A stretch of 64,000 nucleotides of DNA from Bathymodiolus japonicus methanotrophic gill symbiont (GTDB taxonomy: Bacteria; Pseudomonadota; Gammaproteobacteria; Methylococcales; Methylomonadaceae), in contig NZ_BLYC01000007.1 in the NCBI RefSeq assembly GCF_019721995.1, forward strand, positions 62,001-126,000. The letters are read 5' to 3'. The notes beneath the pieces are model-generated. The model ran no database searches. It saw nothing but the letters and a program-made list of their open reading frames with translations, and was not told the DNA's origin. Positions 1-64,000 of the stretch are shown here, piece after piece; position 1 is the first letter of the stretch, and each line of letters begins with the position of its first letter. Both the position numbers and the translations under genes were made by a program.

Positions 1-519
1 GTAGATCGTTTGACAGTAGAACGTCTCCCTCGCTGTCAGCCCCGGACGGGCTGATAGTCTCCAGAAGGCGCAGGGAAATTTGCCAATCCGAAGTGCGCGA
101 TAGCGCGCGAGGGATGCTAAAATTTTATCCCGAATAGCCGTAGAGCCATTTGTGGTAGCCATGACTGAGCTGCTTTGTGCTCAGTCTGTGGCGGACGCAG
201 GGCGGCTGGAGCATCTCCTATTCGCTGCGTAGGTGAACGAATTACGGCGACAGGAGTCCCGGAATTTCGTGAGGTAGCATGGCGCGCCTGGCGTTCTCGC
301 CGGATTTTAATCCGATTGAGAAATTATGGAAAAATACGAAACGCGATTCGACTCATATGAAGTATTTTAAAACTTTTGAAGATCTTCATGATTCAGTTGT
401 GCAAACTTTTAACACTTATATGTATGATGCCAGTAAAGTGATTTGTGTTATGCAAAAATTGCGGGAAGATTTCGTTGTTACCGCCTAAGTTTAAGCGCTC
501 CAAATTTGGAAATTATTTA
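1..519 (+). mobile_element. IS630-family element, 3' fragment, interrupted by a type B CAGCG element
   Basis: The sequence at 1-30 and 291-519 is the C-terminal part of an IS630-family DDE transposase, nearly identical to the reverse complement of 50110-50370. The translated tail carries the family motif FSPDFNPIEKLW, which holds the last acidic residue of the DDE triad, and ends at a stop near 488. The fragment continues into the terminal inverted repeat (GGAAATTATTTA, 508-519) and is then fused to an IS6-family fragment. Everything 5' lies outside the window. A 260-bp CAGCG element (31-290) splits it; removing that element restores the sequence seen in the longer copy exactly. It is a non-functional remnant. 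Confidence 0.85.
31..290 (-). repeat. CAGCG element type B (260 bp), copy 1, in IS630
   Basis: Type B, reverse orientation: L2 end GGCGCGCCTG at 281-290 and R2 end at 31. Flanks CGTCTCCCT and GCGTTCTCG are contiguous in the uninterrupted IS630 copy near 50340, so insertion was seamless with no target duplication. It contains the perfect hairpin GACTGAGC/GCTCAGTC and no conserved reading frame. Confidence 0.9.
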
Positions 520-1139
520 ATTGAAGTGGATCATGCTACGCTCAATCATTGGGTTATCCGTTATTCTCCTGCCATTGCTGTAAAAGCTAAATCTCAGAAA
601 CGAGAAACCAATAAATCGTGGCGCATGGATGAAACGTATATCAAAGTGAAGGGTCAGTGGACCTATTTATACCGAGCTGTTGATAGTCACGGGGATACGC
701 TTGATTTCATGCTTTCTGAGCACCGTGATGAAGAGGCTGAAACCGCATTTTTCAAACAAACGATTAACAATAATGGCTTTCCTGATAAGGTCGTTATGGA
801 TAAAAATGGCGCTAACTATGCAGGATTAGCCAATATTAACCTCTTGTTAATCCTCGCTGGGTTTGCCACTATGATTGACATATTACAAGTTAAATATTTG
901 AATAACATCATCGAACAGGATCATCGCTTTATCAAAAAAATAACAAAACCGATGATGGGCTTTAAAGCGTTTCACTCCGCCCAAGCAACAATTGATGGAA
1001 TTGAAACGGCACATATCATCCGAAAGGGGCAATTGTCTGAGGAAAATATTCCTGCTTATAAGCAGTTTATGGCTTTAGCAGGATAGTTATGCCTGAAGAC
1101 CAGGAGGTCTGTGCTTTTGATAATTATTGCGACAGAACC
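520..1139 (+). mobile_element. IS6-family element, 3' fragment (transposase 5' end missing)
   Basis: Translation from about 524 to the stop at 1086 gives the catalytic part of an IS6/IS26-type transposase. It contains WRMDETYIKVKGQWTYLYRA (first Asp), VVMDKNGANY (second Asp) and EQDHRFIKK (final Glu). The first 40-50 residues are missing because the 5' end is fused to the IS630 terminus at about 520. The right inverted repeat GCGACAGAACC closes the element at 1129-1139. Without its left end and the helix-turn-helix region it should be inactive. Near-identical sequence recurs at 6816-7359 and 22050-22590. Confidence 0.88.
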
Positions 1140-1176
1140 AAAAAAACAACTTGTGCGTAATTAATAAATAACAACG

Positions 1177-1476
1177 CGGGGAGTCGCTATTTTTGCGAAA
1201 GCTTGTTTTGGGCATCCCAGCCCAAGCAAGCGGCAAAAACTTAACGCGACCACTAATGCCTTCGGCGCCCCAGACGTCCTGCGTACGTGCCACTTCGCCA
1301 TTACCATCGTAAACTCGGTGCTGGCTTCGTAACACTCCCTCAAATGACTGGACGGCGTTTCGGAATGCCTTTTATTTTGTCTACACCTACGCTAGCGCTA
1401 CGATTCCGACAAAACAACGGCCCTACGCCTTCTGGGGACTACCAGCCCTCGCTTTCGCTCTCCATGGCTGGCAGCG
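1177..1476 (+). repeat. CAGCG element type E (300 bp; L1 left end with R2-like right end)
   Basis: The only copy of this combination. The first 80 bases match type A (L1, CGGGGAGTCGC), while the right end forms a B-like hairpin (CCAGCC/GGCTGG) followed by CAGCG. The middle has the TTTTGTC/GACAAAA stem of type A but with many substitutions, so it is an older or separate lineage rather than a simple recombinant of the A and B copies here. It lies between the IS6 fragment and the DnaJ-domain gene. Confidence 0.8.
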
Positions 1477-1485
1477 AAGGCATAT

Positions 1486-1980
1486 CTATTTAATTTTTAG
1501 CAGCATTTCTTTAGCCCGGTTGATTTGTGCTGCAATATAACTGGAACCACCCCGATCAGGATGATTTTTTAACATTAACTTACGATGCGCCTCAATAATT
1601 TCCTGTCGACTTGCAGACAGACTCAGCCCCAATATCTTATAAGCCTGTTCCGCAGTCATCACACCTGCATGATTGCCACTTCCTGGATTTCCTGCAGCAG
1701 AAGCACTGCTCTCACGAAACATAAACCACAAGCGCTGCAGTTGCCGCGCATAGCGCAACAGCACTGGCAAAAAACGCGACACAAATGCAATAACCACACT
1801 TAAGGCCGCAATAACCCAGTTTAAGCGCCCCATCGTAGCTAGGAGTAAAAAGCTTAAAGCCACTGCATACAGAGCACTTATTTTAAGAAAACGCTGCCGC
1901 TCATCCGGTGGTTTGTGTAGAAAAGATTTTAGCCAAAAGAACGCAGCAATAATAAAAACTAATATATAAACTCTAATCAA
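1486..1980 (-). CDS. Membrane-anchored J-domain protein (Pam18/TIM14-like DnaJ)
   Basis: A 164-residue protein. Residues 1-17 form an N-terminal membrane segment and two more hydrophobic stretches follow (about 33-48 and 54-68), then a Gly/Ser-rich linker (about 91-105) and a short C-terminal J domain (about 108-164) carrying the HPD signature (NHPDRGGS). HPD stimulates the ATPase of a DnaK/Hsp70 partner, so the protein probably recruits Hsp70 to the inner membrane, as Pam18-type proteins do. The J domain is C-terminal and lacks the Gly/Phe and zinc-finger regions of DnaJ itself. The stop lies 10 bp from the end of the type E element, which may have displaced the native 3' flank. The substrate cannot be inferred. 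Confidence 0.85.
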   Translation of the reverse strand: MIRVYILVFIIAAFFWLKSFLHKPPDERQRFLKISALYAVALSFLLLATMGRLNWVIAALSVVIAFVSRFLPVLLRYARQLQRLWFMFRESSASAAGNPGSGNHAGVMTAEQAYKILGLSLSASRQEIIEAHRKLMLKNHPDRGGSSYIAAQINRAKEMLLKIK

Positions 1981-2126
1981 GACTTATCCTTTATATTTCT
2001 TATTGCTATACAGACCAATAGAATCAGTGATAAAGCATACTACAGAAGATTCAGAAACAAGAATAAAATAAGCAAATAATTAGCATCACCTAACTCATGC
2101 ACAGAAATACATGAAGTTTAGACTTT

Positions 2127-3633
2127 TTATTTTGCCGGCAATACATCCGCTTGTCGAGGAAGCGCAATTGAAATGATACTGGTGATAATAATAAATACAG
2201 CCGAGAGTAAAAGACAGGCTATCAGGCCTGAAGACTGATACACCCAGCCTGATAATAGGGTACCTATTAATCGACCTGATGCATTAGCCATATAATAAAA
2301 GCCTACATCCAAAGATACGCCCTCCTCCTTGGCATAGGCTACTATAAGATAAGAATGCACAGCGGAATTAACGGCAAATACAACACCAAAACCCAATAAA
2401 CCTATAATTAACACCTTTTCAGCCGGCCAACTAGCATAAAGCATCGCTGCAATAATCAGCGGCAGTGTAGCCAGGCAAATTGACCAGAGCATTGCCGTTC
2501 TGCCATCAGGAATCATGCCGCGCCGAATCCCTGTGATTAAAGGTGCAATAGACTGCACAAAACCATAACCAATCACCCAGACAGCTAAAAAAGCACCCAC
2601 ATCGGTATAATCCCAGTGCAATTGCTCTTGCAGAAACATCGGCAGCGCAATCACAAACCAGATATCACGCGCGCCAAATAAAAAGAAACGTGCGGCAGAA
2701 AGATAATTAACCGCCGCGCTTGTAGAAAATATATCGCTAAACCCGGGTTTATATGTAGTTTTCCCCAGATTCTTTTGTAAAACCACATAACTAAACAGTA
2801 AAACTAGGGTCAAGCAGCCCGCCATCAAAGCTACAGTTCCTCTAAAGCCGATCAACGTCAATAGCAACGCACCCAGAAAAAACCCTATACCTTTAATGGT
2901 GTTTTTTGACCCGGTCAATAAAGCTATCCATTGATACAGTTTCCCCTGCGCATGAGCAGGCAACAATAATTTAATGCTACTCTTGGCGCTCATTTTATTC
3001 AGGTCTTTAGCTATGCCTGATATCGCCTGGGCGAACATAACATAAACCACACTGAGATAAACTGGCTCCACCAACAACATAGTCAAGGCAAGTATCTGCA
3101 GCGCCAGCCCGAAATGCATGGTAGCATTTAAACCCATATGTGCAGCAAACCAGCCGCCAACCAGATTAGTAATGACCCCACAAAACTCATATAACAAAAA
3201 CAGGCTGGCAACTTCCAGCGGGCTATAACCTAACTGGTGAAAATACAGAATCACCAGCATTCTCAACGCACCATCCGGCGGGGAGTCGCTATTTTTGCGA
3301 AAGCTTGTTTTGGGCATCCCAGCCCAAGCAAGCAGCAAAAACTTAACGCGACCACTTATGCCTCCGGCGGCCCCGATTCGTCCTCGTCACCTCGTCCCGA
3401 CCCAACAAGGGGTCGGAACATAGACTCCAAATGACTTGACGCCGTGTCGGATGGCCTTTTATTTTGTCTCCACCTTCGCTAACGCTCAGACTCCGACAAA
3501 ACAACGGCCCTACGGCTATCGCGGACTAAAAATCATCACTTCGCTTAGGCTACGTTTCCCTGATTTTCAGCGTCAGAGTAAATGCCCAGTAATTAGCGGT
3601 AACCACGGCATATTGCCGTACTGAACTATTCAT
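2127..3633 (-). pseudogene. arsJ: ArsJ organoarsenical efflux permease (MFS), split by a type A element
   Basis: ArsJ exports 1-arseno-3-phosphoglycerate, made by a partner glyceraldehyde-3-phosphate dehydrogenase, giving arsenate resistance at the inner membrane. The reading frame starts at 3633 (MNSSVRQYAVVTANYWAFTL), is cut after that point by a 294-bp CAGCG element plus one base (3278-3572), and resumes at 3277 (TDGALRML). Removing those 295 bases gives a continuous 403-residue protein, the usual ArsJ length, with about 12 membrane segments and the conserved SGIAKDLNKMSAKSSIKLL region. As it stands the 3' part can only start inside the repeat. A MITE-D fragment abuts the start codon, so the native promoter is also gone. 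No GAPDH partner gene is present nearby. Confidence 0.9.
3279..3572 (+). repeat. CAGCG element type A (294 bp), copy 1, in arsJ
   Basis: L1 end CGGGGAGTCGC at 3279 and R1 end TGATTTTCAGCG at 3572; one extra base (G, 3278) at the L1 junction. The element is antisense to arsJ. It carries the stems GGGC/GCCC with flanking GCTTG, CCGACCC/GGGGTCGG, and TTTTGTC/GACAAAA. Confidence 0.92.
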
Positions 3634-3668
3634 CTGAAGTTTCCCAATTATTGAGTAGCTGAAATACA
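3634..3668 (-). repeat. MITE-D, 35-bp truncated end
   Basis: Inverted-repeat end CTGAAGTTTCCCAATTATT followed by GAGTAGCTGAAATACA, identical to the right end of full MITE-D copies. It is truncated by the adjacent IS6-family left end (3669) and directly abuts the arsJ start codon. Confidence 0.8.
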
Positions 3669-3819
3669 GGTTCTGTCGCATAAATCCCCCTTCCCGACGT
3701 TATCTGCTATCATAATTCTCAATTTCAATAAAACTCGATGTTCAAGTTTTTCCATCCCATTGCCATCAAACTCTTACCTTCACCCAGTAGAACAATACTT
3801 TAATGATGCTGTTGGCCCT

Positions 3820-4079
3820 CGCTGTCAGCCCCGGACGGGCTGATAGTCTCCAGAAGGCGCAGGGAAATTTGCCAATCCGAAGTGCGCGATAGCGCGCGAG
3901 GGAGGCTAAAATTTTATCCCGAATAGCCGTAGAGCCATTTGTGGTAGCCATGACTGAGCTGCTTTGTGCTCAGTCTGTGGCGGACGCAGGGCGGCTGGAG
4001 CATCTCCTATTCGCTGCGTAGGTGAACGAATTACGGCGACAGGAGTCCCTGAATTTCGTGAGGTAGCATGGCGCGCCTG
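3820..4079 (-). repeat. CAGCG element type B (260 bp), copy 2, in IS-X
   Basis: Reverse orientation. Unlike other B copies, the target on the two sides is not contiguous: about 76 bp of IS-X present in the intact copy (after GGCCCT, before TATTAATTC) is missing. This points to an insertion-linked deletion or a later recombination. Confidence 0.9.
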
Positions 4080-4139
4080 TATTAATTCACCTAACTCTTT
4101 CAGCTTATCACCAGGATCTGGAAACTCTAGCAATGACGT

Positions 4140-4419
4140 CAGGCGCGCCATGCTACCTCACGAAATTCCGGGACTCCTGTCGCCATAATTCGTTCACCTA
4201 CGCAGCGGATGGGAGATGCCCTGAACGCCCTGCGTCCGCAACGACTACGCACAAAAGCCGCTTCGTCATTACTACCTCACTGGCTGGACGGCTATTCGGA
4301 ATGCAATTCTTGCTCCTCTCGCGTGCTGCTAGCACACGTCGAATCAGCGAATTGCCCTGTCGCCTATCAGGGACTAAAAATCACCACTTCGCTAAGCTAC
4401 GTTTCCATGATTTTCAGCG
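4140..4419 (+). repeat. CAGCG element type C (280 bp), copy 1, in IS-X
   Basis: L2 end CAGGCGCGCC and R1 end TTTTCAGCG. The flanks AATGACGT and GATGAACTC are directly joined in the intact IS-X copy (around 33119), showing seamless insertion without duplication. Confidence 0.93.
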
Positions 4420-5317
4420 GATGAACTCAAGCAGTACATCCATTTGAGACTTGCGCTGTAAGCTTCCTACGGTATACGCAGGTAGTTTGCTTTCAATGCG
4501 GGCTATTTGCTCTGGGTGAAGGAGAAGGCAATGGTCAAACAAAAGACTCAGAATCAGGCCACGGCTTGATCCCTCTTCATCTAATTGTTTGGCCTCACGC
4601 CCCCATCCTTCATAAAGCTTCCAGTCCTCAAAGAAAACCTCAATCAGCCATCTCAACGTATAGGCTTGAATAATATCTTGTGTGCGCCAAGTCAGGTCTG
4701 TCGCCACTAAATAGCGATAGTCGTTTTCACCGTCATATTTTAAGGCAATGACAAAGCGCTTTTTACTGTGAGAACTCACCTTTAATCGTGCACTGCTGAC
4801 AGTCACTTTAATCTCTTTGCCGCCACGTACACGTATTATCTGATCAATGCCTTTGTTAATCGAATTAAAGTAGCTCTCGACTGACCTTATTCTACCTCTA
4901 TATTCAATATTTTGGTTTTTACGTAATTGGCTAATCACCTGCGAGCCTCCAGATTCTTTAGCGGCTTCGTCCATAAAGGCTTTTTCACCATAAAGCGCAT
5001 TAGCCAGTACGCCTTTAATCTTAATCAGGCTATGCGCAACTTTAAACTCTTTTAATAAGCCTAATGCAATCTCTGTTTTGGTCGGGTAGGCACTGTCACG
5101 TTCAGGCTTAATAGGCCGATCTTTTTTTCTATACCGCTCTTTTTCAACCGTTTATCTTCTTTATCCCACTGCTTTAAGGCTGGATCCGGCATATAAAAGA
5201 AAAAACCGACAGGCACTGTAATGGATGAGGTAACTAGCAGCAATAATACTATCGTTTGTCCATTAACATACCCGCCGGAGCCTTTGTGTTTCTGCTTGTA
5301 AACCTTATAAATACGTT

Positions 5318-5871
5318 CGGGGAGTCGCTATTTTTGCGAAAGCTTGTTTTGGGCATCCCAGCCCAAGCAAGCAGCAAAAACTTAACGCGACCACTTATGC
5401 CTCCGGCGGCCCCGATTCGTCCTCGTCACCTCGTCCCGACCCAACAAGGGGTCGGAACATAGGCTCCAAATGACTTGACGCCGTGTCGGATGGCCTTTTA
5501 TTTTGTCTCCACCTTCGCTAACGCTCAGACTCCGACAAAACACAGGCGCGCCATGCTACCTCACGAAATTCCGGGACTCCTGTCGCCGTAATTCGTTCAC
5601 CTACGCAGCGAATAGGAGATGCTCCAGCCGCCCTGCGTCCGCCACAGACTGAGCACAAAGCAGCTCAGTCATGGCTACCACAAATGGCTCTACGGCTATT
5701 CGGGATAAAATTTTGGCCTCCCTCGCGCGCTATCGCGCACTTCGGATTGGCAAATTTCCCTGCGCCTTCTGGAGACTATCAGCCCGTCCGGGGCTGACAG
5801 CGACGGCCCTACGGCTATCGCGGACTAAAAATCATCACTTCGCTTAGGCTCCGTTTCCCTGATTTTCAGCG
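5318..5871 (+). repeat. CAGCG element type A (294 bp), copy 2, in IS-X, itself split by a type B
   Basis: 5318-5542 plus 5803-5871 sum to exactly 294 bases. In IS-X the uninterrupted target TACGTTTTGTAGAC (near 34017) shows that the insertion added 294 bases plus one T at the L1 side (5317). Confidence 0.92.
5543..5802 (+). repeat. CAGCG element type B (260 bp), copy 3, nested in type A
   Basis: It sits between GACAAAACA and ACGGCCC of a type A element. These are contiguous in the other A copies, so the insertion is seamless. This is direct proof that B moved after this A copy was in place. Confidence 0.94.
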
Positions 5872-6503
5872 TTTGTAGACTTAGATCGTGCTCGGTCTGA
5901 TTCATCAAAGGCCAACACACCTTCAGTAATGCCATAACGTTTTAAAATTAAGACCACACTCACCCGTAGCAACCAGTCCCAGGGTATACTTGCTTTACGA
6001 AACACCCAGGATAATGCGGCTACTTTGCAATCTCCAAGGCTTGATCGCTCAAACTTAGCCCAGCAAACAGAGTTCATTAGCAGTATGCCCGTTAAACAAG
6101 TGCCCAACCAAGCGGCTTGAATCCGTGTCAAAGCGGCTCCGGTTTTTAGCTGATTGAGCGCATCATTTAAATCGTCAATATAGCTTTGGATAAAGGTGGC
6201 TGGGGCATTCATTAACATGGGATTACACCGATAAAATTACAACAACCTCAGAATACCTGATTTTACCTTCTCAATATCAAAAACTTGAACATCGAGTAAA
6301 AGGTGGATCACATGCTCAGCTTCAAAGGCGCTCACTTTCAAAAAGATGTCATTCTTTATGCTGTTTTCTTTTATGTCAGGTATGGCGTTTCGTATCGCGA
6401 CCTTGAAGAAATTATGGAAGAAAGAGGTCTTGAAGTGGATCATGCTACGCTCAATCGTTGGGTTATCCCTTATTCTCCTGCCATTGCTGTAAAAGCTAAA
6501 TCT

Positions 6504-6815
6504 TGGGGAGTCGCTATTTTTCGGGGAGTCGCTATTTTTGCGAAAGCTTGTTTTGGGCATCCCAGCCCAAGCAAGCAGCAAAAACTTAACGCGACCACTT
6601 ATGCCTCCGGCGGCCCCGATTCGTCCTCGTCACCTCGTCCCGACCCAACAAGGGGTCGGAACATAGGCTCCAAATGACTTGACGCCGTGTCGGATGGCCT
6701 TTTATTTTGTCTCCACCTTCGCTAACGCTCAGACTCCGACAAAATAACGGCCCTACGGCTATCGCGGACTAAAAATCATCACTTCGCTTAGGCTCCGTTT
6801 CCCTGATTTTCAGCG
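6504..6815 (+). repeat. CAGCG element type A (6522-6815, 294 bp), copy 3, in IS6, with an 18-base partial repeat of its left end
   Basis: The full element 6522-6815 is preceded by a partial second copy of the L1 end (TGGGGAGTCGCTATTTTT, 6504-6521). The IS6 target AAATCTCAGAAACG is known from 580-605 and 22040. The stuttered L1 end looks like a slippage or aborted-initiation product and may be informative about the insertion mechanism. Confidence 0.9.
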
Positions 6816-7363
6816 TCAGAAACGAGAAACCAATAAATCGTGGCGCATGGATGAAACGTATATCAAAGTGAGGTCAGTGGACCTATTTATACCGAGCTGT
6901 TGATAGTCACGGGGATACGCTTGATTTCATGCTTTCTGAGCACCGTGATGAAGAGGCTGAAACCGCATTTTTCAAACAAACGATTAACAATAATGGCTTT
7001 CCTGATAAGGTCGTTATGGATAAAAATGGCGCTAACTATGCAGGATTAGCCAATATTAACCTCTTGTTAATCCTCGCTGGGTTTGCCACTATGATTGACA
7101 TATTACAAGTTAAATATTTGAATAACATCATCGAACAGGATCATCGCTTTATCAAAAAAATAACAAAACCGATGATGGGCTTTAAAGCGTTTCACTCCGC
7201 CCAAGCAACAATTGATGGAATTGAAACGGCACATATCATCCGAAAGGGGCAATTGTCTGAGGAAAATATTCCTGCTTATAAGCAGTTTATGGCTTTAGCA
7301 GGATAGTTATGCCTGAAGACCAGGAGGTCTGTGCTTTTGATAATTATTGCGACAGAACCCCTG

Positions 7364-7407
7364 TTTAGCCTGCCTACCCGTTTAAGAAGACGGATAGGCA
7401 GGCTAAA
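7364..7407 (-). terminator. Strong hairpin downstream of the sterol reductase gene
   Basis: TTTAGCCTGCCTA pairs with TAGGCAGGCTAAA around a short spacer that can itself extend the stem. It lies 24 bp past the stop codon of the DHCR24-like gene on the minus strand and has no long T tract, so it may act as a processing or bidirectional terminator structure. Confidence 0.5.
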
Positions 7408-7586
7408 ATCATGCCATATAGTTGCAATCTTTAAGTTCGTGCCGCTCGCGACACTTTATCATATGGTTCTGGAAAGGCTTTTAAAGCACCTGTTTGCTCA
7501 CGTAGTTTATCCAGTAAGGTATGGTCAAACATTTTGCGTATTTCTTCTCGAGTTTGATAAGTATCCGCATATAAAGCCTGGAAACC

Positions 7587-9119
7587 CATCAGTGTTCCCC
7601 TATCAATTGATGCCGTGAGACTAACCTCGCCACAAGAGAGCTCATAAAGCACTGTAAAGACATTCCTGTTATTATTGCGTTTTGAACTGCCCGAATGGTA
7701 TACGAGCTGATACGAGATATTCTTGCCTGGAAAAATAATGGATTCACAAAACGATCTCGTTTTTGAGCCTGTTGCTGCCTTATCTCCAGAGCCTCGCTAT
7801 ATTTTTTATCCGATGGATGAATCAATTCTGGCTGTTGTGTTTTTGAACTCTCTTCAAACACGCGCATTAAATTATAGCTCATTGCAGTCAGGCGCATTTG
7901 ATTTTCAAGTGAGCGGGTATTGGAAGACCAAGCTTTAGTTTCCTTGAAATTACTTTTAGTGTTATTGAATGTCTTTTCAATCGTCCATCGCTTGAAATAC
8001 AGCATGGCAATGGTTCCAGGGTTAATAGTCATTGGCAAGGTTGTCACAAACCGGTGAAGTTTTCCGGTTTCTGGATCACGGTAATCCACCACGTTAAATT
8101 TGATGCCCTTGTTTTCGTACACACTGTATGCTTCAACCCCTGTATTGATCTCATGGCGGGAGTCAAAAGGGATAGACTCAACCAGAGTCGCAATTGAATT
8201 TTCTTTTAGCATTGAAATCATGTAATTAGCATGTCGTTTCTGCCGATCCCACCAGACAAAGTCGGTGACGGCTTTATCGTAGACATAGAGATGTTTCTGA
8301 GAGCTGTTATTTCCCTTGTTTTGCTTTTCAATATGATCTCGTAACACAGGTATTTCTTGATGCCTCTGAGTTCCGTTTGTCACCAGACAAAGAAATCTGA
8401 GCAACCCACTTCTGAGATTCAACGCGTAAATCCCCCCAGCCGCATAAACTTTCCCCTTGCTGTTTTTTTCAGTATGGCAGGCATGATCAATAAAATGTCC
8501 ATCCGCTGCTTCTATGGTGTATTCGTCAAGTTCCGGGAATGCTTTAAGATAATCAATGCCTTGCGACAGCAGTGTTTCAGCGTGAAGATGATAGCTCTGC
8601 TGTTCAAATGCCTCAAGCATACTTGTTCGTCTATGCGACTTCAGTGATTTAAAATACGTTGAGTGGGGAAGCAGCTGGCCATAAATCTGTTCATTGGTTT
8701 GGAGGAAATGGCGACCACTATCGACTACACTGATACAGCGTAATAACCCAAGGCGAATAAAGTCGATATCCTTCAACTCTGGGCATGAACGAGCCCACAA
8801 AGGATGACGCTCTGCTAACAGGGCACGTTCCATACTTTCATTGCAGTGTTGGTGAATATGTTCAGAGAGTGGTAGGTCTTTAAGCATGGGTGATATCCGT
8901 TTATGAGGTGATTAAAACGGAAATTTTTAGAAAATTTTTTCGGCAATTGCAAGCTTTATTTGAAATTATTTGTTGTTTTTTTACGGTGCCTACAGAGTGT
9001 CTATTTTCTGTTATAAGTGATTAAAATCAAAAAGATGGAAATATTCGAGTGGTGCTACCTTCAGGTAGGTTATAGGCTGCTTTGTTTAGGTACTTCTTCT
9101 TTCAATGGGAACACTGATG
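7587..9119 (-). mobile_element. IS-Y copy 1 (IS4 superfamily), complete, 1533 bp
   Basis: Perfect 13-bp terminal inverted repeats (CATCAGTGTTCCC and GGGAACACTGATG) and a perfect 8-bp target duplication TGGAAACC (7579-7586 and 9120-9127). This is the best preserved IS-Y copy, with one uninterrupted transposase gene, and is a candidate for current activity. It disrupts the sterol reductase gene. Confidence 0.95.
7589..8887 (-). CDS. IS-Y transposase, IS4 superfamily, intact
   Basis: A 432-residue transposase starting [10 protein letters not shown]; the stop codon TGA lies inside the terminal inverted repeat. The YREK signature is exact: Y-2-R-3-E-6-K in [15 protein letters not shown] (about residues 301-315), placing it in the IS4 superfamily of DDE enzymes. 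The first catalytic Asp is probably in the EAADGHFID segment (about 128-136) and the second in [13 protein letters not shown] (about 200-212). Three other copies in the window are interrupted or deleted (22591, 35358, 42699), so this protein is the likely source of any remaining IS-Y movement. Confidence 0.92.
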
Positions 9120-10664
9120 TGGAAACCACCGATTTCACGCATAAAGGCTTCTAACTTACGTGTAGTCTCTTTTGCACTGTAGTTAGGAACATTAGGCTCG
9201 CCATAAATACCCACATCGACAAAAATTTGCTCATTTGGTAAGGGATTCACCATGCCGCGTATGGGTGTATCAAATATGCGCATAGGGCAGAGCCATAACG
9301 GATAAAATTCGACTTGCTGATGGAAGTAACTCAGGGACTTGTCCAGTGTGCTGATCGGTAGTAAGAAGTCCTGATCCATATGATGGGTATCATATAGTTC
9401 ATGTATGGCCTCTGTTTCAGTCAGCTTGATTAATGAAATGTCAGGCGGTGACATCCAGCCTAACAGATAGCGAAACCAAGGGCTATTGCCAAAGGGGATA
9501 ATCTGCTCCATCTCCCAGAAAAAAGAACGGGTATGACGGTGATAATAGTGACGTAAGGGAATATATTCTTCCTGCTCCTGTCTTTGCTTTAGAATGCTGC
9601 GTACATGCTCGTAAAACCAGGGTTTCCAGAAGTTATTCAGTGCATTTCTGGTTTTGCCAGCAGGGACTTTATCGGCAAAGTTGCCCAGCATTAATACGCC
9701 TTCCTGCTCAGAATACATCAGGCCTTCAATAAAATCATAAGCCTCATCAAAGGATTTCAAAGATTCTTCGGTAAAACGATCTACCATCGCTTGTTTGCTA
9801 GTATATGGAATATATCTTAGCTGTACAAAGTCCTTACTGGGTACAATTTTTATTTCCGCACAGACTAAAAAGCCTAGTGAACCGTATGACCAGGGAATTG
9901 CATAATAGAGTTCGCTATTTTCATCTTTAGAGCACTTAACCAACTCCCCATCTGCAGTAACGATTTCCAGACTTACGCAAATATGCTGGAATAGTCCATA
10001 TTTATGCGAACTAGCCTCGATACCGAAGCCATTAATCAGGCCGCCGACGGTTAAGGCATCCAATTCGGGGACTACGGCTAAAGACAGCCCCAACGGCTTG
10101 AGCATTGCTGAAATCTGTCCCATATTCGCCATGGGTTCAACGCGTACTGTGCCTTTTTCCTCATCGATATCCAGGATATCCATTAAGCTGACATCAACCT
10201 GGTAATGGGTCTTTTTATAATTACCCTGCTTTAATGACATTGCCTGCCAGCCTGGCCGGGCAGTACACATAGGGATATTGCCGCCAGTTATTTTGTGCCA
10301 GTCTTTGACTTGTTGCTGCACTTTTTTTACTTTGTCATCATGCTTTTCCGGCGCACTATTTAACCAGAAAACTAAGCGGTTGCGAGTGCCCATATAGGCT
10401 TTAAAAATAAGTGAGGCAGGCAGTACGAAAAGCACAACAAAAATCCCGCGATATTTGATTAAAAAGTCCAGCATGATTAAATCCCGGTTATGGTTATTTG
10501 AAATTAATTAGGAGCGCGCACGGAATAAATTGAGCATCTGGCGCAGTATTTTTATTCGTATTCAAGGCACATAGCCAGCTACGTAAGTGCGCCTATAATG
10601 CAGAAGACAGATAAAAAGACAAGCCAATTGTTTCAGTTATTCCATGCACATTCTTTAGCAAGCA

Positions 10665-10924
10665 CAGGCGCGCCATGCTACCTCACGAAATTCCGGGACT
10701 CCTGTCGCCGTAATTCGTTCACCTACGCAGCGAATAGGAGATGCTCCAGCCGCCCTGCGTCCGCCACAGACTGAGCACAAAGCAGCTCAGTCATGGCTAC
10801 CACAAATGGCTCTACGGCTATTCGGGATAAAATTTTAGCCTCCCTCGCGCGCTATCGCGCACTTCGGATTGGCAAATTCCCCTGCGCCTTCTGGAGACTA
10901 TCAGCCCGTCCGAGGCTGACAGCG
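10665..10924 (+). repeat. CAGCG element type B (260 bp), copy 4, intergenic
   Basis: It lies in the 511-bp gap between the sterol reductase start (10474) and the GGDEF protein stop (10986). Small differences from other B copies (CAAATTCCCC, GTCCGAGGCTG) show modest divergence. I see nothing else definite in the rest of this gap (10475-10664 and 10925-10985). Confidence 0.92.
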
Positions 10925-10985
10925 AGGGTAAATGTCCTTTAGCCAATAATGTACAGCTAAAGCCTAGATTTTAATAAATGTTGGA

Positions 10986-12959
10986 TTATACAATAACTAC
11001 GCAATTACGCCACTGTTGTTTTGCCTGATACATTGCAGTATCGGCGGCGCTAATGATTTTTTCATAGCTATTAAATTCTTGATGAAACAGGCTGATACCA
11101 ACACTAATGGTAATCTCGTGGCCAAGAAATTGCCGGCTAAGGGTTTTTCCCTGTTGTTCTACTTCCAGCCTGATGCGTTCTGCATAGCTGTATACCCCTT
11201 TTTTGTCTGTGCTTTGCAATACAAATACAAATTCATCTCCCCCATAACGGCCGATAAAATCACCCGGGCGGGTCAGCGAGCGCATGATCTGGGCTACCAT
11301 AACAAGGGCTTCATCACCTACCTGGTGACCGCAGCTATCATTAAATTGCTTAAAGAAATCAATATCAATAAACCCGACTGCAATTTGACTAAGTTGAGAA
11401 ATATCCTGACGAAATAAGTTGCTTAAGAACTCGCTTAGCTTGCGACTATTTGATAGACCGGTTAGGGAATCGAGCTCCGCCCGGTTGCGCTCTAATATAA
11501 AAGATTGCGCATTTGCCAGCGCTATGCCTAATTCATGGATAATGGGCGCAATATACGTGATGCACTGTGGATCCATTAATCGGCAGCTTAGATGGTTGTC
11601 CGCATAAAGCAGGGCAACAAGTCGGTCATTGCTGACAATAGGCAGCAGCAGAAATTCATCAACTTTAAATGGTTCCAGCAGTATTTTATTTTCCGGGTGG
11701 TTACTGTTAATAATAACCGCTTTGCGTTCACGTAAATTGCCTAACAGTGTATTGGGCAATACATCCATCGGAATGTTAAAGTGTTGTAATGAGCTGTCTT
11801 TTAGTGATGCAGGCCAGTTATAGGTGGTTTCCAGATTGCGCTGCTTAGGGTTAATATTGAGCATGATTAAGCGCTCAAAATGAAAATATTGCTGAATAGC
11901 CGCAAGGGTCGCAGGGATGATTTCATCAGGGTCCAGACTTTTATGCGGTATGGTCAAGCTCTTGACAGATATATTGCCGGGTAATGAGTTAGTGTGTTGA
12001 ACGTGCCAACTGCAATGAATGGCAGTTTCAACTAATGAAGCGCGTATTTTATATAGGTTAGGCGATTTGATACCAAACATTGCACAGGTATTTTGCATTT
12101 CATTATCAACTATATTCAATAATTCTTTAATATCTATGGTTTCAATATCAAACTGGTTTAATACTTCCGGGTGCAATAGCGGTGAGTACTTTGCAGTAGT
12201 AGAACCTATGCCCTGTACGCTGGCTATATAATTGGCCAGGCTGATAATGGCGATTTCCAGCTTGCAGTCGGCAAAATGGCTATGATCGTCAGGCATCGTG
12301 TGATGACAATAAACGCCCGCAGTGATAGGTTTGGGGATCTTCCACTGCTGACAGAAAACAAAGCCTATTTCTGCATGATTTAAACCAAAAAAACTCTGCT
12401 CACTTTGTAGGGATAGATCTAGGCCGTCGCGACCGTGGCGAATAAAGTCGCTATAGTTATTTTTAGCATGTGTCTCCAGAATTATTTTTCCAATATCATG
12501 TAGTAAGCCAGCGCTGTACATTAAATCAGGGTCTTTATAATTTAAGCTAGTTGCGATAGTACGTGCAAGTGTCGCGACGAATAGGCAGTGATGCCAGAAG
12601 AACAGCTGATCAAAGTCGAAATTTGCCTTGTGGTAAATCAGTTTATTGTAAATCAGCTGGTTTAAGGCAATTTGCCTGACTCCAGAATCCCCTAAAATTA
12701 AAATTGCCTGCTTAATAGACTTTATTTTTTGATAGTGTAAAAGTACTACTGAATTTACATTACTCAGTACTTTTTCTGCAAGTGCCGGCTCACTGCTAAT
12801 TAAAGTAGATAATTCGGCTGCACGGTTAGTATTGTCACGGTTTAAGCGTAATAGTTTAATAGCCAGGAGGGGGATTACCTGCAAGTGATCAACGTCATGC
12901 TTCAAGATGGAGCTTGTCGTTTGATGAAGCGCTATATGAGGGTTGATATTTTTGCTCAT
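10986..12959 (-). CDS. HDOD-GAF-GGDEF signalling protein (probable diguanylate cyclase)
   Basis: A 657-residue cytoplasmic regulator. Residues about 20-220 form an HDOD domain with an HD-like LLHDIGK motif. Residues about 330-490 are GAF-like with FERLIMLNIN and LLYADNHL strands. Residues about 500-657 form a GGDEF domain with an intact RYGGDEFVFVL active site and DIDFFKQFND metal-binding motif. GGDEF domains of this type make cyclic di-GMP from two GTP molecules. HDOD domains mediate protein contacts in stress and motility control, so signal input probably comes through HDOD and GAF. There is no membrane segment and no obvious operon partner. Start chosen at MSKNINPH. Confidence 0.92.
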   Translation of the reverse strand: MSKNINPHIALHQTTSSILKHDVDHLQVIPLLAIKLLRLNRDNTNRAAELSTLISSEPALAEKVLSNVNSVVLLHYQKIKSIKQAILILGDSGVRQIALNQLIYNKLIYHKANFDFDQLFFWHHCLFVATLARTIATSLNYKDPDLMYSAGLLHDIGKIILETHAKNNYSDFIRHGRDGLDLSLQSEQSFFGLNHAEIGFVFCQQWKIPKPITAGVYCHHTMPDDHSHFADCKLEIAIISLANYIASVQGIGSTTAKYSPLLHPEVLNQFDIETIDIKELLNIVDNEMQNTCAMFGIKSPNLYKIRASLVETAIHCSWHVQHTNSLPGNISVKSLTIPHKSLDPDEIIPATLAAIQQYFHFERLIMLNINPKQRNLETTYNWPASLKDSSLQHFNIPMDVLPNTLLGNLRERKAVIINSNHPENKILLEPFKVDEFLLLPIVSNDRLVALLYADNHLSCRLMDPQCITYIAPIIHELGIALANAQSFILERNRAELDSLTGLSNSRKLSEFLSNLFRQDISQLSQIAVGFIDIDFFKQFNDSCGHQVGDEALVMVAQIMRSLTRPGDFIGRYGGDEFVFVLQSTDKKGVYSYAERIRLEVEQQGKTLSRQFLGHEITISVGISLFHQEFNSYEKIISAADTAMYQAKQQWRNCVVIV

Positions 12960-13068
12960 GATCAGTGCAGAAGTAACTGGATTATGCTCAGTTTATCCTA
13001 GAAACCGCCGGTGAGCACTGAGTTTTTGGAAAATCTGTACATGAAAAATCAGCACAGCTAGCAAACAA

Positions 13069-13188
13069 AAGAATGACATCTTTTTGAAAGTGAGCGCCTT
13101 TGAAGCTGAGCATGTGATCCACCTTTTATTGAAATTGAGAATTATGATAGCAGATAACGTCGGGAAGGGGGATTTATGCGACAGAACC
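13069..13188 (-). mobile_element. IS6-family left-end fragment (120 bp)
   Basis: Reverse complement of the left 120 bp of the IS6 element: inverted repeat ending GCGACAGAACC (13178-13188) plus the codons for MLSFKGAHFQKDVIL. Truncated at 13069. Confidence 0.85.
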
Positions 13189-13238
13189 CTCTAAGACGCA
13201 TTAAACACCATCACGTAGATAAGGCAAGCATTTAATCC

Positions 13239-13733
13239 ATGACCGTTAGCACACAAAAACAAAATATGACCGCTTTAAATGATTTACTCACTAATTACCG
13301 TAAAGTATCAAAGTCAGAAAGAGAAAAAGGCACATATTTTGAAGAGCTGAAGTTTCCCAATTATTGAGTAGCTGAAATACACAATGCTGGTGTATCGAGG
13401 TTTATTTTAGGTGGTTTTGCCATGTTTATAGCAAACCCCTACTTAATTCCCCTTAGGCAATAGCATTTGAAACGAATGAAAAGACTATTTTTTTCATATA
13501 GTTGTAGCATAGTTTCAATTTTACCATAAATAATTATTGGGAAACTTCAGTTGAAGAGCTAATTCGTACTTATTTCCGTCATGAAGCCAGTTATAAGGAT
13601 TTATATAGTGATGTATGGTTGTATTCAGATTGGGCAGGTGAGCGCGGTCTATGTAAGACTGATACAGGTATCGACTTAGTTGCAAAAACCAGAGATACAA
13701 ATGAATATCATGCCATCCAATGTAAGTTTTATT
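13239..13733 (+). pseudogene. Restriction-type helicase (Mrr-like N-terminal domain), split by MITE-D and truncated
   Basis: Starting MTVSTQKQNMTALNDLL, the frame gives KSEREKGTYFEE, is cut by MITE-D (13347-13550 with TTGAAGAG duplicated), and resumes LIRTYFRHEASYKDLYSDVW then GIDLVAKTRDTNEYHAIQCK. This matches the N-terminal Mrr/endonuclease-like domain of large DEAD/DEAH predicted helicases found in single-chain restriction systems. D in GIDLVA and QCK look like the D...QxK nuclease residues. The helicase and remaining domains, usually well over 1000 residues, are absent: the gene stops at a type A element whose other side is an Rhs gene. It is a dead defence-gene remnant. Confidence 0.78.
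13347..13550 (-). repeat. MITE-D (204 bp), reverse copy with clear 8-bp duplication
   Basis: Inverted repeats CTGAAGTTTCCCAAT at both ends and an 8-bp direct duplication TTGAAGAG on both sides (13339-13346, 13551-13558). Removing the element and one duplication restores the helicase frame. It has no coding capacity and is a non-autonomous element. Confidence 0.92.
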
Positions 13734-14027
13734 CGGGGAGTCGCTATTTTTGCGAAAGCTTGTTTTGGGCATCCCAGCCCAAGCAAGCAGCAAAAACTTA
13801 ACGCGACCACTTATGCCTCCGGCGGCCCCGATTCGTCCTCGTCACCTCGTCCCGACCCAACAAGGGGTCGGAACATAGGCTCCAAATGACTTGACGCCGT
13901 GTCGGATGGCCTTTTATTTTGTCTCCACCTTCGCTAACGCTCAGACTCCGACAAAACAACGGCCCTACGGCTATCGCGGACTAAAAATCTTCACTTCGCT
14001 AAAGCTCCGTTTCCAGGATTTTCAGCG
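13734..14027 (+). repeat. CAGCG element type A (294 bp), copy 4, at a helicase/Rhs junction
   Basis: The left neighbour is the truncated restriction helicase and the right neighbour the truncated 3' end of rhs; neither gene continues on the other side. This is best explained by recombination between two A copies, one in each gene, deleting everything between them. Confidence 0.88.
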
Positions 14028-15380
14028 ACCGAAGCTATATCAATGCCATAATCTATAACATTATCAACGATATTTTCGAAGCTACTTCCTGAAGAAAAAT
14101 AATTCTGATCCTCTGTATAACTAGGCGTATAGGCACTGCTATTAACACTAGTCCCATAAGGATCAGAGTAGTTAATCGGGCTATTAACCGCATAAGCATA
14201 TTTATTAATTCCATCAATAAACCCTTTAGGGTCTTGCTGAGTAAATCGACCTGTTTGAGGTTGGTAGTATCTGGTTCGGTAGTAGATTAAGCCAGTGTTG
14301 TTAGGCTCTCTACCTTGGTAGCCGTATTGGGGTGTTTTGGTGGTGCTTTGGTTTTTAGTGTTTCCCCAGCTGTCGTATTGTTGGTAGCTAGTTAAACTCC
14401 CTTGTTGGTCGGTGGTGCCGAGGATGTTGTTGTGTGCACCTTGTAGGTAATAGGTGGTTTGTTCTGTTTCGTTGTATCTGCTGAGCGGTTGGTCTAGGCC
14501 TAGCTGGACGTATCTGTAATGTGGGTTGGTGCTGTCTCTGGTGGTGTATTGGGCATAGATATTGTCGCCATTGTAGTGGTATCTTGTTTTGTTGGGGTTG
14601 TTGGGGCTATTTTCGCCGATAATTTTTTCTATTCTTCGACCTTGGCTGTCATATTTGTAGTGTTCGGTGGGAATACCTGTTTTATTGACTTGGATTAGTT
14701 CTTGGTCGGCATTATAGATTAACTCTATTTCGGTGCTTCCTGTACAGTCGTTTGTTGTGGTATTTCGGGTAACGCTGGTGCCTTGGCAGTCTTTAATCTG
14801 GTTGCCGTTGCCGTCGTAGATAAAGGCTTGTTTGAGGGTGCCTGTGGATGTGGTGCTTCTGATTTCTATCAGTTGGTTTGTTGCATCGTGGATTGATATT
14901 TCTGTGCTTTCTGTCCCTGTACTGATGCCTGTTGTTTGTTGGGTTCTATTGCCGAATGCGTCATAGCGCCAGTTTTGTTTTGTGGCGGGACGTTGGTTGT
15001 CTGCTTGTGTCAGTCTGCCCAGTGGATCATATAGGTAATCGGTAGTTTCTGTCGTATTGTTTAGGGTTTCTATTTTTTGTTTTATTCTACCTAATGGGTC
15101 AATTTGGTAGTGTTGCTCGAGTATTGGATTGCCGCTGCCTGTGTTTTTGACTAAATGGCTTTTTAGGCTGTCGTCTGCACGATAGCTGTAGCTTTGGCTG
15201 ATGTGGTTGGGGTTGCTTTGTTGGGTTAGCCTGCCGCCGGCATCATAGGTAAATTGAGTGCTGTCCCATAAAGTGGTGAGTCGGCCTGTGGGGTCGTAGC
15301 GGTAGTCGGTTTCTTGGCCTTGGTTGTCGGTTAGGCGGTCGAGTAGTCCACCTGGGCTGTATTTATAATGCAGGGATTTG

Positions 15381-15660
15381 CAGGCGCGCCATGCTACCTC
15401 ACGAAATTCCGGGACTCCTGTCGCCATAATTCGTTCACCTACGCAGCGGATGGGAGATGCCCTGAACGCCCTGCGTCCGCAACGACTACGCACAAAAGCC
15501 GCTTCGTCATTACTACCTCACTGGCTGGACGGCTATTCGGAATGCAATTCTTGCTCCTCTCGCGTGCTGCTAGAACACGTCGAATCAGCGAATTGCCCTG
15601 TCGCCTATCAGGGACTAAAAATCACCACTTCGCTAAGCTCCGTTTCCATGATTTTCAGCG
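15381..15660 (+). repeat. CAGCG element type C (280 bp), copy 2, in rhs
   Basis: L2 and R1 ends intact; antisense to rhs. Flanks GGGATTTG and GCGGTGGC. Confidence 0.92.
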
Positions 15661-16786
15661 GCGGTGGCTTGGCCTGTTTCTGCTGTCCAGCTTTGTCTTG
15701 CGTCATAGCTGCTTTTTAGGCGGTGGCTTGCATCGTATTCATAGTTGTTGATGCTGTGCTTGTCTTGTGCCTGAGTGATTTTCCCTAGCGCGTTATAGTC
15801 GTAGCTGTTTGTTCCTGCGCTGTTGTTTTTTTGTTTGAGCAGGTTGCCTTGTTGCCATTGGTAGCTAGTGATGTCGTTGTTGCCATCTTTGCTTTGGCTA
15901 AGCTGGTTGTGGTTGTTGTACTGATATGTGTGGCTTCTGTTGAGTGCGTCGGTGCTTTGTGTGAGTCAATTAAAGTCATCGTAGTCTTGTTGTTTCTGTA
16001 GGCTGGTTTGATCCTGTTTTCTCTCGGCTGGATCGGTTGTATAACCTGCGTAAATATCAGTTTGTTGCCCTAATAGATTGTAGTGATAAAGGGTTACGGG
16101 GTAGATCGTTTGATTATAGGTGACTGAGTCTAGGTTATTATCCAGATAGCCGGGCTGAACGATTCTGATGGCTCTGCCTGCGGCATCGTATTCGGTTGTG
16201 GTGCTGTGGCCTTCGTGGTCTATATATTTGCTAACTTGTCCTGTGGGGGTGTAGTGGTATTCACTAACTCGGTTGAGGGCGTCATATTTTCTATATAGGC
16301 GGCCGTTGTCACTAGCACCGTAGTATTCATAACGCTGTGTATTGCCGTTGGGGTCGGTAATGCTTTGGATTATTCCCAGGGCATCCAGTTTTCGGGTGAC
16401 TTGGTGCTGTCCTTTATCTTCTGCACTCGTCCAGTGGCCGCGTTGGTCGTAGTCTAGTGTGAGCGTGTAGTTGTCGGGGTCGGTGATTTTTATCAGGTTG
16501 CCACTACGGTCGTACTGGTACTGGCTAGTCTCTCCGCCGGCATCAATGCTTTGGCTGAGTCTTCCCGCTTGATCATAGCGGTATTGTTTGCTGTCGTGCT
16601 GGGTGTTGCCTATCAGCAGCTGTCTTTGTAGCAGTTGGTTGTCTTGGTTGTAGGTATAGCTGTGGAGTTGCCCTTGGTTGTCGCTGCTTTGGGTGCTTCT
16701 ATTGTTGCTGTCGTAATGAGTTTTGGTTGGGTACCAACTGGCATCAATACCTTGTGTTTTCCTACCCAGGGTATCGTAGATAACAG

Positions 16787-17080
16787 CGGGGAGTCGCTAT
16801 TTTTGCGAAAGCTTGTTTTGGGCATCCCAGCCCAAGCAAGCAGCAAAAACTTAACGCGACCACTTATGCCTCCGGCGGCCCCGATTCGTCCTCGTCACCT
16901 CGTCCCGACCCAACAAGGGGTCGGAACATAGGCTCCAAATGACTTGACGCCGTGTCGGATGGCCTTTTATTTTGTCTCCACCTTCGCTAACGCTCAGACT
17001 CCGACAAAACAACGGCCCTACGGCTATCGCGGACTAAAAATCTTCACTTCGCTTAGGCTACGTTTCCCTGATTTTCAGCG
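16787..17080 (+). repeat. CAGCG element type A (294 bp), copy 5, in rhs
   Basis: Antisense to rhs. Removing 294 bases plus one base at the L1 side rejoins the frame as CQTAT-VIYDTLGRK, a normal YD-repeat transition. Confidence 0.92.
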
Positions 17081-17742
17081 GTAGCGGTTTGGCATTCTTG
17101 TTTGTCTGTAGTGTTATCTTCATTCAGATCAGCGGCACCACAGCGGCTAATATTTATTAGATAAAGCGCGTTACTGTCATAAGTTTTTCTGACAATAGGG
17201 CCTAAGGGTAGTGTCCCGCTTTCTTCTATTAATGATTTAATTTGCTGGATTTGAATATTATTGCCGTATCTGTCGTATTCAAAGCGTGTCCAGCTAAGAA
17301 CATCGGTTTCTATCGGGGTGTAGGGAGTTTTATTGGTTTCTGGATCTCGGTCTATGCCTGCTTTTAATTTGATACTGTCGGTCAAGTTGCCTTGGCTGTC
17401 GTATTGCATCAGATTGATATTGCCGCGGGCATCTTGTACTTTTTGTGCTTGATGATAAGTGTTGTAAAAACCGTACTGAATAGTATCACCAGAGGGCTGG
17501 GTGATTTTTATTAAGTCACCGGTTCCGTTACTGTTGTATTCATATTGGGTTTTTAATCCGCCTTTATTAGTATGCGCCAATCGGTTTAACGGTTCTGCAG
17601 GATCATATTCAAAGGTTTCTGTGGCACCATCAGCATCCACAATCTTAACTGGGTTTCCATATTCATCGAAGAAGTGATGTGTAGCGTACCCGCGCTCGTC
17701 TGTGACGACCGTTTCACGACGAAAGTTATTGTAATTAAATCG

Positions 17743-18002
17743 CAGGCGCGCCATGCTACCTCACGAAATTCCGGGACTCCTGTCGCCGTAATTCGTTCAC
17801 CTACGCAGCGAATAGGAGATGCTCCAGCCGCCCTGCGTCCGCCACAGACTGAGCACAAAGCAGCTCAGTCATGGCTACCACAAATGGCTCTACGGCTATT
17901 CGGGATAAAATTTTAGCCTCCCTCGCGCGCTATCGCGCACTTCGGATTGGCAAATTTCCCTGCGCCTTCTGGAGACTATCAGCCCGTCCGGGGCTGACAG
18001 CG
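17743..18002 (+). repeat. CAGCG element type B (260 bp), copy 5, in rhs
   Basis: Antisense to rhs. Removing exactly 260 bases rejoins HTDDLGGSI with RFNYNNFRRETVV in frame. Confidence 0.93.
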
Positions 18003-18969
18003 TATGCTGCCACCGAGATCGTCCGTATGTTTGAATACTTGGCCGTTGGCATAGTATTCAAAAGTCATACCTTTACCTTCGGCACTTTGTTTTCTTTTTA
18101 ATAGATGGGCTTTATTGTGACCGTCTGCTGCAGTGTAGTAATTGTAAATCAATGGAGCCATAGTTCCTTCCACTACCAAAGGGGGTTTGACTTCGATTAA
18201 ATCACCGGCTGTATTAATATTATAGTGCCATTGTCTACCACTAAAGTAAGTTAAACTTTCGATATAATGGCTACTTCCACCATTGGCATAAGCCAAGGTT
18301 AAACTACGGTTTAGATCATCACTGACACTAAGGAGTTTATCCTGATTGCTATTATTGTAATTAAGGGTGAGCTGGTTGTTATTTTTATCTTTTATGAATA
18401 ATAGCTTGGCTTTTTGATCATTTGTTGCGCCTGCATTTGAGGCAAAGGTGTAGGTCAGGCCATTTTTCTGGGTAATACTGTATTGGCCATTGCTTTCTCT
18501 TTTTAAAACAACATGTACGCCGACATCATTTTCAAAGTCGGGGCTGTTGGTGGGGACGGTTGCCCCAGGTAAAGAAAAAAACTTCTCGCCGCCAGAGCCA
18601 TCTACCCAGCTGACTTTTACGCGGTTGTCTGCGGTATCGTGGCCGTAGAATTTTAAAAACTGATTAAAGCTATGTGTCCAGCCGTAGCCTAGTGGGCTAT
18701 CTTCTGGGTCTTGGGAGTTGTAGGTTCGTTCAAAAACAAACGACAGGCCACCCCGGCCTGGGATGATCAGGTCTTGCTCGTTATGGTAGAAGTTTCCTGT
18801 GACTAGGTTAACTGGATCGCCGCTAAACACTTGATTAACGTTAAAACCCTTTGAGGCGGTGGTGGAGTTGTAAGGGATACCAGTGTTGACTATATGCTCA
18901 TTAACCACGGGTGGAATGTAGCTAACAGGGACATAACCTATATTTATATCTGGGTTGTAAATAACCGGA

Positions 18970-19249
18970 CAGGCGCGCCATGCTACCTCACGAAATTCCG
19001 GGACTCCTGTCGCCATAATTCGTTCACCTACGCAGCGGATGGGAGATGCCCTGAACGCCCTGCGTCCGCAACGACTACGCACAAAAGACGCTTCGTCATT
19101 ACTACCTCACTGGCTGGACGGCTATTCGGAATGCAATTCTTGCTCCTCTCGCGTGCTGCTAGCACACGTCGAATCAGCAAATTGCCCTGTCGCCTATCAG
19201 GGACTAAAAATCACCACTTCGCTAAGCTACGTTTCCATGATTTTCAGCG
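18970..19249 (+). repeat. CAGCG element type C (280 bp), copy 3, in rhs
   Basis: Antisense to rhs; separates the N-terminal region (ending LPRNASSP) from VIYNPDINIGY and the DUF6531 segment. Confidence 0.92.
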
Positions 19250-19936
19250 GGGGAAGAAGCATTTCTGGGGAGTGTGTATCCACCAGCATAGCCACCACTG
19301 ATAATATATCCAGCCTTAACAGCACCATCACCCTGACAATTATTACATTCAGCAACAAAAACCACCCCTTTCCAGCTATCATATAGAATCTGGCTTCTAG
19401 GTACCTTAACCGTGTAACCTTTATCAATATAATTGCTTTTTATACTATTGATCTGAGCAGTGCTGTAGTTTAATGAGGAATCGGTATTGGAGGTAAATTT
19501 ACTCTGCTCACTTTCCCAGTTACTACTTGTTAGTTGTAACTCTTCTATCCCTTGCTCATTAGCAAACTGTAATCCTCGCACAGACGATACTGCATCAAGT
19601 GCTGCATTTTCCTGCCAGATATAAGATTCATATGCCGATGCGGAATAACCTGAAAGCAAAAAGCTATCCCAATCTATTAGACCTGTAGTTAAATCAATAT
19701 TTCTAGTTTGTCCTCCTGGTATATCCACCAGCATACCCCCGCGATGAACGGCAAAGGGGATATCAAACAGATATTCGACTTTCATTTTTGTGGAGGTTAA
19801 GCCCATATGGCAACCACTGTCTCCTGTACCATTACTTAACAAGGCAATGGTTTTAGTAGAGTCACTCAGGTGCCGCATATATTGTAATCCGACAATATGT
19901 AAATATTCACCTTCCGTCTCATCCACATTGCTATTA

Positions 19937-20088
19937 CTCGATGTTCAAGTTTTCAGCTATAACTGGGCTAAGAAAAGTAAATTTTTCCGGCTTTGTTTTA
20001 TGAGTGATTGATTTACAATGATGTTGATGCTTTCTTTGTCAGTAAAATTATCAATAAAATCAGTCAGTTAAAAAACTTGAACATCGAG
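19937..20088. repeat. MITE-X (152 bp), copy 1, 5-bp duplication TATTA
   Basis: Ends CTCGATGTTCAAG and CTTGAACATCGAG are the same as those of IS-X, and the flanking 5 bases TATTA are duplicated. It has no coding capacity. Shared ends and duplication length indicate mobilisation by the IS-X transposase. Confidence 0.93.
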
Positions 20089-20103
20089 TATTAGGATTTC
20101 TAT

Positions 20104-21115
20104 GTCATATTTTAAGGCAATGACAAAGCGTTTTTTACTGTGTGAACTCACCTTTAATCGTGCACTGCTGACAGTCACTTTAATCTCTTTTCCGCCACGT
20201 ACACGTATTATCTGATCAATGCCTTTGTTAATCGAATTAAAGTAGCTCTCGACTGACCTTATTCTACCTCTATATTCAATATTTTGGTTTTTACGTAATT
20301 GGCTAATCACCTGCGAGCCTCCAGATTCTTTAGCTGCTTCGTCCATAAAGGCTTTTTCACCATACAGCGCATCAAGCCAGTACGCCTTTAATTTTAATCA
20401 GGCTATGCGCAACTTTAAACTCTTTTAATAAGCCTAATGCAATCTCTGTTTTGGTCGGGTAGGCACTGTCACGTTCAGGCTTAATAGGCCGATCTTTTTT
20501 TGCTATACCGCTCTTTTTCAACCGTTTATCTTCTTTATCCCACTGCTTTAAGGCTGGATCCGGCATATAAAAGAAAAAACCGACAGGCACTGTAATGGAT
20601 GAGGTAACTAGCAGCAATAATACTATCGTTTGTCCATTAACATACCCGCCGGAGCCTTTGTGTTTCTGCTTGTAAACCTTATAAATACGTTTTGTAGACT
20701 TAGATCGTGCTCGGTCTGATTCATCAAAGGCCAACACACCTTCAGTAATGCCATAACGTTTTAAAATTAAGACCACACTCAACCGTAGCAACCAGTCCCA
20801 GGGTATACTTGCTTTACGAAACACCCAGGATAATGCGGCTACTTTGCAATCTCCAAGGCTTGCTCGCTCAAACTTAGCCCAGCAAACAGAGTTCATTAGC
20901 AGTATGCACGTTAAACAAGTGCCCAACCAAGCGGCTTGAATCCGTGTCAAAGCGGCTCCGGGTTTTAGCTGATTGAGCGCATCATTTAAATCGTCAATAT
21001 AGCTTTGGATAAAGGTGGCTGGGGCATTCATTAACATGGGCTTACACCGATAAAATTACAACAACCTCAGAATACCTGATTTTACCTTCTCAATATCAAA
21101 AACTTGAACATCGAG
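20104..21115 (-). mobile_element. IS-X copy 2, fragment (N-terminal two thirds of the transposase)
   Basis: Matches IS-X from the codons around VIALKY to the terminal repeat CATCGAG (21115). The C-terminal part with the YREK motif is absent, and a one-base insertion near 20370 shifts the frame. The other end is truncated next to MITE-X. Confidence 0.87.
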
Positions 21116-21484
21116 TAAAAGGCTTATCAAGGCTTTTAATCATATTAGCGGTGCTTGGTATTGCCTCAAGATCAAAAACAGACGGTTGAACAGGAACAAT
21201 ACAAAGTGTTGCAAATCCGATAATCACATTATGCAGGGTATCGCTTGCGCCTTTAGTATCGAAAATCACTAAATCATAACCCTGTTTTTGTGCAAACCCG
21301 TAAATCTCTTTTACCTTTTCTATATCATGGGGAACAATAACCGCTTTTATATCGTCCTCGATTTCCCGTCTTTTCCACCAATTCGCGGCGGATTTTTGTT
21401 TCTCGTCCAGATCGACAAGCAAAACCTTTTTTCCAGCTCTCGCGGCGCATACCGCCATATTGGTAGAAATTGTAGACTTTCCAA
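21116..21484 (-). pseudogene. ParA-family partition ATPase, internal fragment
   Basis: The frame contains the tail of the Walker A motif (GKSTISTNMAVCAARAG), a KKVLLVDLDEKQKSAANWW block, and a Walker B region (DLVIFDTKGA). This is a plasmid- or integrative-element-type ParA. The N-terminal half of Walker A is cut off by the IS6 element at 21485 and the C-terminus by IS-X at 21115; neither missing part appears elsewhere in the window. It suggests that a plasmid or integrative element once lay here. Confidence 0.8.
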
Positions 21485-22590
21485 GGTTCTGTCGCATAAA
21501 TCCCCCTTCCCGACGTTATCTGCTATCATAATTCTCAATTTCAATAAAAGGTGGATCACATGCTCAGCTTCAAAGGCGCTCACTTTCAAAAAGATGTCAT
21601 TCTTTCGCTGAAAATCAGGGAAACGGAGCCTAAGCGAAGTGATGATTTTTAGTCCGCGATAGCCGTAGGGCCGTTGTTTTGTCGGAGTCTGAGCGTTAGC
21701 GAAGGTGGAGACAAAATAAAAGGCCATCCGACACGGCGTCAAGTCATTTGGAGCCTATGTTCCGACCCCTTGTTGGGTCGGGACGAGGTGACGAGGACGA
21801 ATCGGGGCCGCCGGAGGCATAAGTGGTCGCGTTAAGTTTTTGCCGCTTGCTTGGGCTGGGATGCCCAAAACAAGCTTTCGCAAAAATAGCGACTCCCCGC
21901 ATGCTGTTTTCTTTTATGTCAGGTATGGCGTTTCGTATCGCTACCTTGAAGAAATTATGGAAGAAAGAGGTGTTGAAGTGGATCATGCTACGCTCAATCG
22001 TTGGGTTATCCGTTATTCTCCTGCCATTGCTGTAAAAGCTAAATCTCAGAAACGAGAAACCAATAAATCGTGGCGCATGGATGAAACGTATATCAAAGTG
22101 AAGGGTCAGTGGACCTATTTATACCGAGCTGTTGATAGTCACGGGGATACGCTTGATTTCATGCTTCCTGAGCACCATGATGAAGAGGCTGCAACCGCAT
22201 TTTTCAAACAAACGATTAACAATAATGGCTTTCCTGATAAGGTCGTTATGGATAAAAGTGGCGCTAACTATGCAGGATTAGCCAATATTAACCTCTTGTT
22301 AATCCTCGCTGGGTTTGCCACTATGATTGACATATTACAAGTTAAATGTTTGAATAACATCATCGAACAGGATCATCGCTTTATCAAAAAAATAACAAAA
22401 CCGATGATGGCTTTAAAGCGTTTCACTCCGCCCAAGCAACAATTGATGGAATTGAAACGGCACATATGATCCGAAAGGGCCAATTGTCTGAGGAAAATAT
22501 TCCTGCTTATACGCAGTTTATGGCTTTAGCAGGATAGTTATGCCTGAAGACCAGGAGGTCTGTGCTTTTGATAATTATTGCGACAGAACC
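21485..22590 (+). mobile_element. IS6-family element, full span with a type A insertion and a frameshift
   Basis: Both terminal repeats are present (GGTTCTGTCGCA at 21485, GCGACAGAACC ending 22590). The transposase is split by a reverse type A element (21606-21899) after DVIL. It also lost one base near 22407 (ATGATGGC instead of ATGATGGGC), which removes the C-terminus. Catalytic DETY, VVMD and EQDH positions remain readable. Inactive. Confidence 0.88.
21606..21899 (-). repeat. CAGCG element type A (294 bp), copy 6, in IS6
   Basis: Reverse orientation. The IS6 target CATTCTTTATGCTG (near 6350) is split, with one extra base (C, 21900) at the L1 side, as in the other A copies. Confidence 0.93.
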
Positions 22591-23140
22591 GGATTTACGC
22601 GTTGAATCTCAGAAGTGGGTTGCTCAGATTTCTTTGTCTGGTGACAAACGGAACTCAGAGACATCAAGAAATACCTGTGTTACGAGATCATATTGAAAAG
22701 CAAAACAAGGGAAATAACAGCTCTCAGAAACATCTCTATGTCTACGATAAAGCCGTCACCGACTTTGTCTGGTGGGATCGGCAGGAACGACATGCTAATT
22801 ACATGATTTCAATGCTAAAAGAAAATTCAATTGCGACTCTGGTTGAGTCTATCCCTTTTGACTCCCAGCATGAGATCAATACAGGAGTTGAAGCATACAG
22901 TGTGTACGAAAACAAGGGCATCAAATTTAACGTGGTGGATTACCGTGATCCAGAAACCGGAAAACTTCACCGGTTTGTGACAACCTTGCCAATGACTATT
23001 AACCCTGGAACCATTGCCATGCTGTATTTCAAGCGATGGACGATTGAAAAGACATTCAATAACACTAAAAGTAATTTCAAGGAAACTAAAGCTTGGTCTT
23101 CCAATACCCGCTCACTTGAAAATCAAATGCGCCTGACTGC

Positions 23141-23715
23141 CAGGCGCGCCATGCTACCTCACGAAATTCCGGGACTCCTGTCGCCATAATTCGTTCACCT
23201 ACGCAGCGGATGGGAGATGCCCTGAACGCCCTGCGTCCGCAACGACTACGCACAAAAGCCGCTTCGTCATTACTACCTCCGCTGAAAATCCTGGAAACGG
23301 AGCTTTAGCGAAGTGAAGATTTTTAGTCCGCGATAGCCGTAGGGCCGTTGTTTTGTCGGAGTCTGAGCGTTAGCGAAGGTGGAGACAAAATAAAAGGCCA
23401 TCCGACACGGCGTCAAGTCATTTGGAGCCTATGTTCCGACCCCTTGTTGGGTCGGGACGAGGTGACGAGGACGAATCGGGGCCGCCGGAGGCATAAGTGG
23501 TCGCGTTAAGTTTTTGCTGCTTGCTTGGGCTGGGATGCCCAAAACAAGCTTTCGCAAAAATGGCGACTCCACGAACTGGCTGGACGGCTATTCGGAATGC
23601 AATTCTTGCTCCTCTCGCGTGCTGCTAGCACACGTCGAATCAGCGAATTGCCCTGTCGCCTATCAGGGACTAAAAATCACCACTTCGCTAAGCTACGTTT
23701 CCATGATTTTCAGCG
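23141..23715 (+). repeat. CAGCG element type C (280 bp), copy 4, in IS-Y, split by a type A
   Basis: 23141-23279 plus 23575-23715 sum to exactly 280 bases. The outer flanks CTGACTGC and AATGAGC are contiguous in the intact IS-Y (near 7890, opposite strand), so the insertion was seamless. Confidence 0.94.
23280..23573 (-). repeat. CAGCG element type A (294 bp), copy 7, nested in type C
   Basis: Inserted between TACCTC and ACTGGCTGG of the C element, again with one extra base (A, 23574) at the L1 side. Its L1 end has drifted (CGTGGAGTCGCC). Confidence 0.93.
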
Positions 23716-24039
23716 AATGAGCTATAATTTAATGCGCGTGTTTGAAGAGATTTCAAAAACACAACAGCCAGAATTTATTCATCCATCGGATAAAAAATAT
23801 AGCGAGGCTCTGGAAATAAGGCAGCAACAGGCTCAAAAACGAGATCGTTTTGTGAATCCATTATTTTTCCAGGCAAGAATATCTTGTATCAGCTCGTATA
23901 CCATTCGGGCAGTTCAAAACACAATAATAACAGGAATGTCTTTACAGTGCTTTATGAGCTCTCTTGTGGAGAGGTTAGTTTCACGGCCTCAATTGATAGG
24001 GGAACACTGATGATCTTTACTCATGGATTTAATGTGGGG

Positions 24040-24732
24040 TAATGAATGACGTCGCCCTTGTGTGCGGCGTGGATCGGGAATGTCGGCAAAAAATTCGGGC
24101 AAGGTGCGCATTTGATCAGCCATTAACATGATTTTGGGTGCTCCATAGCAATAATAAGGGCCAAGAATAGACTGTGATAATCGAGCTCGAGAGCGCGATG
24201 ATAAAGGGCGCACATAGATCTGTTCCGGGGCTTCCGGGTTGAGCTATAACCCTTACTAGTGCGGCTAGATCCGCGCGCCTCACCCACATGAATCCAGTTT
24301 GCAGCACGGTAAATAGTGCCATAAAAATACTGGGGATCAACGAAAGTTTCTAATAATAGCAAGGGGTAGCCAAAGTGTTTCTGCCAATCCAGAGAAATGC
24401 GTCGCTCGCAGAGCGAAAGAATACGAGAAGCAAGATTAGGGTAATGCTGCTCAGGAATAATCAGAAAGCGACTATTGTTAGCAATCAGATGCAATCGGTC
24501 GTATTGATATCAAAAAATTCAGCCAATCCACTGATCACGTGCCGCACATTTCCAGGCCGCTGCAAAAAAAACTGATGAATACTCGCCATGCGTTTTTGTA
24601 GCAGACTACATACCACAAGGTATGACCTATCTTTGGTAATGCCCCTAGATAATGATGAGCTTCCATTAACGACTGGAAGCGTTTCTGCTCACTTGGAAGA
24701 ATAAGCTGTAAGATGATTTCTTGTAGGTTCAA
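24040..24732 (-). pseudogene. DUF4338 / ISAs1-like fusion protein remnant, frameshifted
   Basis: Minus-strand pieces in different frames give, in order: MNLQEIILQLILPSEQKRFQ...HHYLGALPKIG; LIANNSRFLIIPEQHYPNLA then FGYPLLLLETFVDPQ and YRAANWIHVGE; and ADQMRTLPEFFADIPDPRRT. This is the N-terminal DUF4338 domain, shared with Druantia DruA-type proteins, followed by the start of the DDE-associated domain of ISAs1-type transposases. At least two frameshifts separate the pieces and the DDE core is missing. It probably derives from a transposase-like gene rather than a working defence system. Confidence 0.72.
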
Positions 24733-24832
24733 AGCAAACTATCTCAAACATAAAATCTCAGGATGATTTATAAGTGAAAATAAGAGGGCTTGTCCAGAAC
24801 TAATTATTATCCTATTGATTGTATAGCTTAAA

Positions 24833-24856
24833 GGCGGGCAGGAGCACCCACCCATA
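24833..24856 (-). terminator. Possible weak terminator after lapA
   Basis: On the minus strand GGTGGG and CCCGCC can pair around an 8-base loop, followed by TTTAAG, just beyond the lapA stop. The T tract is short. Confidence 0.35.
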
Positions 24857-24860
24857 ATAA

Positions 24861-25121
24861 TTACAATGAGCCTGGTGGAAAAGTATTACGTACTTTTTTG
24901 TCCAGCAGCCTATATTGAGATTTCAACTTCAGGATATGTATAAATGCCACTAAAAAGCCGATAAAAATTCCGGCAAATAATTCTAGGGTTAACGCTAATG
25001 CCAAAGGCATGCGTATGGTCGTAAAGTACAGATCTATATCTATAATCTGAAAATTACGTAAAGAGAAGATTAAAGCAATCACTGCTATCAGTGAAAAAAA
25101 AGCAAATATTACAATCCGCAT
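24861..25121 (-). CDS. lapA: LapA, lipopolysaccharide assembly protein A (DUF1049)
   Basis: An 86-residue inner-membrane protein with two hydrophobic segments (about 4-22 and 40-65) and a charged C-terminal tail (KLKSQYRLLDKKVRN), the layout of LapA/YciS. In gammaproteobacteria LapA works with LapB to control LpxC stability and lipopolysaccharide synthesis. It follows ihfB by 23 bp, as in the usual rpsA-ihfB-lapA order. The expected next gene, lapB, is not present; a transposase-like remnant lies there instead. Confidence 0.9.
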   Translation of the reverse strand: MRIVIFAFFSLIAVIALIFSLRNFQIIDIDLYFTTIRMPLALALTLELFAGIFIGFLVAFIHILKLKSQYRLLDKKVRNTFPPGSL

Positions 25122-25144
25122 AATAGAACCATCTCTTCTGTTTG

Positions 25145-25450
25145 TTAATCCGTTATTTTATGCGTATGTCTAGATCCATCAACACGGTCACGTAGTTCCT
25201 TGCCCGGCTTAAAATGAGGAACATATTTTTCTGTTAGGGACACTGCATCCCCTGTCTTTGGATTACGCCCCATTCTCGGCTTACGGTGATGTAAGGAAAA
25301 ACTACCAAAACCACGCACTTCTATTCTTTCATTGGCCGATAAAGACTGACTCATTTGCTCTAGCATACACTTTACAGCAAGCTCTACATCCTGCAAAGCC
25401 AAATGAGGTTGTTTCTTTGCTAATTGTTCAATTAATTCAGATTTAGTCAC
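25145..25450 (-). CDS. ihfB: Integration host factor subunit beta
   Basis: A 101-residue DNA-bending protein of the HU/IHF family: [11 protein letters not shown] start, the [25 protein letters not shown] arm with the DNA-intercalating proline region, and a [12 protein letters not shown]-terminus. It pairs with IhfA to bend DNA at specific sites in recombination, transcription and replication. It lies between rpsA and lapA, the conserved gammaproteobacterial position, and is slightly longer than the usual 94 residues because of a His-rich tail. Confidence 0.95.
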
Positions 25451-25574
25451 ATTTTTTCCTATGTGTTGTTATATGCCTGTATTTTACCTTTACCTAAAAA
25501 CCGCAGTTGACCGCTATAAAACATTATAAGCAATTGAATATTAAATGAAATACTCATAAATAATTATCAACTGC

Positions 25575-25735
25575 TGGGTGAATATTACCGCACTTCACGG
25601 TTTTGTGAATAAACCTGCGTACGAAATACTATGTTACAGCTCCTGCCAAGGACCACAGGCCATTGCCTGCAAGATATCTTTCACACGCAGATTTTACACA
25701 ACAGCGTGTCCAACTACGGCTTCTAGGTTTATCGC
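25575..25735 (+). repeat. Dispersed intergenic repeat F, copy 1
   Basis: About 160 bp between ihfB and rpsA resembles 59495-59655 along its whole length. Both contain CTG(C/T)TGGGTGA, ACGGTTT, TGAATAAA, CTTGCCAA or CTGCCAAGG, GGCCATTG and CTGCAAG in order. The copies differ at roughly a quarter of positions, so this is an old family. No reading frame is shared. The remainder of this 372-bp gap shows nothing recognisable. Confidence 0.6.
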
Positions 25736-25822
25736 TATTTACTGTCTACAACTATACCAATCTTGCGTAAAAAAGGGGTTTAATCTTTGCAAATTAAATC
25801 CCTCCATTTCAAGCTAGCTTAT

Positions 25823-27484
25823 TTATTTTTCCAAATTCTTGAATAAATCACCCATAGTAGGTGTTCCAGAAGCTTGCTCTGAATACTCTTTCATCACGCT
25901 TGCTTCATCATCAGAATCTTTGGCTTTAATAGATAGAGAAATAGATTTATTTTTCTTGTCTACGCCAATAAATTTAGCTTCAATTTCGTCGCCTACCGTT
26001 AGCAATTTAGTGGCATCTTCAACACGGTCACGCTGTATTTCAGAAGCTCGTAAATAGCCTTCGATATTTTCTGCCAAGGTAATTACTGCACCTTTTGCAT
26101 CAACTTCTTTTACAGTCCCTTTAACCATGCTACCTTTTTCGTTAATAGCAATATAGTTCTGGAATGGATCTTGCTGTAATTGCTTGATACCCAGTGAAAT
26201 ACGCTCACGTTCAGCATCAACAGCTAAAATAACCGTCTCTACTTCATCACCCTTCTGGTATTCACGGATAGACTCTTCCTGTGCATCAGACCATGAAATA
26301 TCAGACATATGCACCAGACCATCAATATTACCTTCAAGACCAATAAAGATACCGAAGTCGGTAATTGACTTGATCTTACCTGAGATTTTATCCCCTTTGT
26401 TATGCGTTGCTGCAAACTCATCCCATGGATTAGTGCGACACTGCTTCATGCCTAGTGAAATACGCCGTCTTTCTTCGTCGATTTCAAGAATCATCACTTC
26501 AACTTCGTCACCTAGCTGTACAACTTTAGCTGGGTTAACGTTTTTGTTAGTCCAATCCATTTCAGAAACGTGAACTAGACCTTCAACGCCTTCTTCAATT
26601 TCTATAAAACAACCATAGTCAGTCAGATTATTGACTTTACCCGTAACGCGCGTACCTGCAGGGTAACGGTTAGCAATATCAGTCCATGGATCTTCCGCCA
26701 TTTGCTTCATACCTAATGAAACGCGGGTTTTTTCTTTGTCGAACTTAAGCACCTTAACTTCGATTTCCTGACCGATTTCCACACACTCAGATGGATGGCG
26801 TACACGACGCCATGCCATATCTGTAATATGTAATAGACCGTCGATACCGCCCAAGTCGATAAATGCACCGTAGTCAGTCAAGTTCTTGACTATCCCTTTT
26901 ACAACAATGCCATCAGCCAGTGTTTTAAGTAATTCATCTCTTTCTGCACTGTATTCTTTTTCAACCACAGCACGACGAGATAACACAACATTGTTGCGTT
27001 TTTGATCGATTTTAATAACTTTGAATTCAAGATCACGACCTTCTAGGAAGGTTGTATCTCTAATAGGACGGACATCAACTAATGAGCCAGGTAAGAAAGC
27101 ACGTAATGCGCCTACTGCGACTGTAAAACCGCCACGAACTTTTCCGTTAATGCGGCCTACAATTGTCTCTTCCGCTTCAAAAGCAGTTTCAAGCTCACCC
27201 CAAGCTCTATGTTTCTTCGCTTTGTCACGAGAAAGTAAAGTCGCGCCTAGACCATCTTCGATTAAATCTAATGCAACCTCAACTTCATCACCTACATTAA
27301 CTTCAAGGTCACCTTCTTCATTTAAGAATTGCCATTTAGGAATCACTCCTTCTGATTTTAACCCTGCACTGACAATAACTTTATCGTTATCGATGTCTAC
27401 GACTGTACCTACTAGCATTGCGCCAGTACGCATTTCCGTTTGTTTTATACTTTCTTCAAATAATTCAGCAAAGCTCTCGCTCAT
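25823..27484 (-). CDS. rpsA: 30S ribosomal protein S1
   Basis: A 553-residue RNA-binding ribosomal protein with six S1 OB-fold repeats. Repeats 3-6 are easily seen through recurring blocks such as [60 protein letters not shown] and the GMKQ spacers. S1 unfolds and docks mRNAs on the 30S subunit. The start [13 protein letters not shown] is the canonical gammaproteobacterial one. A terminator and an inverted repeat lie in the leader, so it seems to be transcribed partly apart from cmk. Confidence 0.97.
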
Positions 27485-27497
27485 TGTTTTCTGTCCC

Positions 27498-27522
27498 AGA
27501 CTTGTATGTACAATCCAAGTCT
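27498..27522 (-). promoter_or_regulatory. Inverted repeat in the rpsA leader
   Basis: AGACTTG and CAAGTCT form a perfect 7-bp inverted repeat separated by 11 bases, 14 bp upstream of the rpsA start codon. S1 is known in enterobacteria to repress its own mRNA through leader hairpins, so this is a candidate autoregulatory structure. The role here is inferred. Confidence 0.45.
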
Positions 27523-27536
27523 CTATCTCTGTAGTT

Positions 27537-27563
27537 AAAAAAAGCTGTATGTCATCATACAGC
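27537..27563 (-). terminator. Rho-independent terminator between cmk and rpsA
   Basis: On the minus strand, GCTGTATG and CATACAGC pair around a 4-base loop and are followed directly by seven Ts. It lies after the cmk stop and before rpsA, where it would reduce readthrough from the biosynthetic operon. Confidence 0.8.
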
Positions 27564-27578
27564 CGGTAAATGTATTAC

Positions 27579-28235
27579 TTATCCAGTTAAAATCATGACC
27601 TGATTAATGACCTCATCGACGCTTAAATCAGATGAATCCAGATAAAAAGCATCTTCTGCCGGAATCAATGGCGCGTTTTTTCGTTCACTATCACGCCGAT
27701 CACGCAATATAATATCGTTAGTAATCTGGTCAAGATTAGCATCAATTCCTTTTTCTTTCAACTGTTTAAATCTTCTCATTCCTCTTTCTTTGGCGCTGGC
27801 GGTTAAAAACACCTTAAACGGAGCATCTTTAAAAACCACGGTACCCATATCCCTGCCATCAGCAACCAGCCCTGGCAACCGACGAAAATCTTTTTGCTTT
27901 TGCAATAAAACAGCGCGCACCTCTGGATAGGCGGCTATCTGCGATGCAGCCGCACCGGTCGTTTCACCTGCCAGCCGGGCGGTAATATCCGTATCATTCA
28001 GCTTTACCACCAGCTCGTCTTCACAATCAAAAGCCAGATGCATTTGCTGCGCAAGCTCTGCAACTGCTGCGGCACTCTGTAAGTCTAGTTGCCTATCCAA
28101 AGCAAAAATGGCTAAAGATCGGTAAATAGAGCCACTATCCAGGTAATGCCAGCCTAATTTTTTTGCAACTGCCCGGCTCACGGTACCCTTCCCTGCACCA
28201 CTCGGACCATCAATAGTTAATACAGGAACACTCAT
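27579..28235 (-). CDS. cmk: Cytidylate kinase
   Basis: A 218-residue P-loop kinase converting CMP and dCMP to their diphosphates. Walker A is GPSGAGKGT (about residues 10-18); the LVADGRDMGTVVF block and the RDRRDSER lid are typical. Its start codon overlaps the aroA stop (TAATG), giving translational coupling within hisC-tyrA/aroA-cmk. Length and start MSVPVLTIDGPSG fit the family. Confidence 0.96.
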   Translation of the reverse strand: MSVPVLTIDGPSGAGKGTVSRAVAKKLGWHYLDSGSIYRSLAIFALDRQLDLQSAAAVAELAQQMHLAFDCEDELVVKLNDTDITARLAGETTGAAASQIAAYPEVRAVLLQKQKDFRRLPGLVADGRDMGTVVFKDAPFKVFLTASAKERGMRRFKQLKEKGIDANLDQITNDIILRDRRDSERKNAPLIPAEDAFYLDSSDLSVDEVINQVMILTG

Positions 28236-30424
28236 TAGCCTTCCTCGCTACTGATATTCAGTCCTAGCCCTGAAGTTAATGAAACAAAGCCCGGAAATGA
28301 GGTGTTCACATTTTCACAATCCTGAATCACGATAGGGGCAGTTGTGCGTAGGCCCGCCATAGAGAATGCCATGGCAATACGATGATCACCATGCGATACG
28401 ACAGTACCTCCTCCAATAGAGCCGCCGTTAATAACCATACCATCGTCAGTAGGCTGCGCGTCGACACCGAGTATTTGCAAGCCATCTGCCATCACCTGAA
28501 TACGGTCACTTTCTTTCACTCGTAATTCTTTTGCACCTGTTAAAGTAGTTGTTCCGTCAGCACAAGCTGCGGCAACAAATAGCACTGGGAACTCATCTAT
28601 TGCCAGCGCAACGAATTCTTCCGGGATAGCGATCCCTTTTAACGCAGCACTACGCACCCGTATATCAGCAACAGGCTCACCACCAACTATGCGCTGATTA
28701 AATAATTCGATATTAGCACCCATTAATTGCAGAATATTGATAACGCCGGTACGAGTTGGGTTAATGCCCACATGCTGCAAAGTCAGATCAGAATTTTCGG
28801 CAATCGATGCGCCTACCAGAAAAAAGGCAGCCGATGAAATATCACTAGGCACATCTATATCAGTTGCAACTAGCTTTCCCTGTCGGGAAATAGTCACCTT
28901 ATTGCCATCCTGCTTAACTGGATGGGAAAAACCAGAAAGCATGCGTTCAGTATGATCGCGCGTTGGCGTAGGTTCAGTGACCGAAGTTTCACCCCGCGCA
29001 TACAAACCCGCTAGCAATAAACAGGACTTAACCTGAGCACTGGCAATCGGCATATCATAATGGATTCCTTGTAAGTTGCTCTGTCCTCTTATGGTTAAGG
29101 GTGCCGTGCCATTTTCGGTGCTTTCAATAACGGCACCCATTTTAGCTAAAGGGTCGGTTACCCGGCGCATGGGGCGCCCCGATAAAGACTTATCACCCGT
29201 CAGCGTTGCATCAAATTTTTGCCCCGCCAGCAAGCCGCAGATCAGGCGCATGGAAGTACCTGAATTCCCTAGATAAATAGGTTCTTTTGGTGCTAGCAAA
29301 CCATCCAGCCCAACTCCATTGATAGTCACTTTGCCATTCTCGGGACCCTCGATTTTCACCCCCATAGACTGAAAAGCACGCAAAGTTGCCAAAGCATCAT
29401 CGCCTTCTAAAAAACCACTCACATGCGTGACACCTTCAGCAAGTGAGCCCAGCATAATGGAGCGATGAGAGATTGATTTATCCCCTGGCACACGCACTTG
29501 ACCTTGCAAGTGGCCACCCGGTTGAATAGTAAAAGTTATCGATTGATTCATATTATTGTGTTGATCTAAAAAACGCTGCCGCGCATTTCTGGCATAAGTA
29601 AAGGTATCGTGCAGTGCCTGAGCTTGATTGTCTTGCAGCATGTGCTTAACGGTCTCTAACTCGGAGCATAGCTGCTCAATTAAAGGAATAATGTGTTGCT
29701 TGTTGGCCATGCAGATATCCTGCCACATGGTAGGGTCGCTGGATGCAATGCGGGTAAGGTCCTTAAAGCCCCCTGCCGCATATTTGAATATTTCTTCTTG
29801 CTCATCTTTGCGACCGAGCAAGTCCACCAACGCAAATGCCATGATATGCGGCAAGTGACTGGTCGCTGCAAGCACAGTATCATGTTGCGCTACCTGCATT
29901 TCTGAAACGCTGCTCCCCAGTCCCTGCCAAAATTGCTTCGCCAGTTGCAGAAATTTTTTATCGGTCTGTGCGCAAGGGGTAAGAATCACCCGTTTTTGCT
30001 GGAATAAATCAACTAATGCCGCATCGACACCACTTTTCTCCTCGCCAGCAATGGGGTGAGCAGGGACAAAATTGTCCGGCAGCGTAGTAAAGATTATACC
30101 TAATGCCTCAACCACACTGCCTTTAGTACTGCCGGCATCCATATAAAGCACATGCTCTGACCAGTAAGGAGCCAACTGTTGCAAGATGTCAGGCATAGCC
30201 CCTACCGGGGTGGCAATAATCACGCAGTCTGCGTCTGTAACCGCCTCTTCCATTTCCAGACTGTAACTATCTATAACTTGCAGAGCCAGCGCTTGTTGCA
30301 AATTAGCAAGGTCTTGCTCGCGGCCAAAAGCCGAGACTTGTGTACATAATTTATTTTCCCGGGCAGCGCGGGCTATAGAGCCCCCTATCAGTCCGACACC
30401 AATAATGCACAGCTTATTAAACAT
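28235..30424 (-). CDS. tyrA-aroA: Bifunctional prephenate dehydrogenase / EPSP synthase
   Basis: A 729-residue fusion. Residues 1 to about 290 form prephenate dehydrogenase (TyrA) with the NAD-binding GVGLIGGSIARA motif, converting prephenate to 4-hydroxyphenylpyruvate. From about residue 292 the sequence is 5-enolpyruvylshikimate-3-phosphate synthase (AroA), with GDKSISHRS, GNSGTSMRL, GRPMRRV and KESDRI motifs; it joins shikimate-3-phosphate and PEP. The same fusion is known in pseudomonads and some other gammaproteobacteria. The start overlaps the hisC stop by 8 bases. An internal Met (MNQSITFTIQP) marks the ancestral AroA start. Both halves keep their motifs, so both activities are expected. 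Confidence 0.95.
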   Translation of the reverse strand: MFNKLCIIGVGLIGGSIARAARENKLCTQVSAFGREQDLANLQQALALQVIDSYSLEMEEAVTDADCVIIATPVGAMPDILQQLAPYWSEHVLYMDAGSTKGSVVEALGIIFTTLPDNFVPAHPIAGEEKSGVDAALVDLFQQKRVILTPCAQTDKKFLQLAKQFWQGLGSSVSEMQVAQHDTVLAATSHLPHIMAFALVDLLGRKDEQEEIFKYAAGGFKDLTRIASSDPTMWQDICMANKQHIIPLIEQLCSELETVKHMLQDNQAQALHDTFTYARNARQRFLDQHNNMNQSITFTIQPGGHLQGQVRVPGDKSISHRSIMLGSLAEGVTHVSGFLEGDDALATLRAFQSMGVKIEGPENGKVTINGVGLDGLLAPKEPIYLGNSGTSMRLICGLLAGQKFDATLTGDKSLSGRPMRRVTDPLAKMGAVIESTENGTAPLTIRGQSNLQGIHYDMPIASAQVKSCLLLAGLYARGETSVTEPTPTRDHTERMLSGFSHPVKQDGNKVTISRQGKLVATDIDVPSDISSAAFFLVGASIAENSDLTLQHVGINPTRTGVINILQLMGANIELFNQRIVGGEPVADIRVRSAALKGIAIPEEFVALAIDEFPVLFVAAACADGTTTLTGAKELRVKESDRIQVMADGLQILGVDAQPTDDGMVINGGSIGGGTVVSHGDHRIAMAFSMAGLRTTAPIVIQDCENVNTSFPGFVSLTSGLGLNISSEEG

Positions 30425-31523
30425 CTACTAAGACAGCTTTAAGCGCGTTAATAAAAAATTTATTTTCCGCTTTTGTGCCGATACTGATGCGTAAATGATT
30501 GGGCATTTCATAATTGGCTACCGGACGGACTATTACGCCTTTATGTAATAAAGCTGTATTAATGCTATTCGCCTCACGCTGCAAATCGACAGCAATAAAA
30601 TTACCCATTGATGCTATCCAGGGTAAACCCATTTCTGTAAAGGCATCGCTTAGAAACTGCATTCCAGCATTATTCAAAGCAACAGTTTCCGCAAGATACT
30701 CAGTGTCCTGCAGGGCAACCTCCGCTGCAGCCAATGCCAGAGAATTATTATTAAAGGGTTGGCGCACTCGATTTAAAATATCTGCCATTTCCGCACTCGA
30801 TAAACTATAACCCACTCGTAGTCCAGCCAAACCATAGGCTTTTGAAAATGTACGGGTAATTATCAAGTTTGGATATTGTGCTAACCAGGCAATGGAATCC
30901 GGATAATCGGCTTTAGCAACATATTCATAATAAGCTTCGTCTAGCACACAAATAACATGCTCAGGAACGGCGGCTAAAAACTCACTCAAAGCCTGCGCAG
31001 TCAAATAAGTACCGGTAGGGTTATTCGGATTAGCAATAAATAGCAGACGCGTCTTATCGGTAATTGCCGCAAGCATGCCATGTAAATCATGTCCGTAGTC
31101 TATTGCCGGAACAACTCTAGCCTGAGCGCCAACGGCCTGCGTAACCAGCGGATACACCGCAAACGCATGCTGCGAAAAAACCACTTCATGTTCAATGGTT
31201 AAAAAAGCCCGAGCTAATAATTCCAGAATTTCATTTGAACCATTTCCCAAGGTAATTTGATCGCTATCAACCCCCCACTTTGCTGATAATGCTGTTTTTA
31301 AAGCAAAACCATTACCGTCAGGATAACGTGATAAATCAGTAAAACTTGCCTGGATTGCTTCTTTGACTTTTTCACTGGGGCCCAAAGGGTTTTCATTCGA
31401 GGCCAGTTTAATAATTTCTGTTAACCCTAGTTCACGCTCTAAATCAGCAATGGGCTTCCCTGGCTGGTAGGGAACTAAAGTTTGTACGCCTGCTGTGGCG
31501 AGTTGCAAGATGCTTTGTGGCAT
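30417..31523 (-). CDS. hisC: Histidinol-phosphate aminotransferase
   Basis: A 368-residue PLP-dependent fold-type I aminotransferase. The Schiff-base lysine is in TRTFSKAYGLAGLRVGY (about residues 213-229). Other binding elements are ASNENPLGPS (N-terminal substrate region), NPNNPTGTYL (ring stacking and substrate) and VLDEAYYEY. It converts histidinol phosphate and 2-oxoglutarate to imidazole acetol phosphate and glutamate. Members in this gene context often also act on aromatic keto acids, linking it to the adjacent tyrA and pheA. It is the first gene of the hisC-tyrA/aroA-cmk run; the region 31524-31913 upstream has no gene. Confidence 0.93.
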   Translation of the reverse strand: MPQSILQLATAGVQTLVPYQPGKPIADLERELGLTEIIKLASNENPLGPSEKVKEAIQASFTDLSRYPDGNGFALKTALSAKWGVDSDQITLGNGSNEILELLARAFLTIEHEVVFSQHAFAVYPLVTQAVGAQARVVPAIDYGHDLHGMLAAITDKTRLLFIANPNNPTGTYLTAQALSEFLAAVPEHVICVLDEAYYEYVAKADYPDSIAWLAQYPNLIITRTFSKAYGLAGLRVGYSLSSAEMADILNRVRQPFNNNSLALAAAEVALQDTEYLAETVALNNAGMQFLSDAFTEMGLPWIASMGNFIAVDLQREANSINTALLHKGVIVRPVANYEMPNHLRISIGTKAENKFFINALKAVLVDV

Positions 31524-31594
31524 ATTAAAAATTTAATCAGGAGTTAATTGAATTAGGAGCAATATTTTTTTACCATGAAGAGCATGAAGGACTT

Positions 31595-31698
31595 GTGCAG
31601 CACCTATATTTAGTTTGATGGATAGGAATCCTCATAAGCTACTGATTTAATATATAAATTACAGTTAACTATTGATCCGTCCGAAATAGGTGCTGCAC
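31595..31698. repeat. Short inverted-repeat element upstream of hisC
   Basis: GTGCAGCACCTAT (31595-31607) and its exact complement ATAGGTGCTGCAC (31686-31698) enclose about 78 bp of AT-rich DNA. It could be a small MITE or a long hairpin. The rest of 31524-31913 shows no gene. Confidence 0.6.
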
Positions 31699-31913
31699 TT
31701 GAAGAAATACCTAAATCAACCTAAGCCCCTCTGAAAGTGTGTTGAAAAAATTAAATAGTTTTGATTAATACTGAGAAAACGGCATAGTGCAAATAACCAT
31801 CATAATTGACTGACTCATAACGACCCACTGCAGTCACAGCGTAAATTACTTTGACACGGAATAACCTAATCCCTTAGAAGATGTTTGTACAATGTAAAAG
31901 AAATAATTCTGTC

Positions 31914-32342
31914 TTAAACTCTTTCACCTGTCAGCGGCAAAGACAAAACAACTTTTTTAATTTTAGTCGATGAATTTCTTGGGCTATATTTAATTTGAAC
32001 AACCTCTTTACCTTGAGATTTTAAAAATTTCTCAATACCTTGATTATGAGGCTTTTTTCCCCAGTCTTCACCAATAACAAAAATATCAGCCTTAACTTGC
32101 TTATAAACGTCAATATAATCCAACTCGTGATATGGTAATACAATATCTACACAGCGCAGTGCCTGAAGCATTTCTATACGCTGCGCAAGTGGAATAACTG
32201 GGATATTAGGCTTATACAATTTCACCACTTCATCAGAAGCAACACCAACAGCAACAGTATCCCCCAAAGCATCACAGTATTCTAATAAAGCGAGATGACC
32301 TACATGCAATAAATCAAATGTACCAACAGTGTATACAACCAT
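31914..32342 (-). CDS. TagD-type glycerol-3-phosphate / sugar-phosphate cytidylyltransferase
   Basis: About 142 residues, starting MVVYTVGTFDLLHVGHLALL. The nucleotidyltransferase HxGH motif is HVGH and the ISSTKI-like motif is NSSTKIKK near the C-terminus. These enzymes activate glycerol-3-phosphate or related polyol phosphates with CTP for cell-surface polymers. An AAGGA ribosome binding site precedes this start, and an upstream in-frame ATG would run into the IS-X. The neighbouring fragment of a CDP-alcohol phosphotransferase (34782) is a logical partner, suggesting one former surface-polymer operon now split by IS-X. Confidence 0.85.
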   Translation of the reverse strand: MVVYTVGTFDLLHVGHLALLEYCDALGDTVAVGVASDEVVKLYKPNIPVIPLAQRIEMLQALRCVDIVLPYHELDYIDVYKQVKADIFVIGEDWGKKPHNQGIEKFLKSQGKEVVQIKYSPRNSSTKIKKVVLSLPLTGERV

Positions 32343-32410
32343 AATTAAATCCTTTAACTCGATGTTCAAGTTTTTCCATCCCATTGCCATCAAACTCTTA
32401 CCTTCACCCA

Positions 32411-32965
32411 CAGGCGCGCCATGCTACCTCACGAAATTCCGGGACTCCTGTCGCCGTAATTCGTTCACCTACGCAGCGAATAGGAGATGCTCCAGCCGCC
32501 CTGCGTCCGCCACAGACTGAGCACAAAGCAGCTCAGTCATGGCTACCACCGCTGAAAATCAGGGAAACGTAGCCTAAGCGAAGTGATGATTTTTAGTCCG
32601 CGATAGCCGTAGGGCCGTTGTTTTGTCGGAGTCTGAGCGTTAGCGAAGGTGGAGACAAAATAAAAGGCCATCCGACACGGCGTCAAGTCATTTGGAGCCT
32701 ATGTTCCGACCCCTTGTTGGGTCGGGACGAGGTGACGAGGACGAATCGGGGCCGCCGGAGGCATAAGTGGTCGCGTTAAGTTTTTGCTGCTTGCTTGGGC
32801 TGGGATGCCCAAAACAAGCTTTCGCAAAAATAGCGACTCCCCGAAAATGGCTCTACGGCTATTCGGGATAAAATTTTAGCCTCCCTCGCGCGCTATCGCG
32901 CACTTCGGATTGGCAAATTTCCCTGCGCCTTCTGGAGACTATCAGCCCGTCCGGGGCTGACAGCG
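32411..32965 (+). repeat. CAGCG element type B (260 bp), copy 6, in IS-X, split by a type A
   Basis: 32411-32549 plus 32845-32965 total exactly 260. The outer flanks TTCACCCA and GCAGAACAAT are contiguous in the IS-X fragment near 42608 (opposite strand): seamless insertion. Confidence 0.94.
32550..32843 (-). repeat. CAGCG element type A (294 bp), copy 8, nested in type B
   Basis: Inserted between GGCTACCAC and AAATGGCTC of B, with one extra base (A, 32844) at the L1 side. Together with the B-in-A case at 5543 it shows that the types insert into each other in both directions. Confidence 0.94.
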
Positions 32966-34365
32966 GCAGAACAATACTTTAATGATGCTGTTGGCCCTAA
33001 GCGCCCTAAATCTCTGCCAATCATATGTTTTCCTGATGGCATCAGTTGAAACACATCCTTTATTAATTCACCTAACTCTTTCAGCTTATCACCAGGATCT
33101 GGAAACTCTAGCAATGACGTGATGAACTCAAGCAGTACATCCATTTGAGACTTGCGCTGTAAGCTTCCTACGGTATACGCAGGTAGTTTGCTTTCAATGC
33201 GGGCTATTTGCTCTGGGTGAAGGAGAAGGCAATGGTCAAACAAAAGACTCAGAATCAGGCCACGGCTTGATCCCTCTTCATCTAATTGTTTGGCCTCACG
33301 CCCCCATCCTTCATAAAGCTTCCAGTCCTCAAAGAAAACCTCAATCAGCCATCTCAACGTATAGGCTTGAATAATATCTTGTGTGCGCCAAGTCAGGTCT
33401 GTCGCCACTAAATAGCGATAGTCGTTTTCACCCTCATATTTTAAGGCAATGACAAAGCGCTTTTTACTGTGAGAACTCACCTTTAATCGTGCACTGCTGA
33501 CAGTCACTTTAATCTCTTTGCCGCCACGTACACGTATTATCTGATCAATGCCTTTGTTAATCGAATTAAAGTAGCTCTCGACTGACCTTATTCTACCTCT
33601 ATATTCAATATTCTGGTTTTTACGTAATTGGCTAATCACCTGCGAGCCTCCAGATTCTTTAGCGGCTTCGTCCATAAAGGCTTTTTCACCATACAGCGCA
33701 TCAGCCTGTACGCCTTTAATTTTAATCAGGCTATGCGCAACTTTAAACTCTTTTAATAAGCCTAATGCAATCTCTGTTTTGGTCGGGTAGGCACTGTCAC
33801 GTTCAGGCTTAATAGGCCGATATTTTTTTGCTATACCGCTCTTTTTCAACCGTTTATCTTCTTTATCCCACTGCTTTAAGGCTGGATCCGGCATATAAAA
33901 GAAAAAACCGACAGGCACTGTAATGGATGAGGTAACTAGCAGCAATAATACTATCGTTTGTCCATTAACATACCCGCGGGAGCCTTTGTGTTTCTGCTTG
34001 TAAACCTTATAAATACGTTTTGTAGACTTAGATCGTGCTCGGTCTGATTCATCAAAGGCCAACACACCTTCAGTAATGCCATAACGTTTTAAAATTAAGA
34101 CCACACTCACCCGTAGCAACCAGTCCCAGGGTATACTTGCTTTACGAAACACCCAGGATAATGCGGCTACTTTGCAATCTCCAAGGCTTGCTCGCTCAAA
34201 CTTAGCCCAGCAAACAGAGTTCATTAGCAGTATGCACGTTAAACAAGCGCCCAACCAAGCGGCTTGAATACGTGTCAAAGCCGCTCCGGGTTTTAGCTGA
34301 TTGAGCGCATCATTTAAATCGTCAATATAGCTTTGGATAAAGGTGGCTGGGGCATTCATTAACAT
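32893..34365 (-). CDS. IS-X transposase, IS4 superfamily, C-terminus altered by a CAGCG element
   Basis: A 490-residue frame starting MLMNAPATFIQSY. The N-terminal helical region is followed by the first catalytic Asp in LAFDESDRAR (about residues 121-130). The second Asp is probably in VQADALYGEKAF (about 213-224) and the last Glu is in the YREK signature, Y-2-R-3-E-6-K, in YTLRWLIEVFFEDWK (about 325-339). The native protein ends at CSAG near residue 466. Here the type B insertion replaces the final residue with about 25 residues read from the element. All catalytic parts are intact, so it may still be active and could move the three MITE-X copies. Confidence 0.88.
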   Translation of the reverse strand: MLMNAPATFIQSYIDDLNDALNQLKPGAALTRIQAAWLGACLTCILLMNSVCWAKFERASLGDCKVAALSWVFRKASIPWDWLLRVSVVLILKRYGITEGVLAFDESDRARSKSTKRIYKVYKQKHKGSRGYVNGQTIVLLLLVTSSITVPVGFFFYMPDPALKQWDKEDKRLKKSGIAKKYRPIKPERDSAYPTKTEIALGLLKEFKVAHSLIKIKGVQADALYGEKAFMDEAAKESGGSQVISQLRKNQNIEYRGRIRSVESYFNSINKGIDQIIRVRGGKEIKVTVSSARLKVSSHSKKRFVIALKYEGENDYRYLVATDLTWRTQDIIQAYTLRWLIEVFFEDWKLYEGWGREAKQLDEEGSSRGLILSLLFDHCLLLHPEQIARIESKLPAYTVGSLQRKSQMDVLLEFITSLLEFPDPGDKLKELGELIKDVFQLMPSGKHMIGRDLGRLGPTASLKYCSAAVSPGRADSLQKAQGNLPIRSAR

Positions 34366-34514
34366 GGGATTACACCGATAAAATTACAACAACCTCAGAA
34401 TACCTGATTTTACCTTCTCAATATCAAAAACTTGAACATCGAGTTTAAACAATCATCTATGATAACATATATAATCTTACAGACAGATTTATATCATAAT
34501 AGGTTGGACAACTA

Positions 34515-34794
34515 CAGGCGCGCCATGCTACCTCACGAAATTCCGGGACTCCTGTCGCCATAATTCGTTCACCTACGCAGCGGATGGGAGATGCCCTGAA
34601 CGCCCTGCGTCCGCAACGACTACGCACAAAAGCCGCTTCGTCATTACTACCTCACTGGCTGGACGGCTATTCGGAATGCAATTCTTGCTCCTCTCGCGTG
34701 CTGCTAGCACACGTCGAATCAGCGAATTGCCCTGTCGCCTATCAGGGACTAAAAATCACCACTTCGCTAAGCTACGTTTCCATGATTTTCATCG
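34515..34794 (+). repeat. CAGCG element type C (280 bp), copy 5, with CATCG right terminus
   Basis: Full length, but the terminal CAGCG is changed to CATCG. The ATG inside its right end (34782) is in frame with the downstream CDP-alcohol phosphotransferase fragment, so the repeat now supplies the only available start codon. Confidence 0.92.
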
Positions 34795-35141
34795 AAGGAA
34801 TCAGTATTACAACAGAAAAATCGTTACCTAATAAAGAGCAACCAGGCACCATACTTTCTTATGTCAATGATGTTCCTAACCTTTGTTCATTAGCAGGTTT
34901 GGCTTGTACCCTATTAGCTATTTACACTAGTATTATAGGTGTTTATGCCATTACTATGATTGGTATGATTTGGGCTGTTGCATTTGATTGGGCTGATGGG
35001 CTTATTGCGCGAAGCATGAAAGGTAGGACTAAACAGCAAGGCGTTTTTGGCGGTCAACTTGATGTCTTAATTGATATTGTAAGTTATGGTGTAACCCCTG
35101 CTATTCTATTACTGAAGTTTCCCAATAATTATTTATGGTAA
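34782..35141 (+). pseudogene. CDP-alcohol phosphatidyltransferase, truncated at both ends
   Basis: The frame encodes the CDP-alcohol phosphotransferase motif D-x2-D-G-x2-A-R-x8-G-x3-D-x3-D (DWADGLIAR...GGQLDVLIDIVS) and a membrane segment before it (about CSLAGLACTLLAIYTSIIG). Such enzymes transfer a phospho-alcohol from CMP to make phospholipids or surface polymers. The native start seems to have been lost at the type C insertion. The 3' half is replaced by MITE-D after VTPAILL. All motif residues survive, but later membrane helices are missing, so function is unlikely. It may have been the partner of the nearby cytidylyltransferase. Confidence 0.8.
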
Positions 35142-35315
35142 AATTGAAACTATGCTACAACTATATGAAAAAAATAGTCTTTTCATTCGTTTCAAATGCT
35201 ATTGCCTAAGGGGAATTAAGTAGGGGGTTGCTATAAACATGGCAAAACCACCTAAAATAAACCTCGATACACCAGCATTGCGTATTTCAGCTACTCAATA
35301 ATTGGGGAACATCAG
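35112..35315 (+). repeat. MITE-D (204 bp), forward copy truncating a phosphotransferase gene
   Basis: Left end CTGAAGTTTCCCAAT is intact; the right end has drifted (GGGGAACATCAG). No clear target duplication. Confidence 0.88.
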
Positions 35316-35357
35316 TTGTCTAGGACTCACCGCTTTGGATGTATCACAGATTAAAAC

Positions 35358-36785
35358 CATCAGTGTTCCCCTATCAATTGAGGCCGTGAAACCAACCTCG
35401 CCACAAGAGAGCTCATAAAGCACTGTAAAGACATTCCTGTTATTATTGCGTTTTGGACTGCCCGAATGGTATACGAGCTGATACGAGATATTCTTGCCTG
35501 GAAAAATAATGGATTCACAAAACGATCTCGTTTTTGAGCCTGTTGCTGCCTAATCTCATGGCGGGAGTCAAAAGGGATAGACTCAACCAGAGTCGCAATT
35601 GAATTTTCTTTTAGCATTGAAATCATGTAATTAGCATGTCGTTTCTGCCGATCCCACCAGACAAAGTCGGTGACGGTTTTATCGTAGACATAGAGATGTT
35701 TCTGAGAGCTGTTATTTCCCTTGTTTTGCTTTTCAATATGATCTCGTAACACAGGTATTTCTTGATGTCTCTGAGTTCCGCTTGTCACCAGACAAAGAAA
35801 TCTGAGCAACCCACTTCTGAGATTCAACGCGTAAATCCCCCCGGCCGCATAAACTTTCCCCTTGCTGTTTTTTTCAGTATGGCAGGCATGATCAATAAAA
35901 TGTCCATCCGCTGCTTCTATGGTGTATTCGTCAAGTTCCGGGGATTCTTTAAGATAATCAATGCCTTGCGATAGCAGTGTTTCAGAGTGAAGATGATAGC
36001 TCTGCTGTTCAAATGCCTCAAGCATACTTGTTCGTCTATGCGACTTCAGTGATTTAAAATACGTTGAGTGGGGAAGCAGCTGGCCATAAATCTGTTCATT
36101 GGCTTGGAGGAAATGGCGACCACTATCGACTACACTGATACAGCGTAATAACCCAAGGCGAATAAAGTCGATATCCTTCAACTCTGGGCATGAACGAGCC
36201 CACAAAGGATGACGCTCTGCTAACAGGGCACGTTCCATACTTTCATTGCAGTGTTGGTGAATATGTTCAGAGAGTGGTAGGTCTTTAAGCATGGGTGATA
36301 TCCGTTTATGAGGTGATTAAAACGGAAATTTCAGGCGCGCCATGCTACCTCACGAAATTCCGGGACTCCTGTCGCCGTAATTCGTTCACCTACGCAGCGA
36401 ATAGGAGATGCTCCAGCCGCCCTGCGTCCGCCACAGACTGAGCACAAAGCAGCTCAGTCATGGCTACCACAAATGGCTCTACGGCTATTCGGGATAAAAT
36501 TTTAGCCTCCCTCGCGCGCTATCGCGCACTTCGGATTGGCAAATTTCCCTGCGCCTTCTGGAGACTATCAGCCCGTCCGGGGCTGACAGCGTTAGAAAAA
36601 TTTTTTCGGCAAATGCAAGCTTTATTTGAAATTATTTGTTGTTTTTTTACGGTGCCTACAGAGTGTCTATTTGCTGTTATAAGTGATTAAAATCAAAAAG
36701 ATGGAAATATTCGAGTGGTGCTACCTTCAGGTAGGTTATAGGCTGCTTTGTTTAGGTACTTCTTCTTTCAATGGGAACACTGATG
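35358..36785 (-). mobile_element. IS-Y copy 3, internally deleted and carrying a type B element
   Basis: Both terminal repeats (CATCAGTGTTCCC and complement) are present. About 390 bp of the transposase gene is missing, joining SRHE directly to IRQQQAQ at a shared ATCTC, which removes the YREK region. A type B element sits in the 5' non-coding end (36332-36591). There is no matching target duplication, so one flank has been rearranged. Confidence 0.88.
36332..36591 (+). repeat. CAGCG element type B (260 bp), copy 7, in IS-Y
   Basis: The flanks GGAAATTT and TTAGAA are contiguous in IS-Y copies at 8915 and 44190: exact insertion without duplication. Confidence 0.94.
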
Positions 36786-36836
36786 TTCATGGTAGTAATC
36801 TATCCTTGGGCTGCAACATAGTTGAAACACCTGTTT

Positions 36837-36866
36837 CCCGTATTACGCAAGCTTCATACGGGCTAC
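36837..36866. repeat. REP-like palindrome after pheA
   Basis: CCCGTATTACGCAAGC and TTCATACGGGCTAC form an imperfect palindrome of the common GTAGCCCGTATGAAGC type found between genes in many gammaproteobacteria. Confidence 0.65.
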
Positions 36867-36880
36867 GATCAGGTCATTAT

Positions 36881-37966
36881 TTACAAAATCGCTTTAGGGT
36901 AGGAACCTAGAATCTTTATCATAGTGACACGCGACTCCAACTCTTCTAGCGCGCTGGTAATTTCCTGATCCGTTTGATGCCCATCAAGATCAATAAAAAA
37001 CAGGTAATCCCACAAACCTTGCCGCGAAGGTCGCGACTCAATTTTTGTCATGCTAATGCCATGTTTTGCAAATGGCTCCAAAATACTATACAGAGCACCA
37101 GCATGGTTTTTAGTGGAAATCAGCAAAGAAGTTTTATCCTGAGCCGTTGATGCCGAAGTAAGACTCCCGATAATAACAAAGCGCGTGGTGTTATCCGGCT
37201 GATCTTCTATACTATACTCAAGAATCGGCAACTTATAAATTTCCGCTGCGACTTCACCTGCAATTGCCGCGACACCCTGTTGTGTAGATGCAATTTTAGC
37301 CGCCTCTGCATTACTGTTAACTTCTATACAAGGCACCCCTGGCATATATTTATCCAGCCACTGACGACATTGTGCTAATGATTGCCTATGTGAATACACC
37401 TCAGTCACTGCACTCAATTTGCTAGCATGAATCATCAGATTATGCTGTATCCGGATTGCCACTTCGCCACATATTTGCACAGGGGATGCCACAAAGCGGT
37501 CTAGCGTTGGCGTGACTACGCCTTCGGTTGAATTTTCTATCGGTACCACGCCAAACTGACATCGCCCTGATTCTACCGCCTGAAAAATATCTTCTATAGT
37601 AGTCACTGGCAGGGTGCTAACCGCATGCCCAAAATGCTTAAAAGCAGCCTGCTGAGTAAAAGTGCCCTCCGGCCCTAGAAAAGCGACTTGCAAGGGTTTT
37701 TCCAGCGCCAGACAAGCAGACATAAGTTCACGAAAAAATCGTGCAGCGGTATCATCACTTAACGGCCCTGGATTCAGCTCCTTTATACGCCTTAAAACCA
37801 ATGCTTCCCGGTCTGGACGATAAAAACAGCTATCTTCACCTGATGCAATCTTGGTTTTAGCAACTTCTTCAGCTAGCGATGCACGCTGATTAATCAATTG
37901 CAGTATCTGCTGATCAATTGAATCTATCTGCTTTCTTAAATCAGCTAAGGGAATTACATTCGTCAT
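36881..37966 (-). CDS. pheA: Chorismate mutase / prephenate dehydratase (P-protein)
   Basis: A 361-residue bifunctional enzyme. Residues 1 to about 90 are an AroQ chorismate mutase (LRKQIDSIDQQILQLINQRA). Residues about 93-270 are prephenate dehydratase (VAFLGPEGTFTQQAAFKHFG, VVPIENSTEGVV, and the TRFVIIG catalytic block). The end is a phenylalanine-binding ACT domain with the ESRPSRQ motif. It converts chorismate through prephenate to phenylpyruvate and is normally inhibited by phenylalanine through the ACT domain. It lies between serC and a mobile-element island that now separates it from hisC. Confidence 0.96.
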   Translation of the reverse strand: MTNVIPLADLRKQIDSIDQQILQLINQRASLAEEVAKTKIASGEDSCFYRPDREALVLRRIKELNPGPLSDDTAARFFRELMSACLALEKPLQVAFLGPEGTFTQQAAFKHFGHAVSTLPVTTIEDIFQAVESGRCQFGVVPIENSTEGVVTPTLDRFVASPVQICGEVAIRIQHNLMIHASKLSAVTEVYSHRQSLAQCRQWLDKYMPGVPCIEVNSNAEAAKIASTQQGVAAIAGEVAAEIYKLPILEYSIEDQPDNTTRFVIIGSLTSASTAQDKTSLLISTKNHAGALYSILEPFAKHGISMTKIESRPSRQGLWDYLFFIDLDGHQTDQEITSALEELESRVTMIKILGSYPKAIL

Positions 37967-38026
37967 GGTCAGAAAATATAATTAAGAAAATATGGGCAGC
38001 AGACTTTAGAGACTTTGAAAATATTC

Positions 38027-38063
38027 AACGTAGGCTGTGGTTGAAGTACGAAACCCAGCAACA
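38027..38063. repeat. REP-like palindrome between serC and pheA
   Basis: ACGTAGGCTGTGGTTGAAG followed by TACGAAACCCAGCAAC resembles the widespread CGTAGGTTGGGTTGAAG type. It lies in a 280-bp gap with no gene. Confidence 0.55.
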
Positions 38064-38170
38064 ACAAAAAGCCGGTATTACGCAAGTGCAGCATCGTGTT
38101 GGATAAATTAATACCTGAATGAAGATTCAATATTAAATCAAAGAGCCCTATCCATCAAAATAACACTGTG

Positions 38171-38195
38171 CTACGCAAGCTTCATCCCGGCCTAC
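38171..38195. repeat. REP-like palindrome between serC and pheA, second
   Basis: CTACGCAAGCTTC followed by ATCCCGGCCTAC is a relative of the palindrome at 36837-36866, sharing CGCAAGCTTCAT. Confidence 0.55.
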
Positions 38196-38246
38196 ATTGA
38201 TTATCGTACGAGCAGGCTAAAACTCAATCCCCAAAGTCATTCAAAT

Positions 38247-39326
38247 TTAGTGAGTACGCTCAAACTCAGCCATAAATTGTATTAAGGCATCAACACCTGA
38301 TTCCGGCATGGCATTATAAATACTGGCACGCATACCACCAACCGAGCGATGTCCTTTTAAGGATAAAAAGCCCTGCTCTTTTGCGGTACTTAAAAATATC
38401 TTATCTAGCTCACTATCGCTAAGAATAAACGGCACATTCATTCGTGATCTATCTGCAACGGCAACAGGGTTACTATATAGGCTAGACTGATCAATTGCAG
38501 CGTACAGCTTAGCCGCCTTACGCTGGTTGATCTGCTCTATTGCCGCAACGCCGCCCTGTGCCTTTATCCATTGCAATACCAGGCCGACCAAATACCAGGT
38601 ATAAGTGGCAGGCGTATTCAGCATCGAATCTTGCTTAGCCTGTTTTTCATAGTTAAAAATATCCGGTAAACCTTTTTGCGCTTTACCGATCAAGTCATCT
38701 CTAACTATCACCACGGCCGCGCCTGCTGGTCCCATATTTTTCTGTGTGCCAGCATAAATAATACCGAATTTACTGACATCGATTTCACGCGACAGGATAT
38801 TAGAAGACATATCTGCAACTAACGGTAAATCACCTACCTCTGGAATATCCTGAAATTCAACCCCATGAATTGTTTCATTAGGTGTGTAATGCAGATAAGC
38901 CGCCTGCTGATCAATATTCCAAGTCGAACGATCTGGAATAGCCGTGAAATTATTAGCGTCAGCATTGGCTGAAATAATCACATCACAATAAGACTTAGCG
39001 CTTTTAATGGCTTTTTCAGACCAGGCACCCGTGTTGATATAACAAGCCTTCTGTTTACCATCCAATATATTCGCTGGAATAAACGAAAACTGTGCTGTTG
39101 CTCCACCCTGTAAAAACAGAATCTTATAATTATCAGGAATCACCATTAATTCCCGCAGGTCATCATGCAAAGTTTTAGCTATCCCCATAAACTCAGCGCC
39201 GCGATGACTCATTTCCATCACCGACATACCCGAACCCTGCCAGTCCAGCATTTCTGCCTGCGCTTGTTTTAATACAGCCTGCGGCAACATAGAAGGCCCG
39301 GCACTAAAATTATATATTTTACTCAT
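38247..39326 (-). CDS. serC: Phosphoserine aminotransferase
   Basis: A 359-residue PLP enzyme, second step of serine synthesis (3-phosphohydroxypyruvate to phosphoserine), also used in pyridoxine synthesis. The lysine for PLP is in YAGTQKNMGPAG (about residues 191-202); NFSAGPSMLP at the N-terminus and HRSVGGMRASIYNA near the C-terminus bind the phosphate substrate. Its start overlaps the gyrA stop by one base (TAATG). The other serine genes, serA and serB, lie at 46752-49146. Confidence 0.96.
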   Translation of the reverse strand: MSKIYNFSAGPSMLPQAVLKQAQAEMLDWQGSGMSVMEMSHRGAEFMGIAKTLHDDLRELMVIPDNYKILFLQGGATAQFSFIPANILDGKQKACYINTGAWSEKAIKSAKSYCDVIISANADANNFTAIPDRSTWNIDQQAAYLHYTPNETIHGVEFQDIPEVGDLPLVADMSSNILSREIDVSKFGIIYAGTQKNMGPAGAAVVIVRDDLIGKAQKGLPDIFNYEKQAKQDSMLNTPATYTWYLVGLVLQWIKAQGGVAAIEQINQRKAAKLYAAIDQSSLYSNPVAVADRSRMNVPFILSDSELDKIFLSTAKEQGFLSLKGHRSVGGMRASIYNAMPESGVDALIQFMAEFERTH

Positions 39327-41965
39327 TATTCACTCTCGCCCGCTTCCGGGTCTACTTTATCCACTGCAGGGTTTGCTACATCATCCAAATCAGTAGCTTG
39401 CTCATCAACTATCGTTTCATCCTGGTCGATATCCTCATCAACCAGACCAACAATTTTATCCACACCAATCAGCTTTTCCTTGCTATCAAGGCGAATCACT
39501 CTAACTCCTTGCGTGTTACGTCCGACTATCGAGATTTCATTAACCCGGGTGCGCACCAGGACACCACCATCGGTAATCAGCATAATTTCATCATTATCGG
39601 CAACTAACACAGCACCAACTAACTTGCCGTTACGCTCCGAGGTTTGCATGGCAATCATGCCCTGCCCGCCCCGCTTATGTCGTGTAAATTCTGTTAATCG
39701 CGTGCGTTTACCATAGCCATTTTCAGTGATATTCAAAACCGTGCCTTCCGAAGAGGTAATCATTGAAATGATAGTCTGCCCTTCAGGCAATCGCATGCCA
39801 CGCACGCCCATTGCAGTACGCCCCATGGAGCGCACATCTGACTCATTAAAACAGTTTGCTTTACCATTACTGCTGAATAACAGAATATTTTGCTGGCCAT
39901 CGGTTACCGCAACGCCGACTAATTTATCGCCTTCGCGTAAGTCTATGGCAATCTTGCCATTGGTACGCTGGCGCTCAAATTCTTTTAGCGGTGTTTTCTT
40001 AACTGTACCCGCTGTCGTCGCCATAAAGATATACTGCGTTTCGCTATATTCACGCACCGTCAGCATCGCGCTGATTTTCTCATCCTTTTCCAAAGGTAAT
40101 AAATTAACAAAGGGCTTACCACGTGATGCGCGGCTAGCAATCGGTAATTGATAAACTTTTAGCCAGTAAACTTTACCTGCAGAAGAAAAGCACAAGATAG
40201 TATCGTGGGTGTTGGCAACAATAAGCTGATCGACAAAATCCTCTTCTTTAGTTGCGGTTGCGGATTTGCCACGTCCACCCCGACGCTGCGCCTGATAATC
40301 TTCCAGACGCTGTGATTTCACATAGCCTTCATGCGACATGGTAACAACCACATCTTCTTCGGTGATAAAGTCTTCTTCGCTCAGGCTGAGTTGATCAACA
40401 ACAATTTCAGTTCGACGCTCATCAGCATATTCTTCCTTAATAGCCTCTAGCTCTTCACGAATCACTTCCATTAAGCGTATTGCACTACCAAGAATTTCCA
40501 GATACTCATCAATCAAATCTAGCAGCTTTTTATATTCATAAACAATTTTATCTTGCTCTAAGCCCGTCAAGCGGTGCAAGCGTAAATCTAAAATTGCCGA
40601 TGCCTGTGCTTCAGACAGACGATATTCACTACCATGTATACCAAATTCAATAGCCAATCCATCCGGGCGTGAACGATCAGCATCAGCCCATTCTAGCAAA
40701 GAAGCCACCAGACCTGAACTCCAGGACTTAGCCAGCAAGCCACTTTTAGCTTCTGCAGGATTAGCTGAATTTTTAATGAGCGCAATCATCTCATCAATAT
40801 TGGACATGGCAACCGCTAAACCTTCTAGTACATGTGCACGCTCACGTGCCTTACGCAATAAATAGATAGTGCGCCGGGTGACGACTTCACGACGGTGATT
40901 AATAAAGGCATGCAGAATTTCTTTTAAATTCATGCACTGTGGACGGCCATTGAGAATAGCCACCATATTGATCCCAAATACAGTACGCATTTGAGTTTGT
41001 TTGTACAGATTATTCAGCACAACTTCAGGCACTTCACCACGGCGCACCTCGATTACCATACGCATGCCGTCTTTATCCGACTCATCACGCAGACCAGAAA
41101 CCCCTTCGATTTTAGACTCTTTAACTAGGTCTGCAATTTTTTCTAGCAAGCGAGCTTTATTTACCTGATACGGTAATTCGGTAACAATAATGGCCTGACG
41201 CGTGCCCTGATTATAATCTTCAGCATGGCTACGTGCGCGTATATACACTTTGCCACGACCTGTGCAATAGGCATCATAAATGCCTGCTACGCCATTAATA
41301 ATACCCGCAGTAGGAAAATCTGGCCCTGGAATATATTCCATTAAATCCCGAATAGCAATATCTGGCTCATCTATCTGCGCCAGACAAGCACTAATCACTT
41401 CTCCTAGATTATGTGGTGGAATATTGGTTGCCATGCCCACGGCAATACCGGAAGAACCGTTCACTAATAGAGCAGGAACACGCGCTGGTAATACAGCAGG
41501 CTCTGACTCAGACTCATCATAGTTAGCATTGAAGTCTACTGTTTCTTTATCCAGATCAGCCAGCATTTCATGCGCAATTTTAGACATACGCACTTCGGTA
41601 TAACGCATTGCAGCAGGAGAATCACCATCAACAGAACCAAAGTTACCCTGACCATCAATCAGCATATAACGCAAGGAAAATGGCTGAGCCATGCGTACGA
41701 TAGTATCATAGACGGCAGTATCACCATGTGGATGGTATTTACCGATCACATCCCCGACTACACGCGCTGATTTTTTATAAGCTTTATTCCAGTCATTACC
41801 CAGCACATTCATTGCGTATAAAACACGCCTATGTACTGGCTTTAAGCCATCTCTAACATCCGGGAGCGCCCGACCTACAATAACGCTCATCGCGTAATCC
41901 AGGTACGACTGCTGCATCTCGTCTTCGAGATTGACTAGGGTAATTTCTTTAGCAAATTCTGACAT
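39326..41965 (-). CDS. gyrA: DNA gyrase subunit A
   Basis: An 879-residue subunit that cuts and rejoins DNA; with GyrB it introduces negative supercoils. The catalytic tyrosine is in [11 protein letters not shown] (about residue 122). The quinolone-determining region reads [10 protein letters not shown], with Thr at the position that is Ser83 in Escherichia coli; Thr is the normal residue in some gammaproteobacteria such as Pseudomonas aeruginosa, so resistance cannot be claimed. The C-terminal beta-pinwheel carries the GyrA box QRRGGRG (about 559-565) and an acidic tail. It heads the gyrA-serC-pheA order. Confidence 0.97.
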
Positions 41966-42111
41966 GAGTCCATCTATATCTCGCCGATAAATCTATTTAT
42001 CAGCTAGTAGTTTTTTCTTAATAACCTGGGCTTTCAATCCAGATCGACATGAATTTCGGTAACTGCTTATTATAGCAACAATCTCAGGCGCATGAAGGCT
42101 AAAAATTAATT

Positions 42112-42405
42112 CGGGGAGTCGCTATTTTTGCGAAAGCTTGTTTTGGGCATCCCAGCCCAAGCAAGCAGCAAAAACTTAACGCGACCACTTATGCCTCCGG
42201 CGGCCCCGATTCGTCCTCGTCACCTCGTCCCGACCCAACAAGGGGTCGGAACATAGGCTCCAAATGACTTGACGCCGTGTCGGATGGCCTTTTATTTTGT
42301 CTCCACCTTCGCTAACGCTCAGACTCCGACAAAATAACGGCCCTACGGCTATCGCGGACTAAAAATCATCACTTCGCTTAGGCTCCGTTTCCCTGATTTT
42401 CAGCG
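42112..42405 (+). repeat. CAGCG element type A (294 bp), copy 9, joining gyrA upstream DNA to an IS-X fragment
   Basis: The left flank is the gyrA upstream region; the right flank starts abruptly inside the IS-X transposase (ACCGTAGGAAGC). As at 13734, this looks like a recombination junction between two A copies. Confidence 0.88.
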
Positions 42406-42667
42406 ACCGTAGGAAGCTTACAGCGCAAGTCTCAAATGGATGTACTGCTTGAGTTCATCACGTCATTGCTAGAGTTTCCAGATCCTGGTGATAAGCTGAA
42501 AGAGTTAGGTGAATTAATAAAGGATGTGTTTCAACTGATGCCATCAGGAAAACATATGATTGGCAGAGATTTAGGGCGCTTAGAGCCAACACCATCATTA
42601 AAGTATTGTTCTGCTGGGTGAAGGTAAGAGTTTGATGGCAATGGGATGGAAAAACTTGAACATCGAG
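42406..42667 (+). mobile_element. IS-X 3' fragment (262 bp)
   Basis: Encodes the last 60 or so residues of the IS-X transposase (SQMDVLLEFITSLLEFPDPG) with its native end CSAG-stop, then the terminal repeat CTTGAACATCGAG. It is useful as the uninterrupted reference for the B insertion at 32411. Confidence 0.9.
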
Positions 42668-42698
42668 TGATACGCACGTCATATTAGTGTCTAAAGAT

Positions 42699-44399
42699 CA
42701 TCAGTGTTCCCCTATCAATTGAGGCCGTGAAACTAACCTCGCCACAAGAGAGCTCATAAAGCACTGTAAAGACATTCCTGTTATTATTGCGTTTTGAACT
42801 GCTCGAATGGTATACGAGCTGATACGAGATATTCTTGCCTGGAAAAATAATGGATTCACAAAACGATCTCGTTTTTGGGCCTGTTGCTGCCTTATCTCCA
42901 GAGCCTCGCTATATTTTTTATCCGATGGATGAATCAATTCTGGCTGTTGTGTTTTTGAAATCTCTTCAAACACGCGCATTAAATTATAGCTCATTGCAGT
43001 CAGGCGCATTTGATTTTCAAGTGAGCGGGTATTGGAAGACCAAGCTTTAGTTTCCTTGAAATTACTTTTACTCGATGTTCAAGTTTTTTAACCGATTGAT
43101 TTTATTGATAATTTTACTGACAAAGAAAGCATCAACATCATTGTAAATCAATCACCTATAAAACAAAGCCGGAAAAATTTACTTTTCTTAGCCCAGTTAT
43201 AGCTGAAAACTTGAACATCGAGTTTTAGTGTTATTGAATGTCTTTTCAATCGTCCATCGTTTGAAATATAGCATGGCAATGGCTCCAGGGTTAATAGTCA
43301 TTGGCAAGGTTGTAACAAACCGGTGAAGTTTTCCGGTTTCTGGATCACGGTAATCCACCACGTTAAATTTGATGCCCTTGTTTTCGTACACACTGTATGC
43401 TTCAACCCCTGTATTGATCTTATGGCGGGAGTCAAAAGGGATAGGCTCAACCAGAGTCGCAATTGAATTTTCTTTTAGCATTGAAATCATGTAATTAGCA
43501 TGTCGCTTCTGCCGATCCCACCAGACAAAGTCGGTGACGGCTTTATCGTAGACATAGAGATGTTTCTGAGAGCTGTTATTTCCCTTGTTTTGCTTTTCAA
43601 TATGATCTCGTAACACAGGTATTTCTTGATGCCTCTGAGTTCCGTTTGTCACCAGACAAAGAAATCTGAGCAACCCACTTCTGAGATTCAACGCGTAAAT
43701 CCCCCCGGCCGCATAAACTTTCCCCTTGCTGTTTTTTTCAGTATGGCAGGCATGATCAATAAAATGTCCATCCGCTGCTTCTATGGTGTATTCGTCAAGT
43801 TCCGGGAATGCTTTAAGATAATCAATGCCTTGCGATAGCAGTGTTTCAGCGTGAAGATGATAGCTCTGCTGTTCAAATGCCTCAAGCATACTTGTTCGTC
43901 TATGCGACTTCAGTGATTTAAAATACGTTGAGTGGGGAAGCAGCTGGCCATAAATCTGTTCATTGGTTTGGAGGAAATGGCGACCACTATCGACTACACT
44001 GATACAGCGTAATAACCCAAGGCGAATAAAGTCGATATCCTTCAACTCTGGGCATGAACGAGACCACAAAGGATGACGCTCTGCTAACAGGGCACGTTCC
44101 ATACTTTCATTGCAGTGTTGGTGAATATGTTCAGAGAGTGGTAGGTCTTTAAGCATGGGTGATATCCGTTTATGAGGTGATTAAAACGGAAATTTTTAGA
44201 AGAATTTTTTCGGTAATTGCAAGCTTTATTTGAAATTATTTGTTGTTTTTTTACGCTGCCTACAGAGTGTCTATTTGCTGTTATAAGTGGTTAAAATCAA
44301 AAAGATGGAAATATTCGATTGGTGCTACCTTCATGTAGGTTATAGGCTGCTTTGTTTAGGTACTTCTTCTTTCAATGGGAACACTGATGACGTATTCAG
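42699..44399 (-). mobile_element. IS-Y copy 4, interrupted by MITE-X
   Basis: Full-length IS-Y with both CATCAGTGTTCCC repeats. The transposase, starting at 44156, is cut after TFNNTK by a 152-bp MITE-X (43071-43222), and the rest continues at 43009. The flanks (CTAAAGAT and ACGTATTC) do not match, so one side has been rearranged. Confidence 0.9.
43071..43222. repeat. MITE-X (152 bp), copy 2, in IS-Y, duplication TTTTA
   Basis: IS-X-type ends and a 5-bp duplication TTTTA on both sides (43066-43070, 43223-43227). The intact IS-Y at 7940-7960 supplies the empty site. Confidence 0.94.
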
Positions 44400-44478
44400 G
44401 ATAACTTATGCAGTTAGTCAGCGATCAACTGATGTTTTTAGATTGATGGGCTGGTGAAAATTCAAAGCTAGAATGTCG

Positions 44479-44979
44479 TTATAATTGTTCTGCAATCCGC
44501 TTTTGCATCTTAATTAAATCAAGCAGCCCTGTTGCGCGATAGATAATTTCTCCCTGCGGATTCAACAACAGCGTTGTTGGTGTCAAGCTAATATCACCAA
44601 ATGCCTTGGCCAGGCTTATATCCAGGTCCAGCACTATATCATAAGGAATTTGATGGTTTTTGACTGTGGTTACGACATAATTAGGGCGGTCATAAAACAT
44701 GGCGATAGCGATAATTTCCAGACCTTGTTGATGATAATCCTGATATAAACTTTTAAAAAAGGGGATTTCCTTGATGCAACTGGCGCAGTTGCTAGCCCAG
44801 AATGTAATTAGCACAACTTTAGTCTGTAAGTCCTTTAGGCGTATCGTCTTATTGCTTATTGTTTTAAAACTGACATCAGGGGCTAGTGCCGGTTTAGACA
44901 GACTGTGTGTATAGATGCCCGTTAGCAATATACATATACCCAGCGCAATCAATAGGGCTCTATTTCTGTTGTTCTTCAT
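44479..44979 (-). CDS. TlpA/ResA-like membrane-anchored thioredoxin
   Basis: About 166 residues with an N-terminal signal anchor (RALLIALGICILLTGIY) and a periplasmic thioredoxin-like fold of the AhpC/TSA-TlpA type. The active-site CxxC is in FWASNCASCIKEIPFF, and the cis-proline region is SLTPTTLLLNPQG. Such proteins reduce disulfides in the periplasm, often for cytochrome c maturation. Several in-frame starts exist (45012, 44991, 44979). I prefer 44979 (MKNNRNR) because it gives a normal signal anchor and the smallest overlap with the upstream ClC gene, to which it appears translationally coupled. Confidence 0.85.
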   Translation of the reverse strand: MKNNRNRALLIALGICILLTGIYTHSLSKPALAPDVSFKTISNKTIRLKDLQTKVVLITFWASNCASCIKEIPFFKSLYQDYHQQGLEIIAIAMFYDRPNYVVTTVKNHQIPYDIVLDLDISLAKAFGDISLTPTTLLLNPQGEIIYRATGLLDLIKMQKRIAEQL

Positions 44980-46555
44980 TAGCGGCATCATTTTGGTGTA
45001 CTTGATAGGCATTACATAATGCTCTATACAATGGTTCGGGGTTTATTAATTTAGACGTGCCAGAGACCAGAAATGCGGCAGTCATTAAGGGAATAGACAG
45101 GTCGTGGCTATGGGTCATTTCCAGTACGACCACAAATGAGGTTAACGGTGATTGCAGCATACCCGCGAAATAAGCGGTAATGCTGAGTAAAATGATCACC
45201 GAGGTTGGCGCAATCGGAAACCAGTTCGCCAGGTTTGCACCTAGTCCCGCACCGGTTGCTATGGAAGGCACAAAAGTACCACTAGGAATACCGCTAAAAA
45301 AAGTAGCATCGGGGAGTCGCTATTTTTGCGAAAGCTTGTTTTGGGCATCCCAGCCCAAGCAAGCAGCAAAAACTTAACGCGACCACTTATGCCTCCGGCG
45401 GCCCCGATTCGTCCTCGTCACCTCGTCCCGACCCAACAAGGGGTCGGAACATAGGCTCCAAATGACTTGACGCCGTGTCGGATGGCCTTTTATTTTGTCT
45501 CCACCTTCGCTAACGCTCAGACTCCGACAAAATAACGGCCCTACGGCTATCGCGGACTAAAAATCATCACTTCGCTTAGGCTCCGTTTCCCTGATTTTCA
45601 GCGATAGTTGCCAGCATTTTATACAGTGGAAACAGCGGGTCTACTGTCGCTTCTTCCAGCAATATATTTTTGCCAGTTGATAGCCAGTGCCAAAACTTTC
45701 ACCATGCGATACAAAACCGAGTAAGGCAATAACGCAGCCACATACAAAAGCAACCCTGACGATAGGGAAGCCTCTTTTTTTAATAAAATACTGGCCGCTG
45801 ATGATGATCTTGCTAAAAATCCCACCGAGAAAGCCGCCAATAATGCCACATAGCGGAATTGCCAGCCAGCCTTCGCCCCAGGGTAAACTGAGTTGATTAT
45901 CGGTAAAATAAATCGTGTGGTTTAAAATCGAATAGGCGGTCACACCGGAAAAAATAATGGCGGTTAACACCAATGTGCTTATGCGCTCTTCCAGTGTCCG
46001 CCCCATTTCCTCAATCGCGAACATAATGCCACCGAGAGGTGCACTAAACATGGCGGCAAACCCCGCAGCGCTTCCTGCCAGCAATAGACCTCTAGCCATA
46101 TAATGCGCGGGAAATTTAAACGCTCTGCCGAGTGACCCCATTAAGGAGGCTCCAATATGAGTAGCAGGTCCGCCAAAACCGACCGATGCGCCTGATAATA
46201 AGCCCATAATCGGCAGGAAAGTTTTGCCGATGGCAATGCGCAATGAAACCAGTTTTAAACGTTCCGCCGCAGTATGCTGAAGTTCTAGTGCGGTTTTAAC
46301 CTGGGGAATACCACTGCCTTGACTGCCAGGAAAAAAACGAAAGGTTATCCAGGCTGTCAGGGCGAGGCCAAACGGCGCAACGACAAAATTAAACCAGGCA
46401 TGAACCAGGGAAGCAGAACGATAAAATTCAGAAGCCCACTCGCTGAGTAAAGTCATGGTTGAGATTAATAAACCAATGATGATTGCCCCTAACCAGAAAA
46501 CCAGTCGCTGCTTCCAGGAGTTTAAGGAAAAAAAAGATTTGCTGTATTCAGACAT
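44960..46555 (-). pseudogene. ClC-family chloride channel/antiporter, frameshifted and split by a type A element
   Basis: The N-terminal part (from MSEYSKSFF) contains FPGSQGSGIPQVK, the GxGIP chloride-site motif. The second motif, normally GREGP, reads GFGGPATH, so the gating glutamate is replaced by glycine. The frame breaks near 45665, where a run of As lacks one base. The corrected frame reads LLEEATVDPLFPLYKMLAT up to the type A element (45310-45603) and resumes FFSGIPSGTFVPSIATGAGL with the GxFxP motif. Removing the element plus one base and adding the lost base gives one continuous protein of about 434 residues, normal for the family. Both lesions must be counted, so the gene is dead unless one is a sequencing error. 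Confidence 0.88.
45310..45603 (+). repeat. CAGCG element type A (294 bp), copy 10, in the ClC gene
   Basis: Antisense to the gene. Codon arithmetic after correcting the upstream frameshift supports removal of 295 bases (element plus T at 45309), consistent with the other type A junctions. Confidence 0.92.
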
Positions 46556-46751
46556 AGGCAAAGAAATGGATTTATCAGTTTTATGATTATAGCAAAACTG
46601 GTAAACTGTAGTGTTTATTTGCCGCACTAGTGCAGCGCTTATTCTTCATCTGATGGATAAGGTTGCCGCATTAACATTTAAGGTAACTATTTTTCCTGGT
46701 TTATCCATCGATCAATAGTCGCTACTATAAAGCCAAGGGAAATTATTGAGT

Positions 46752-48335
46752 ATGAAAAAGATTCTTATTTCCGATAAATTAGCCGATGCAGGGGTTAACT
46801 TTTTAAATGAACAAGAAGGCATACAGGTTCATATAGATACCGGTATGAGTCCAGCACAGTTATGCGAGACGATAGTTGATTATGACGCGCTATTAATTCG
46901 TAGCGATACTAAAGTCACAGATGAAGTGCTACGCGCTGGTAAAAACCTGAAACTAGTCGGGCGGGCAGGAATTGGTGTGGATAATGTCGATATTCCGGCT
47001 GCAACAGAGCAGGGGGTTATCGTGATGAATACTCCGGATGCAAATGCAACCACAACAGCTGAGCTGGCGATTGCGCATATGTTTTCCCTAAGCCGTAACT
47101 TACCCAAAGCAGATAAATCGATCCGTGAAGGAAAGTGGGAGAGATCGCAATTAGTAGGTGCGGAAGTATCACATAAAACTCTGGCTATTTTGGGCTTTGG
47201 TACGATAGGGCGTATTGTTGCACGGCGAGGAGCAGGGCTAGGTATGCATGTTATCGCCTATGATCCCTTTGTTGCCCCAGATATATTCGCTGAGTGCGGA
47301 GCAGCAATGGTCACGCTGGAAGAATTGGTGCAGCAGGCAGATTATTTAACCTTGCATTGCCCTTTACTGGAAAAAACACGCGGTGTGATTGGTGAGCAAC
47401 AATTGGCGATGATGAAAAAATCCGCGATGATTATTAACTGCGCGAGGGGTGGGCTAATTGATGAAACGGCGCTTTATAATGCTTTGAAAAATGACGATAT
47501 TGCGGGTGCGGCGCTGGACGTTTATGAAAATGAGCCGCCCAAAGATTCGCCACTATTAGAACTGGACAATATCGTTTTTACCCCGCACCTAGGCGCATCA
47601 ACCAAAGAAGCGCAAGTAGCGGTCAGTGTCGAAATTGCGCGTCAGGCAGTGACTTTTCTTAACACAGGTGAGGCAGTAAATGCGCTGAACTTACCCCGTC
47701 TGTCTGCTGATGATCTTAGGAAATCAGCACCCTATATGGAGATAGCGACGAGCCTGGGTAAGGTGTTAGCTGGCTTGGCAACTAAACCGATAGAGCGGAT
47801 TAAGGTGTCTCTATTAGGTAAAGCAGCGGAAGCCGAGGCACGTTCAGTTTCAGTCGCTGCTTTAGTGGGTTTGCTGCAAAGCCATGTATCAACGCCAGTC
47901 AATAGTGTTAGTGCAGAGAATATTGCCAAGCGTCAGGGCATCAGTTTAACTGAGTTAAAATCAGAAGAGATTTCAGGCTATCTGGCTTTAATTGAAGTGA
48001 AAGCCTATTGTGGCGATGAAGAGCTTACTTTATGTGGTACTTTGCTGGGTGATAAGCACCCTCGTATTGTGCATATCAATGAATACGAAATTGAAGTGGT
48101 TCCAGAAGGTGTGTTACTAGTCACGCAACATGCGGATAAACCAGGCGTTATTGCTGCAATCAGTACAGTATTAGGTAAGGCGAATATTAATATTTCACGG
48201 ATGCAGGTAGGTGTCGCTGAGGATGGAAAACATGCAATGGCTGTGATCAGTGTGTCTGAAAAAATAGAAGATGAGCAGTTACAGGCACTTTGTGAGATAG
48301 CTGCAGTTGAGTCAGCGATACAAATTGAAATGTAA
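46752..48335 (+). CDS. serA: D-3-phosphoglycerate dehydrogenase (long form)
   Basis: About 527 residues, the long bacterial form: NAD-binding dehydrogenase (to about residue 315; GFGTIGRIVARRG cofactor loop, catalytic HLGAS), then an intervening substrate-binding domain, then a C-terminal ACT domain (VLLVTQHADKPGVIAAIS) that usually senses serine. It makes 3-phosphohydroxypyruvate, the substrate of SerC. I prefer the ATG at 46752 over the TTG two codons upstream, as it is better spaced from AGGGA. It is divergent from the ClC gene and upstream of serB. Confidence 0.95.
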   Translation: MKKILISDKLADAGVNFLNEQEGIQVHIDTGMSPAQLCETIVDYDALLIRSDTKVTDEVLRAGKNLKLVGRAGIGVDNVDIPAATEQGVIVMNTPDANATTTAELAIAHMFSLSRNLPKADKSIREGKWERSQLVGAEVSHKTLAILGFGTIGRIVARRGAGLGMHVIAYDPFVAPDIFAECGAAMVTLEELVQQADYLTLHCPLLEKTRGVIGEQQLAMMKKSAMIINCARGGLIDETALYNALKNDDIAGAALDVYENEPPKDSPLLELDNIVFTPHLGASTKEAQVAVSVEIARQAVTFLNTGEAVNALNLPRLSADDLRKSAPYMEIATSLGKVLAGLATKPIERIKVSLLGKAAEAEARSVSVAALVGLLQSHVSTPVNSVSAENIAKRQGISLTELKSEEISGYLALIEVKAYCGDEELTLCGTLLGDKHPRIVHINEYEIEVVPEGVLLVTQHADKPGVIAAISTVLGKANINISRMQVGVAEDGKHAMAVISVSEKIEDEQLQALCEIAAVESAIQIEM

Positions 48336-48341
48336 ACTATT

Positions 48342-48483
48342 GTAGAGCGGACTTTAGTCCGCTATATACAGTTTGCTACTAATGGAGCATCAGCCAGAAT
48401 GAAAACATGCAAAGCTAAAGCCTTACACCTGATTTTCCGGCTAACTGCGTGTGCATTTTATTGCGGACTAAAGTCCGCTCTAC
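48342..48483. repeat. MITE-like element (142 bp) between serA and serB
   Basis: It starts GTAGAGCGGACTTTAGTCCGC and ends with the exact complement. Each end is itself a palindrome. The GCGGACTTTAGTCCGC core is a common dispersed palindrome in several bacterial groups. It is non-coding and has no clear target duplication. Confidence 0.8.
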
Positions 48484-48504
48484 CCCATTTTTAAAAGGGC
48501 GGAT

Positions 48505-49146
48505 ATGAGTTCTGATATTATTTGTTTTGATTGTGATAGTACCTTAAGTGAAATAGAAGGTATTGATGTATTAGCTGAACGTGCGGGTTGCGGTGCAGAA
48601 ATGGCAGCTTTAACTAATGCAGCCATGAATGGTGAGGTACCTTTGGAGTCTGTTTACGCGCAGCGCCTGAGTTTGATCAAACCTGATCGACAGGCTATAA
48701 AGTGGGTAGCTGATTTATACATAGAAGAAATAGTGCAGGGGGTAGAGCAGGTGTTTCAGCAATTACACGACGAAGGCCGGCAAGTCCATATTATCAGCGG
48801 TGGCTTGAAACAGGCCATTTTGCCACTGGCAGAAAAATTAAATGTTGTTCCTGAAAACGTACATGCAGTAGAAGTTCTATTTGCCAGTAATGGCGATTAT
48901 CTGGACTTCAACCAGCAATCGCCTCTAGCGCGAAATGGCGGTAAAGCCGATATATGTACGCAACTGAATCCTGCTAATTTAAAAATGGCTATAGTGGGTG
49001 ATGGAAATACCGATATGGAAGCCAAAAAAGCAGGCGCTTTTTGCATAGGTTTTGGCGGGGTAGTGGCACGAGAAATCGTCCGGAAGCAAGCAGATGTATT
49101 TGTTGAAGACTCCGATCTACAGGCTGTTTTAGCGTATTTGTTATAA
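48505..49146 (+). CDS. serB: Phosphoserine phosphatase (HAD family)
   Basis: A 213-residue haloacid-dehalogenase phosphatase completing serine synthesis. The nucleophile motif is FDCDSTLSEIEGID (Asp in DCDST), motif II is IISGGLKQAI and motif III is VGDGNTDMEAKKAG. Unlike Escherichia coli SerB it lacks an N-terminal ACT extension. The ribosome binding site AAAGGGCGG lies 5-8 bases before the ATG. A reverse type C element begins 10 bp after the stop codon. Confidence 0.92.
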   Translation: MSSDIICFDCDSTLSEIEGIDVLAERAGCGAEMAALTNAAMNGEVPLESVYAQRLSLIKPDRQAIKWVADLYIEEIVQGVEQVFQQLHDEGRQVHIISGGLKQAILPLAEKLNVVPENVHAVEVLFASNGDYLDFNQQSPLARNGGKADICTQLNPANLKMAIVGDGNTDMEAKKAGAFCIGFGGVVAREIVRKQADVFVEDSDLQAVLAYLL

Positions 49147-49156
49147 AGTTAGCCTT

Positions 49157-49436
49157 CGCTGAAAATCATGGAAACGTAGCTTAGCGAAGTGGTGATTTTT
49201 AGTCCCTGATAGGCGACAGGGCAATTCGCTGATTCGACGTGTGCTAGCAGCACGCGAGAGGAGCAAGAATTGCATTCCGAATAGCCGTCCAGCCAGTGAG
49301 GTAGTAATGACGAAGCGGCTTTTGTGCGTAGTCGTTGCGGACGCAGGGCGTTCAGGGCATCTCCCATCCGCTGCGTAGGTGAACGAATTATGGCGACAGG
49401 AGTCCCGGAATTTCGTGAGGTAGCATGGCGCGCCTG
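49157..49436 (-). repeat. CAGCG element type C (280 bp), copy 6, downstream of serB
   Basis: Full-length, reverse orientation, between serB and a stretch without recognisable genes (49437-49600). Confidence 0.93.
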
Positions 49437-49570
49437 GTCTTTACAAGTCTAATTTTACAGAAGAAACTGATGTTTTAAAAATATTGTCCGATTGATTGGA
49501 TTGATATCACTCTACTCCCTTAAGTGACCATCTCCACAAGTTACTCACTTATAGGATGTCAGTTCTATCA

Positions 49571-49599
49571 GGCCCGGCCCGGCCCGGCCGGGCCGGGCC
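49571..49599. repeat. 29-base pure G+C tract, palindromic
   Basis: GGCCC is repeated and then mirrored as GGGCC, giving a strong hairpin made only of G and C in otherwise AT-rich DNA. It sits exactly where the hypothetical frame at 49601-49758 loses plausibility. Confidence 0.85.
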
Positions 49600-49600
49600 A

Positions 49601-49758
49601 CGGACATCAATCTTGCCCGTTATTACCGCTCCTAAACCATAATTACCACCAGATAATTTTGTCGAAGCATTAATCAATGCCGATGCGGAATAAATTTGTT
49701 GTTCCAACCTTTGAGCTATGGTTATCCTTTGTCTGACGGAATTAACAGGTAGCATCAT
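49601..49758 (-). pseudogene. Hypothetical protein fragment of unknown family
   Basis: About 52 residues starting MMLPVNSVRQRITIAQRLEQ, with a good ribosome binding site (GGGAAG) just before the start. I do not recognise a family. The frame runs into the G+C palindrome and ends in low-complexity Pro/Gly/Arg sequence, so it is probably the 5' end of a gene cut by rearrangement. The stretch 49759-50027 upstream shows no gene. Confidence 0.4.
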
Positions 49759-50027
49759 CTTCCCTTTTTAAAAGCGTTTAGGAACGTATGCTTTTAAGTG
49801 GAAGCAGCAATTGCGGGCTTAATTGCGGTAAAGTTCAGGGGTTGAGAAATATTTGCACAGATTAATGTTGAAGATATCAATGGAGTGCCATAACGCAAGG
49901 ATATTACGGATGATTTCCGCCATTCAGGACTAAGGATGATCTGAGACAAAGTAAACTAATAAATCTTCTTGCGATAGTGTTCTGCTACTTCAAATTCATT
50001 ATTTTTAAACAGGGGGTTTTAAAAGAC

Positions 50028-50098
50028 CTGAAGTTTCCCAATAACTGAAGTTTCCCAATAATTATTTATGGTAAAATTGAAACTATGCTACAACTATA
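50028..50098 (+). repeat. MITE-D left-end fragment with a duplicated terminus
   Basis: The end CTGAAGTTTCCCAATAA occurs twice in tandem (50028 and 50045), then 54 bases of MITE-D follow up to ACAACTATA, where IS630 begins. The right half of this MITE is not present on the far side of IS630. Confidence 0.82.
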
Positions 50099-51513
50099 GT
50101 TTCTCAGATAAATAATTTCCAAATTTGGAGCGCTTAAACTTAGGCGGTAACAACGAAATCTTCCCGCAATTTTTGCATAACACAAATCACTTTACTGGCA
50201 TCATGCATATAAGTGTTAAAAGTTTGCACAACTGAATCATGAAGATCTTCAAAAGTTTTAAAATACTTCATATGAGTCGAATCGCGTTTCGTATTTTTCC
50301 ATAATTTCTCAATCGGATTAAAATCCGGCGAGAACGCAGGGAGACGTTCTACTGTCAAACGATCTACATTAGCTAACTTAAATTCCTTAATAACACCGCT
50401 TCCATGATACGGGGACACCATCTTCAATTAGAATAATCTTGCCTTTATAATAAGCCAGCAATTGTGTTAAAAACTCAACATAGCTTTCACCATTAAAACG
50501 CCCAGATGTTTCAGCGTGTTGTAATATCATTGGCTTATAACTCTCGATTAAGACGTTGTCGGCAATAGAATATATCGCTTCCATAAAAAGCTTCTGTGTT
50601 GGATATTTCTCATTTTTTAAGCTTTTAAGAATAGCTAAAAATTCTTGAGGCAGCCCAGCTTCTTTTAAAAGTCTAAGTGACTTTGGTTTTATCTCATAAG
50701 CCAATGATTCTCGGTATTGAAAACTCCCTCCTTCGAGTTCGATCGTACCAACCCTTTTCGAATCCCTGATGTTTTCACTGTGGGTTGCTCTCCTATTGGA
50801 GCCCAGGTTCGTGCCAATGAACCCCACATAGCAAATGACACCTCATCACCGAATAAAACGACACTCTTTTCTTCTACCGCCTTTTCCATAATGGCAGGCA
50901 ATGTTTCTTCCAGCCACGTTTTTCTTTCAAGCTCGTACTTTTCTTCTTCTTGGCGATCAGTCACAAAACGAGCTTTTTGATAACTGAAGCCCAGTTTTTT
51001 CATTAGGCTTGATAAATAGTTCAAGTTATAACGAACTTCAAATTTTAACCAAATAAGCTCGGCAATCATCGCAGTATTCCATATTCCACAATGAAATCCA
51101 TTGTCTTCTGGGCCTTTCTTTATCAACTCAACCAATTTATTTTTCTGGTCTTTAGTTAACTTTGACTTCCGACCACGTCCTTGATAGTGTTGCCCTATTA
51201 ACCAACCGACACCTTTATGCATGAATGTTTTCAGCCAATTTATAATGGTTTTTTCACAGACTCACATTAGGCGTGCTATTTCTTTGATTCCCATGCATTC
51301 ACTGAACCAGAGTAGAGCTTGAGTTAATCGATATAAACAAATATTACTTAGCTTGAGAGCTGTCGCCATATTTTTTTTTAGTCGGTCTACAATTGACTTT
51401 GAAAAAGTGAGGGATACCATTTTTGACTGTTTCCGTTAGTGTTGGGACGAAAATTATAAGTCAGTTTCCCCTCTGTCGTTTTTGTTTGTTCGGAAATTAA
51501 TTTTCTGAAAGTC
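50099..51513 (-). mobile_element. IS630-family element, near complete, transposase with several frame breaks
   Basis: The ends resemble each other as inverted repeats (GTTTCTCAGATAAATAATTT at 50099; reading inward from 51513, ACTTTCAGAAAATTAATTT) and are flanked by TA, as expected for IS630/Tc1-type elements. The transposase starts MATALKLSNICLYRL at 51369. A TGA interrupts it after EIARLM, and later pieces (FGDEVSFAMWGSLARTWAP; YYKGKIILIEDGVP; FSPDFNPIEKLWKN) lie in different frames, giving at least two further frameshifts. All three catalytic acidic positions can be read. Inactive copy. It truncates the helicase gene at 51513. Confidence 0.88.
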
Positions 51514-52124
51514 TATAGTTCCGCTATGTAGTCAATGACTTCTGTTGTAACATCCTTTAATACTTTTTTATCATTCCATACATCTTCAAAATTTTGGGCG
51601 TATTGCTGGGTTGTATCTAAATCATCCGTTTTGATGATTTGGTTTAAAATAGTATTGTCCTTTTGATAACCTAACCCAGCACTGGTGAATTCATTGATCC
51701 CCATATAAACAAAGTTACTTTCATCATTTTTTAATCTTAAATGAGGCTGTATGTATTGATTTACTGCATTTGTCTTGAAGGAAACCTTTTGTTCAATCCA
51801 TTTTTTACATTCTTGTGCAATGGCTTTTCCTGTGAGTTCATTTTTTAAGTTTATCTCAAAATCAGAACCACTGATTGCTTTTTTTCGATGATTAGAATTG
51901 ATTTGAAACTGTCTTTGCTCTCTTTTGTTTTTATCTAGCTCTATAAAGGTAGGGTCGGTGAATATAAACCTTAGCTGCTTAATTTTATCGAGTTCTTTTT
52001 TTAATGCTGCATACCCATAGATAGAGAATATACCTGCTGCAATATCAACTTTACTACCCGTAGTAATGGTTTTCTTAAAGTCATCGCCAACTTTATCGGT
52101 CTTGTTATTAAAACTTTCTATCAC
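51513..52124 (-). pseudogene. Large helicase with PLD-like N-terminal domain, truncated by IS630
   Basis: 203 residues starting MIESFNNKTDKVGDDFKKTI. The sequence (SKVDIAAGIFSIYGYAALKK, YMGINEFTSAGLGYQKDN, FEDVWNDKKVLKDVT) matches the N-terminal phospholipase-D-like region of large SNF2/DEAD helicases found with restriction and phage-defence loci. The frame ends at the IS630 junction (IAEL-stop); the helicase domains are absent. This is the second truncated defence-type helicase in the window, after 13239-13733. Confidence 0.72.
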
Positions 52125-52293
52125 AGTGAATAATGTCCTGTTTAATTTCCATCGACAAAGGTATTATCCTATATCACTATCACCAAGATAGCGGTAAATA
52201 CTATATTTTGAAAGGATGTATGCTTTCAAAATTTGCCTGATATTCTCATATTTGACATGCTAATAAACGGCAAAGGGTCGTTTGTAGGTTATA

Positions 52294-52445
52294 CTCGATG
52301 TTCAAGTTTTTTAACTGATTGATTTTATTGATAATTTTACTGACAAAGAAAGCATCAACATCATTGTAAATCAATCACTTATAAAACAAAGCCGGAAAAA
52401 TTTACTTTTCTTAGCCCAGTTATAGCTGAAAACTTGAACATCGAG
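52294..52445. repeat. MITE-X (152 bp), copy 3, duplication TTATA
   Basis: IS-X-type ends and the 5-bp duplication TTATA on both sides. Confidence 0.94.
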
Positions 52446-52455
52446 TTATAGGATC

Positions 52456-52782
52456 TTAACCCATCTTCGTCACTTTCATCTTTCTAAGCCATTGATTCAT
52501 CGGTTTAAGCGATTTTTTGTCGAAAAATTCTCTTTAAAATCAATGGTGTTTTTTTTGAAAGTTTTGTAGTGCCATTTATATTATTTTTGTCGATAAATTC
52601 ATTGACTTTTGTCAAAAAAATCATCATTATTTGAGTGTAATTTACATGCGACAAAAATACTCTAAAAAATCCAACGTTTTATACAAAAACACAAAATCTG
52701 TAGTGCCAACTGGCTACTTTTTAAAATTTCAACCAATTGATTTATAACAACTACATCATCAATAGTGACGAAGATGGGTTAA
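52456..52782. repeat. MITE-H (327 bp), ends TTAACCCATCTTCGTCACT
   Basis: Perfect 19-bp terminal inverted repeats enclose AT-rich non-coding DNA with internal repeats (TGTAGTGCCA twice, in addition to a TTTTTGTCGA motif twice). No matching transposase is visible in the window. Confidence 0.82.
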
Positions 52783-52832
52783 TAAACCAATATTTCTAAT
52801 CTCATCGGCTCCACTCCGACTTTTATGAGTAA

Positions 52833-52859
52833 AAAACCACGTTCTAAGAACGTGGTTTT
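52833..52859. terminator. Bidirectional hairpin terminator
   Basis: AAAACCACGTTCT and AGAACGTGGTTTT form a near-perfect stem with A and T tracts on either side. No intact gene is adjacent now. The rest of 52783-52960 holds no gene. Confidence 0.6.
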
Positions 52860-52960
52860 GATTGCACCCTAGAAGGCTAGTCCATTGCCGCCTATTATTA
52901 ATTTTACGTCTTAATTTAGGACTCTAAGTCCTTTTCTATTTTCTCTTGAAACTTTACATA

Positions 52961-53424
52961 CTGAAGTTTCCCAATAATTATTTATGGTAAAATTGAAACT
53001 ATGCTACAACTATATGAAAAAAATAGTCTTTTCATTCGCTGTCAGCCCCGGACGGGCTGATAGTCTCCAGAAGGCGCAGGGAAATTTGCCAATCCGAAGT
53101 GCGCGATAGCGCGCGAGGGAGGCTAAAATTTTATCCCGAATAGCCGTAGAGCCATTTGTGGTAGCCATGACTGAGCTGCTTTGTACTCAGTCTGTGGCGG
53201 ACGCAGGGCGGCTGGAGCATCTCCTATTCGCTGCGTAGGTGAACGAATTACGGCGACAGGAGTCCCGGAATTTCGTGAGGTAGCATGGCGCGCCTGCGTT
53301 TCAAATGCTATTGCCTAAGGGGAATTAAGTAGGGGTTTGCTATAAACATGGCAAAACCACCTAAAATAAACCTCGATACACCAGCATTGTGTATTTCAGC
53401 TACTCAATAATTGGGAAACTTCAG
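52961..53424 (+). repeat. MITE-D (204 bp), split by a type B element
   Basis: 52961-53036 plus 53297-53424 add up to exactly 204 bases, the standard MITE-D length. Both CTGAAGTTTCCCAAT ends are intact. Confidence 0.93.
53037..53296 (-). repeat. CAGCG element type B (260 bp), copy 8, in MITE-D
   Basis: The flanks TTTTCATT and CGTTTCAAATG are contiguous in the other MITE-D copies (for example 59325-59340): exact insertion with no duplication. Confidence 0.95.
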
Positions 53425-53471
53425 TTTATGTGGATTAGATAGCTTCAGTAGAAAACCCAGCAAGAAAAGTT

Positions 53472-54680
53472 ATGGAAAATGAATTGAAAAAGACCCATCA
53501 GTATCATCTGGATTCCTTGCGGGGTATTGCAGCACTTGTTGTTGTTCTTACGCACTATATTGGCGCTTTTTTCCCTTATTCTGTTGTTGGCAAGCAGGGA
53601 GAGTATCAGCAGCATTATCTATTCGAAGACCTGTTTTTTTATCCGCCGCTTGGCCTGATGACTGCCGGGCATATGGCTGTGTGCCTATTTTTTATTCTGA
53701 GCGGTTACGTTCTTAGCTATAATTATCTGGGTGAAGCGAGGAATGTTAAGAAATTAACTGGGGCAATATTAAAACGCCCGATTAGATTGGCAGGCGTAGT
53801 TTTATGCACTCTCATTATAAGCGCATTTCTTTGGCGTGGAGGATTGTACTTTAATGAGCAACTTGCTGATGTAAGTTCGTCAAAACCTTGGTTCTTCAGT
53901 CTATGGAAAGGACACTTATCAATCAAAGAGTTTCTGATTAATATCAGCAGTTCACTGTTTGAAAAGGCAGCAAAATACAATGTTTCTCTCTGGACCATTC
54001 AGGTAGAATTATATGGATCAATACTGGTATTTTTAACGTTATTTTTTTGCAGTAATTTTAAATACAGATGGCTGATTTTTGCTGCCTTAATTCTGATTTT
54101 AGTAAAAAGTTTTTATCAGGGTTTTTTTTTAGGAATATTGATTGCCGACCTTGTTAAACATAAACCGATCTGCCTGTCGGTAAGGTTAAAGAAAAATATG
54201 GCTTTCTTCTTTGGGGGAGCATTTCTTTATCTCGGTGGATACCCGCACTACGCAAATATTGAATATATAAATAGCACTGTGTATCATTTTTTACCCGCTG
54301 ATACGGGATATGACGGTGGTTATCCTATGCTTGCGGCCCTTTTTCTGTTTTGCTTTATCTGTTTGCACGATAAGGTAAAAATATTGCTCAATATGCGGTT
54401 GTTGAAATACCTGGGGGAAATATCTTATGGCGTCTATGGTGTGCATATTTTAGTTATTGGCTCATTGTCTGCCTGGCTATTTTTGAACTTGTATAAATAT
54501 ATAGGCTATATTCCTTCATTTTTTGTTGTCCTTAGCTCGGGTCTATTTGTCATAATATGTTTAGCTCACTTAATCACTGTTTATGTGGATAAGCCAGCCA
54601 TCAAGCTTGCTAATTTCGTCGCTAGAATATTCGTAGAATATTTCTATTTGTTGTTACTGAAGTGCAAAACGTTTATTTGA
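53472..54680 (+). CDS. Acyltransferase 3 family membrane protein (OafA-like)
   Basis: A 402-residue integral membrane protein of the acyltransferase-3 family. The N-terminal HLDSLRGIAALVVVLTHY carries the family histidine and the LRGIA motif, and about ten hydrophobic segments follow. Members transfer acetyl or similar groups to O-antigen, exopolysaccharide or other envelope glycans. The next gene is a sugar acyltransferase-like fragment, which supports a role in surface glycan modification. The substrate is unknown. Confidence 0.9.
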   Translation: MENELKKTHQYHLDSLRGIAALVVVLTHYIGAFFPYSVVGKQGEYQQHYLFEDLFFYPPLGLMTAGHMAVCLFFILSGYVLSYNYLGEARNVKKLTGAILKRPIRLAGVVLCTLIISAFLWRGGLYFNEQLADVSSSKPWFFSLWKGHLSIKEFLINISSSLFEKAAKYNVSLWTIQVELYGSILVFLTLFFCSNFKYRWLIFAALILILVKSFYQGFFLGILIADLVKHKPICLSVRLKKNMAFFFGGAFLYLGGYPHYANIEYINSTVYHFLPADTGYDGGYPMLAALFLFCFICLHDKVKILLNMRLLKYLGEISYGVYGVHILVIGSLSAWLFLNLYKYIGYIPSFFVVLSSGLFVIICLAHLITVYVDKPAIKLANFVARIFVEYFYLLLLKCKTFI

Positions 54681-54711
54681 TTTTTTAGCATTTCACCTAT
54701 CTGGATAAAAT

Positions 54712-55197
54712 ATGCCAGAGAAAATTGTTATTTATGGATTGAGTGCATTTTCTGAAATGATGTACCATAACTTTACTCGATATAGCCAAACGACTGTTGT
54801 TGCTTTTTGTGTGGATGAGGAATATATGCGAGAGACAGAATTTTGTGGCCTCCCCGTGGTTTCTTTTCAGCAGGTGACAGAGCTGTACCCAGTCGAGCAA
54901 TATGAAATGTTTGTTGCGATTGGCTTTAGTCGTATGCGTAACCGTGCCTTAATGTTTGACAAAGCCAAGGTTAAAGGTTATTCACTGGTGAATTTTATTA
55001 GTCCAAAAGCCATCATTCGTGAAGATCTGATTATTGGGGAAAATAATGTAATTCAATCCAGTGTCGATATTGATATGTTCGTCACTATTGGCAATAACAA
55101 TGTGTTTTGGACAAGTTCTATTCTTGGGCACAATTTAGTCGTTGGCAATCATAATTACGTGTCGGGTAACTGTGGCTTGGGTGGCAACTGTGTTATT
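54712..55197 (+). pseudogene. NeuD/PglD-like sugar acetyltransferase, truncated by a type C variant
   Basis: About 162 residues: an N-terminal Rossmann-like region (KIVIYGLSAFSEMMYHN) that binds the sugar nucleotide, then left-handed beta-helix hexapeptide repeats (IIREDLIIGENNVIQSSVDI and onwards) as in NeuD/PglD acetyltransferases. The protein is cut after GGNCVI by the 281-bp element at 55198. The sequence after that element does not continue a recognisable hexapeptide repeat, so the 3' end is lost. It probably formed an operon with the preceding acyltransferase (31-bp gap). Confidence 0.8.
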
Positions 55198-55478
55198 CAG
55201 GCGCGCCATGCTACCTCACGAAATTCCGGGACTCCTGTCGCCATAATTCGTTCACCTACGCAGCGGATGGGAGATGCCCTGAACGCCCTGCGTCCGCAAC
55301 GACTACGCACAAAAGCCGCTTCGTCATTACTACCTAACTGGCTGGACGGCTATTCGGAATGCAATTCTTGCCTCCCTCGCGCGCTACTAGCGCACTTCGG
55401 ATCAGCGAATTGCCCTGTCGCCTACCAGGGACTAAAAATCATCACTCCGCTTAGGCTCCGTTTCCCTGATTTTAAGCG
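55198..55478 (+). repeat. CAGCG element type C variant (281 bp), mosaic
   Basis: L2 left end and R1 right end like type C, but the central hairpin (CCTCCCTCGCGCGCTA...GCGCACTTCGGAT) resembles type B and the last 50 bases resemble type A. The terminus is AAGCG instead of CAGCG. It looks like a recombinant between types. Confidence 0.85.
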
Positions 55479-55559
55479 ATTGCCTACGATAGAAAGGATA
55501 TTATGATGGCTGACAATTTGCCGAATCATGTGTACTCCTGCGATTATTGTTAAAAGCGT

Positions 55560-56659
55560 TTAAATAAATTTGCCAGGGAATATAGAGTCCGTAATAATCC
55601 CTGACACAACCACTCTGTCTTTACTCTCTGTTCTTGCCTTGTCTAAAGCTTTACTGGCCTTATTAAGTAAATTAAGTTTAACTTTAGCAGGTTTTAGCTA
55701 AGTACTACCAGAAGTTTTGTAAATAGCAATACCAATGGAAATTGTCAATGTAACTAAAAATTCTGCTGCGCTGAACTGTATCTCTTTCACAGTCTGTCTA
55801 ATACTTTGCGCAATCTCCTGCGCCTGTCCCTGATCAGTATTTGCCAGCAGCACGATAAATATTTCTCCCGTATAACGCACTAAAATATCATTATTGTCTA
55901 GCTGTGCGCGAAAACAGCAGCCACCGCTATTAAAACCTGGTCAGCTACTGCACGACCATATTCATCATTTAGCTGCTGAAAACCATCTATGCCTAGATAA
56001 AAACAGGATAATGGCTCGGTTGCACTATGCGCCCGGATAATTTCGTCATCCAGGCGCTGCTCCAGAAAGTGACGATTATTCACCCCGGTCAAGCTATCAA
56101 CCATGCTGTTGCGGGTGAGCGCCTCAAAATTCAATTGATTCTCCAGGCAAACCCCGACTACAGCGCTCATATATTCAATATAGTCAGTTGCCATTGAGTC
56201 CTCAAATTGTTGCGGGTCTATGCTACCCATATTCAATGTCCCCAGATATTTTCCTCGACGTAACAATGGAATAATGGCAATGCTAGCCGGTTTACGTTTA
56301 TCGTAGGCAAAAAAATCAGCACATTTTGCGGTTTTATAACTGCCTACGTAGGGTCTGGATGATAGCCCGAAAGTTGCTTGTAAAAGCTTATCATCAGGTA
56401 AAATAATCAACTGTGGCTTACTCAGTAAATCAAAACCACCTTCCTGTAGGAAATATTCCAGCTCTCCCTTTGCATCAATAAGACATAAGCCAATATAATC
56501 AAGGTTAAAAAGGTCTTGAGCGGTTAAAATATAGTCAAGCATTTCCACCAGAGATTCATGCTTGAGCAGCTCCTTTTCAAACACTTGAAACCGCTGTAAT
56601 GTAGAGCTATTAGCATGTACACTTCCTAACATACTCTCAAGCTGGCTTTGCAGGGTCAT
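55560..56659 (-). pseudogene. DUF484-GGDEF regulator, frameshifted with a nonsense codon
   Basis: The N-terminal part (from MTLQSQLESML at 56659, after an uncertain start) is a DUF484/GAF-like sensor region (FNLDYIGLCLIDAKGELEYF...). A GGDEF domain beginning MVDSLTGVNNRHFLEQRL follows. A one-base deletion near 55900 shifts the frame, and a TAG at 55698 interrupts before the final helix (LLNKASKALDKARTES). The active-site motif reads RYTGEIF instead of GGDEF, so even the intact ancestor was probably not a cyclase and may have been a c-di-GMP sensor or purely regulatory. It is divergent from ligA. Confidence 0.78.
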
Positions 56660-56748
56660 TAAGTCCGATGTTAGACCTTCTTCCAAAATAAATTCCCGAC
56701 ATTTAAAAGCGGTAAATACAAGACTACCAGTTTCAGCAAAAAACGTAA

Positions 56749-58785
<2,037 letters not shown>

Positions 58786-58806
58786 ATCAAAACAGCCATA
58801 AGCAGG

Positions 58807-58926
58807 CTAAGGTTTTTTTCCATTTACCTTAATAAACCTAAAAAAACCATCAATATCATGGTTATGCTCTAAAGCATAAGATTCACGTAATTCCCTTGTT
58901 TCTTTTAGAATTGGATCAGACCACAT
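58807..58926 (-). CDS. Small 39-residue protein downstream of a PIN-domain gene (possible antitoxin)
   Basis: It starts MWSDPILKETRELRESYALE, 5 bp after the stop of the PIN-domain fragment, and ends near 58807. Short proteins of this MWSDP type are frequently found next to PIN-domain genes in bacterial genomes, consistent with a toxin-antitoxin pair. The role here is inferred from context. Confidence 0.6.
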   Translation of the reverse strand: MWSDPILKETRELRESYALEHNHDIDGFFRFIKVNGKKP

Positions 58927-58931
58927 ATTAG

Positions 58932-59251
58932 TTACTCCTCAAGTAATTCAGTTGGTGTGCAAATAATAGGTGGCTCAAAGCTCATTTCTCGGCACACTTG
59001 TTCAATTTTTGGACGCATTATTGCATTGGCAATATGCTTGCAGTTCCATGTGAGTAAGAACTCAACACCATGAGTAGCTGCTACCGCAACATGGAAAGCA
59101 TCAATTTCAGCTTTTGTAGGTAATGAACCCTGAGAAATCAAAGATCTTGCCAGTTTCGCCGTTGTATCTAAGACTTCTAACTCAGCTATGCCTTCAATTG
59201 CAGCAAGTCGCTTTGCCGCTGCATTTTTATCTCCGCGAGATGCTTCAATAA
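58932..59251 (-). pseudogene. PIN-domain (VapC-like) protein, 5' end removed by MITE-D
   Basis: The frame reads EASRGDKNAAAKRLAAIEGI, then LPTKAEIDAFHVAVAATHGV and LLTWNCKHIANAIMRPKIEQ. The acidic D in EIDAFH and the LLTWNCKH strand are PIN-domain RNase features. The N-terminus with the first catalytic Asp is missing beyond MITE-D at 59252. Probably inactive. Confidence 0.75.
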
Positions 59252-59455
59252 CTGAAGTTTCCCAATAATTATTTATGGTAAAATTGAAACTATGCTACAA
59301 CTATATGAAAAAAATAGTCTTTTCATTCGTTTCAAATGCTATTGCCTAAGGGGAATTAAGTAGGGGTTTGCTATAAACATGGCAAAACCACCTAAAATAA
59401 ACCTCGATACACCAGCATGGTGTATTTCAGCTACTCAATAATTGGGAAACTTCAG
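59252..59455 (+). repeat. MITE-D (204 bp), complete, in the PIN-domain gene
   Basis: Both CTGAAGTTTCCCAAT ends are intact. No clear target duplication; one side may have been rearranged. Confidence 0.92.
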
Positions 59456-59494
59456 TTGAATATTAATGTAATGATCATAACTACCTGGCACCTG

Positions 59495-59655
59495 TTGGGT
59501 GAGTATACTCCGCTTTACGGTTTATGAATAAATCTGCGCACAAAATACTGCATCATAACTCTTGCCAATGGCTAAGGCCATTGTCTGCAAGTTCTACCTT
59601 GTCTTTCGCACTCAGATTTGTCACAAAATCCGTGCTCAACTGTGGTTTCCAGGAT
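59495..59655 (+). repeat. Dispersed intergenic repeat F, copy 2
   Basis: Diverged relative of 25575-25735, here ending two bases before the start of a PLP-enzyme gene, so it forms that gene's 5' region. Both copies are on the same strand. Untranslated structured RNA is possible but unproven. Confidence 0.6.
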
Positions 59656-59656
59656 A

Positions 59657-60569
59657 ATGAATCAGCGGCTTATTGAGCTAGAACAAAAAATAGGCGTATC
59701 ACACTTAGCAAAGATTGATGAGCCATTTATTACCAATCAGGGGCTAGAGCGGGATGATTTATTACACCCGGTTATTTCCGGCAATAAATGGCGCAAACTA
59801 AAATATATTCTGCAACATGCGGTGTCACTCAATACCCGCAAGATTATTTCTATGGGGGTGGGCATATTCAAATCATCTGTATGCCCTGGCTTATGCGGGT
59901 CACGAATTAGGCATAGAAACTTTAGGCATCATCAGAGGCGAGCGCCCCGAGACGTTGAACCCCAGCTTAAGCGATATGCAGGCATGGGGAATGGCTTTGG
60001 AACTTGTCTCACGTAGCGATTATCGGCAACTCAGAACATATAAGCAAAATAATGCTTTCCCCGGATTAAGCCCTGGCGAATATTGGTTGCCTGAAGGAGG
60101 CGCGTTAAATCTGGCATTGCAAGAAGTTGCTGAATTAGTGGCAGAGATCGATATAGATTACGATGTGCTTTGCGTGCCCTGTGGTACAGCAACAACAATG
60201 GCAGGGCTTGTCAATGCAGTTGCCGGGCAGAAACAGGTGCATGGGTTTGCTGCCCTAAAGGGAGCAGGTTTCTTAAAGGATGAGCTAGATAATTTTTTAG
60301 CACACAGTGCTGGGAGTTCTTTCGACTGGAGTATACATTTACAGTATCATTTCGGTGGTTTTGCTAAAATAAGCTCTGAACTACTACACTTTATACAACA
60401 GTTTGAGCAAACGCATAATATAAAATTAGAGCCTGTGTATACAGGTAAAATGCTGTATGGAATTTATGACTTAATCAGGCTGGGCTATTTTAAGTCGGGA
60501 CAAAAAATAATTGCTATACACACGGGGGGATTACAAGGCAATCGTGGCTTTGTATCTGTACCGATTTAG
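59657..60569 (+). pseudogene. ACC deaminase / D-cysteine desulfhydrase-family PLP enzyme, frameshifted
   Basis: From MNQRLIELEQKIGVSHLAKI the frame reads SGNKWRKLKYIL, where the PLP lysine is KWRKLK, then ISMG. It then breaks at a G-rich run near 59855 (GGGGGTGGG). The other frame continues AYSNHLYALAYAGHELGIET, VPCGTATTMAGLV and TGGLQGNRGF to the stop at 60569. The corrected protein is about 303 residues, normal for this fold-type II family, whose members release ammonia or sulfide from amino acids. The lesion is a single extra base in a homopolymer and could be a sequencing error or recent mutation. Confidence 0.82.
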
Positions 60570-60600
60570 ATGTAAATAAGGCACAAGAGTAGATAATACG

Positions 60601-62691
60601 ATGGCTGAAAAAAAACAGACGGTAACAGAAATAGACTTAAGTGATCCCACTTTATATTACAACAGAGAGCTAAGCCTGTTAGAGTTTAACGACCGGGTTT
60701 TAGCGCAAGCAAAAGATGAAAATATTCCCTTATTAGAGCGCCTTAATTACTTGTGTATTTCCTGTTCTAACCTGGATGAGTTTTATGAAGTCAGAGTTGC
60801 CAGTGTTATCCAGATAGCGGAAATGGATCCCCATGTCACCGCGAATGATGGCCTGAACGCGCAGGAACAATTGCAGGTTATAGCTGTTAAGGTGCATGAG
60901 CTGGTCGCTGAGCAGTATCGGGTGCTGCATGAATTAATGATTCCGCAATTAGCGGCAGAAGATATCCGCTTTATTCGCCGTGCTGACTGGACTGAGCAAC
61001 AGCAGCAATGGATAAAGACTTTTTTTCATGAAGAATTACAGCCGATTTTAACACCGGTAGGTCTGGATTCTGCACACCCATTTCCACGTATCTTAAATAA
61101 AAGTTTAAATTTTATTATTACCTTAACCGGGAAAGATGCCTTTGGCCGTAATAGTGGCCGTGCCATTTTACAGGCACCTAGAGCGCTGCCTAGAATTATT
61201 CCTCTGCCCGCTGATGAAACGGGTGGCGGGGAACATGATTTTGTGTTTTTATCCTCGATTATTCATGCCTTTATTGATCAATTATTTAATGGTATGAACG
61301 TGAAATGTTGTCATCAATTTCGTGTGACGCGTAATAGCGACCTGTATGTTGATGATGATGCGATAGATGATTTGCTGAATGCGGTAGAAGGCGAGCTGGC
61401 GATGCGTAATTATGGTGATGAAGTACGCCTTGAAATTGATGGCAAGTGTGCCGAGGATACGACTAACTTTTTAGCAGCGCGATTTGGTATTACGGATGAT
61501 CAGGTTTTTTTAGTCAATGGCCCGGTGAATTTAAGTCGAGTTCAGGAGGTCGTTGCTTTAGTTAACCGTCCTGATTTAAAGTTCGGGCTTTATAAAGCAT
61601 CGATACCGGCGCAATTATCACGTAATAAAAATTATTTTGATGCCATAAAAAAACAGGATATATTGCTACACCATCCTTATGAGTCATTCACACCCGTGGT
61701 GGAATTTATACGTCAGGCTGCAGTAGCCCCTGATGTCTTGGCAATAAAACAGACCTTGTATCGAACCAGTGTAGACTCACCTATTATCAATGCCTTGCTC
61801 AAGGCGGCGAGAGCGGGAAAAGAAGTCACTGTGGTCATCGAGTTACGTGCCCGGTTTGATGAAAAGGCTAATATTACCCTGGCTGCCAGATTACAAGATG
61901 CGGCAGTGAATGTTGTATATGGTGTCGTAGGTTATAAAACGCATGCCAAAATGTGTCTGGTAGTACGCAAAGAAGGCAAGAAGTTTAGGGACTATGTGCA
62001 TTTAGGTACGGGAAACTATCACCCGAAAACAGCCCAGTTCTATACGGATTACGGCTTGTTCTCATCCAGTAAAGAACTAGGTGAAGATGTCAGAAAAGTT
62101 TTTGTGCAGCTAACCAGCCTGGGTAAAGTAATCAAGTTAAATAAACTGCTACAATCTCCGTTTACTCTGCATAAGGGGCTGCTTGCTAAAATTGAGCGTG
62201 AAATTGATTTTGCCAAAAAAGGCGAGCCTGCAAAACTCATTTTTAAAGTCAATTCCGTGGTCGAAGAGCAGGTGATTCAGGCACTCTACAGAGCGTCACA
62301 GGCTGGGGTTGAGGTTAGGCTTATTGTGCGTGGAATCTGTTCATTAAGACCGGGTATTAAAGGGGTATCTGATAATATTGAGGTGCGCTCGATTATTGGC
62401 CGCTTTCTTGAGCATACCCGGGTTTATACATTTGAAAATGGTGGCAGCCAAGAGGTTTATGCATCCAGTGCTGACTTGATGAACCGCAATATGTTCAGAC
62501 GCGTAGAGATTGGTTTTCCAATAGAAAATAAGCGCTTAAAACAGCGGGTGCTGAGTGACCTGGAATGTTATTTGCGAGACAATTCCCAGGCCTGGATTAT
62601 GCAAAGTGATGGCAGTTATATGCAGTGTGTGCCTAAAGGTGATGTTTTCCGTGTGCAAAATGAGCTAATGGAGCAGTATTGCGTGAAATAG
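60601..62691 (+). CDS. ppk1: Polyphosphate kinase 1
   Basis: A 696-residue enzyme that makes inorganic polyphosphate from ATP. N-terminal YYNRELSLLEFNDRVLAQA and the CSNLDEFYEVRVASVIQ block are family signatures. The phospho-accepting histidine is in GTGNYHPKTAQFYTDYGLF, and the second catalytic His region is GYKTHAKMCLVV. The two C-terminal phospholipase-D-like domains are complete. It is 31 bp downstream of the PLP enzyme. No exopolyphosphatase gene is visible before the window ends. Confidence 0.96.
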   Translation: MAEKKQTVTEIDLSDPTLYYNRELSLLEFNDRVLAQAKDENIPLLERLNYLCISCSNLDEFYEVRVASVIQIAEMDPHVTANDGLNAQEQLQVIAVKVHELVAEQYRVLHELMIPQLAAEDIRFIRRADWTEQQQQWIKTFFHEELQPILTPVGLDSAHPFPRILNKSLNFIITLTGKDAFGRNSGRAILQAPRALPRIIPLPADETGGGEHDFVFLSSIIHAFIDQLFNGMNVKCCHQFRVTRNSDLYVDDDAIDDLLNAVEGELAMRNYGDEVRLEIDGKCAEDTTNFLAARFGITDDQVFLVNGPVNLSRVQEVVALVNRPDLKFGLYKASIPAQLSRNKNYFDAIKKQDILLHHPYESFTPVVEFIRQAAVAPDVLAIKQTLYRTSVDSPIINALLKAARAGKEVTVVIELRARFDEKANITLAARLQDAAVNVVYGVVGYKTHAKMCLVVRKEGKKFRDYVHLGTGNYHPKTAQFYTDYGLFSSSKELGEDVRKVFVQLTSLGKVIKLNKLLQSPFTLHKGLLAKIEREIDFAKKGEPAKLIFKVNSVVEEQVIQALYRASQAGVEVRLIVRGICSLRPGIKGVSDNIEVRSIIGRFLEHTRVYTFENGGSQEVYASSADLMNRNMFRRVEIGFPIENKRLKQRVLSDLECYLRDNSQAWIMQSDGSYMQCVPKGDVFRVQNELMEQYCVK

Positions 62692-62754
62692 CCAGTCTAT
62701 CCCCGTATAAAGTAAAACTACTGTTATGATAGAAACCAGTGAAGAATATATTGA

Positions 62755-62957
62755 CTGAAGTTTCCCAATAATTATTTATGGTAAAATTGAAACTATGCTA
62801 CAACTATATGAAAAAATAGTCTTTTCATTCGTTTCAAATGCTATTGCCTAAGGGGAATTAAGTAGGGGTTTGCTATAAACATGGCAAAACCACCTAAAAT
62901 AAACCTCGATACACCAGCATTGTGTATTTCAGCTACTCAATAATTGGGAAACTTCAG
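62755..62957 (+). repeat. MITE-D (203 bp), between ppk1 and a toxin-antitoxin locus
   Basis: Both ends are intact; one A fewer in the GAAAAAAATAG run than other copies. It lies upstream of the damaged antitoxin gene. Confidence 0.92.
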
Positions 62958-63027
62958 TTGCCTATATAAAACCCCATAAATTAGATAATATTATGCTGGC
63001 GTTGCATGGGATTAAAAAATTAACGGG

Positions 63028-63213
63028 AATCAGCGTATTAAAGAGCTTGAAGAAAGTTTAAAAAAAGAAGCACATCTGCCAGTGAAAAAAACATCTAAGT
63101 GGCAGAAAATGGTACAGGAAATTGAAGAAAAAGCATTTGATTTAGGTGATTATACGGATGTATTTAATCGGGATAGAGAGGAATTTAGACAATCAATTAC
63201 CTTTGATGAATAA
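63028..63213 (+). pseudogene. Antitoxin-like gene remnant upstream of vapC
   Basis: The frame NQRIKELEESLKKEAHLPVK...FNRDREEFRQSITFDE-stop ends 6 bp before the VapC start, the usual antitoxin position, and is helical and charged. There is no start codon at its 5' end and an upstream stop lies in frame, so the DNA-binding N-terminus appears lost or shifted, possibly through MITE-D insertion nearby. An internal ATG (63109) could give a short C-terminal neutralising peptide. Confidence 0.6.
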
Positions 63214-63219
63214 GTAAAA

Positions 63220-63669
63220 ATGAAGTACCTATTCGATTCTAATGTTGTTTCCGACATCTATAACATTTCGTCCGTTAACCACGCTGTAGTTATAAAAAAA
63301 TTACTTAGCTTGAAAGAAAATGATGAAATATTTGTTTCTATTTTAACGATATACGAATTTGAATATGCCTTTGCAAACTCACCAGAACATAAGAAGGTTG
63401 AATTACAGGCGACGATTCAGCAGATTCAGCAGATTCAGCAAGACTTTGTTGTTTTGCCATTGACTCCATCTGAAGCTAAGATTTTTGGTGATTTGAAAAA
63501 GCAATTTAAAGAATTAAGAAAAGCTAAACGGGAGACGCTTAAAAAGCATACTCTGGATTTAATGATAGCTGCCAGCGCAATAGGTCAGGGTATTGTTTTA
63601 GTCAGTGCTGATAAAATATATAAGGATATTCAGTTTCTTGATTCTGAGCTAAAGCTTGATTGTAGTTAA
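63220..63669 (+). CDS. VapC-like PIN-domain toxin RNase
   Basis: A 149-residue PIN-domain protein. The first catalytic Asp is in MKYLFDSNVVSDIYN (residue 6), the Glu in ILTIYEFEYAF (about 49), and later Asp residues in HTLDLMIAASAI (about 113) and LVSADKIYKDI (about 127), giving a complete acidic site. VapC toxins cleave tRNA or rRNA and are held by a cognate VapB. An imperfect QQI repeat (IQQIQQIQQ) lies in the middle. The adjacent antitoxin seems damaged, which raises the question of how the toxin is tolerated. Confidence 0.82.
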   Translation: MKYLFDSNVVSDIYNISSVNHAVVIKKLLSLKENDEIFVSILTIYEFEYAFANSPEHKKVELQATIQQIQQIQQDFVVLPLTPSEAKIFGDLKKQFKELRKAKRETLKKHTLDLMIAASAIGQGIVLVSADKIYKDIQFLDSELKLDCS

Positions 63670-63781
63670 GGTATATCATACATGGTCACGGCTTACTAGA
63701 ACTCAGTTGTTCCTTGCTAACTATCTTAGTTAATGACAGTGACTCCGCCGGTAACAAGAAAAATTTGTAAATAAGATATTA

Positions 63782-64000
63782 ATGCCTCCCATATTAAAAA
63801 CTCTCTTTATTATTCTAAGCTATCTATGTCTGTTTGCCTGCAATGAACAGGTGCTGAATAATCCATATCCCGCGTCAGCAGATAAAGGCCTGGCAGTTTT
63901 ATATTCTTCTTTTTCTGAGCGTCCCCGGCACCTGGATCCGGCAAAGTCCCATAGTTCCAATGAATATGTTTTTATCGGCCAGATTTATGAGCCGCCGTTT
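63782..64000 (+). CDS. Peptide/nickel-type ABC transporter substrate-binding lipoprotein, 5' part
   Basis: 73 codons up to the window end. A lipoprotein signal with lipobox (LFIILSYLCLFAC, Cys at about residue 19) is followed by NEQVLNNPYPASADKGLAVL and YSSFSERPRHLDPAKSHSSN then EYVFIGQIYEPPF. This matches the start of family 5 (OppA/DppA-type) solute-binding proteins, which capture peptides or related solutes in the periplasm for an ABC importer. The rest lies outside the window. Confidence 0.82.
   Translation, partial: MPPILKTLFIILSYLCLFACNEQVLNNPYPASADKGLAVLYSSFSERPRHLDPAKSHSSNEYVFIGQIYEPPF

Follow-up and report, generated by a model that had tools for sequence, protein, structure and literature searches.

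Group II introns make exact joins, are structured and, in some cases, insert in a replication-linked manner; HEARO elements have a target motif beside one end, and the IS91 and Helitron elements are characterized by a Y2 transposase and a GTTC/CTTG-type target. In the part of the literature consulted for each system, the palindrome-associated elements (PATEs) of Haloquadratum are described as related to IS605 transposons, with near-terminal palindromes and without terminal inverted repeats, target duplication or transposase gene, the IS605 type using a target oligonucleotide of 4-6 nt (PMC3119063). The REP/REPIN sequences of 21-65 nt are associated with TnpAREP (RAYT), and in IS608 and ISDra2 the strand that has the motif on its 5' side is located on the lagging-strand template (PMC6006769).

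The elements analyzed here share with the PATEs, as the consulted part of that source presents them, the absence of terminal inverted repeats, the near-terminal palindromes, the lack of duplication and of a transposase gene, the high copy number and the nesting. The opinion of the earlier note that no described family fits is thus not supported, the resemblance being one of anatomy only. The present elements differ by a single fixed target base on one side (4-6 nt for PATEs and IS605), by an internal conserved fold and by an order-wide spread, and their parent transposon was not found. The REP/REPIN sequences, as covered in the same excerpt, also combine many copies, hairpins, a presumed mobilization in trans and a single-stranded substrate, whereas the present elements measure ~290 nt, show by eye no GTAG/GTGG foot and do not flank the RAYT genes examined, one element adjoining a RAYT in genome G084. 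With HEARO and the IscB omega RNA, in the portion consulted (PMC9755519), they have in common a structured, RNA-like mobile element and a motif beside one end; in contrast, they have no Rfam match and RRXRR/IscB is absent from their own genus (0/11 genomes). The lack of an Rfam match and of a fixed left-flank motif likewise separates them from group II introns, and no GTTC/CTTG-type motif is present in their flanks.

Copies, empty sites and the base at position +4

The 26 elements of the 64-kb window (the whole stretch of DNA that was analyzed) are listed below. Their places were confirmed, with ten A, eight 260-nt, six 280-nt, one 281-nt and one E copies, as well as their share of about 11% of the window.

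31-290, minus strand: 260-nt type
1176-1476, plus: E, the coordinates covering its two variable nt; flanked on the right by AAGG, in agreement with the +4 G rule
3278-3572, plus: A
3820-4079, minus: 260-nt type
4140-4419, plus: 280-nt type; exact empty site found
5317-5871, plus: A, split by the 260-nt copy 5543-5802
5543-5802, plus: 260-nt type, nested in A; exact empty site found
6521-6815, plus: A, preceded by about the first 18 nt of another A
10665-10924, plus: 260-nt type
13733-14027, plus: A
15381-15660, plus: 280-nt type
16786-17080, plus: A
17743-18002, plus: 260-nt type
18970-19249, plus: 280-nt type
21606-21900, minus: A; empty site found
23141-23715, plus: 280-nt type, split by the A copy 23280-23574
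23280-23574, minus: A, nested in the 280-nt copy; empty site found
32411-32965, plus: 260-nt type, split by the A copy 32550-32844
32550-32844, minus: A, nested in the 260-nt copy; empty site found
34515-34794, plus: 280-nt type
36332-36591, plus: 260-nt type; exact empty site found
42111-42405, plus: A
45309-45603, plus: A
49157-49436, minus: 280-nt type
53037-53296, minus: 260-nt type; exact empty site found
55198-55478, plus: 281-nt variant of the 280-nt type

The fixed lengths initially assigned hold for the 260-, 280- and 281-nt copies, type A consisting of 293 nt preceded on the left by two variable nt rather than of 294 nt. The tie of these two nt to the haplotype is partial only. In 864 kb of host genome sampled, 228 full copies were counted, so that ~7% of the sequence corresponds to one family for which a literature search found no description. 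The shared tail gave 978 matches genome-wide and a reversed-pattern control gave 0, which places it far above chance. As previously claimed, no mobilising gene is present inside the elements. A scan of 400 kb of contig C1 for longer left-right pairs did not reveal any longer autonomous copy, the one 2-kb pair being rejected as nested insertions. The partial copies of C1 (13 tail-only and 13 head-only) appear by eye to be mostly nested or internally deleted, a few being truncated, at either end. The first interpretation as a mobile, structured, non-coding family is supported.

Because the nesting is dense, each genome offers tens of empty sites, and the chemistry becomes legible in the sequence itself. 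Empty sites, i.e. uninterrupted copies of the same target, were found for 91 of the 228 copies; 88 of them are base-exact and the three others differ by 1, 1 and 6 nt, which confirms and extends the proposed exact insertion without target duplication. The absence of a shared target motif, also asserted in the earlier note, is wrong. The fourth base past the 3' end is a G in 226/228 copies (2.13 bits), the other positions reaching at most 0.35 bits in the right flank and 0.1 bits in the left one. This +4 G is already present in 89/91 empty sites, and it is found in 43/43 rows (39 places) from relatives and in 28/28 copies from another taxonomic family within that order, where the tails end differently. 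Inside the element, the fourth base is likewise a G (86/87, 71/71 and 69/70); one genus, with copies beginning by CGATTG, departs from this. The insertion is exact with almost no target requirement.

Distribution, fold and orientation

The tail model matched 148/251 genomes of the order of the host, an order that includes culturable strains, Methylotuvimicrobium buryatense 5G being one such carrier, and Rfam gave no match on the window at the gathering score, HEARO and group II intron families included. At E 5 on seven loci, two sub-threshold Rfam matches were obtained, both outside the elements, and neither was HEARO. A GTDB scan yielded at least 56 matches; among the matches listed, 50/52 with a recognisable end carry the +4 G and four are without such an end, one of which (Aquamicrobium) was rejected as a chance 22-mer. 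Contamination may explain the matches assigned to Rhodospirillales, to a thiotrophic symbiont and to Cycloclasticus.

The tail fold is backed by compensatory changes in 11/24 pairs (score 0.354 versus 0.121 when shuffled). Palindromes lie near both ends, the 3' hairpin with a compensatory change and the 5' hairpin in the A-like alignment, and comparison of the ends by eye revealed no terminal inverted repeats. Within the order, the 3' ends differ (CAGCG, CCTTC or CCAGC). Two tests left the active strand unsettled: for G-U versus A-C pairs the subfamilies disagree, and the lower folding energy of the bottom strand in 12/12 is mostly a composition effect.

In the host genome, the element orientation follows the GC skew for 183/228 copies, a link also present in 10/10 extra contigs, and is independent of the neighbouring ORFs (176 to 44). 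The strand with the 5'-side motif would therefore lie on the lagging-strand template, as for IS608 and ISDra2. In three closed relatives, no dependence of orientation on skew was detected (38/64).

A candidate single-stranded DNA route

The reading that we favour, tentatively, is that an HUH-type enzyme resembling those of IS200/IS605 or TnpAREP mobilises these non-autonomous, order-wide elements in trans, in the form of single-stranded DNA. The putative active strand, complementary to the one that ends in CAGCG, would begin with 5'-CGCTGAAAATC. The terminal hairpins would be recognised by the enzyme, whose cut would fall three bases downstream of a C (C-N-N-N|), both in the donor flank and in the target. 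Insertion of the strand into the lagging-strand template, while this is single-stranded, would then leave exact, duplication-free joins. The observed exact joins, one-sided +4 G motif, conserved fold and skew-linked orientation in the host genome argue for this model, in which the single-stranded intermediate, the enzyme, the choice of strand and the hairpin recognition are presumed. Count against it the single fixed target base, compared with 4-6 in the IS605 type, the closed relatives without skew dependence and the CGATTG-starting genus that breaks the fourth-base rule at its own start. With a little more reserve, these elements could represent a new kind of order-wide system, where a geneless folded element of ~290 nt is inserted exactly at the fork by a host enzyme, with a one-G target code three bases past the join that was kept while the 3' end changed completely. 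Which enzyme inserts folded DNA on so little target information is a testable question.

The lack of any mobiliser or Y1 sequence link also weighs against the HUH model. The protein searches, which covered four families (RRXRR, Y1_Tnp, TnpB Zn-ribbon and RVT_1) and one single protein, a RAYT, did not find the enzyme that moves the elements. Y1 domains occur in 17/18 genus genomes and are therefore too common to discriminate. Element tails adjoin 3/30 fetched Y1 loci, all three from element-rich genomes. No sequence link to any IS200/IS605 (Y1) element was seen among the loci compared, and IS200-like copies were rejected as parent, the ends of those inspected looking unrelated by eye. The Y1 comparison across genomes relied on four supposedly element-free genomes, three of which later gave model matches, leaving G016 as the only true negative. 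The RAYT query, a 172-aa protein in G084, is encoded just downstream of one element, and two RAYT loci inspected carry other repeats. Homologues at 63-82% identity exist in three other genomes of 151 and weaker ones in 132/151. Of the 19 genomes in which no relative was detected with this query, 9 carry elements by the model (12 matches in G021), which also counts against the HUH model. Since close homologues are rare and these 9 genomes bear elements, RAYT was rejected as a tied partner.

Other routes and an intron in the element tail

An RNA-mediated route, in which a folded transcript of the element enters DNA at the replication fork by reverse splicing or priming and is then converted into cDNA, seems unlikely. 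The conserved fold with compensatory changes and the exact joins are compatible with it, and reverse transcriptases (RVT_1) were found in 9/10 genomes searched; however, those inspected by eye look like defence or retron types, and G139 has one model match but no RT match. Nor do the missing Rfam match, the left flank without fixed motif and the equal numbers of tail-only and head-only partial copies on C1, with no excess of 5' truncation, speak for this route.

A recombinase that would join the folded element, in single-stranded or circular form, to nearly any site, in the manner of integron integrases acting on attC hairpins, is improbable. The exact joins, folded ends and replication-linked orientation in the host genome suit such an enzyme, but the core motifs of integron attC sites are not seen at the element ends and the fixed base is not at the join but at the fourth position from it.

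Quite improbable, too, is an RNA-guided nuclease, IscB/HEARO- or TnpB-like, with a guide RNA encoded by the element, the +4 G as target-adjacent motif and a transposase moving the element. The motif beside one end of a structured, RNA-like element points in this direction, and its side may suit an IscB-like top-strand or a TnpB-like bottom-strand reading. Against this, RRXRR/IscB is missing from the 11 own-genus genomes (22/151 family genomes are positive), the TnpB Zn-ribbon model matched 0/10 genomes, despite a TnpB-like ORF seen by eye in L144, a locus of the genus member G153, and HEARO was absent from the Rfam searches.

Ordinary DDE MITEs, suggested by the small size, the many copies and the nesting, are hardly credible, being already contradicted by the 88/91 exact empty sites without duplication and by ends lacking terminal inverted repeats on inspection, so that the earlier proposal of an insertion chemistry unlike that of duplication-making DDE transposons is supported.

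In G010 and G060, an RT located 497 bp from the tails was rejected as mobiliser because it is part of a group II intron that lies within the tail. A genuine group II intron takes the element as its insertion site.

Element types and copy number

All 26 copies counted in the window by the earlier note were recovered, comprising ten A elements and one E element together with eight copies 260 nt long, six 280 nt long and one of 281 nt. In the scripts, the labels are inverted relative to the earlier ones (the 280-nt type is B and the 260-nt type C), and the top strand of an element is the strand on which the copy ends in CAGCG. The 260-nt and 280-nt types have the 5' end CAGGCGCGCC in common, the A and 280-nt types a 60-nt 3' tail, and the A and E types a 5' domain. 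Three of the window copies are interrupted:

5317-5871, copy holding another element copy
23141-23715, copy holding another element copy
32411-32965, copy holding another element copy

With a length of about 300 nt and three copies interrupted by other copies, the elements have no space for a transposase gene. Of the 26 window copies, 21 are counted by the scripts, whose filters exclude E, the interrupted copies and some copies with a 5'-extended geometry.

The 18-nt tail of the A and 280-nt types, one mismatch being allowed, was matched 978 times in the 4.97-Mb genome, and the reversed tail pattern used as control was never matched. A sample of 864 kb, made up of the window, 400 kb of contig C1 and a 40-kb stretch of each of ten extra contigs, contains 228 full copies (87 A, 71 of 280 nt and 70 of 260 nt), which account for about 7% of its sequence; extrapolated to the whole genome, this corresponds to about 1,300 elements. 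The mean identity to the consensus, determined on a first set, was 99.0% for A (n=61), 98.1% for the 280-nt type (n=41) and 99.8% for the 260-nt type (n=38), indicating that the movement of the elements is recent. An intergenic G+C-rich palindromic run (GGCCCGGCCC... / ...GGGCCGGGCC) was also observed at about 49571-49600 of the window.

Exact insertion and a one-sided target code

Empty sites, i.e. uninterrupted copies of the same target, were searched for by comparing the joined 50-nt flanks with sequence of the same genome and with one relative's locus. Such a site was found for 91 of the 228 copies; 88 were exact to the base and the other three were off by 1, 1 and 6 nt. These results are in agreement with the exact insertion without target duplication proposed in the earlier note. 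For type A, exactness is reckoned with two variable nucleotides taken as element sequence (TC 49, TT 18, GC 13 and others 7, n=87). At 6503-6815 of the window, the initial 18 nt or so of a second A (TT variant) stand before an A copy, an arrangement that fits the insertion of A into A and subsequent recombination.

The absence of a shared target motif, also claimed earlier, was not borne out: the fourth base after the element 3' end (+4) is G in 226 of the 228 copies (2.13 bits). In the same flank C is avoided at +1 and G at +5, and no position of the left flank exceeds 0.1 bits. The +4 G was present beforehand in 89 of the 91 empty targets. The fourth base of the element itself is also G (A, 86/87; 280-nt, 71/71; 260-nt, 69/70), bases 1 to 3 being variable; copies of one genus, which start with CGATTG, are the exception.

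The +4 G was conserved in all 43 rows from relatives, corresponding to 39 distinct places, and, among the GTDB matches listed, in 50 of the 52 with a recognisable end, a set which leaves aside four matches lacking such an end and overlaps with the 43 rows. In a second family of the order (six genomes), tails end in CAGCG, CAGCC, CCTTC or CCAGC. Loci were obtained for 30 of the 56 matches listed, and two of them, both from a third family, have no recognised tail. The +4 G was found in 28 of 28 loci of the second family despite these different endings, indicating a target code independent of the tail letters.

The 280-nt type used as DNA query gave matches in 55 of the 151 genomes of the family, spread over 17 of its 29 genera. 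At the level of the order, a covariance model built on the 3'-terminal 140 nt gave matches (E 1e-4) in 148 of the 251 genomes, which represent 36 of the 48 genera. Among the matches listed in the GTDB scan, the carriers include Methylotuvimicrobium buryatense 5G, Methylomicrobium sp. wino1, several Methylomonas, Methylicorpusculum and Methyloprofundus MAGs, and a Bathymodiolus platifrons methanotrophic gill symbiont. The window itself presumably stems from a Methyloprofundus-like methanotroph.

Fold, orientation and proposed mode of transposition

The fold of 20 tails comprises 24 predicted pairs, of which 11 are changed on both sides, and 97.5% of the cells pair. Its covariation score is 0.354 versus 0.121 for shuffled and at most 0.072 for slid alignments, and none of 500 shuffles reached 0.354; the count of pair types was unremarkable (185 of 500). 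In an A-like alignment that also covers the 5' hairpin, at least two Watson-Crick types are seen for 26 of 57 pairs.

With the elements masked in the GC-skew computation, 183 of the 228 copies have their top strand on the C-rich strand (p 6e-21; C1, window and ten contigs), and the bias has the same sign in all ten extra contigs. For the 220 copies flanked by ORFs on either side, the orientation split is 40:16, 48:11, 34:8 and 54:9 across the four gene arrangements, so that transcription does not explain it. No significant dependence on skew was detected in three related genomes (G010, 17/30; G086, 9/14; G206, 12/20); tail matches stand on one chromosome strand across both GC-skew halves in contig C1 of G086 (13/14) and of G010 (22/30).

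Exact joins, hairpin ends, a target code on one side only and an orientation linked to skew are consistent with single-stranded DNA transposition as in the IS200/IS605 or TnpAREP systems. The element strand bearing the motif on its 5' side would then lie on the lagging-strand template, the one used by IS608 and ISDra2 according to the retrieved passages of PMC6006769. Forms truncated at the 5' end are not overrepresented among the partial copies, which argues mildly against reverse transcription. By anatomy, as described in excerpts of PMC3119063, the nearest class is that of PATEs, the palindrome-associated elements of Haloquadratum; membership is not claimed since the elements lack a fixed 4-6 nt target and no parent transposon was found. 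No description of the family was found in the literature covered, which takes in few subscription papers, and the retrieved portion of a Gigantidas platifrons symbiont study mentions insertion sequences only (PMC10652631). Machinery new in kind is a serious possibility, although we would sooner expect a variant of a known one.

Candidate mobilisers and reverse transcriptases

Y1 domains were found in 17 of 18 genus genomes and in 11 of 11 others; their presence does not discriminate, because three of the four genomes chosen as element-free carry elements by the covariance model. A relative of the RAYT query was detected in 132 of 151 genomes, and 9 of the 19 genomes devoid of it carry covariance-model matches, which counts against the tested RAYT group as common mobiliser. 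At loci L133 and L147, RAYT genes are flanked on both sides by GCTGGCTTYAGCCTGC-type repeats, ordinary REP arrangements apart from the elements. IscB was not found in 11 genomes of the genus, nor TnpB in 10 genomes searched; one TnpB-like ORF was recognised by eye in a further member of the genus. Many family genomes contain short ORFs (L104-L118) that match the IscB RRXRR domain over its first 50 positions or so, or over a small stretch, and these ORFs could be IshB-like.

Reverse transcriptases (RTs) were present in 9 of 10 genomes searched. The elements are exploited by a group II intron of about 1.9 kb encoding a 444-aa RT: the six copies examined, in genomes G010 (L319-L322) and G060 (L325-L326), all lie in element 3' tails, at the same position in the four whose junctions were compared. 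The intron apparently uses the elements as homing site. By eye, the RTs of the source genome look like defence or retron types. Possible defence loci were observed on its contigs C102 and C85 (L336, L337): a pair of neighbouring RT-like ORFs (405 and 648 aa), and a small retron-like RT close to a UvrD-like helicase.
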